Source: Pseudomonadota bacterium
Lineage (GTDB): Bacteria; Pseudomonadota; Gammaproteobacteria; Burkholderiales; Burkholderiaceae_C
Assembly (NCBI GenBank): GCA_030538085.1
Contig: JAUNUR010000033.1
Span: 1 to 33,273 of the forward strand
Direction of reading: 5' to 3'
DNA length: 33,273 nt
The translations under genes and the position numbers were made by a program. The notes under the pieces are model-generated. The model had not been told where the DNA came from. It was given only the letters and a program-made list of their open reading frames with translations, and searched no databases. Positions 1 through 33,273 of this stretch are shown piece by piece. Position 1 is the first letter of the stretch, and each line of letters begins with the position of its first letter.

Positions 1-202
1 CGCCCCAGAACAGCAGGTCCTCGATGTCGCGCCGCGTCCACGGCGCGGGCTGGGTAATGGAGGCGAACGGCTCTTGCCGCAGCCGCCGCGTGGCCAGGAA
101 AAAGAACAGCGCGAACGCCACCAGGTAGGTCAGGCCGTACCAGTGAACGGCCAGCGGGCCGATACGGATGGCGATGGGGTCGATTTGGGGGTGCAGCAGC
201 AT
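1..202 (-). CDS. lgt: Prolipoprotein diacylglyceryl transferase, N-terminal part (cut by window edge)
   Basis: Lgt transfers diacylglycerol from phosphatidylglycerol to the lipobox cysteine of prelipoproteins in the inner membrane. Only the first 67 codons lie in the window. The protein begins MLLHPQIDPIAIRIGPLAVH and continues with WYGLTYLVAFALFFFLATRR, which is the characteristic Lgt start: a short periplasmic lead with HPQIDP, the WYGL motif and the first membrane helix. It runs off the left edge at a DIEDLLFWG segment. The ATG at 202 lies 48 bases downstream of the epsilon-like gene stop, so it may be the third gene of that transcript. Family assignment is firm from the N-terminal motif; the rest of the protein cannot be judged. 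Confidence 0.9.
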   Translation of the reverse strand, partial: MLLHPQIDPIAIRIGPLAVHWYGLTYLVAFALFFFLATRRLRQEPFASITQPAPWTRRDIEDLLFWG

Positions 203-249
203 GGCGCCGATTGTGCACTTCCTGGGTGGCGCGGCCGTGCCTGCGACGC

Positions 250-672
250 TTAACGCCGGTCCCGCATGGCGGCGGCGAAGAACCGCACCAGCTCCACATC
301 CAGCTCCGCGCGCACCGCCGCGGCGCCAATGGGGCGCTCGGCAAACGGCACATGCACCGCCGCCTGTCGCCGTGCCTCGGCCATGCGCGCTTCCTCGGCC
401 CTGGCGTCGTGCCCGGCGTAATCAGCCAGCAGCGTCACGCCCCAGGGGGCCACTTCGACGATGCCGCCCATCACGTCGATCGTCAGTTCAGGCGCGTTCA
501 AGGGGCGGATCACCAGGCGGCCTGGCGCCAGTTCAGTGAGCAGCGGCGCGTGGTCCTTCAGCACGCCCAGGTAGCCCCACACGCCGGGCACGCCGACATA
601 GCTGACCTGGCCATGGAACAGCAGCTCATGGAGCGTGGAAACCTGCAGGTAAAAGCCGGGTGCATCAGCCAT
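250..672 (-). CDS. F1 ATP synthase epsilon subunit-like protein (paralogue, no beta gene beside it)
   Basis: This 140-residue protein matches the length and fold order of F-type epsilon subunits: an N-terminal beta-sandwich (about residues 1-85, with GVPGVWGYLGVLKDHAPLL corresponding to the usual ALPGExGELGIxPxHxPLI, then GGIVEVAPWGVTLLAD) and a charged helical C-terminus. It diverges from the housekeeping epsilon type. The ATG at 672 is preferred over the GTG at 675, because GGAG lies 6 bases before the ATG but only 3 before the GTG. With that start the gene overlaps the upstream gamma stop in a TGATG junction, indicating translational coupling. Canonical operons have beta between gamma and epsilon; here it is absent. 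The epsilon fold is seen; a role in a second or modified ATPase is inference. Confidence 0.82.
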   Translation of the reverse strand: MADAPGFYLQVSTLHELLFHGQVSYVGVPGVWGYLGVLKDHAPLLTELAPGRLVIRPLNAPELTIDVMGGIVEVAPWGVTLLADYAGHDARAEEARMAEARRQAAVHVPFAERPIGAAAVRAELDVELVRFFAAAMRDRR

Positions 673-1565
673 CACGCACTCCGCAATGCATTGGCGCCCG
701 CCACGATCTCGGCCAACTCGCGCGTGATGGCCTCCTGGCGCGACTTGTGATACTGGTGCGTCAGCTCGTCGAGCATGCGGTCGGCATTGTCGGTGGCGGC
801 CTTCATGGCCACCATGCGCGCGCTCTGCTCGCAGGCGGCGTTTTCCACGATGGCGCGGTAAATCACGGTTTCCACATAGCGCAGCAGCAGTGCATCGACG
901 ACGCGCCCCGGCTCCGGCTCATAGAGGTAGGGCACGCCCGCCTCGGCCCCCGTGAGCGCGGGCAACTCGGCCAGTTCACGACTGAACGGCAGAATGCGCG
1001 CCAGCACCGGCTCGAAGTTGAGCGCGTTCACGAACCGGTTGGTGGCAACGAAAAGCTCGTCGATCTGGCCGTCGAGAAACTGGTGCAATGGCACCGCCAC
1101 GGCGCCCATCAGCGCCGTCACGTCGTCGGGCGACAGGTCGGCCACCCCCACGGCTTGCGCCACGATCCTGGCGCCCGCGCGGCGCATGGCGCCCAGGCCG
1201 CGCGCGCCGATCACCGTCACGCTCACCCGCCGTCCCGCCGCCTGCCACGACAGCATCTGCGTGATGCACATGTGCAGCAAGCGCGTATTCAATGCGCCGC
1301 ACAAACCCTTGTCGGTGGTCACCACGATCATGCCGACCCGGTGCGCCGGCAAGCGCTGCGCCATCAGGGGTGAGCGGTAGTCCTCGCACTGCTCCAGCAT
1401 GCGCGCCACGATGCGGAACAAGGATTCGCTGTATGGCCGCACCGCGCGGGCACGCTGCTGCGCCCGCCCCATGCGGATGTAGGCGATGCGCTGCATCGCG
1501 CTGGTGATCTGCCGCGTCTTGGTGACGCTGGCGATGCGCTGGCGGATTTCGCGAGCCTGGGCCAT
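672..1565 (-). CDS. F1 ATP synthase gamma subunit-like protein (divergent paralogue)
   Basis: The gamma subunit is the central rotor shaft of F1-ATPase. This 297-residue protein has the family's ends and core: N-terminal MAQAREIRQRIASVTKTRQI and AMQ helix, the TTDKGLCGALNTRLL segment near residue 85, and the C-terminal helix with MVAMKAATDNADRMLDELT and SRQEAITRELAEIVAGANAL. The usual MVAASKM near residue 25 is changed to RIAYIRM, a sign of divergence from the housekeeping copy. It resembles ordinary F-type gamma, not the distinct gamma of N-ATPases. The gene is first in its unit, divergent from a membrane-protein gene, with no alpha or beta nearby. It is followed by an overlapping epsilon-like gene. 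Family identity is strong; whether it replaces, supplements or is independent of the main ATP synthase is unknown. Confidence 0.85.
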   Translation of the reverse strand: MAQAREIRQRIASVTKTRQITSAMQRIAYIRMGRAQQRARAVRPYSESLFRIVARMLEQCEDYRSPLMAQRLPAHRVGMIVVTTDKGLCGALNTRLLHMCITQMLSWQAAGRRVSVTVIGARGLGAMRRAGARIVAQAVGVADLSPDDVTALMGAVAVPLHQFLDGQIDELFVATNRFVNALNFEPVLARILPFSRELAELPALTGAEAGVPYLYEPEPGRVVDALLLRYVETVIYRAIVENAACEQSARMVAMKAATDNADRMLDELTHQYHKSRQEAITRELAEIVAGANALRSA

Positions 1566-1648
1566 GAAAAGATTGTGCCGTCAGCTTGTAAACGTTGGCA
1601 CCCCGCAAAAACTGGCAGCTTCTCACCGCAGTCGTACAAAATGCCGAT

Positions 1649-2275
1649 ATGCCCCGCTTTTTCATGCGTTTCGCACTTGCCCTGCTGACCAGCCTGGCAG
1701 TGGGCATCGGCGTGGGGCTGACCACGTTCGCGGTGTTTCTGGTGCTGGAAGTGACACTGCCCACGGGGCAGTTATGCGAGCGCATGGGCGGCAGCTTCGA
1801 GGGCGCCTGCAGCTACATGATGATGGCCATCGTGCTGCTGGCGGGCGTGGCGGCCGCGGTGCTTTATCTCATCGTCCGTCTGATCAAGGAGTTTTCACGG
1901 CCCACCGCACCTGCTCCAGCCAGTGAGCCACGGGGCGATGCGCATGCTGGCCCTGCGCCCGCCATGTCGGGAAACACCCCGCCACTGAGCCGTCTGTGGT
2001 GGCTGTCGTTGGCGCTGGCGTTGCTGGGTTTGCCAATGGCGGAAGTGCTGATGTGGATGTTCAACGCATCGCCTACGGCATTGCAGGCGCTGCGCGTGGC
2101 GACCTGGGGCGGCATCGGTTTTTACATCCTCATGTCGGCGCTTGAACTGCGCAAGCTGGGCCAGCAGCCCGTGCTGGCGTTGCTGGCCCTGGTGCCGTGG
2201 GTGGGCGTGCTGGCGGTGGCCGCGCTGGTCTTCTTCGTTCACCGCGCGCGCCCGACCGCTGGCAGCGGCGCCTGA
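1649..2275 (+). CDS. Hypothetical multi-pass membrane protein
   Basis: I do not recognise this 208-residue protein. It has about five hydrophobic segments: residues 8-34, 54-76, then after a Pro/Ala-rich polar linker (about 80-112) three more ending near residue 200. A polar loop after the first segment contains two cysteines (LCERMGGSFEGAC), possibly a periplasmic disulphide. The start is placed at MPRFFMRFALALL because upstream residues in the same frame are not signal-like and run into the divergent promoter region of the gamma-like gene. An ATG at 1664 is an alternative. It stands alone and converges with the DUF4034/Sel1-like gene across a palindromic repeat. Membrane location is a prediction from hydrophobicity. 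Confidence 0.6.
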   Translation: MPRFFMRFALALLTSLAVGIGVGLTTFAVFLVLEVTLPTGQLCERMGGSFEGACSYMMMAIVLLAGVAAAVLYLIVRLIKEFSRPTAPAPASEPRGDAHAGPAPAMSGNTPPLSRLWWLSLALALLGLPMAEVLMWMFNASPTALQALRVATWGGIGFYILMSALELRKLGQQPVLALLALVPWVGVLAVAALVFFVHRARPTAGSGA

Positions 2276-2403
2276 TTCCATTTCCACTTCAAGGCGTCAA
2301 TCACCGTCATCCCGACGAAGGCCGGGATCCAGGTTTTTCCGCACACGCCGCCTGGATTCCCTTCGCCGGAATGACGAGATATGGCAGCTTTGCTCTGGAA
2401 TTG
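2275..2403. repeat. 130-bp mosaic paired-hairpin repeat, copy A
   Basis: This stretch fills the gap between two convergent genes. It matches 18690-18820 in inverted orientation almost end to end: both share the outer flank ATTCCATTTCCACTTCAAGG, the linker TTTTTCCGCACACGCCG and the other flank GACGAGATATGGCA. Two hairpin arms (GTCATCCCGACGAAGGCCGG around 2310 and the GGATTCCCTTCGCCGGAATG arm around 2355) point at each other, as in paired REP elements. In copy B one arm is of a different sequence type. It could also act as a transcription barrier between the convergent genes, which is inference. Confidence 0.85.
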
Positions 2404-2418
2404 AAATGAGGCTGGCGC

Positions 2419-4476
2419 TCAGTAAATATCCGCCCCCTCACCCTGCCCCGGCAGATCGGCGGCCTTGAAGCGCCGCGCGGCCAGCGCGTAGCGCCCCTTC
2501 TTGATCAGCGACGTGCCTTCCACCATCTCGATGGTGCCTTGCACGAATTCATCCTCGGGGTCGACGCGGCGCACGCCCTCGCACCAGCGCACAGCCTCAG
2601 CGTAGTCGTACAGCGGGTGGCTGTCGTCGACATAGAAACGCGACACCGCGCACATGCACCAAACGTGGCCACGATCGCCGTATTCGCGCACGCAGGGCAG
2701 CACGCGCTGGACAACCACCGGATCGGCCGGTTGGTTGACCAGGCCGTTGGCCAGGCGGTTGAGAAACCCGTCGACATACCTGGCCTCCATGTCCGAAAGT
2801 TCCTCTTCTTCCGCCATGCGGTCAAGGTAGCGCAGCATCCACTCGAAACTCTGGTGGCGCCAGGCACGCTCTTGCGCCTCGGGCAGGTCGGGCAGTTCAG
2901 CCTGGTCGTGCGTCAGCACCGCCATGTTGGAGATGGCCGCGCCACAGTTGTTGTCGGCCGCCAGCCGACTGTAGTGCTGCGATTTTTCCAGGTCGAAGTG
3001 CGAGCCGGCGTCCTGGTAATAGGCACCCAGCTTGAGCTGTTGCAGGCTGTAGCCGTGGTCGGCGGCTTCGCGCATGAGGCCCAGAACACGATCCTGCTCG
3101 CCCGCGTCTTCGAGCGGGCTGATCACCGGCTCGAACGGGCAGTCGCACGGATACGGCTCGGGCGGCAGCAGGCGCCGGGCATGGTCGTACCACTGCCGCG
3201 CCACCGACAGGTTCTGCGGCAGCCCGGCCCAGCCGTTTTCGCACAGAAAACCGTACAGCACGGCGGCCTGCGGCTGGCGCAGCTTGTTCAGGCTGGCCAT
3301 TTGCGCCAGCCAGGTGCCCTGGCGGTCGTGTTCCAGCCAGAACGTCAACGCCATGCGCACGTCGTCGCCTTCCACCCAGTTCAGCGGCGCGGTGACGCGG
3401 TAGTGCGCGGCCACCTCTTCCGCTGGCCGTCCGGCCTGCTGGCACAGCTTGGCCAGGCTGCGGTGGATGCGGCCCCGCAGGTTGTCGGCCAGGGGGCGCT
3501 TGAGCACGGCCTCGGCCTTGGCGATGACCTGCTTCAGATAGCGTGGGTCCTCGTCATCGCCCTCGGCGTTGACCGGGTCCAGCTCATCGCTCCAGGCGTA
3601 GTAGCGGATGAAGCCTTTTTCTTCCTCGCTCAGATCGCTCAGGTACGGCGCATCGGCCAGCGCCAGGATTTCGTCCCAGCTACCGCCCCAGCGCGGCAGG
3701 ATGAAATTGGCATAGGAGGCGATGGCTTCCACCGCAGGCCGTTTCAGGCCGTGGGCCACGCGCATCCAGAACCAGGCCTCGTCCTGCGCATGTTCATGCC
3801 GCTCGGCACGTAATGGAAGAAAGGGTTGCAGGCAGGCAGGCATCTGGGCCGGCAACGGTGGCAATTCCAGCCGGTCCAGCCCCCGGCTGGCCAGCAGTTG
3901 GCGCAGCTCGGGTGATTCGTCCAGCTCGAACACCGCGCTGGCGGGGCGCTGGCCGCTGTCCAACCAGTCGGTCAGCCATTGCGGCTCTTCAAAGCCGCCC
4001 ACCATGTTGACGATGCTCCGCATCAACAGCCACAGGCGGCTGTCATCGGCGGCCTGGCGCGACAGATAGTCCATCGCCAGCACACAGCCAGCGTGGTTGG
4101 CGTAGGCGGCGGCTTGCCATTGCTGCTCGCCCACGCTGCCGGCCCAGCCCTCGCCACGGTAGTCCCAGCCCACGCCGCACCAGTGCACCACGCGCAGCAG
4201 CGGCGCCCAGAAGCTATCCGGGCGCGCCGCCTGCCAGTCGTCCAGCAGCTTCGGCTGATTGAGCTGGCGCAGCCTGCACACTTCGGCCAGGTTGTTGGCG
4301 GCCTCTACCAGGTCCTGCTCGCCCTTGAGCCCCGGCACAAGGGCCAGCGCGTCCAGCTCGGCGTCCAGCGCCGCCCAGTCGCGCGCGGGCAGCAGCGCCC
4401 ACCAGTTGGGCCGCTCGGCGGCAAAGGCTTCGTCCACGCGCTCGGCGGACAGGGGCTGGGCAGCGGTCGTGTTCAT
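2419..4476 (-). CDS. DUF4034-like / Sel1-repeat-like protein
   Basis: This 685-residue, probably cytoplasmic protein has no signal peptide or membrane helix. The N-terminal 300 residues resemble DUF4034: an ARDWAALDAELD start region, WQAARPDSFWAPLLRV near 81-96, and YANFILPRWGGSWDEI at 255-270. Two Sel1-like helical repeats follow at about 403-434 (AVLYGFLCENGWAGLPQNLS then ARQWYDHA) and 464-515 (REAADHGYSLQQLKLGAYYQ, then SRLAADNNCGAAISNMAVL). Such repeats mediate protein-protein contacts. The ATG at 4476 is chosen because it overlaps the upstream TGA in an ATGA junction; a longer reading to 4533 lies inside the upstream gene. It is coupled to the PcfJ-DUF1266 protein, so a shared complex or pathway is likely. 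Molecular function is unknown. Confidence 0.75.
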   Translation of the reverse strand: MNTTAAQPLSAERVDEAFAAERPNWWALLPARDWAALDAELDALALVPGLKGEQDLVEAANNLAEVCRLRQLNQPKLLDDWQAARPDSFWAPLLRVVHWCGVGWDYRGEGWAGSVGEQQWQAAAYANHAGCVLAMDYLSRQAADDSRLWLLMRSIVNMVGGFEEPQWLTDWLDSGQRPASAVFELDESPELRQLLASRGLDRLELPPLPAQMPACLQPFLPLRAERHEHAQDEAWFWMRVAHGLKRPAVEAIASYANFILPRWGGSWDEILALADAPYLSDLSEEEKGFIRYYAWSDELDPVNAEGDDEDPRYLKQVIAKAEAVLKRPLADNLRGRIHRSLAKLCQQAGRPAEEVAAHYRVTAPLNWVEGDDVRMALTFWLEHDRQGTWLAQMASLNKLRQPQAAVLYGFLCENGWAGLPQNLSVARQWYDHARRLLPPEPYPCDCPFEPVISPLEDAGEQDRVLGLMREAADHGYSLQQLKLGAYYQDAGSHFDLEKSQHYSRLAADNNCGAAISNMAVLTHDQAELPDLPEAQERAWRHQSFEWMLRYLDRMAEEEELSDMEARYVDGFLNRLANGLVNQPADPVVVQRVLPCVREYGDRGHVWCMCAVSRFYVDDSHPLYDYAEAVRWCEGVRRVDPEDEFVQGTIEMVEGTSLIKKGRYALAARRFKAADLPGQGEGADIY

Positions 4477-6470
4477 GATGGAGTGCTTTCTTCTGAATGA
4501 TGAGAGGACTTCGGCGCGGATGATAGAGGCCACAGTGCTTCACCAACCCAGCCGCGCGCTTCGTCGGAGGTCACCAGCGCGTCTTCGCGCCAGGGCAGGT
4601 GCTTCCAGTTGCTGGCGAAGCCCTCCAGGTATTCCTCGGCCTCGACTTCGGCGATGCGGCGCAGGTTGCGGTTTTGCTGCCAGCTCAGCCAGGCGCCGCG
4701 CCCCCGCGCATAGGCCTGGGCAAAGCCGCGCCAGTCGTCAAAGCAGTCCTGCACGCGCTGGGCGTTCAGGCGCAGAAAGCGCTCGGCCCGCGCTTCGGGC
4801 AGATGGCCGCAGGCGGTCAGCACGCGCAGCACGAAGGTCTGCCGCGCCGCCGCGAAGGCCAGCAGGTCGTAGGCGGCGATGCCCGCGCCAGCGCAATGGG
4901 CCATGAAGTCGCCATCGCAAAACTGCGGCACGCCAAAGAACTGGAACCAGAACTTCTGCAGCCACTCGGCGCGCTCGCCGGCGTCGGCGGGGAAATCCAG
5001 ATCGCGCTCCACCCGCTCGCGCAGCGTGGCCTGCGCGCTGGCACTCAGACCCAGCGCGAACCCGCTGTGGCGCGGATAGACGCTGATGCCCTGGCGCAGG
5101 TACAGCAGGTCGGCCACGGCAAACGCCCAGCGCTGGCGCCGCTCGTGCCGCGCATCGGACGCGGGCGCCGCTGGTGGCAACAGGCCGAGCCAGCGGCGGC
5201 GGGGCGGTGTGATGGGCGCAGGCACGCTGGTGTCCGCCGCAGTGGGCGCTTGCGCCAGCAGCGCCGCCAGCCATCCGCTGGGCGGGTCGGCGTCGGCCTC
5301 GACAATCTCCTTCAAATCGTCCCGCGACAGGCCCAGCACGGCGGCGGCCAGCACGGTGGGCGGCGGCGCCTGGGCACCGCCCAGCATGGCGCGGGCCGCG
5401 ACCCATGGGTGCCCGCCAAGGGCGAGCCAGTATTCGCGCACGCCGGGGTTGGGATGCCGCGCGATCAGCGCGGCCTGTTCGGCCAGCAAACGCTGGGCCT
5501 GGGGCAGATGCAGGTGGGCGTGGAAGGGCACGATGCGCGGTGCATCGGCTGACGCGGCTTCCGCGGGCAAGTGCATCAGGCCCAGCGCCGCGCAATCGGC
5601 CACGCCGTCAATGCCCAGCGCCAGATGGTTCAAGAATGAGAGCACGCCTGGCACGTATTTCGCCGACGGCGGCCGGTTCTGCTTGCCCTTGACCTGCTCC
5701 AGCCGCCATTCGCCCAGCTCCTGGATCAGACTGAGGGTGACGTGGGGCTGGTTGCCCGCGTCGCGCAGCGAGAAGATGCGCCGCTGCCCCTGTTCGATGG
5801 AGCGCGCATAGAAGTCGCCATAGCCGCCGCGCAGGTTTTCGCGGTCCTCGAACTCGCCCACGCAATGCTGCATGTGGAACGATTCGTAGGCCATTTCGGA
5901 GCGCAGCAGGTCGCCCGCGCTGACGAACTCCACGAAGCGGCCCTGCGCCGTCTCCAGTTCGACGCGAAACGCCTCGGGCGAGCTGGGCGCCCAGCCCGCG
6001 CGGCGCTGACGCGCCATGCGCTCGTGGTCTTGGTGCCAGCGCGCCAGCGCCTCGAAATAGGTGATCTTGTGCAGCTTGCCCGCCAGGCGGCGCCCGCGCA
6101 GGGCGTGCAGGAATTCGAGCATCTGCCGCTCGGCATCGATCAGGCGCGGGTGTTCGGGGTCGATGTAATGGGGCGGCTCGGCAGCGGCGCCTTCTTGTGC
6201 CTGCAGGTGACGCACGAACCACGCCGGCGGCGCCAGCTCGGGCTGGCACAGTGCCCAGCGGCGCACGCTGTCCACCGGCACGGTGTGGGCGAAGCTGCCC
6301 ACGCACCAGCGGAAGAAGTGGTTGCCCAGCCAGTCGCGGATTTCAGGCGGGTCTTGCCGCCGCTGCGCCCGCGCGTCGATGGCGCGCCGGATGTGCGGCG
6401 CGTTGACCACGTTGCGCGGCTGGTAGCCATGCGCGCGCCGGGCATCGGCAGTACCGATAGACCGCGACAT
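4473..6470 (-). CDS. PcfJ-like / DUF1266-like two-domain protein
   Basis: This 665-residue soluble protein has an N-terminal PcfJ-like region (about 110-285) recognised by MQHCVGEF at 200-207, FSLRDAGNQPHVTLSLI at 233-249 and the closing QVKGKQNRPPSAKYV from 259. PcfJ-like domains are known from conjugative-element proteins of unclear activity. After a linker with one weak leucine-rich-variant-like unit (HPNPGVREYWLAL near 339) and a Pro/Ala stretch (about 405-440), residues 495-605 resemble DUF1266: GIAAYDLLAFAAARQTFVLR, then FDDWRGFAQAYARGRGAWLS. Its start lies 17 bases behind ilvD with no terminator between, so it is probably read from the ilvD promoter. It overlaps the next gene by 4 bases. 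Domain calls are from pattern memory; the function of either domain is not established. Confidence 0.75.
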   Translation of the reverse strand: MSRSIGTADARRAHGYQPRNVVNAPHIRRAIDARAQRRQDPPEIRDWLGNHFFRWCVGSFAHTVPVDSVRRWALCQPELAPPAWFVRHLQAQEGAAAEPPHYIDPEHPRLIDAERQMLEFLHALRGRRLAGKLHKITYFEALARWHQDHERMARQRRAGWAPSSPEAFRVELETAQGRFVEFVSAGDLLRSEMAYESFHMQHCVGEFEDRENLRGGYGDFYARSIEQGQRRIFSLRDAGNQPHVTLSLIQELGEWRLEQVKGKQNRPPSAKYVPGVLSFLNHLALGIDGVADCAALGLMHLPAEAASADAPRIVPFHAHLHLPQAQRLLAEQAALIARHPNPGVREYWLALGGHPWVAARAMLGGAQAPPPTVLAAAVLGLSRDDLKEIVEADADPPSGWLAALLAQAPTAADTSVPAPITPPRRRWLGLLPPAAPASDARHERRQRWAFAVADLLYLRQGISVYPRHSGFALGLSASAQATLRERVERDLDFPADAGERAEWLQKFWFQFFGVPQFCDGDFMAHCAGAGIAAYDLLAFAAARQTFVLRVLTACGHLPEARAERFLRLNAQRVQDCFDDWRGFAQAYARGRGAWLSWQQNRNLRRIAEVEAEEYLEGFASNWKHLPWREDALVTSDEARGWVGEALWPLSSAPKSSHHSEESTPS

Positions 6471-6487
6471 GGGGGCTGAGATGCGGG

Positions 6488-8347
6488 TCAGTCCTGGAGC
6501 AGCGACAAATCGCGCACCGCGCCCTTGTCGGCGGACATGGCCAGCCTGGCGTAGGCCTTGAGCGCCGCCGACACTTTGCGCGGACGCGGCCGGGCGGGCT
6601 TCCAGCCCAGCTTGTCCTGCTCTGCGCGGCGCTTGGTCAACTCCTCATCAGACACCAGCACGTCGATGGTGCGGTTGGGAATGTCGATGCGGATGCGGTC
6701 GCCGTTGCGCACCAGGCCGATGGCACCACCCCCTGCCGCCTCGGGCGAGCAGTGGCCAATCGACAGACCCGAGGTGCCGCCCGAGAAGCGCCCATCGGTC
6801 AGCAGCGCGCAGGCCTTGCCCAGGCCCTTGCTCTTGATGTAGCTGGTGGGGTAGAGCATCTCCTGCATGCCGGGGCCGCCCTTGGGGCCTTCGTAGCGCA
6901 CCACCACCACGTCGCCGGCCTTCACCTGGTCGGCCAGGATGTGCTCGACGGCCTCGTCCTGCGACTCGACCACGTGGGCCGGGCCTTCGAACACCAGCAG
7001 GCTGTCGTCGACACCCGCGGTCTTGACCACACAGCCGTTCAGGGCGATGTTGCCGCGCAACACGGCCAGGCCGCCCTCTTTCGAGAAGGCGTGATCGACG
7101 GAGCGGATACAGCCGCCCGCGCGATCGGTGTCCAGGCTGGGCCAGCGCACCGACTGGCTGAAGGCGACCTGCGTGGGCACGCCGCCGGGGCCGGCCTGGT
7201 AGAAGGTCCGCACCGCCTCGCTGGGCTGGCGCATCAGGTCCCATTCGGCCAGTGCATCGCCCAGCGTGGGGGCGTGCACGGTGGGCGTGTCGGTGTGCAG
7301 TTTGCCGGCGCGCTCCAGCTCGCCCAGGATGGCCATGATGCCGCCGGCGCGGTGCACATCCTCGATGTGGTACTTGTCGGTGTTGGGCGCCACCTTGCAC
7401 AGCTGCGGCACCACGCGCGAGAGACGGTCGATGTCCTGCATCGTGAAGTCGATCTCGGCCTCTTGCGCGATGGCCAGCAGGTGCAGGATGGTGTTGGTGG
7501 AGCCGCCCATGGCGATATCGAGCGTCATGGCGTTCTCGAACGCCTTGAAGCCCACGCTGCGAGGCAGCACACGCTCGTCGTCCTGCTCGTAATAGCGTTT
7601 GGTCAGTTCCACGATCAGGTGGCCAGCGCGCTTGAACAGCGCCTCACGGTCGGCGTGCGTGGCCACCACGGTGCCGTTGCCCGGCAGTGACAGGCCCAGC
7701 GCCTCGGTCAGGCAGTTCATCGAGTTAGCAGTGAACATGCCCGAGCACGAACCACAGGTCGGGCAGGCGGAGCGCTCCGCCTCAGCCACGTCGGCATCGC
7801 TCACGGCACTGTCGGCAGCCATGACCATGGCGTCGATCAAGTCCAGCTTTTTGAACTGGATAGGCGCGGTATCGGGCACGGCCAGCTTGCTCTTGCCCGC
7901 CTCCATCGGCCCGCCGGAGACGAAGATGACCGGAATGTTCAGCCGCATCGCCGCCATCAGCATGCCGGGCGTGATCTTGTCGCAGTTGCTGATGCACACC
8001 ATGGCGTCGGCGCAGTGGCCGTTGACCATGTATTCCACGCTGTCGGCGATCAGGTCGCGGCTGGGCAGGCTGTAGAGCATGCCGTCATGGCCCATGGCGA
8101 TGCCGTCGTCGATGGCGATGGTGTTGAACTCCTTGGCCACGCCGCCCGCCGCCTCAATCTCGCGCGCCACCAACTGGCCCATGTCCTTCAAGTGCACGTG
8201 GCCGGGCACGAACTGCGTGAAGCTGTTGACGACGGCGATGATGGGCTTTTCAAAGTCGCCATCCTTCATGCCGGTGGCGCGCCACAGCGAGCGGGCTCCG
8301 GCCATGTTGCGGCCGGCGGTGGAGGTTCTGGAACGGTAGATGGGCAT
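6488..8347 (-). CDS. ilvD: Dihydroxy-acid dehydratase
   Basis: IlvD dehydrates 2,3-dihydroxy-isovalerate and its methylvalerate homologue to 2-oxo acids in valine, leucine and isoleucine synthesis. The protein starts at [20 protein letters not shown] (ATG at 8347), giving 619 residues, close to the 616 of E. coli; a longer reading adds 13 non-conserved residues. Fe-S and metal ligands sit where expected: D81 in AIDDG, C122 in [11 protein letters not shown] with the carboxylatable K124, and C195 in [21 protein letters not shown]-terminal [20 protein letters not shown] is the conserved signature. A GATAAT-like hexamer lies on the minus strand about 65 bases upstream. The next two genes follow within 17 and -4 bases, an unusual pairing for ilvD. 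Confidence 0.97.
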
Positions 8348-8430
8348 GGGGTGATCGAGAAAATTGAAAGACGCCGTTGACCACATGCAACGGGCGTCCC
8401 ATTATCGCGACCCCATCGTCGGCATGGCCG

Positions 8431-8685
8431 TCAGCGGCGCCGCGATCCGCCGGATCTGGGTTTTTGCCCAGTGGCTTCGCGCTGGCGGTTGATGCGCGCC
8501 ATCTTGCGCTCGTTTTCCCGCTCGATCGCCTTGCGCTTGGTGTAACCCGACGCATCGGCCCAGGCCCACCACACGACCGCGCCAGCGAAAGGCGACAGCA
8601 CCAGCCACCAGGACCAGGCTGCGACAGGGCCGAATTCCAACCATTTCATCAGCAACAAAATGATTCCAAGACCAAGCAAATACAT
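8431..8685 (-). CDS. Small Trp-rich membrane protein, TIGR04438 type
   Basis: This is an 84-residue protein. Residues 2-15 (YLLGLGIILLLMKW) and 23-45 (AWSWWLVLSPFAGAVVWWAW) form two hydrophobic segments, the second very rich in tryptophan. A strongly basic tail follows (TKRKAIERENERKMARINRQ). Length, Trp-rich core and basic tail fit the TIGR04438 family of beta-proteobacteria, whose function is unknown. AAGGA lies 6 bases before the ATG, supporting the start. It is divergent from the cytochrome c gene, so the two share a roughly 100-bp control region, and it lies upstream of ilvD in the same direction with an 83-base gap. Confidence 0.8.
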   Translation of the reverse strand: MYLLGLGIILLLMKWLEFGPVAAWSWWLVLSPFAGAVVWWAWADASGYTKRKAIERENERKMARINRQREATGQKPRSGGSRRR

Positions 8686-8792
8686 GGGTTATCCTTGATT
8701 TGTGCCAGTTTTTACACTCTGCGAGGTCAACCGACCCACCTACAATGCCGTTGATCGACTGTAGCGCAACTACCCATGATGGAGATATGACG

Positions 8793-9104
8793 ATGAAGCG
8801 TGTTTTGTTGACTTTTGCTGCTCTGGCCGCCGTGACCGCCGCCGCTCCCGCGATGGCGGACGAGGCTCTGGCCAAGACCAAGAACTGCATGGCTTGCCAC
8901 TCCGTGGACAAGAAGCTCGTGGGCCCGGCCTACAAGGACGTGGCGGCCAAGTTCGCCAAGGATCCAGGCGCCGTGGCCATGCTGGCCGACCGCATCCAGA
9001 AAGGCAGCTCCGGTGTCTGGGGTGCCGTGCCGATGCCCCCCAACGCCAACGTCAACGCTGAGGAAGCCAAGAAGCTGGCGACCTGGGTGATGTCGCTGAA
9101 ATAA
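8793..9104 (+). CDS. Periplasmic class I cytochrome c (c-551/c-552 type)
   Basis: This small electron carrier has a cleavable signal peptide (MKRVLLTFAALAAVTAAAPA, then MAD) and one covalent haem site, CMACH, with C32, C35 and H36. The distal ligand is expected to be M81 in GAVPMPPN. The 103-residue precursor would give a mature protein of about 81 residues, matching c-551/c-552. The ATG at 8793 is chosen over 8787 because GGAG at 8781-8784 is 8 bases away from it and only 2 from the other. A strong terminator follows 42 bases after the stop, so this is a single-gene transcript. It probably donates electrons to a terminal oxidase or peroxidase; the partner cannot be told from here. Confidence 0.92.
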   Translation: MKRVLLTFAALAAVTAAAPAMADEALAKTKNCMACHSVDKKLVGPAYKDVAAKFAKDPGAVAMLADRIQKGSSGVWGAVPMPPNANVNAEEAKKLATWVMSLK

Positions 9105-9146
9105 TCAGCGCCTGATCCCGATTCGCGCCAGAGTCGGCGCGAAATT

Positions 9147-9174
9147 AAAAAAGCCCGCCTGGTGCGGGCTTTTT
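9147..9174. terminator. Rho-independent terminator, probably bidirectional
   Basis: AAAAAGCCCGC, loop CTGGT, GCGGGCTTTTT form a perfect 11-bp stem that ends in a T run on the plus strand and, read from the other side, again in a T run. It lies between the cytochrome c stop (9104) and the convergent acs stop (9229), so it can serve both genes. Confidence 0.92.
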
Positions 9175-9194
9175 CTTTGGCGCGGATTCCAGCG

Positions 9195-9220
9195 GACCGC
9201 CGCGTCTCGACGCGGCGGTC
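9195..9220. terminator. GC-rich perfect hairpin behind acs
   Basis: GACCGCCGCGT, CTCG, ACGCGGCGGTC is a perfect 11-bp stem with a 4-base loop, 9 bases after the acs stop. It lacks a T run of its own, so it may stabilise the acs mRNA 3' end or act together with the T-run terminator at 9147-9174. Confidence 0.5.
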
Positions 9221-9228
9221 ACCCCCCA

Positions 9229-11211
9229 TCAGTACGTCTGGTCCAGTTGCGTCAGGATGGCCGGGTTCTCCAGCGTGCTGGTGTCCTGCGTGATCTGCTC
9301 GCCCTTGGCCAGGCTGCGCAGCAGGCGACGCATGATCTTGCCCGAGCGTGTCTTGGGCAGGTTCTCGCCAAAACGGATGTCCTTGGGCTTGGCGATGGGG
9401 CCAATCTCGTGCGCCACCCAGTCGCGCAGTTCCTTGGCGATGGCTTTGGCCTCGTCGCCGTGCGGCAGCGGACGCTTGAGCACCACGAAAGCACAGATGG
9501 CTTCACCCGTGGTGTCATCGGGGCGCCCCACCACGGCGGCCTCGGCCACCAGATCGGTCTTGGCGACCAGGGCGGACTCGATTTCCATCGTGCCCATGCG
9601 GTGGCCGGAAACGTTCAGCACGTCGTCGATGCGGCCCGTGATGCGGAAGTAGCCAGTCTCAGCGTCGCGCACCGCGCCATCGCCCGCCAGGTAGTAGCCC
9701 TTGAGTTCCTCGGGGAAATAGCTTTTCTTGAAACGCTCCGCGTCGTTCCAGATGGTACGGATCATGCTGGGCCAAGGCTTCTTGATGACCAGGATGCCGC
9801 CCGAGCCATGGGGCATCTCGTTGCCCGATTCATCAACGATGGCTGCCTGGATGCCCGGCAGCGGCAGCGTGCACGAACCCGGCACCAGCGGCGTGGCGCC
9901 CGGCAGCGGGTTGATCATGTGGCCGCCCGTTTCGGTCTGCCAGAACGTGTCGACGATGGGGCAGCGCTCGCCACCGATGTTCTTGTAGTACCACATCCAG
10001 GCTTCGGGGTTGATGGGCTCACCCACGCTGCCCAGAATGCGCAGGCTCGACAGATCCCAGTTCTTGGGATGCACTTTCTCGTCGGTCTCGGATGCCTTGA
10101 TGAGCGAGCGGATGGCCGTCGGCGCGGTGTAGAAGATGCTGCACTTGTGGCGCTCGATCATCTGCCAGAAACGGCCGGCGTTCGGGTAGGTGGGCACGCC
10201 CTCGAACACGATTTCGGTGGCGCCAGCGGCCAGCGGGCCGTAGGTGATGTAGCTGTGGCCCGTCACCCAACCGATATCCGCCGTGCACCAAAACACGTCC
10301 TCGGGCTTGAGATCGAAGGTCCACTCCATCGTCAGCTTGGTCCACAGCATGTAGCCGCCGGTGGCGTGCTGCACGCCCTTGGGCTTGCCGGTGGAGCCGC
10401 TGGTGTACAGCACGAACAGCGGGTGCTCGGCGTCCACCATCTCGGGCGGGCAGTCGGTGCTCTGACCTTCCAGCATCTGCGTGAAGGTCTTGTCGCGGCC
10501 CGCCACCATGTTGCAGGCACTGGGCGCGCGCTCGTACACGAACACGTTCTTGATGGACTCGCAGCCGCCCATGCTCAAGGCCTCATCGACGATGGCCTTC
10601 AGCGGCAGCTCCTTGCCGCCACGCTTTTGGAAGTTGGCCGTGACCACCGCCACCGCGCCGCCGTCCTGGATGCGCTCTTGCACCGCCTTGGCCGAGAAGC
10701 CGCCGAACACCACGCTGTGCGTGGCGCCGATGCGCGCGCAGGCCTGCATGGCGACGATGCCCTCGATCGTCATCGGCATGTAGATGAGCACGCGGTCGCC
10801 CTTCTGGACGCCGTGCGCCTTCAGGCCATTGGCGAACTGGCTCACGCGCGTGAGCAGCTCGCGGTAGGTGATCTTGGTGACGGCGCCGTCATCGGCCTCG
10901 AAGATGATGGCGGTCTTGTTCTCGACCGGCGTGCCCATGTGCTTGTCGAGGCAGTTGGCGCTGGCGTTCAACTGGCCGTCGGCAAACCACTTGTAGAACG
11001 GCTTGTTCGATTCGTCGAGCACCTGCGTGGGCACCTTGGACCACACCACGTGCTCCTTGGCCAAGCGGCTCCAGAAACCCTCGAAATCCTTCTCGGCCTC
11101 GTCATGCAGCGCTTGATAGGCGTCCATGCCGCTGATGCGCGCGGCCTTCACCATGGCCTCGCTCGGGGGGAACACGCGGTTTTCGACCAGAACCGATTGA
11201 ATGGCGCTCAT
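9229..11211 (-). CDS. acs: Acetyl-CoA synthetase (AMP-forming)
   Basis: Acs activates acetate to acetyl-CoA through an acetyl-adenylate. The 660-residue length is typical. Visible motifs are the nucleotide loop [11 protein letters not shown] at 269-279, [10 protein letters not shown] near 422-431, the hinge region [15 protein letters not shown] near 526-540, and C-terminal [12 protein letters not shown] with K625, the lysine whose acetylation inactivates Acs and is reversed by sirtuins. The ATG at 11211 ([20 protein letters not shown]) has AAGGAG 10 bases upstream; an in-frame extension to 11283 has no family match. A weak sigma70-like promoter lies at 11289-11317. The gene stands alone between its terminator and the divergent DOMON-like gene. 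Confidence 0.97.
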
Positions 11212-11288
11212 GGGCCTTGTCTCCTTGAATCGTGAATTGAAAAACTCATCCGGGCAGCCGGATCGAATCATTTCATCATCCAATCAGG

Positions 11289-11317
11289 CTCTTACAAAGC
11301 ACTGACTCCAATTTCAA
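11289..11317 (-). promoter_or_regulatory. Possible acs promoter
   Basis: On the minus strand, TTGAAA (11317-11312) and TAAGAG (11294-11289) are 17 bases apart, about 80 bases before the acs ATG. The first hexamer is good (5 of 6), the second poor (3 of 6), so this is only a candidate. Confidence 0.3.
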
Positions 11318-11321
11318 CGCG

Positions 11322-11348
11322 ATGACGAATGACCGCAGCTGGCGCCGC
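11322..11348. repeat. Short ATGACGA-type repeat motif
   Basis: The sequence AATGACCGCAGCTGGCGCCG recurs with one change at about 22295, and in shortened form at about 22485, in a non-coding block. It lies just before the DOMON-like gene and argues against the upstream ATG as its start. Confidence 0.5.
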
Positions 11349-11367
11349 CCGGGCAGAATACCCCGCC

Positions 11368-11991
11368 GTGAGCGACCGCACCACCCTTTCAGCCCGCGTG
11401 CCTACCGGCCTTGCCCTCGCCTGTCACCCCGCCACGCCCTGCGCGGCGGTGCAGGGCGTGCGCGCTGGCTGGCACTGGTACCCGCGGGACGGCACACCGT
11501 GGCTGCATCTGCGTTACGTGGTACAGGTGGTTCAGGCCGATCCGCATGCACTGCGCCTGCCCGAAGCCCGCGCGCCACGCTTTGCCGACGGGCTGTGGCG
11601 CCATACCTGTTTCGAGGCTTTCGTGAGCGCCCCTTCCGGCAGCGCGTACCACGAATTCAACTTCGCGCCGTCGGGCGAATGGGCGGCCTACGGCTTCAGC
11701 ACCGAACGGCGGCGCGATGCCGCCGCCGATGCGCCGCTGGCCCGGCTGGCGCTGGCGCCGGCCACATCACAAGACGGCGATGTGCTGGCGCTTGATGCCA
11801 GCCTGCCCATGGCGGCCTTGCCCGCCGCCGCGTCCGGCGCACCGTGGCGGCTGGGCTTGACAGCGGTCATCGAAACACGAGACGGCCAACTGTCCTACTG
11901 GGCACTGCGCCACCCGGCAGCGCGGCCTGATTTTCACCACCACGGCGGCTGGACGGCGTGCGTGTTCCCGCCGCCACCCCACGGCACCTGA
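11368..11991 (+). CDS. DOMON-like domain protein
   Basis: This 207-residue protein shows the pattern of DOMON-like proteins found in many Gram-negative genomes: LWRHTCFEAFVSAP, YHEFNFAPSGEWAAYGFSTE, then a C-terminal LTAVIETRDGQLSYWALRHP and PDFHHHGGWTACVF. DOMON folds bind haem or sugars; the role of this bacterial branch is not known. There is no signal peptide, so it is probably cytoplasmic. GTG at 11368 (MSDRTTLSARVP) is preferred over ATG at 11329, because the stretch containing the latter (11322-11348) recurs in non-coding DNA at 22289 and 22482. It is divergent from acs and stands alone. Confidence 0.75.
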   Translation: MSDRTTLSARVPTGLALACHPATPCAAVQGVRAGWHWYPRDGTPWLHLRYVVQVVQADPHALRLPEARAPRFADGLWRHTCFEAFVSAPSGSAYHEFNFAPSGEWAAYGFSTERRRDAAADAPLARLALAPATSQDGDVLALDASLPMAALPAAASGAPWRLGLTAVIETRDGQLSYWALRHPAARPDFHHHGGWTACVFPPPPHGT

Positions 11992-12010
11992 AACTTCACT
12001 CGCACGCTGA

Positions 12011-12054
12011 GAGCCTGTTCAAGCAGCGCGCCACGCACGCGCCTCAAGTACCCG
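12011..12054. repeat. Truncated copy of the large palindromic element
   Basis: GAGCCTGTTCAA at 12011-12022 is joined directly to GCAGCGCGCCACGCACGCG and CCTCAAGTACCCGCG. The same two blocks stand about 90 bases apart in the full element at 14634-14787, so this is an internal-deletion derivative. It supplies the last codons and the stop of the adjacent methyltransferase gene. Confidence 0.7.
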
Positions 12055-12745
12055 CGCGTGCTTCGCCCTCGTCCGGCTTGCGCGCCACGATGAAGGGGCG
12101 CACGTCCTTACCGCGCGTGCCATGGCGCTCGCTGGCCAGCACCCGCAGGCCGGCGCGCTCCATGGCTGCGCGCAGGCGCGGCTCGTCCAGAAACCGCATG
12201 TGCGGGGCTCGTCCCACCGCGCGCAGCACGGGCATCAGTACCCGCAGCCCGCCGACGACGAACGGGTTCAGCTCCGCGATGCATGGCGTCTTGGAAATCA
12301 GCAGCCCGCCTGGCCGCAAGGCCCGCGCCACGTTGGTCAGCGCCGCGTCCAGGTCGGTTGTCAGGTGCAGCAGGTTGAAGGCCAGCACGCGGTCATGGCA
12401 CGCTTGCCCAGTACCCGGATCATCGGCATCGGCCAGCGCGAACTCCAGTTGCGACACGGGTTGCTCCCGCAGGCGCTCGCGTGCAATCGCCAGCATGTCG
12501 GGTGAAAAATCAGTCGCCAGCAGATGCCCCGTGTGCGGCGCCAGGCGCAGCGCGGTGCTGCCCGTGCCGCAACCCAGCTCCAGCACGTCATGCTCGGGCG
12601 AGATCAGGCCAATCACGCGCGCCATGCTGGCCTCGTAACCCGCCGGGTCGCTCATGTTGAGAGCGGCGTAGCGGCGGGCAATCCAGTTCCAGAACCGCGC
12701 CTTGCGCGCCTGCGCGGCGGCATCGGTGCGTGGGGGCTTGGGCAT
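12044..12745 (-). CDS. Class I SAM-dependent methyltransferase
   Basis: This 233-residue protein has the Rossmann-type methyltransferase core: motif I VLELGCGTGSTALRLAP from residue 54, acidic D79 in ATDFSPDMLAIA after strand 2, FALADADDPG, then LAFNLLHLTTDLDAALTNVA and ARALRPGGLLISKTP. It is UbiE/Methyltransf_11-like; the substrate cannot be deduced. The ATG at 12745 (MPKPPRTDAAAQARKARFWN) is chosen because upstream residues in frame are not family-like and AGGA precedes it by about 10 bases. The gene end is odd: the stop and last codons fall inside a truncated repeat (12011-12054), so the native C-terminus may have been replaced. It is divergent from the DUF1343 gene. Confidence 0.87.
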   Translation of the reverse strand: MPKPPRTDAAAQARKARFWNWIARRYAALNMSDPAGYEASMARVIGLISPEHDVLELGCGTGSTALRLAPHTGHLLATDFSPDMLAIARERLREQPVSQLEFALADADDPGTGQACHDRVLAFNLLHLTTDLDAALTNVARALRPGGLLISKTPCIAELNPFVVGGLRVLMPVLRAVGRAPHMRFLDEPRLRAAMERAGLRVLASERHGTRGKDVRPFIVARKPDEGEARAGT

Positions 12746-12895
12746 GGCAAGGTTTCCTGAGCGGCAAAGCGGGCATGGTAGCCGTGCGCTCTGATCGCCG
12801 CGCCACCCCACAACCCACGGCACGCGCTGAAGGACAATCACGCTCGTATTCCAGCGCCCCTTTGCCACCCGCCTGAAAAAGAACCTGTCACCCAG

Positions 12896-14098
12896 ATGCA
12901 ATCCGGCCTCGAACGATTCCTTCAAGACCCCGCCCTGCGCGCGCCGCTGCAAGGCCGGCGCGTCGCGCTGCTGGCGCACCCGGCATCGGTCACGCGCGAT
13001 CTGACGCATTCGCTGGACGCGCTGGCCGCCCTGCCGGACGTGCGGCTCACGGCCGCCTTCGGCCCGCAGCACGGCCTGCGCGGCGACAAGCAGGACAACA
13101 TGGTGGAGTCGCCCGACTTCACCGACCCGCGCTTGGGGCTACCCGTGTTCAGCCTCTACGGCGACGTGCGCCGCCCCACCGACGCCATGATGGCGCCGTG
13201 GGACGTGTTGCTGGTCGACCTGCAGGACCTGGGCTGCCGCATCTACACCTTCATCACCACACTGCGCTACGTGCTCGAAGCCGCGGCGGCGCATGGCAAG
13301 GCCGTGTGGGTGCTCGACCGCCCCAACCCCGCTGGCCGCCCCGTGGAAGGCCTCGCGCTGCGCGCCGGCTGGGAGAGCTTTGTCGGCGCCGGCCCCATGC
13401 CCATGCGCCACGGCATGACGATGGGCGAACTGGGGCACTGGTTCATCGAGCTGCTGGGGCTCGATATCGAATACCGCGTCATCACCATGCAAGGCTGGCG
13501 GCCCGACACCGCGCCGGGCTTCGGATGGCCGACCGAGCGCACATGGGTCAACCCCAGCCCCAACGCGCCCAACCTGTCGATGGCGCGTGCCTACGCCGGC
13601 ACCGTAATGCTGGAAGGCACCACCCTCAGCGAAGGCCGTGGCACCACGCGCCCGCTCGAACTCTTTGGCGCGCCCGACATCGACACCCGCCGCCTGCTGG
13701 CCGACATGCGCGCCCTGGCCCCCGACTGGCTGCGCGGCTGCGTGCTGCGCGAATGCTGGTTCGAGCCGACCTTTCACAAGCACGTGGGGCAGCTTTGCGC
13801 CGGCGTGCAAATCCACGTGGAAGACCCGACGCACTACGACCACGCCGGCTTCCAGCCCTGGCGCGTGCAGGCGCTGGCCTTCAAGGCGCTGCGCCGGCAG
13901 GCGCCCGGCTACCCGCTGTGGCGCGACTTTCCGTATGAATACGAACTGGGCAAGCTGCCCATCGACGTCATCAACGGCAGCCCGCTGCTGCGTGAGTGGG
14001 TGGATGATGCCAATGCCACGCCAGCCGACCTGGACGCGCTGGCACGGCCCGACGAAGCCGCGTGGATCGACACGCGCCAGCCGCACCTGCTGTATTGA
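12896..14098 (+). CDS. DUF1343 protein, NamZ-like exo-beta-N-acetylmuramidase family
   Basis: The DUF1343 family includes Bacillus NamZ (GH171), which releases terminal MurNAc from peptidoglycan fragments. Signature blocks run in order: VALLAHPASVT near 23, FGPQHGLRGDKQDN near 55, PVFSLYGD near 82, DVLLVDLQDLGCRIYTFITT near 103, VLDRPNPAGRPVEGL near 138, PMPMRHGMTMGEL near 168 and GTVMLEGTTLSEGRGTTRPL near 237. At 400 residues it is of normal length. There is no signal peptide, so it would act in the cytoplasm, for example in cell-wall recycling, unlike secreted relatives. ArsC-type reductase starts 11 bases downstream, and its ribosome site begins at this stop, so they are cotranscribed. Family is firm, substrate inferred. 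Confidence 0.88.
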   Translation: MQSGLERFLQDPALRAPLQGRRVALLAHPASVTRDLTHSLDALAALPDVRLTAAFGPQHGLRGDKQDNMVESPDFTDPRLGLPVFSLYGDVRRPTDAMMAPWDVLLVDLQDLGCRIYTFITTLRYVLEAAAAHGKAVWVLDRPNPAGRPVEGLALRAGWESFVGAGPMPMRHGMTMGELGHWFIELLGLDIEYRVITMQGWRPDTAPGFGWPTERTWVNPSPNAPNLSMARAYAGTVMLEGTTLSEGRGTTRPLELFGAPDIDTRRLLADMRALAPDWLRGCVLRECWFEPTFHKHVGQLCAGVQIHVEDPTHYDHAGFQPWRVQALAFKALRRQAPGYPLWRDFPYEYELGKLPIDVINGSPLLREWVDDANATPADLDALARPDEAAWIDTRQPHLLY

Positions 14099-14109
14099 AG
14101 GAGACCGCC

Positions 14110-14481
14110 ATGAACACCATCACGATCTACCACACCCCCCGGTGCAGCAACTCGCGCAGCGCACTGGAAATGATCCGCGCCAGCGGTGCGGAGCCACGCA
14201 TCGTCGAATACCTGGAAACGCCGCCAAACGCCGACGAACTGAAGGCCATCGCCCAGGCCACCGGCCAGCCGCTGCGCGCGCTGCTGCGCACCAAGGAGCC
14301 GGATTACCTGGCGCAAGGCCTGGACAACCCCGCGCTGAGCGACGACCAACTGGCCGCCGCCATGGCTGCCACGCCGGTGCTCATCAACCGCCCCATCGTG
14401 GTCACGCCACTGGGCGCGCGGTTGTGCCGTCCGCCGGAGGTGGTGCTGGACATCCTGCCCCAGACATCCGCGCAGGATTGA
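14110..14481 (+). CDS. arsC: ArsC-type (glutaredoxin-dependent) arsenate reductase
   Basis: This 123-residue thioredoxin-fold protein belongs to the plasmid R773 ArsC family. All four key residues are in register: catalytic C12 in HTPRCSNSR and the arginine triad R60 (ALLR), R94 (LINRPIVVTP) and R107 (RLCRPPE). It is shorter at the C-terminus than the 141-residue R773 enzyme, as chromosomal versions often are. AAGGAG lies 7 bases before the ATG. No arsR, arsB or acr3 gene is near; the partner is a peptidoglycan-type hydrolase, so this copy may be a housekeeping reductase and not part of an arsenic-resistance operon. Activity is inferred from conserved residues. Confidence 0.9.
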   Translation: MNTITIYHTPRCSNSRSALEMIRASGAEPRIVEYLETPPNADELKAIAQATGQPLRALLRTKEPDYLAQGLDNPALSDDQLAAAMAATPVLINRPIVVTPLGARLCRPPEVVLDILPQTSAQD

Positions 14482-14520
14482 CGACGGCAAGGTGACGCGG
14501 CACAACCGGCAAAAAATAAA

Positions 14521-14612
14521 AACAGTAGCTGCTTACCGCCCTTCCAAAGCCGTTTTCAGATTATTTTGTTGCTGAAATCATTCAGCATCAGGCGCAAACA
14601 GCTATCAAAATA
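14521..14612. repeat. TTGATAG-type dispersed repeat, copy 1
   Basis: An AT-rich island reads, on the minus strand, TTTTGATAGCTGTTTGCGCC and ends in AAGCAGCTACTG. The same start (TTTTGATAG) and end (CAAGCAGCTAT) bracket a block at 20688-20775. The arms GTAGCTGCTTAC and AACAGCTATC are partly inverted. Such blocks are common between genes in Comamonadaceae as far as I recall; the mechanism is unknown. Confidence 0.5.
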
Positions 14613-14633
14613 ACTTGATTACCAAGAAGTCTC

Positions 14634-14787
14634 TGAGCCTGTTCAATGTCTCGGCACGAGGGGCATGGGATGCGTGCGTGGATGCGATGCGTCGTGCACG
14701 GCCATAGCTTGGGCTATTGGCAAGTGCGATAACGAAGCAGCGCGCCACGCACGCGTCTCAGGCACCCGCGAGGAAACTTTGAACCTA
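14634..14787. mobile_element. Large imperfect palindromic element, copy 1
   Basis: The roughly 154-bp block has imperfect terminal inverted repeats (TGAGCCTGTTCAATGTCTCG against the complement of CGAGGAAACTTTGAACC), inner arms GCGTGCGTGG / CCACGCACGC, and a central hairpin CCATAGC-TTGG-GCTATTGG. The hairpin midpoint (14711) coincides with the midpoint of the whole block. It carries no gene and resembles a non-autonomous palindromic element. A related full copy is at 17456-17619 and a deleted one at 12011-12054. Confidence 0.7.
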
Positions 14788-14848
14788 TTGATATTTTCAA
14801 AAATCACGACAGCGCGGGCCATCAGAAAAACCCCCTCACATTCCCTCG

Positions 14849-14940
14849 TCATTGCGGCGAAGGCCGCAATCCATGGAGCGTTACCTTGACACGGTATTGA
14901 CCCGTGGACACCGTGTGGATTGCGGCCTTCGCCGCAATGA
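14849..14940. repeat. 92-bp paired-hairpin (BIME-like) element, copy 1
   Basis: The ends are a perfect 25-bp inverted repeat beginning TCATTGCGGCGAAGGCCGCA; each arm is itself a hairpin (TTGCGGC-GAAG-GCCGCAA). Between them is a conserved centre with TTGACACGGTATTGACC. It is part of a 155-bp unit (14786-14940) that recurs at 33119-33273. It ends only 30 bases before the next gene. Confidence 0.9.
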
Positions 14941-14970
14941 CGGGATACGGCAAATAGGGATGCACATGAC

Positions 14971-15768
14971 ATGAAACGCGCCCTGACCTCCCCATGGACC
15001 CTTGCTTTGGGACTGTGTCTCGTGCTGCTTTGGTGCGCCGGCCTGTGGCGCTGGCACTATCGCGGAGGCAGCGACACCCAGGCGCTGTGGGATGCTGCAT
15101 TCGATCAACGAGAGACGCAGACCGTCCAGTTGCTGACGCACGCCGTTGATCCGTCGCAGCCCGAGGTGCTGTGGCTCCAAACCTCGCTCCATTGCTTTGC
15201 GCTGCGCTTTCACCCCGAAACGCTTCGGCCTGACGACGTCGATGCCGCTACCTGGCAGACCTTGCGCCTGCGCCCGAACGAGCGCATCACCAAAGTCGGG
15301 ATTGAATTCAACTCGCCACTGCCCTCCGACGGTGCGTTCCCATCAGAAAACAAAGGTGGCGCAAGCACCTTCACGCAGACCCGGTTGCCGGCGACGGAAC
15401 TACCCCAGTTGGTGGAGCGCCTGGGGCTCAATGGCGCGCATTACCGCATGCGCGCCGGCGTCGACGGCACGCCGCACTGGACACCACTGCAAGACCCGAC
15501 CGCCGCGCCCCCGCCGGCCACTGGACAGGTGGATGTGCTGCTGGGCCGCCTTTACACCGCACAGGTGGCGCCCCACGCACTGTGCGACGCGCGCTTGCCG
15601 CAGGCGGTGCGCTACGCACCGCCGCTCGACATGCAGGTGTTCACCCACCGGCGCGGGCCGTGGTGGCGGTGGTTGTTGGCCGTGCTGGCCACCCCCTTCA
15701 CTCTGCTGTCCGATGGCGCCGGCGCCGTGCTGGACTGGATCCTCGGGCCTTTGCCAGTCATTCGCTGA
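14971..15768 (+). CDS. Hypothetical membrane-anchored protein
   Basis: I do not recognise this 265-residue protein. Residues 8-27 (PWTLALGLCLVLLWCAGLWR) form a probable membrane anchor or uncleaved signal. The middle (30-225) is polar and likely periplasmic, and residues 228-255 (WWRWLLAVLATPFTLLSDGA and onward) form a second hydrophobic segment near the C-terminus. Two cysteines (C69 and C200) lie in the periplasmic part. The ATG at 14971 has no clear ribosome site and lies just behind a paired-hairpin element, so the promoter must lie in or before that repeat. Codon use and GC content look native. It stands alone between repeats. Confidence 0.55.
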   Translation: MKRALTSPWTLALGLCLVLLWCAGLWRWHYRGGSDTQALWDAAFDQRETQTVQLLTHAVDPSQPEVLWLQTSLHCFALRFHPETLRPDDVDAATWQTLRLRPNERITKVGIEFNSPLPSDGAFPSENKGGASTFTQTRLPATELPQLVERLGLNGAHYRMRAGVDGTPHWTPLQDPTAAPPPATGQVDVLLGRLYTAQVAPHALCDARLPQAVRYAPPLDMQVFTHRRGPWWRWLLAVLATPFTLLSDGAGAVLDWILGPLPVIR

Positions 15769-15825
15769 GCGGCGACGGCAGCCCGTCCCGGATTGCTGGC
15801 ATCGCCGGGTTTCACAATGCGTGAC

Positions 15826-15973
15826 CCTAGAAACGGTAGTTGACCGCTCGCCATCCTTGGACGACCGGCATGAACACTGACTTTCACGGCTTCGATCACG
15901 TTCACCGGTTGGGTGAGCGCGCTATGCACCGGATCACACCGCGCTGGCTCGCTGCCCAAGCCGCGTTTCTAGG
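15826..15973. mobile_element. MITE-like element, copy 1 (148 bp, internally deleted)
   Basis: The element starts CCTAGAAACGGTAGTTGACC and ends CGTTTCTAGG, a 10-bp perfect inverted repeat, flanked by the 5-bp direct repeat GTGAC at 15821-15825 and 15974-15978. It matches the left half of the copies at 17623 and 32802. Its right half is missing: the break falls where both ends share CGTT, suggesting deletion through microhomology. No transposase is encoded. Confidence 0.87.
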
Positions 15974-16248
15974 GTGACAGGCGGTCTGCCCCTCACTTCC
16001 GACCTTCCCAGGAGGAGGGGAATTTTTCCATGAATACGCGCGCGCTACCGCGAGACTCAAAAAACTCAATAGACACCCTACGTCATCGCATCGGCAACGC
16101 CACGGCCGTGGCCAAGGCTGGCGGGTCAAGGCGCTCTCGTGAACTTGTTCCGCCCCCCTTACCGGAACCCTGAACAGGGGGTGTGTAAGTCACCGCTCAG
16201 CCTCGCCCCATTTACTCCTTGCTCGCCCTCAACAACAACCAAGCGAAA
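15974..16248. other. Gene-free stretch before the binding-protein gene
   Basis: I see no supported gene here. A purine-rich AGGAGGAGGGG at 16011-16021 precedes an ATG at 16030 that opens 47 codons to 16173, but the product (MNTRALPRDSKNSID and on) has no recognisable family or composition, and the spacing is long. A small CCCT-GAAC-AGGG hairpin lies near 16168. The stretch may be an untranslated leader. Confidence 0.35.
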
Positions 16249-16254
16249 AAGGAG
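16249..16254 (+). promoter_or_regulatory. Ribosome binding site deciding a TTG start
   Basis: AAGGAG stands 6 bases before TTG at 16261. The earlier in-frame ATG at 16219 has no such site, and the residues it would add contain no signal-peptide features. Confidence 0.8.
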
Positions 16255-16260
16255 ACTACC

Positions 16261-17409
16261 TTGCACACCGCTTCCCCCTTCCAAACACTTTGGCGTCGCC
16301 GCCACGCCATGGGCGCCTTGACCCTGGCCACCTTGGCCCCGCGCTGGGCCTGGGCACAGGCTGGCGGCGACATCGTGATCGGGCAAAGCTGCCCCACCAG
16401 CGGTCCCATGGGCTCGATGTTCAGCGGCGTCATCGCCGGACAGCAGCTTGCGCTCGACGAGTCGGCCAGCCAGGGTGGCGTCGATGGCAGGCGCGTCAAG
16501 ATCGTCACGCTGGATGATGGTTTCGATCCCCAGCGAACCGCCGCCAACGTGCGCACGCTGGCCGAGGAGCAAGGCGCCATCGGCATCTTCGGCGTCGTCG
16601 GCACGGCACAGGCAGCGGGAGCACTCGCTTACCTGACACCCAAGCGGGTGCCACTGATCGCGTCCTACAACGGCACGCCGTCGCTGCGCGGCGAGAAGTT
16701 CCCGAATCACTTCACCACGCAGGCCAGCTATGTCGACGAGATTCTGACCACGGTCCGGCATCAGGTCACGGTCAAGCAGACCAATGTTGGCGTGATTTAC
16801 GCGGACGACGCCTTTGGCAAGGGACTGTTTCCCGCCGTCCAACAGGCCATCGCAAGGGCCGGGGCCACGCTGGTCGGCAGCGAAATCCTGGAGCCCTCTG
16901 GCGCCAACGCAGCCGAAGCCGCCAAGTCCGTCGCCGGCAAGAGCCCCAACGCGATCATCCTGCTCGCCACGGGGCCAGCGGTGGTGCATTGCGTCAAGGC
17001 GCTGCGCGCGGCCAGCGGCGCGCCGGTGTACACCATGTCCTTGTCGGTGGCCGCCGACACCATCCGCGCCCTGGGCGCGGACGGGCGTGGCCTGATGATT
17101 TCGCGCGTCACGCCTTATCCATGGAATCCGCGCACGCCCCTGGCGCGCCGCTTCAACGCGCTGATGGAAAAAGCCAAGAAGCCCGTGGATTACGACCACT
17201 TCATCGGGTACATCAACACACGGATCCTGCTGGAAGGCTTGAAAGCCGCCAACAAGGAATACACGCCGCAAGGCCTGATGCGGGGCATGGAGCGGCTGGG
17301 ACGGCTGGACCTGAACGGCTTCGTGCTGGAGTTCGGCCCCAACAAGCGTGACGGCACGAACTTCGTGGACATCGTCATGCTCTCCGCCACCGGCCGCTAC
17401 GTCCGGTGA
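16261..17409 (+). CDS. ABC-type branched-chain amino acid-like substrate-binding protein (TTG start)
   Basis: This periplasmic type I binding protein of the LivJ/Peripla_BP_6 kind would deliver a small ligand to an ABC importer. The 382-residue precursor starts at TTG 16261. Its signal peptide includes RRRHAMGALTLATLAPRWAWAQA, with cleavage expected after AQA. The mature part opens DIVIGQSCPTSGPMGSMFSG, followed by LDDGFDPQRTAANVRTL, IFGVVGTAQA and a GVIYADDAFGKGLFPAVQQA segment in the second lobe, all typical. No permease or ATPase gene is nearby, so it is an orphan that must use a distant transporter or act as a sensor. Ligand unknown. A paired arm hairpin behind the stop may terminate the transcript. 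Confidence 0.88.
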   Translation: MHTASPFQTLWRRRHAMGALTLATLAPRWAWAQAGGDIVIGQSCPTSGPMGSMFSGVIAGQQLALDESASQGGVDGRRVKIVTLDDGFDPQRTAANVRTLAEEQGAIGIFGVVGTAQAAGALAYLTPKRVPLIASYNGTPSLRGEKFPNHFTTQASYVDEILTTVRHQVTVKQTNVGVIYADDAFGKGLFPAVQQAIARAGATLVGSEILEPSGANAAEAAKSVAGKSPNAIILLATGPAVVHCVKALRAASGAPVYTMSLSVAADTIRALGADGRGLMISRVTPYPWNPRTPLARRFNALMEKAKKPVDYDHFIGYINTRILLEGLKAANKEYTPQGLMRGMERLGRLDLNGFVLEFGPNKRDGTNFVDIVMLSATGRYVR

Positions 17410-17415
17410 CCGACA

Positions 17416-17449
17416 CGCCCGCGCTTCCTCGGTGAGCAAAGCACGGGCG
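17416..17449 (+). terminator. Possible terminator hairpin
   Basis: CGCCCGCGCTT and AAGCACGGGCG pair with one mismatch around a 12-base loop, 7 bases after the binding-protein stop. No T run follows, so termination here is only a possibility. Confidence 0.35.
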
Positions 17450-17455
17450 CTGCTT

Positions 17456-17619
17456 AGAGGCGGTCCTCAAATTCATCGCAGTAAGCGATTGCTCCGGATC
17501 GGGTGTCCTGCAAGGCGCATTACGCAGCCAATAGCTTGTGCTATTGGAAAGGGATGCAACGCCGCAGGGCGCCCGAGACCGGGGACAAGCGCGGCGCGAG
17601 GAGTTTGAGGACAGCCTCT
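17456..17619. mobile_element. Large palindromic element, copy 2 (164 bp)
   Basis: Ends AGAGGCGGTCCTCAAA and TTTGAGGACAGCCTCT are inverted with one mismatch over 16 bp. Inner arms GATCGGGTGTCCTGC and GCAGGGCGCCCGAGACC also pair, and the centre is a perfect hairpin CCAATAGC-TTGT-GCTATTGG (17528-17547). The hairpin midpoint (17537.5) is exactly the midpoint of the block. It is related to copy 1 by design and by its central hairpin, and is followed at once by a MITE-like element. Confidence 0.8.
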
Positions 17620-17622
17620 TAA

Positions 17623-17856
17623 CCTAGAAACGGCAGTTGACCGCTTGCCATCCTTGAGCAACCGGCATGGGCACTGACTTTCGCAGCTTCGATCACACTC
17701 ACCTGTTGGGCGAGCGCGCTATGCACCCGATCACACCGCGCTGGGCGTGCCATGCGGCGTTGCTCGTCCTTGCAGGCACGAGCCTGCCGCGTCCTCGCGC
17801 CTTGCCTGGCACGCCCATCACGGCACGCTCGGGCGCATCCAACTGCCGTTTCTAGG
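17623..17856. mobile_element. MITE-like element, copy 2 (234 bp)
   Basis: Perfect 17-bp terminal inverted repeats CCTAGAAACGGCAGTTG and CAACTGCCGTTTCTAGG are flanked by a 5-bp direct repeat CTTAA (17618-17622 and 17857-17861). Internal hairpin GCAGGC-ACGA-GCCTGC is present. It lacks about 85 bases that copy 3 has in its right half. The right duplication contains the stop codon of the sirtuin gene. No transposase reading frame is seen. Confidence 0.93.
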
Positions 17857-17857
17857 C

Positions 17858-18625
17858 TTAAAAATCAAGCAGTGCCGGCAACGCCCGTGCCGAGGTGCTG
17901 GTCAGCACCGCGTGGGCGATGTCGTCCAGCTCGCTCGGTCGCGGGTTGACGATCACGACCCTGGCTCCAGCCGCGCGGGCCTGGTGCGCCAGGCCCGCGG
18001 CCGGGTACACGGCGCCCGCGGTGCCCACCACCAGCATCACATCGCAACGCTGGGCCGCCTGCTCGGCCGCGGCCATGGCATCCATCGGCAGCATCTCGCC
18101 AAACCACACCACCGCCGGACGCAGCATGTTGCCGCATTGGGCGCAGCGTGGCGGCCGGCCGGGCGTGGCCTGGTCCACGGCGCAACTGTCCAGCGGGCGG
18201 CGCGCCAGCGCACAGGGGTCAAGCCACTGGTCGTCGAAGATATTGCCGTGCAGCGCCAGCACATCGGGGCTGCCGGCTTTCTGGTGCAGGCCGTCGACGT
18301 TCTGCGTGGCCACCGTCAACCGTCCGGGGTGGCGCTGCTGAAACGCCGCCACCGCCAGATGGCCCGCGTTGGGCTGCACGTCGACCATGTTCACGCGCCG
18401 CTCGGCGTACCAGTCCCACACGCGCTGCGGGTCGCGGCGGAAAGCTTCCTCGGTGGCCAGATCTTCGGCGCGGAAGTTGGCCCACAACCCGGTCTGCGCG
18501 TCACGGAAGGTGGGCACGCCCGATTCGGCACTGACGCCGGCGCCCGTCAGCATGGCGATGTGGGCCGCATCTTGCAGCCATTGGCGCACTTCCTGCGCGC
18601 CATGGATATCCAGATCAATGCTCAT
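17858..18625 (-). CDS. NAD-dependent protein deacylase (SIR2 family, CobB/class III type)
   Basis: Sirtuins remove acyl groups from lysines using NAD; bacterial CobB-type enzymes act on acetyl-CoA synthetase among others. This 255-residue protein has the NAD pocket motifs TGAGVSAESGVPTFRD (27-42) and TQNVDGLHQKAG (107-118), catalytic H126 in LHGN, and Y73/R76 in DWYAERR, the pair that marks desuccinylase-type (class III) members. Cysteines C138, C148, C161 and C164 could bind zinc, though the first pair is not a CxxC. Its TAA stop lies within the target duplication of a MITE-like element, so the 3' end has been rebuilt by insertion. It could act on Acs from this window, but that is inference. 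Confidence 0.9.
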   Translation of the reverse strand: MSIDLDIHGAQEVRQWLQDAAHIAMLTGAGVSAESGVPTFRDAQTGLWANFRAEDLATEEAFRRDPQRVWDWYAERRVNMVDVQPNAGHLAVAAFQQRHPGRLTVATQNVDGLHQKAGSPDVLALHGNIFDDQWLDPCALARRPLDSCAVDQATPGRPPRCAQCGNMLRPAVVWFGEMLPMDAMAAAEQAAQRCDVMLVVGTAGAVYPAAGLAHQARAAGARVVIVNPRPSELDDIAHAVLTSTSARALPALLDF

Positions 18626-18689
18626 GCCGGCAGCTTAACAAGGGTTGGTTCCTCGCGGATGGGCGGCCCAGCGGCCAGGACATCACTCC

Positions 18690-18820
18690 AATTCCAGATC
18701 AAAGTTGCCATATCTCGTCATTGCGGCGCAAGCCGCAATCCAGACGGCGTGTGCGGAAAAACATGGATCCCGGCCTGCGCTGGGATGACGGTGATTGACG
18801 CCTTGAAGTGGAAATGGAAT
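18690..18820. repeat. 130-bp mosaic paired-hairpin repeat, copy B (inverted)
   Basis: This is the inverted counterpart of 2275-2403, sharing both outer flanks and the linker CGGCGTGTGCGGAAAAA. Its left arm (TCATTGCGGCGCAAGCCGCA) is of the same type as the 92-bp paired-hairpin elements, whereas copy A has CATTCCGGCGAAGGGAATCC there. The block lies between the sirtuin start and the TctC-type gene end. Confidence 0.85.
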
Positions 18821-18826
18821 AACGAC

Positions 18827-19801
18827 TCAATCCAGAACGCGGATATTCGCGGCATTCACGACGCGGCGGTACTTACCGGCCTCGGCCCGGATGTATGCGG
18901 GGAACATGCCCGGCAAGTCGCTCGAAATCTGGTAGCCCGCCTGGATCAGCTTGGCCTTGACCTCGCGCTCCTGCAAGATGGCGTGAATGGAATCGGCCAG
19001 CACCTTCACCACGGCGTCGGGTGTGTTGGCGGGAACGAAATACCCCGACCAGACGTTCATGTCGAAGTTGCGGAAATCCTTGTCCTCCGACAGCGAAGGT
19101 ACGTTCGGCAGCATGAACAGGCGCTTGCGCTCGGTCACGCCGTAGGCGCGCAAGGTGCCCGCCTTCAAAAAGCTGTCGACCGAGGCCACGCTGAGAAACG
19201 CCAGGTCGATCGTGCCGCCGCGCAAGTCGTTCATCAGCGGGCCAGCGCCCTTGTAGGGCACGTGCACCATCTTGGCGCCCGTTTCCAGGTTGACGAGTTC
19301 GCCCATCAGGTGCTGCGGCGTGCCGATGCCGGGCGTGCCGTAGCTGAGCTTGCCGGGGTTGGCCCGCGCATAGGCCAGCAGCTCGGTAAGGCTTTTGGCG
19401 GGCAGATCGGCGCGCCCGGTCAGCACCAGCGGCAAGGTGCCGATCATGGCGACCGGCTTCAGATCCTTCATCCCGTCGTACTTGATGGCCGGGTTGGTGA
19501 TCTTGGCGATCGCCACCTCGCTGCCCGAACCCGCCAGCAGCGTATAGCCATCGGCGGGCGCGGCCACTACCTTGGCCGCGCCGATGGTGCCGCTGGCACC
19601 GGCGACGTTCTCGACCACCACCGGCTGCTTCAGCCTTTCGGTCAGCTTCGGCCCCAGCGTGCGGGCCACCATGTCGGCCACGCCGCCGGCCGCATAGGGC
19701 ACGACGATGGTGATGGGCTTGGTGGGGTACGCGGCGGATTGCGCGAACACGGGCGCGGCGGCAAACAGTGCCAACGCAGCAAGAGAATGGCGACGACGCA
19801 T
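18827..19801 (-). CDS. Tripartite tricarboxylate transporter-type substrate-binding protein (Bug/TctC family)
   Basis: Bug proteins are periplasmic solute receptors, vastly expanded in Burkholderiales, usually without adjacent TctAB membrane genes, as here. The 324-residue precursor has a signal peptide (MRRRHSLAALALFAAAPVFA, cleavage near QSA) and the family blocks YPTKPITIVVPYAAGGVADM, VVVENVAGASGTIGA, PADGYTLLAGSGSEVAI, YGTPGIGTPQHLMGEL and VPYKGAGPLMNDLRGGTIDL. GGAGG lies 6 bases before the ATG. The last codons lie only a few bases from the 130-bp repeat. The ligand, usually a carboxylic acid, cannot be inferred. No regulator is adjacent. Confidence 0.92.
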   Translation of the reverse strand: MRRRHSLAALALFAAAPVFAQSAAYPTKPITIVVPYAAGGVADMVARTLGPKLTERLKQPVVVENVAGASGTIGAAKVVAAPADGYTLLAGSGSEVAIAKITNPAIKYDGMKDLKPVAMIGTLPLVLTGRADLPAKSLTELLAYARANPGKLSYGTPGIGTPQHLMGELVNLETGAKMVHVPYKGAGPLMNDLRGGTIDLAFLSVASVDSFLKAGTLRAYGVTERKRLFMLPNVPSLSEDKDFRNFDMNVWSGYFVPANTPDAVVKVLADSIHAILQEREVKAKLIQAGYQISSDLPGMFPAYIRAEAGKYRRVVNAANIRVLD

Positions 19802-19912
19802 GGATAGCCTCCAAAAAGTAGATCAAAAGTGGGGCCTGTCAGTGTAGCCAGCAAACGTGATCATCGCGATGTTTTCGCGGTCCACGCCAAGCCACCGCCC
19901 CCCTTCAACCGT

Positions 19913-20665
19913 CTACTGGCTGCTTACCCGCTGGCGCCGCGCCTCGTACAGGCACACGCCACTGGCCACGCTGACGTTCAGGCTTTCCACCGCGCCCATC
20001 ATGGGAATGCGCACCAGGGTGTCGCAGGTCTTGCGCGTCAACTGGCGCATGCCCGGCCCCTCGGCGCCCAGTACCAGGGCAGTGGGCAGCGCCAGGTCGA
20101 TGTCGTACAGCGTCTGCTCGGCATCGTCCGAGGTGCCCACCACCCAGATGCCGCGCTCTTTCAACTCATTCAACGTGCGCGCCAGGTTAGTGACCATGAA
20201 GTACGGCACCGTTTCGGCCGCGCCGCTGGCCACCTTGGCCACGGTGGCGTTGATGCCTGCGGCGTGATCCTTGGGCGCTATCACGGCGTGCGCGCCCGCG
20301 CCGTCGGCCACGCGCAGGCACGCGCCCAGGTTGTGCGGGTCGGTCACGCCGTCCAGCACCAGCAACAGCGGCACGGCGCCTTCGCTTTGCAGGTCGTCCA
20401 GCAACTCGTCCAGCGTGCGCACGCCTTCCAGCGCCTGCACGCGCGCCACCACGCCCTGGTGGCCGGCGCTGCCGCAAAGCTTCGCAAGGCGCTGTGCATC
20501 GGCCTCGATCACGCGCACGCCGGCCTCGGCGGCGCGGTTCAGGAACTGCTTCATGCGCGCATCGCGCCGTGTCGGATCGACATACACCTCGACGATGGAC
20601 GCGGGCGCCGTCTTCAGGCGCACGCCAACGGCGTGAAAGCCGAACAGGACTTTGGGGGCGGACAT
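19913..20665 (-). CDS. rlmB: 23S rRNA (guanosine-2'-O-)-methyltransferase
   Basis: RlmB methylates the 2'-O of G2251 in the 23S rRNA peptidyl-transferase loop. The 250-residue protein has an N-terminal substrate-binding domain starting [19 protein letters not shown], then the SPOUT knot with motif 1 [20 protein letters not shown] from residue 101, motif 2 [15 protein letters not shown] and motif 3 [20 protein letters not shown]. Length is typical (E. coli 243). The start is ATG at 20665 with a TAATCGCCCC stretch before it and no strong ribosome site. In related genomes it often follows rnr; here the upstream side is a repeat and a divergent cardiolipin synthase gene. Confidence 0.94.
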
Positions 20666-20687
20666 GGGGCGATTATCCGCGCTTGTG

Positions 20688-20775
20688 TTTTGATAGTGGC
20701 TGGCGATTGCCAGCGCTTGATTTCAAGAGAAATAGACCTGAAGCCATTGAATGACGGGCGCAAGCAGCTATATCA
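20688..20775. repeat. TTGATAG-type dispersed repeat, copy 2
   Basis: TTTTGATAGTGGCTGGCGAT opens and GGGCGCAAGCAGCTATATCA closes the block, which fills most of the gap between divergent rlmB and the cardiolipin synthase gene. The ends TTGATAG and CAGCTAT(A)TCA are partly inverted. Compare 14521-14612 (opposite orientation). Confidence 0.55.
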
Positions 20776-20813
20776 GCCATAGCAATGCACACACCCCATA
20801 GACTCAACCCCCG

Positions 20814-22268
20814 ATGATGAGCCTGCCCGCCCTCACCCCGCTGGAGCACGCCGCCTTCGTGGCCGCGGGCCTGCTCACCTACATCGTCATCACGCGCGTG
20901 CGGCGCCAGCGGCGCCACCCCTATGCGGCGCTGGCCTGGGTGATGGGCATCGCGGCCTTTCCCTACCTGGGCCTACCTGCCTTTCTGATCTTCGGCACGC
21001 GCAAGGTGGTGCGCCCGGCCACGCAGCGTCAGCCCCTGCCCGCCGGGCCGTGGGCGGCGCTGGCGCCGGACTGGGCCACGCGCCTGCTGGCGGCGCTGGG
21101 GGCGGCCGGCGCGCGGCCACAGGCGGCGGTGCGGTTCCAGGCCGAGGGCGGGCACGCGCTGCAGGCGGTGCGCGCCGTCATCGGATCAGCGCGACACACG
21201 CTGGACCTGTGCACCTACGTGCTGGGCGACGACGAGGTAGGCGCGCTGATCGCCGCCGCGCTGGCCGAGCGCGCGCACGCCGGCGTGCGCGTGCGCCTGC
21301 TGGTCGACAGCATCGGCAGCCTGAAAAGCGCGCACAGCCACGACGATCTGCTGAAACGCGCCGGCGTGCACACACGCCTGTTCATGCCCGCGCTGGGCAG
21401 CCCCTGGCGTGGCCGCGTGAACCTGCGCAACCACCGCAAGCTGCTGATCGCCGACGGCGCGCGCGTGTGGTCGGGCGGGCGCAACCTGGCCAACGAATAC
21501 TTCATCGGCCGCGCGGGCGAGCCGCCCTGGCTGGACCTGAGCTTCACCGCCGACGGCGCCCTGGCCGCGCAGGCGCAGGCGCTGTTCGACGGCGACTGGC
21601 GCATCGCGCGCGGCGCCCGCCGCGCACTCAAGCTGGGCTACGCCGAGCGGCTGGCGCGCCTGGACGCCGAGGACGATGCCGCCCTGGCCGAGGCCGAGAG
21701 CCTGCCAGCCGAGTTGATGCCCACCGCCGGCGCAGCCCTGGCGCAGTGGGTGCCCAGCGGGCCGGACTTTCACGAGGACATCCTGCACGCGCTGCTGGTG
21801 TCGGCCGCCTTCCACGCCGAGCAGCGCCTGCTGCTGGCCACGCCCTACTTCGTGCCGGACGAAGGCCTGCAGGAAGCACTGGTGCTGGCCGCCAAGCGCG
21901 GCCTGCAGATCACGCTGCTGCTGCCCAGGCAATCCAACCACCGGCTGGCCGACTGGGCACGCGGGCGCGCGGTGCGCGAGCTGGCAGAGGCCGGCGTGAA
22001 CGTGCGTCTGCTGCCTGTCATGCTGCACGCCAAGGCCGTGGTGGTGGACGACGTGCTGGCGCTGTGCGGCTCGGCCAACCTGGACAGCCGCAGCCTGTTC
22101 ATCAACTACGAGGCCATGGCCGCGTTCTATGGCCGCACCGAGATCGACTGGCTGGCCGACTGGATCACGCGCACCGCCGCCGATGGCGAGCCCGCGTCAA
22201 GCCAGCCGCCAAGCTGGCTGCGCGACATCGGCGAAGGCATCGTGGCGACGGTGGCGTTCCAGCTTTGA
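20814..22268 (+). CDS. Cardiolipin synthase (phospholipase D superfamily)
   Basis: Cls enzymes join phosphatidylglycerol units into cardiolipin at the inner membrane. This 484-residue protein has two N-terminal hydrophobic segments (residues 11-27 and about 39-60, AALAWVMGIAAFPYLGLPAF) and two PLD domains. The first HKD motif is NHRKLLIADGARVWSGGRN (about 205-223), the second HAKAVVVDDVLALCGSANLD (about 404-423) followed by SRSLFINYE. This order matches ClsA. Two ATGs are possible (20814, 20817) and neither has a clear ribosome site. Alternative: a broader PLD-type transphosphatidylase, but the membrane segments and motif spacing favour Cls. Confidence 0.9.
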   Translation: MMSLPALTPLEHAAFVAAGLLTYIVITRVRRQRRHPYAALAWVMGIAAFPYLGLPAFLIFGTRKVVRPATQRQPLPAGPWAALAPDWATRLLAALGAAGARPQAAVRFQAEGGHALQAVRAVIGSARHTLDLCTYVLGDDEVGALIAAALAERAHAGVRVRLLVDSIGSLKSAHSHDDLLKRAGVHTRLFMPALGSPWRGRVNLRNHRKLLIADGARVWSGGRNLANEYFIGRAGEPPWLDLSFTADGALAAQAQALFDGDWRIARGARRALKLGYAERLARLDAEDDAALAEAESLPAELMPTAGAALAQWVPSGPDFHEDILHALLVSAAFHAEQRLLLATPYFVPDEGLQEALVLAAKRGLQITLLLPRQSNHRLADWARGRAVRELAEAGVNVRLLPVMLHAKAVVVDDVLALCGSANLDSRSLFINYEAMAAFYGRTEIDWLADWITRTAADGEPASSQPPSWLRDIGEGIVATVAFQL

Positions 22269-22281
22269 TGCCGTTTTGCGT

Positions 22282-22335
22282 GCCATGACGATGACAAATG
22301 ACCGCGGCTGGCGCCGCATGACAAATGACAAATGT
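22282..22335. repeat. ATGACAA heptad repeat block
   Basis: Units ATGACGATGACAAATGACC, GCGGCTGGCGCCGC and ATGACAAATGACAAATG follow each other. The same words recur at 22482-22574 and at 11322-11348. No gene is present. Confidence 0.55.
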
Positions 22336-22353
22336 CTTCTCTGTCACCCCTCG

Positions 22354-22446
22354 TCATTGCGGCGAAAGCCGCAATCCATGGCGGCGCCACCTTGACACGG
22401 CATTGACCTGCGGACACCGAGTGGATTGCGGCTTTCGCCGCAATGA
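22354..22446. repeat. Paired-hairpin (BIME-like) element, copy 2
   Basis: Same design as 14849-14940: arms TCATTGCGGCGAAAGCCGCA and its inverted partner, with the centre CTTGACACGGCATTGACCTG. The compensating change in both arms (AAAG / CTTT where copy 1 has AAGG / CCTT) keeps each arm a perfect hairpin and the two arms perfectly inverted. Confidence 0.9.
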
Positions 22447-22481
22447 CGGAAAAGGGTGAATGCGGTGCGCACTTTGTGATG

Positions 22482-22574
22482 ATGAATGACCGCGGCTGGC
22501 GCGCATGACAAATGACGAATGCGCCATTTGTCATTGAAGCGCAGCGAAGTCATTCGTCATTCGTCATTTGTCAT
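22482..22574. repeat. Inverted ATGACAAATGACGAATG repeat
   Basis: ATGACAAATGACGAATG at 22505-22521 is repeated as a perfect inverted copy at 22558-22574, with a further inverted partial unit CATTTGTCATTG in the loop. It ends 24 bases before the chosen srkA start, and the reading frame upstream of that start runs through it. Confidence 0.7.
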
Positions 22575-22598
22575 CCCAAAAGAAAGCACGCGGCGACA

Positions 22599-23657
22599 AT
22601 GCCGTCCATGCCCAACGCACCCCACCCCTTCGCCACCCTCACACCCGATTTCGTGCTCGACGCACTGGCCAGCGTGGGCCTGGTGGGAGACGGGCGGTTG
22701 ATGGCGCTGAACTCCTACGAGAACCGCGTCTACCTCGCGCATCTGGAGCCCGGCACGCCGCTGGCCGACACGCACCCGGCGGTGGTGCTCAAGTTCTACC
22801 GCCCTGGCCGCTGGCGAACCGAGCAGATAGAGGAAGAGCACGCCTTCGCCCACGAGCTGATGGCCGCCGAGGTGCCGGCGGTCGGCCCGCTGGTGATCGG
22901 CGGGCGCACGCTGCACGCGCATGGCGGCTTCGCCTTCAGCGCCAGCCCGCGGCGCGGTGGGCGCTCGCCCGAGCTGGGCGACAACGAAACGCTGGAGTGG
23001 ATTGGCCGCTTTCTCGCCCGCCTGCACATCGTGGGTGCACGCCGCCCGTTCACGCACCGCCCGGCGGTGGATATGGCCAGCCACGGCACGGAACCGCGCA
23101 ATTGGCTGCTGACGCACGGCGCGCTGCCGCTGGAGGTGGAACGCGCCTGGGCCGACATCAGCCAGGAAGCCATTGACTTGATAGCCGCCAGCGCATTGCC
23201 CAGCGGCACCAAGGGCCAAAACAAGGCCGAACCGCAAGGCATCGCCACGCTGCGTCTGCACGCCGACTGCCACCCCGGCAACATTCTGTGGACACCCGCC
23301 GAACTGCCTGGCGGCGGCCCGCACTTCGTTGATCTGGACGACTGCCGTGGCGGCCCGGCGGTGCAGGATTTGTGGATGCTGCTGCCCGGCGAACGCGCCG
23401 AGCGCCAGCGCGCCCTGGGTGCCTTGCTCGACGGCTACGAGCAGATGCGCGAATTCGACCGCCGCGAGCTGGCGCTGATCGAGCCGCTGCGCACGCTGCG
23501 CCTGATCCACTACAGCGCCTGGATCGCGCGCCGCTGGGACGACCCGGCGTTTCCCGCCGCCTTCCCCGACTTCGGCACGCCCGATTACTGGCACGGCCAG
23601 ATCGACACCCTGACCGATCAGATCGAGGCCATGCAGGCGCCGCCGCTGATAGCGTGA
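22599..23657 (+). CDS. srkA: SrkA/YihE-type stress-response Ser/Thr kinase
   Basis: SrkA is an aminoglycoside-phosphotransferase-fold protein kinase that protects E. coli from stress-induced death. The 352-residue protein shows LNSYENRVYLAHLE (nucleotide loop), VVLKFYRPGRWRTEQIEEEH (lysine and glutamate), the catalytic loop LRLHADCHPGNILW, Mg-binding FVDLDDCRGGPAVQDLWMLL and a C-terminal LRLIHYSAWIARRWDDPAFP, close to the E. coli pattern. ATG 22599 (MPSMPNAPHPF) is chosen because the frame upstream lies in a repeat; 22608 is an alternative. Residues 194-212, just before the catalytic loop, look like a translated dispersed repeat absent from the E. coli protein. Family is firm. Confidence 0.9.
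   Translation: MPSMPNAPHPFATLTPDFVLDALASVGLVGDGRLMALNSYENRVYLAHLEPGTPLADTHPAVVLKFYRPGRWRTEQIEEEHAFAHELMAAEVPAVGPLVIGGRTLHAHGGFAFSASPRRGGRSPELGDNETLEWIGRFLARLHIVGARRPFTHRPAVDMASHGTEPRNWLLTHGALPLEVERAWADISQEAIDLIAASALPSGTKGQNKAEPQGIATLRLHADCHPGNILWTPAELPGGGPHFVDLDDCRGGPAVQDLWMLLPGERAERQRALGALLDGYEQMREFDRRELALIEPLRTLRLIHYSAWIARRWDDPAFPAAFPDFGTPDYWHGQIDTLTDQIEAMQAPPLIA
23178..23234. repeat. Possible TTGATAG-type repeat inside srkA
   Basis: TTGATAGCCGCCAGCGCATT followed by GGGCCAAAACAAGGCCGAA resembles the opening of the intergenic TTGATAG repeats. It stays in frame and encodes an Ala/Ser/Gly/Lys-rich segment with low family similarity. The match is from reading only and is degenerate. Confidence 0.35.
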
Positions 23658-23923
23658 CCGGCACACCCAGCGCCGGAATACCCACGGAAACCCCACGAGA
23701 TCGTTCCGTGCGCTGACAGGCAACTGGCGCGAGGAGCAGGCGCGCCACCGGCGACGAACACCTCACTGCGCAGCCAAGCCCGCCCTCACAGGCAGACCAC
23801 CTCTTTTGGCTGCTTCATTTGTGCCGTGCCCCGCTCTTCTGGTTGTCTGGCGAATCACCGCGCCCAACAGCAAGCCACGGTTCGCGGACAAGTCCTTGAA
23901 AGACGCAGCTCTGAAAAGCCAAT

Positions 23924-24520
23924 TTATTCTGGCTTGGCCAATCCGAGCAGTTTGGCCTTCAGGGTAGCGTCGGCAGGCTTGTTGCCCAGCCAGTTGTTCA
24001 TCAGGGCGGCGTGGAATTCCGGCTCCTTCACCACGGCGGTCTCAGGCGTGCAGGTCGATGCCAGCTTCGTGCCCGAGCCAGGAATCCAGTCGACCGTGAA
24101 GCCCTGGCCCGGTTGGAATTCGGCGCACTTGTACAGCAGGTTGGACACCTGCATGATCCCGGGCAACAGGCGCGAGAACTGCGCCTTGTCCATGTTGTTT
24201 TCCAGGTCGCGCGCAAAACTCCGGCCCAGCTCCTCTCCCTTCAATTTGCGCAGCATCACCACGCTCATGCGCTTGGGGCCGGTCTGGGCATGAAACGCTT
24301 CCGTGGTGGAGAACTTGTCCTGGGCGTACAGACCCGCCGCATACACATTGAAGATCAGCTTCTTGCGGATGCCGGCGCCGTTGAGCTGCAGCTTGCTGCC
24401 GGCCAATTCGATGGTTTCGTCGAACTTCGCGTCGCCAAGGGTCAAGGTCTGGGCCTGGGCAGGCACAGCAGCCATCATGGCTGCGGCGATGACCAGGGAA
24501 AAACCAACTCGATGATTCAT
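23924..24520 (-). CDS. Chalcone isomerase-like periplasmic protein
   Basis: This 198-residue protein has a clear signal peptide (MNHRVGFSLVIAAAMMAAVP, cleavage after AQA) and the chalcone-isomerase-like (PF16036-type) core: FDETIELAGSKLQLNGAGIR, KLIFNVYAAGLYAQ, MLRKLKGEELGRSF and the C-terminal FHAALMNNWLGNKPADATLK. Bacterial members do not make flavonoids; they are periplasmic proteins of unknown role, sometimes fatty-acid binding in plant relatives. AGGAAGG precedes the ATG by 11 bases. A TAAAAT hexamer lies on the minus strand about 35 bases upstream without a matching -35. It stands alone. Confidence 0.85.
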   Translation of the reverse strand: MNHRVGFSLVIAAAMMAAVPAQAQTLTLGDAKFDETIELAGSKLQLNGAGIRKKLIFNVYAAGLYAQDKFSTTEAFHAQTGPKRMSVVMLRKLKGEELGRSFARDLENNMDKAQFSRLLPGIMQVSNLLYKCAEFQPGQGFTVDWIPGSGTKLASTCTPETAVVKEPEFHAALMNNWLGNKPADATLKAKLLGLAKPE

Positions 24521-24709
24521 GACAAGCGCTACCTTCCTGGTTATTTGCGGGTAATTTTAGGTAGGCATTGACCATGGCGCCCCCGGAACATCCCTTGGTT
24601 AGCGACTCGGTGAAGCCGTCGACCTCAAATAATTCACGCTTTAAACGAAGGCGCCAGCACGGTCACCGGCAAGGGCCAGTGAGCAGACGAGGAGATACGG
24701 CGGCCGCGT

Positions 24710-25258
24710 TCAGCCACGCCGGCGCGCGGCCATCTCCCGCCCGATCACGGCCAGCGCTTCGGCATCGAAGCGTCCTTGCGCTGCTGGATAAACGACTTTC
24801 TCTTCCAGCGGAATATGACGCTCATAGGCACCGATGAAGTCGCGCGCCAGGCCGCGGTCGGCATCGCTGATGACGGGCGCCGGGTCGGCATCGCGCCAGG
24901 CCAGCAGCACGGCACGCAGCCGCTGCCACAGCGCATGCATCCGCACGTGATCGGCCTGCAGCTCGGCCACGGCGGCGCGCACGCGGGCATCGGGATGATC
25001 CATCAAGGGCGGAAACACGTGGCGCTCCTCGTCCTCGTGGTGGTGCGGGCCGGCGATGTCGAAGTAGCGCAGCACGTCGCCTGCGGCGCTGCGTGAATCG
25101 GCGTCATGCCCATTCGCGTCCACGTGCTCGATGATGCGCTGCAACAGCGCCAGGCTGCGCTGCACGCGCTCGTGGCAGGCTTGCAGCATCTCGAAGGGTT
25201 GATCGAAGCCCACGCTGGGAGAGGCAAAACCCGGCAGGTTGACGGTTGACGAGGTCAT
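24710..25258 (-). CDS. Hemerythrin-like (HHE) domain protein
   Basis: Hemerythrin-like domains bind a di-iron site in a four-helix bundle and sense or carry oxygen, NO or iron. This 182-residue soluble protein has candidate ligands in order: H29 in LQACHERVQRS, H72-H74 and E75 in PHHHEDEERHVFPPL, H104 and H108 in DHVRMH, and H148 with E152/E153 in YERHIPLEEKVVYP. The start is the ATG at 25258; the frame stays open far upstream only because it is antisense to tamA. It is divergent from tamA with an 87-base gap. Cellular role cannot be narrowed down. Confidence 0.88.
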   Translation of the reverse strand: MTSSTVNLPGFASPSVGFDQPFEMLQACHERVQRSLALLQRIIEHVDANGHDADSRSAAGDVLRYFDIAGPHHHEDEERHVFPPLMDHPDARVRAAVAELQADHVRMHALWQRLRAVLLAWRDADPAPVISDADRGLARDFIGAYERHIPLEEKVVYPAAQGRFDAEALAVIGREMAARRRG

Positions 25259-25345
25259 GGCCCGCGATTGTGCGCCGCCGCGTTCACCCACACCAGCCGG
25301 CAGGTCATGCGCCGCGGGGCGGCCGCTCCACACAACAAGGACAAG

Positions 25346-27325
25346 ATGCGGCCTTGTCCGACAAAATCGGCCATTAAACTCACCCGGGTGACCCGCGCAT
25401 CTACCACTTCCGTTGTACTCAAGGCTGGCGACGCCCTTCCCCGCTCGCCGCGTGCCACCCTTTTGCTGCCTCTGTTGCTGGCGTTGCACGGGTGTGCCTT
25501 GCTGAGCGCCGACAAGACCGATGAAGCCGCCGCCACGCAAGATGCGCCGCCGCGCGACACTACTTCGACCGGCCAGGTGGGCCGCGCCGGCGACGCACCC
25601 GCCGTCAGCGCCTTCGACATTCGCGTGGAAGCCGAGGACAAGGACTTGCGCGAACTCATCGAGCGTCACAACGAATTGCAGCGCTACCGCGCGGTGACCG
25701 ATCTGGACGCCGCTGAATTCGCCCGCCTGATGGCCCTGGTCGAGCGCGACGTGCGCAACCTGCTGGGCACCGAGGGCTACTTCAGCCCCAACGTGAGCGT
25801 ACGGCGCGAGGGTGCGCCGGATGCACGGCCCACGGTGGTGATTGCCGTGTCGCCCGGACAGGCCACGACGGTGGAAAACGTGGACATCGCTTTCGAAGGC
25901 GACATCGCCACCTCGGCCGACCCCGCCGCCGCCGCGCAGCGCGGCGACATCGTGGGCGGCTGGGGGCTGGACGAAGGCCGCCGCTTCACGCAAGACCGCT
26001 GGTCCAGCGCCAAGACGGGCGCGCTGCGCGGCCTGGTGGAGCGCCGCTATCCCCGGGGCCGCATCGCTTACAGCCTGGCCGATGTCGATGCGGCGCGGGG
26101 GCGGGCCAAGCTCGGCGTGCGGCTGGATTCCGGCCCGCTGTTCCGCCTGGGCCCGGCCACCGTGAAAGGCGCCAAGCGCTACCCGCCCGAGCTGGCCGAA
26201 CGGCTGTCCTGGCTCAAGCCGGGCGACATCTACGACCAGAAGAAACTGGTCGACGCCCAGCAGCGCCTGGCCGGCAGCGGCTACTACGACTCGGCCTACA
26301 TCAGCATCGACCCCGAGGGCGACCCCAACGCCACGCCGGTGACCTACACCGTCACCGAGGCCGAACGCCACAAGGTGCAGCTGGGCGTGGGCTACAGCAC
26401 CGACGGCGGCCCGCGCATATCGCTGGAGCACCGCGACAACACCGCGCTGGGCACCCGCTGGCGCGCCGATACCAAGCTGCATTTCGACCTGAAGGCTCCC
26501 CTGCTGCAGACCGAATGGACCTCGCTGCCGCGCGCCAGCGGCTGGCGCTGGGCGGTGCTGGCGCGCTACATGCGGCAGGACGACGGCGCACTGACCACCA
26601 CGTCGAAAACGCTGCGCCTGGGCACCCTGCGCACCGAGGAAAAGTACGACCGCAACTTCTACCTGCAGTACGACCACGCCAGCGTCACCGGCTCGGGCAA
26701 CCGCGACATCCCCGACGCGCTGCTGGGCGACGGCGCCGCCGTGAGCGCCAACTACGCGTGGACGGGCCGCTATTTCGACAGCCTGCCCGTGCCCTCGCGC
26801 GGCTACGGGCTCAATACCGACATCGGCGTGGGCATGACCACGGTGGGCGAGCGCAAACCCTTCCTGCGCCTGTTCGGCCGGGCGCTGGGCATCGTGCCCC
26901 TGGGCAGCGGCGGCAGCCGGCTGGCGCTGCGCACCGAGGCCGGCGCCATCCTGGCGGCCAAGCAGGCGCGCCTGCCCGCCACCTACATGTTCCGCACCGG
27001 CGGCGACACCACGGTGCGCGGCTACGGCTACCGGCGCATTGGCATTCCGTTCGACGACCTGGTGGGCCCTGGCCGCTACATGGCGGTGGGCAGTGTCGAG
27101 TGGCAGCGCCCGATCATGCGGGAGCGCTTTCCCGGCCTGCTGGAGCACACGCTGTTCGTCGATGTCGGCGGCGTCGCCAACGAGGTCAACCAGCTGCGCG
27201 CGCACTGGGGCGTGGGCACCGGCATCCGGCTGATCACGCCCGTGGGGCCAATGCAGCTGGACCTGGCCTATGGCCTGAAATCCAAGGCCATCCGGCTGCA
27301 CATGAACGTGGGCTTCGTGTTCTGA
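25346..27325 (+). CDS. tamA: TamA, Omp85-family outer-membrane barrel of the translocation and assembly module
   Basis: TamA is a POTRA-barrel protein that works with TamB in outer-membrane biogenesis. Using the ATG at 25346 (AAGGA 4 bases before it), the protein has 659 residues; a GTG at 25388 is an alternative. A hydrophobic segment LLLPLLLALHGC ends in a lipobox-like cysteine at residue 50. POTRA-like regions span roughly 70-340 (for example FRLGPATVKGAKRYPPELAE and LKPGDIYDQKKLVDAQQRLA), and the barrel fills the rest, with the conserved TGGDTTVRGYGYRRIG and a terminal phenylalanine in HMNVGFVF. Its TGA overlaps the tamB ATG, so the two are translationally coupled. Confidence 0.92.
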   Translation: MRPCPTKSAIKLTRVTRASTTSVVLKAGDALPRSPRATLLLPLLLALHGCALLSADKTDEAAATQDAPPRDTTSTGQVGRAGDAPAVSAFDIRVEAEDKDLRELIERHNELQRYRAVTDLDAAEFARLMALVERDVRNLLGTEGYFSPNVSVRREGAPDARPTVVIAVSPGQATTVENVDIAFEGDIATSADPAAAAQRGDIVGGWGLDEGRRFTQDRWSSAKTGALRGLVERRYPRGRIAYSLADVDAARGRAKLGVRLDSGPLFRLGPATVKGAKRYPPELAERLSWLKPGDIYDQKKLVDAQQRLAGSGYYDSAYISIDPEGDPNATPVTYTVTEAERHKVQLGVGYSTDGGPRISLEHRDNTALGTRWRADTKLHFDLKAPLLQTEWTSLPRASGWRWAVLARYMRQDDGALTTTSKTLRLGTLRTEEKYDRNFYLQYDHASVTGSGNRDIPDALLGDGAAVSANYAWTGRYFDSLPVPSRGYGLNTDIGVGMTTVGERKPFLRLFGRALGIVPLGSGGSRLALRTEAGAILAAKQARLPATYMFRTGGDTTVRGYGYRRIGIPFDDLVGPGRYMAVGSVEWQRPIMRERFPGLLEHTLFVDVGGVANEVNQLRAHWGVGTGIRLITPVGPMQLDLAYGLKSKAIRLHMNVGFVF

Positions 27326-30300
27326 TGAGCCATCGCGAACCGCGCGGCGCGGCCCCCCACACATCGAACTCCATGACCACTGGCGCTGACAGCAGCGTGG
27401 CCGAAGGCTCGCTCGACTCTCCAGCCCCCACCATGCCGCCGCGCCGCCGCCGCGTCTGGCGCCTGCTGGGCTGGCTGCTGGTGGCGCTGCTGGCGCTGCT
27501 GCTGACGACCATGGGTGGCGGCTGGATCTGGACCGGCTCCGACGGATCGCTGGCCGCCGCGCTGCGCTGGGCCGGGGCCGAGCGTCCGCTGGTCACCGAG
27601 GAAGTCACCGGCACCGTGCGCGGCGGCGGCAAGGTGCGGCGCTTGGTATGGGACGAAGGCGGCCTGCGCGTGGAAGTGCATAACGCCGAAATCCTGTGGA
27701 CGCCCGCCGCCCTGCTCTCGCGCACACTGCAAATCGACACGCTGAGCGCCAGCCGCATCGTCATCGACGACCAGCGCCCCAAGTCCGAGGCCGAAGCCGG
27801 CCCGCCGCCCAAGGCGTTCTCGCTGCCGCTGAACATCCGCGTGAAAGCCTTGCGCGCGGGCGAACTGCGCTGGGCCGGCCCGCCGCCGTACACGCTGCAG
27901 GACGTGGCCGGCCGCTTTGCCTACGATGGCCGCCAGCACCAGCTGGAGCTGGACAGCGCACGCATCGAGGGCGGCAGCTATCAGGCCCGCGCCATCGTCA
28001 AGGCGGACGAGCCGATCCAGGTCGACGTGGCCCTGGCCGGTGCGCTGGCCGCCCCGGTGCCCGGCGCGCAGGCGCCGGTGCCGCTGACGCTGCAGGCGCG
28101 CCTGCTCGGCCCGCTGACCGACATGCGGGCGCAGCTCGACCTGCTGGCCGCGGCACCCGCGCCAGGTGCGTCGGCGCCCGCCATTCCGGCGCTGCCGCCA
28201 CCAGCCGGGTTCGGTGGCGAAGCCGCGCCCGCGCCAGCTCCCGCCGCATCGACCGCCGCGCCCGCGTTGCCTACCGCGCCCGCCGGCGGCGACACCCCGG
28301 AAGCCCGCGTCACCGCCCGCATCACGCCCTGGGCCACGCAGCCGCTGCCCGAAGCCCATGCCCGCGTGCGCGCGCTCGACGTCGGCGCCATCTGGGCCGA
28401 AGCACCGCGCACGCACCTGACGGGCCGGCTCGACATCACGCCGCTGCCCGAGGGCGGCGCGCCCGGCTGGGCCGTCGATGCCGACCTGGTCAACACCGCC
28501 GCCGGCCCGTGGGACCAGCGCCAGTTGCCGCTCGATCAGTTACTGGCCGACCTCACCTGGCAAGGCGGCACCGCCACCGTGCGCGCGCTCAAGGCACGGG
28601 TGGGCGGCGGCAGCGTCGAATCCACCGGCCGCTGGATCAGCCCGCCCGCCACGCAGCCCACCGCCACCGCTCCCACGCCTGCAGACTCCGCGCAGGTGGC
28701 TGGCCCCACCGCGGCACCGGCGCCCACGCCCACCGTGTCGGGCGCCTGGCAGATCGACACCCGCATCGCCGGCGTCAACCCGGCGCGCCTGCACACGCAG
28801 CTGGCGGCCTTTCCGCTGGATGGCATGGCCCAGGTGACGGGCGAAGGCGCCGACATCGGCTTCGATGTCGCGCTGCAAGCGCAGCCCACGCGCGCCGCTG
28901 CCCCCGCGCGGCGCGGCGAATCGGTCAGCGAGGCACGGGCGCGCGAGCTGCACGCGCTGCGCCTGCGCGACGCCAGCGCCACTGGACGCTGGGCAGGCGG
29001 CCTGCTCAGCCTGAGCGCCCTGCGCGTGCGCACCGACGACGCGCAACTGGCCGGCAGCGCCCAGGTGCGCCCCGACGCCCCCGGCGGCCTGGCCGACCTG
29101 ACGCTCACCGCCCCCGGCGCCAGCGCCGTGGTCAAGGGCGAACTGCAACCCACCACCGGCGCCGGCACCCTGCGCGCCAACGTGCAGGACGCCGCCCGCC
29201 TGCTGGCCTGGGCGCAAAAACTGCCCGGCGCCGGCAACGCGCTGGCCGGTGCACGGGCGCGCGGCAGTGCCACGCTGGACGGCGGCTGGCGCGGCGGCTG
29301 GCGCGACCCCGGCGTGCAGGCACGGCTGCACGCCCCTTCGCTTGACTGGACACCGCCCGGAAACAACGCCACGCCGCTGCAGGCACGTGGGCTGGAAGCC
29401 TCGGTCAACGGCCGCCTGGCACAAGCCCAGATCGCCGCCAGCGGTCGCGTGGCGCAGGGCGAGCGCCAGCTGGATCTGCGCCTGGCCGCCAGCGGCGGGC
29501 GCACCACGCCCAACGCGGCGCTGGCGGCATCGGCCTGGCGCTTCAACCTGGGGCAGCTGCAAGCCAGCGTGCGCGACCCGGCCCTGGGCAACGGCCCGTG
29601 GCAACTGGCCAGCCGCGGCGCGGTGCCGCTCAGCTGGTCGCCAGCGCAAGGCGGGCAACTGGAAGCCGGCGCGGGCGAACTCACCATCACCTCGCCCGCG
29701 CCCACATCACAGGCGCAGGTGGCCTGGGGGCCGGTGCGCTGGCGCCAGGGCGCCCTCACCACCACGGGCCGCCTCACCGGTCTGCCGCTGCAGTGGGCCG
29801 AGCGCGTGGCTGGCCCGCAGCTGCAACAAGCCGGACTCACGGGCAACATCGTCTTCAACGGCGACTGGGACGCCACGCTGGGCCAGCAGTTGCGCGTCAC
29901 CGCCAACCTGGTGCGCGCCAGCGGCGACGTGACGGTGCTGGCCACCGACGCCAGCACCGGCGTGCAGTCGCGCGTGGCCGCCGGCCTGCGCGATGCGCGC
30001 CTGACGCTGGGCAACGATGGCAACGCGCTCAAGCTGGCGCTGGTGTGGGACAGCGAGCGCGCCGGCACCGTCAACGGCCAGTTGCGCACCGAACTGGCCG
30101 CCACGCGCGGCGATGATGGCGCCACCCGCTGGTCATGGCCCGAAAGCGCGCCGCTGCAGGGGCAGGTACAGGCACGGCTGCCGCAAATCGCCGCCTGGTC
30201 GGTGCTGGCGCCACCCGGCTGGCGGCTGCGCGGTTCGCTGGCCGCCGATGCGCGCGTGGCCGGCACGCGCGCCGCGCCGCTGGTCAACGGCACCGTCACG

Positions 30301-31551
30301 GCCGACGACGTGGCGCTGCGCTCCATCGTCGATGGCCTGCAATTCGAGGGCGGGCGCCTGCGCGCGCGGCTGGACGGCACGCGCCTGCTGATTGACGACT
30401 TCACCCTGCAAGGCGCTGGCGACAAGGGCAGCGGCGGCCAGTTGCGCGCCAGCGGCGAGGCCGGCCTGGTGGATGGCCGCGCGCAGGCGCGCCTGAACGC
30501 CACGCTGGAGCGGCTGCGCGCCAGCATCCGCGACGACCGGCAAGTCACCGTCTCGGGCAACGTGCAGGCAGCGCTGGATGGGCGCGCCCTGCGCACCGAT
30601 GGCAGCCTGCGCGTGGACCGCGCCCTGATCCTGCTGCCCGACGAGAACCGCCCCACGCTGGGCGACGACGTGATCGTGCGCGGGACGGACGGCAAGGTGA
30701 TGGCCGGCAAGGACGCCCCTGGCTCCGTGGCCCGCCCCACCAGCGCCGCCGGCAGGCAGGATGCGCAACGGCAGGCACGCGACGATGCCGCCCGCGCCAA
30801 GGCCGACGCCCAGGCCCGAGCGGGCGAAGCCGAGCCGCTGGTGGCCAACGTCAACGTGAAAGTCGACCTGGGCGAGGACTTCCGCCTGCAGGGCATGGGC
30901 ATCGACACGCGGCTGGCTGGCGCGTTGACACTGAGCGCCAACGGCCCGCTGACCGAGCCGCCCCGCCTGGTTGGCCGCGTGCGCACCGAGGGCGGCAACT
31001 TCCGCGCCTATGGACAGCAGCTCATCATCCAGCGCGGCTTCATCAACTTCAGCGGCCAGGCCAGCAACCCCACGCTCGACATCGTGGCCCTGCGTCCCAA
31101 CTACACCAGCGACCAGCGGGTGGGCGTGCAGGTCATGGGCACCGCGCTGCTACCGCGCGTGCGCCTGTATTCCGAACCCGCCCTGCCCGACAACCAGACC
31201 CTGGCCTGGCTGCTGCTGGGTCGCCCCGCGCCCAACACCGGGGCTGAGGCGGCCATGCTGCAATCAGCCGCGCTGGCCTTGCTGGGCGGGCGCGAAGGCA
31301 GCGGACTGGCGGCCAATTTCGGCCTGGACGAGTTGAGCTTTTCGGGCGGTGGCGATGGCGACGTGAGCAATGCCAGCGTCACGCTGGGCAAGCGCCTGTC
31401 GGACCGACTGTACGCCGCCTACGAGCACAGCCTGGCCGGCACCGGCGGTACGCTGATGATCTTCTACGAGCTGTCGCGCCGCTGGACGCTGCGCGGCCAG
31501 GCCAGCGAGAACTCGGCCATTGATCTGATCTACCGGCTGTCGTTCGACTGA
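27325..31551 (+). CDS. tamB: TamB, inner-membrane-anchored translocation and assembly module protein
   Basis: TamB is a long AsmA-like beta-taco protein that spans the periplasm from an inner-membrane helix to TamA, with proposed roles in autotransporter insertion and phospholipid transport. The 1408-residue protein starts in a TGATG overlap with tamA (MSHREPRGAAPHTSNS); MTTGADSS at 27373 is an alternative start. One membrane helix lies near residues 50-72 (LLGWLLVALLALLLTTMGGG). A Pro/Ala-rich insert occurs at about 280-325. The C-terminal TamB/DUF490 domain ends in LYAAYEHSLAGTGGTLMIFY and LRGQASENSAIDLIYRLSFD, typical of the family. Very high GC makes all other frames open here; those are shadows. 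Confidence 0.93.
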   Translation: MSHREPRGAAPHTSNSMTTGADSSVAEGSLDSPAPTMPPRRRRVWRLLGWLLVALLALLLTTMGGGWIWTGSDGSLAAALRWAGAERPLVTEEVTGTVRGGGKVRRLVWDEGGLRVEVHNAEILWTPAALLSRTLQIDTLSASRIVIDDQRPKSEAEAGPPPKAFSLPLNIRVKALRAGELRWAGPPPYTLQDVAGRFAYDGRQHQLELDSARIEGGSYQARAIVKADEPIQVDVALAGALAAPVPGAQAPVPLTLQARLLGPLTDMRAQLDLLAAAPAPGASAPAIPALPPPAGFGGEAAPAPAPAASTAAPALPTAPAGGDTPEARVTARITPWATQPLPEAHARVRALDVGAIWAEAPRTHLTGRLDITPLPEGGAPGWAVDADLVNTAAGPWDQRQLPLDQLLADLTWQGGTATVRALKARVGGGSVESTGRWISPPATQPTATAPTPADSAQVAGPTAAPAPTPTVSGAWQIDTRIAGVNPARLHTQLAAFPLDGMAQVTGEGADIGFDVALQAQPTRAAAPARRGESVSEARARELHALRLRDASATGRWAGGLLSLSALRVRTDDAQLAGSAQVRPDAPGGLADLTLTAPGASAVVKGELQPTTGAGTLRANVQDAARLLAWAQKLPGAGNALAGARARGSATLDGGWRGGWRDPGVQARLHAPSLDWTPPGNNATPLQARGLEASVNGRLAQAQIAASGRVAQGERQLDLRLAASGGRTTPNAALAASAWRFNLGQLQASVRDPALGNGPWQLASRGAVPLSWSPAQGGQLEAGAGELTITSPAPTSQAQVAWGPVRWRQGALTTTGRLTGLPLQWAERVAGPQLQQAGLTGNIVFNGDWDATLGQQLRVTANLVRASGDVTVLATDASTGVQSRVAAGLRDARLTLGNDGNALKLALVWDSERAGTVNGQLRTELAATRGDDGATRWSWPESAPLQGQVQARLPQIAAWSVLAPPGWRLRGSLAADARVAGTRAAPLVNGTVTADDVALRSIVDGLQFEGGRLRARLDGTRLLIDDFTLQGAGDKGSGGQLRASGEAGLVDGRAQARLNATLERLRASIRDDRQVTVSGNVQAALDGRALRTDGSLRVDRALILLPDENRPTLGDDVIVRGTDGKVMAGKDAPGSVARPTSAAGRQDAQRQARDDAARAKADAQARAGEAEPLVANVNVKVDLGEDFRLQGMGIDTRLAGALTLSANGPLTEPPRLVGRVRTEGGNFRAYGQQLIIQRGFINFSGQASNPTLDIVALRPNYTSDQRVGVQVMGTALLPRVRLYSEPALPDNQTLAWLLLGRPAPNTGAEAAMLQSAALALLGGREGSGLAANFGLDELSFSGGGDGDVSNASVTLGKRLSDRLYAAYEHSLAGTGGTLMIFYELSRRWTLRGQASENSAIDLIYRLSFD

Positions 31552-31607
31552 CCAGACTCACCCCACGGCGGGAGTAGCCCATCAGCGGCGCCCCTTGCTT
31601 TTTCTCA

Positions 31608-31695
31608 TCATTGCCGCGAAAGCCGCCATCCATGCGGCACCGCCTTGACACGGCGTTGACCGAAGGACGCATGGATGACGACTTTCGCCACAATC
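31608..31695. repeat. Paired-hairpin (BIME-like) element, copy 3, degenerate
   Basis: TCATTGCCGCGAAAGCCGCC, centre CCTTGACACGGCGTTGACC and a right arm GACTTTCGCCACAATCG follow the design of copies 1 and 2 but with several mismatches in both arms, so this copy appears to be decaying. It lies in the 253-base gap between tamB and the phosphodiesterase gene. Confidence 0.75.
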
Positions 31696-31804
31696 GCGGG
31701 TACAACTCGCCAGGCCTTCCCAGAGAAATCCTTCACGGGCACCCGGCTCAGCGCCGCCGCCCACCCTGTTCAACCGCGCGCCGCCGGGTTAAAACCACGA
31801 TTTC

Positions 31805-32635
31805 ATGCTGATCGCCCACATCACCGACCCCCATATCGGGTTGGACCCGCAAGCACTTGACGGCCGCGTGCAGCCCGCCGACGCGCTGCGTGCCGCGCTG
31901 GCCCACGTGCGCGCGCTGCAGCCGGCACCCGACGTGCTGCTGCTGAGCGGCGATCTGGCCGACGCCGGACGTGAGCAGGACTACGCCGTGCTGCGCGATC
32001 TGCTCGACACCGCGCTGCCCGCGGCCACCGCTGGCGGGCCGCGCGTGCTGGCGGTGCCCGGCAATCACGACCGGCCCCACACCGCGCGCCACGTGCTGGG
32101 TGATGCCCACATGCCCGTGGCCGCCGATGCGCCCGACGGCCTGCACTGCCTGCACGTCATGCATGGCGGCCTGCATTTCATCGGGCTGGACACCGTGCTG
32201 CCAGGGCAGCCGCACGGCGCGCTGGGGCAAGCGCAACTTGACTGGCTCGCGCGCACGCTGGCACGGTGTGCCGGTCAGCCCGTGCTGATCTTCATGCACC
32301 ATCCGCCGCTGTTGACCGGCATCGACACCATGGACGCCTACGGCCTGCTGCAAGGCCGTGCCGAACTGGCCGAACGAGTCGCCGCGCACGGAAACGTGCA
32401 ACTGATCGCCGCCGGCCACATGCACCGGCCCATCCTGGGCGCGCTGGGCGGCGCGCCGGTGGTCGTGGCGCCCTCCACCTCGCACCAGATCGAGTTGGAC
32501 CTGCGCCCGGGCGCACCGCTGGCGGTGCGGCTGGAGCCACCCATGATCGGCCTGTACCGCTGGACGGCGCAAGACGGCATGACCTGCCATTTCAGCCACG
32601 TGCGGACGTTCGAGGGGCCGTTCCCGATCTATTGA
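31805..32635 (+). CDS. Metallophosphoesterase, class III cyclic-nucleotide phosphodiesterase / GpdQ-like
   Basis: This 276-residue soluble protein belongs to the calcineurin-like phosphoesterases. The five metal-binding blocks are in order: D8 and H10 in ITDPHIG, D50 in LLSGDLAD, N87 and H88 in VPGNHDR, H165 in FMHHPP, and H205 and H207 in AAGHMHRP. This arrangement and length match CpdA (3',5'-cAMP hydrolysis) and GpdQ (glycerophosphodiester hydrolysis); sequence alone does not choose between them. The ATG at 31805 has no strong ribosome site. A truncating change is not seen; the C-terminal HVRTFEGPFPIY is intact. It stands alone, followed by repeats. Confidence 0.88.
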   Translation: MLIAHITDPHIGLDPQALDGRVQPADALRAALAHVRALQPAPDVLLLSGDLADAGREQDYAVLRDLLDTALPAATAGGPRVLAVPGNHDRPHTARHVLGDAHMPVAADAPDGLHCLHVMHGGLHFIGLDTVLPGQPHGALGQAQLDWLARTLARCAGQPVLIFMHHPPLLTGIDTMDAYGLLQGRAELAERVAAHGNVQLIAAGHMHRPILGALGGAPVVVAPSTSHQIELDLRPGAPLAVRLEPPMIGLYRWTAQDGMTCHFSHVRTFEGPFPIY

Positions 32636-32801
32636 AAATTTCGTCATTCTCAAGCTCTTGCCCGCGGACAGCGGCTTGCCACCCAGCGTGCTGATTGGCC
32701 ATGCAGCCGGAACAGCCGGACGCGCAGAGAGCGCGAAAGAAGCAGGTGCTCTGGCTTGTGAGCGCTGAACTCATCCGCCCCACGGTCGGGCGGCTCATCA
32801 C
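32636..32801. other. Gene-poor stretch before MITE copy 3
   Basis: No supported gene is seen. A short plus-strand frame from ATG 32701 (MQPEQPDAQRARKKQVLWLV) runs into the MITE-like element and stops inside it at 32853. It has no ribosome site and no recognised family, so it might be a remnant of a gene interrupted by the element, or chance. Confidence 0.35.
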
Positions 32802-33120
32802 CCTAGAAACGGCAGTTGACCGCTCGCCATCCTTGGGCAATCGGCATGAGCACTGACTTTCACAGCTTCGATCACATTCACCTGTGGGGTGAGCGCGCCA
32901 TGCACCCGATCGCACCGCGCTGGCTCGCTGCCCAAGCCGCGTTGCTCGTCCTTGCAGGCACGAGCCTGCCGCGTCCTCTCCCTTGCAGGGCGCGCATCGG
33001 TCAGAGCCCGATGCCGCTCGTGCCGTCCAAAGCTGCACAGGCAGCTTTGGAGCCGCGGCACTTGCCCTTGCCTGGCACGCCCATCACGGCACGCTCGGGC
33101 GCATCCAACTACCGTTTCTA
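32802..33120. mobile_element. MITE-like element, copy 3 (319 bp, longest)
   Basis: The left end CCTAGAAACGGCAGTTGACC is intact; the right end reads CAACTACCGTTTCTA and then runs into the 155-bp repeat unit that begins TATTGG, so the last GG is lost. This copy carries an extra inner block with a perfect hairpin CAAAGCTGC-ACAG-GCAGCTTTG (33028-33049) that copies 1 and 2 lack. The left flank is ATCAC, but no matching duplication stands directly at the damaged right end. Confidence 0.85.
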
Positions 33121-33273
33121 TTGGTTTTTTCAATAATCACGACAGCGCGGGCCATCAGAAAAATCCCTTCACATCCCCTCGTCATTGCGGCGAAGGCCGC
33201 AATCCATGGGGCGTCACTTTGACACGGTGTTGACCCACGGACACCGTGTGGATTGCGGCCTTCGCCGCAATGA
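33119..33273. repeat. 155-bp repeat unit with paired-hairpin element, copy 4
   Basis: This stretch aligns over its full length with 14786-14940: a leader (ATCACGACAGCGCGGGCCAT shared) followed by the 92-bp element at 33182-33273 with perfect 25-bp inverted ends and centre TTTGACACGGTGTTGACCC. The window ends exactly at the last base of the right arm. Confidence 0.9.

Follow-up and report, generated by a model that had tools for sequence, protein, structure and literature searches.

A family of IS1380-type MITEs with a conserved 234-bp hairpin body: a probable mobile hairpin cassette

Among described systems, the IS1380 family (PF13701; IS1247, ISPme1, ISEcp1) resembles the repeats analysed here in its ends beginning CCTA, a start shared by the ends of ISEcp1, in its 5-bp duplications, and in the size of the autonomous partners, ~1.6-1.7 kb. 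The repeats differ from the family in lacking genes and any IS sequence other than the terminal repeat, and the helper transposase belongs to a subgroup that scores under the NF033539 cut-off. IS1247, an IS1380-family member, is 1672 bp long with IR 16/13 and DR 5, and the TMos of Paracoccus are transposable modules driven by a single IS1380-family copy; in them, IS1380 transposases mobilise DNA that has a regular end on one side and a different end on the other (PMC3281130, passages on these elements). Unlike the TMos as characterised in those passages, the composites found here hold no IS and consist of MITE modules A, B and C joined end to end.

Other small mobile repeats offer a second comparison. 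ERIC, NEMIS/Correia, and RUP are mobile intergenic repeats, small and palindromic, with transcripts able to fold; RNA from NEMIS and from ERIC affects mRNA, and RUP, whose target is TA, is presumed to be mobilised by an IS that has the same kind of ends (PMC2229807, in part). The present elements are likewise small palindromic mobile repeats, but they have other ends and targets (a putative IS1380-like helper class, NTNAN, 234 bp), and are set apart by the descriptions in the cited part of that source and by the lack of an Rfam match. TIMEs are Tn3-derived miniature elements from which non-autonomous mosaic transposons are built, with duplications of 5 or 6 bp (PMC4133298, in part). As outlined there, TIMEs share with the present elements the building of mosaics from miniature units; however, TIMEs carry Tn3 repeats of 38 bp and can pick up genes, whereas the elements here have IS1380-type ends and fuse with one another. 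No name or description of the element was found in the open-access literature searched, in which the two papers containing CCTAGAAACGG concern DUX4.

Copies in the window and its genome

The window, the whole stretch of DNA that was analysed, is the entire contig C76 (33,273 bases), and ends before the far side of the module B that adjoins copy 3 (Table 1). With at most 3 mismatches allowed, it contains the 17-bp end 5 times, versus 0.01 expected; in copy 2 this end forms a perfect terminal inverted repeat. The first-pass annotation described three copies sharing these ends, two of them flanked by exact and different 5-bp duplications. The duplications, GTGAC and CTTAA, are indeed present, and copies 1 and 2 are complete; copy 3, however, lacks the terminal GG at its right end (33106-33122), and is followed directly by module B, which is 92% identical to 14785-14940. 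Since sister fusions of this kind in the same genome can be composites, with the duplication lying beyond the outer end of the second module, copy 3 seems to be the left portion of such a composite, joined to a second repeat and truncated where the contig stops. The sizes had been taken as a deletion series of one parent. This holds for the 148-bp form, which, together with a 76-bp form, arises by internal deletion, but 234 bp is the length conserved across genera, and the copy 3 form carries an insertion of ~80-90 bp.

Table 1. Positions of the repeats and associated features in the window
Feature	Position	Strand	Remarks
Second module B copy	14784-14951		End CCTATTGATATTTTC; flanked by TTGAA on the left; degenerate at the right end
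Left GTGAC duplication of copy 1	15821-15825
Copy 1	15826-15973		148 bp; internally deleted form; apical hairpin part missing
Right GTGAC duplication of copy 1	15974-15978
Left CTTAA duplication of copy 2	17618-17622
Copy 2	17623-17856	minus (best-folding, G-U-bearing strand)	Full-length 234-bp element
Short hairpin in copy 2	17695-17717	minus	Alignment columns 140-162
Long hairpin arm in copy 2	17721-17838	minus	Alignment columns 19-136; used to build covariance model R1
Right CTTAA duplication of copy 2	17857-17861		Overlaps stop codon of SIR2-family gene
SIR2-family gene	17858-18625	minus
Copy 3	32802-33120		Apparently the element A portion of a composite; no GG at the right end
Module B fused to copy 3	33118-33273		Bases CTA common to both; cut by contig end

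As the annotation had noted, the window contains no visible transposase: tblastn with the cognate transposase gave a best E of 0.35, and a Pfam scan of ten window proteins placed nine in ordinary non-transposase families and left one without a match. Short, bounded by terminal inverted repeats, and free of a transposase gene, the repeats are MITEs.

Across the window's genome the 17-bp end has 204 matches, making the family bigger than originally described. Exact 5-bp duplications flank 33 of 51 complete copies examined in this genome, while 12 show one mismatch and six show two or more. When flanks were re-dealt as a control, the mean number of exact duplications was 4.6 and the maximum 13. 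All 33 exact duplications conform to NTNAN. Insertions end a frame of at least 90 codons in 17/51 cases, compared with 143/807 NTNAN sites of the window (p 0.009); because coding and non-coding sites are pooled in this control, the hint of stop-codon targeting is given as a side observation. Several of the genome's contigs start or finish inside a copy, and the repeat explains assembly breaks there.

An exact empty site was obtained in a sister genome for a distant family member, in which GAGAATTAAAGTATG in genome G368 corresponds to GAGAATTAAA and TTAAAGTATG on either side of 236 bp in G622 (comparison of loci L342 and L345). For the window copies, a search of 29 genus genomes for the gene between copies 1 and 2 yielded no such site; the sole close match, in G008, had unalignable flanks. 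Similarly, no related record spans the insertion site of a Caballeronia plasmid copy. Phage records gave no match to the element. Two exact element ends were seen in viral contigs.

IS1380-like partners

A full-length transposase element between the same ends lies outside the window's genome, on plasmid CP087967 of Polaromonas sp. P1-6. This 1630-bp IS1380-like element has the right end CCTAGAAACGGCAGTT, is bordered by TTAAA on both sides, and adjoins a MITE copy. In all, both ends were located for 58 autonomous IS1380-like elements; 34 have exact duplications, every one of which (34/34) is NTNAN. Of 17 distinct 16-nt MITE ends, seven are identical to IS ends. The helper transposase P0001 scores 59.3 bits against PF13701, above the cut-off of 34.7, and 141.1 bits against NF033539, the NCBI IS1380 equivalog, below the cut-off of 180 but the best of the seven families listed. 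From the matching ends, the shared NTNAN target, the 5-bp duplications, and the neighbouring copy on the Polaromonas plasmid, we infer that IS1380-like insertion sequences are the helper class that probably moves these MITEs. The proposal that the family is non-autonomous, mobilised in trans, and leaves 5-bp duplications is likewise supported by the genome copies together with these partners.

It is very unlikely that the helper is instead another host transposase with similar end recognition. Such a helper would account for the lack of an IS1380 transposase beside many near-identical copies: the window's genome, a draft assembly of 134 contigs, yielded no PF13701 match and no cognate transposase when searched. 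The exact end sequences and the NTNAN target shared with autonomous IS1380-like elements, as well as the adjoining pair on the Polaromonas plasmid, speak against it. Among 369 class genomes, the element is present in 52, the helper in seven, and both in two, which is about chance; this, the missing transposase, and the NF033539 score below the cut-off count against an IS1380-like helper.

A hairpin constrained on one strand

The body of the copies is not an IS remnant but a separate conserved hairpin. Twenty-eight copies from 15 genomes and two plasmids (24 of the 25 loci with both ends found, among 30 loci, plus L195 and three copies from the window's own genome) align over 234 columns and are nearly gap-free. 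In this alignment, whose cells are phylogenetically non-independent, 97.4% of 1848 cells are paired, a share that falls to 86.7% on shuffling and to 28-42% when the register is slid, and changes on both sides occur in 40 of 66 pairs, versus 16.9 in shuffles and 10-12 in slid registers. Covariation thus exceeds its controls, as is asked of a structured RNA, and the wobbles are also strand-specific. Read on one strand, in the ungapped register set by the palindrome, the long arm has 142 G-U and 3 A-C cells; without the five columns in which the wobble is the rule, the counts are 35 and 3.

Covariance model R1 finds the hairpin across Gammaproteobacteria, and the same asymmetry is seen class-wide. 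Thirteen elements contain 57 G-U versus 2 A-C, with the same strand folding better in 13/13; the eight of these matched by the model on the opposite strand contribute 34 G-U versus 1 A-C. This test used 13 of the 30 loci, leaving aside L301 (own genome), L306 (which seems to repeat the L305 site), L310 (with different ends), and L322; L317, L318, L319, L323, L327, and L328 (<3 kb); and L320, L321, L324, L325, L326, L329, and L330 (another kind). In Rfam, no family reached its gathering score, the one match (E 0.46) being a chance match below gathering. A reading as integron attC-like sites was judged by eye and set aside.

Could the palindrome be kept by mutation alone? Quasi-palindromes can be perfected by template switching between arms, and terminal repeats have to match for the transposase, so that helix 1 would covary without any RNA. 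An ordinary IS1380-mobilised MITE with a functionless fold is nonetheless unlikely, because correction between arms would erase mismatches, while the wobbles persist at fixed columns, and because correction treats both strands alike. The strand asymmetry in the arm and class-wide already strains this explanation. A plus-strand open frame of 62 codons in copy 2, ending in the TAG of the terminal repeat, raises the idea of a small protein; a large majority of the 28 aligned copies have no internal stop, and 18/28 have an ATG start. But third codon positions show no excess of variation (entropy by position 0.675, 0.747, 0.704), copies across the class differ in their least interrupted frame, and several have no open frame. 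The codon-position entropy rules out such a protein as the main constraint, unless translation is shown, and we consider a coding role most improbable.

A folded single strand of DNA, exposed in replication, conjugation, or transposition, is a more serious candidate for the selected molecule, although we think it rather doubtful. G-T pairs are tolerated in single-stranded DNA hairpins too, and thus the wobbles alone do not prove RNA. Where the neighbouring genes run in tandem, the folded strand lies antisense to them in 18/23 cases, which fits DNA and does not favour a simple mRNA role. Furthermore, copies reside on two plasmids, one of which is typed as conjugative. On the other hand, the 13 scored copies in genome G055 occupy both strands with no half-chromosome pattern, a weak test made by eye with the replication origin unmapped, and we know of no single-strand transposition for IS1380, which also counts against DNA.

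A mobile hairpin cassette

Taken jointly, the elements are very probably MITEs mobilised by IS1380-like elements and bearing a separate folded module of ~234 bp constrained on one strand, a mobile hairpin cassette. IS1380-like DDE transposases would cut at CCTAnnnnCnGCAGTT ends, insert at NTNAN, and duplicate 5 bp, moving the MITEs in trans. The body is a folded module in its own right, with two coevolving arms, rather than a piece of an IS, and the constraint falls on the folded molecule of one strand, the minus strand in window copy 2. Most likely, promoters that flank that strand or lie close by transcribe it into RNA, and the folded RNA might then influence transcripts in its vicinity, in the manner of ERIC or NEMIS repeats.

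The hairpin tip is present, too, in a MITE family whose ends are different. Its core is GGCAAGGCGCGA ... GCAACGCCGC, and its carriers have either IS1380-type ends with 5-bp NTNAN targets or GGGCCTGTTAACAC ends flanked by TA. The chances seem evenly balanced for a broader reading, in which an undescribed class of structured RNA in Gammaproteobacteria spreads as the body of MITEs using at least two unrelated transposition systems, with the RNA as the selected unit and with elements fusing into composites that are mobile as single units.

MITEs of bacteria are commonly regarded as IS fragments in decay. In the present elements, body length and fold are conserved across many families, the sequence and the terminal repeats vary together, and the constraint applies to one strand. 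The idea of a transposable structured RNA, or of a transposable single-strand hairpin, can thus be tested on them.

Transposition and module fusion

The first-pass annotation reported target duplications at two copies of element A, a MITE-like element with 17-bp ends, and this description holds: the 5-bp duplications around copies 1 and 2 are exact and differ between the two. The 17-bp end occurs 5 times in the window (0.01 expected), and the source genome, searched as 3.5 Mb in 134 contigs, contains 104 forward and 100 reverse matches with at most 2 mismatches; the corresponding counts with the pattern reversed are 1 and 0. Among loci fetched around part of these matches, 51 A-A elements are complete; they measure 76 to 322 bp, the majority 234-237 bp. 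With the right end assigned to each left end by fewest mismatches within 1.3 kb, duplications are exact in 33, differ by one base in 12, and differ by two or more in 6; re-dealing the right flanks (10,000 rounds) gives a mean of 4.6 exact duplications and a maximum of 13. NTNAN is the target in all 33 exact cases, most frequently as TTGAA (10).

Matches to the 234-bp element are present in 23 of 60 relatives and 6 of 32 genera, at most 13 candidates being scored per genome. Copies also reside on two plasmids, one from Caballeronia (typed conjugative) and one from Polaromonas. At L342, a locus of genome G622 in the class-wide set, a distant member of the family is inserted at TTAAA between two genes; G368 has the matching empty site with a single TTAAA, and two more genomes of this genus lack the element there. 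The two ends of one copy mostly vary in step (AGAAACGG, AAAAACGG, AGATTCGG, AAATCCGG, CGAAACGG, AGAAACCG, and others), and 7 of the 17 distinct MITE ends counted occur exactly on IS elements.

In copy 3 and several other A copies, the right end lacks GG and continues into repeat B, which can itself continue into a third module, C. Among 24 mixed-module end pairs, which overlap in part because some are inner portions or alternatives of one composite, the outer duplications are exact in 8, carry one mismatch in 5, and carry two or more in 11. The exact duplications indicate that unlike ends can be used together, and modules driven by IS1380 in Paracoccus are described as likewise pairing unlike ends (PMC3281130). 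At the fusion junctions CTA is common to both joined ends, which suggests fusion by deletion between neighbours. Near full-length B is found at 40 places in the source genome among the matches listed, and some B copies have exact NTNAN duplications (L218, L254).

Repeats of the window and composite elements
Feature	Window position	Loci	Ends and description
A, copy 1	15826-15973		
A, copy 2	17623-17856		234 bp
A, copy 3	32802-33120		
B, second MITE-like family	14784-14951	L196-L225	ends CCTATTGA; palindromic CGTCATTGCGGCGAAGGCCGCAATCCA body; CCTATTGATATTTTC and CCTATTGAGAG in A-B fusions
C, third module		L198, L205, L207, L208, L209, L216, L224 (fused to B)	end CCTATTGAGCAACCC; about 75 bp
A-B composites		L022, L015, L055, L215, L242	exact outer duplications
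B-C composites		L209, L216, L261	exact outer duplications
A-B-C triple		L044	outer flanks CTAAG/CTAAA, one mismatch
Further repeat, directly left of copy 2	17456-17616	L006, L016, L202 (elsewhere in genome)	ending GAGGAGTTTGAGGACAGCC
Long inverted pair, another palindromic family	2275-2409 / 18683-18820		two blocks, 94% and 89% complementary
Short repeats	11320-11348, 22289-22317, 22477-22505		around GATGACAAATGACCGCGGCTGGCGCC

A probable IS1380-like helper

A profile search for PF13701 proteins found none in the source genome (controls positive in 3 of 14); 6 of 29 genomes of the genus have one. In G014 this protein is bounded by the ends CCTAAAAACCGCAGTTAC and CCTAAAAATCTCAGTTGC, and relatives of its transposase are present in 22 of 299 family genomes (E 1e-3; 80 loci kept in the contig search), on elements of about 1.64 kb with comparable ends. 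Both ends were located for 58 distinct autonomous elements, of which 34 have exact duplications, all NTNAN. The protein is termed IS1380-like because it scores above the PF13701 cut-off (59 bits; cut-off 34.7) and below that of the NCBI IS1380 model (141 bits; cut-off 180). The Polaromonas sp. P1-6 plasmid carries a 1630-bp IS with right end CCTAGAAACGGCAGTT and TTAAA flanking both sides, 357 bp from a MITE copy. An IS1380-like subgroup that includes L072/L083 in G014 and L195 on CP087967 is widespread in Betaproteobacteria; its ends read CCTA...GCAGTT, and its transposases measure about 515-540 aa.

A simple dependence of element on helper is counted against by two results: no relative of the helper protein was found in the source genome, and in a class sample of 369 genomes the helper occurs in 7, the element in 52, and both in 2.

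A strand-specific fold

The alignment of 28 copies (15 genomes and two plasmids; 234 columns, few gaps) has a predicted consensus, for the minus strand of window copy 2, of 66 pairs, 40 of them with changes on both sides. Paired cells make up 97.4%, versus 86.7% (sd 0.4) in shuffles, which ignore relatedness, and 28-42% in slid registers, which retain it; double-change cells number 163, versus 41.7 and 17-30, respectively. Covariation within the terminal inverted repeats would be expected from transposase recognition regardless of a fold. Within the arm (helix 2), the long hairpin of the body, 24 of 28 pairs have both-side changes.

In a palindrome maintained as double-stranded DNA, G-T and A-C mismatches should be equally frequent. 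The arm register, taken with no selection of pairs, contains 638 Watson-Crick, 142 G-U, 3 A-C, and 57 other cells. Five columns have wobble as a rule (107 cells), and the remainder still give 35 G-U versus 3 A-C; pairs predicted on both strands give 25 versus 6. Folding of copy 2 lies 9.2 sd below shuffles for the minus strand and 6.0 sd below for the plus strand. Across the 28 aligned copies, the more stable strand is always the same one.

Where the surrounding genes run in tandem, the folded strand lies antisense to them in 18 of 23 cases (10 of 13 in the source genome, where genes were called by a codon-usage heuristic, and 8 of 10 class-wide; two-sided binomial about 0.01 by our own arithmetic). 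The sense orientation may be harmful, the folded strand may be transcribed from its own promoter, or it may instead be single-stranded DNA.

R1, a covariance model of the arm, matches 52 of 369 genomes and 41 of 272 genera of the class, counts that rest on rough E-values and include weak hits and another kind of MITE. Thirteen of the loci, each from a different genome and highly divergent in sequence, combine CCTA/CCTG ends with the short hairpin and the arm. Their orientation was fixed from this anatomy, independently of the fold; they contain 57 G-U versus 2 A-C, and in all 13 the more stable strand is the same. Five other loci (L320, L321, L325, L326, L329) hold elements of 264-266 bp that end in GGGCCTGTT and have TA on both sides; they form a MITE family with GGGCCTGTTAACAC-type ends and the hairpin tip in common. 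The tip, GCCAGGCAAGGCGCGAGGA ... GACGAGCAACGCCGC, is whole or partial in each, with alignment scores (31-50) above all 200 simple shuffles per locus. Since these loci came from the R1 search, some similarity to the model was expected beforehand; the long exact blocks are taken as evidence of a shared tip. These blocks suggest that the tip was transferred between transposon types.

Rfam has no match anywhere in the window, and no description of the element was found in the open-access literature. The mobility of the element is of an already known kind; as far as seen, what is new is the class-wide, strand-specific fold and its occurrence with two kinds of ends.
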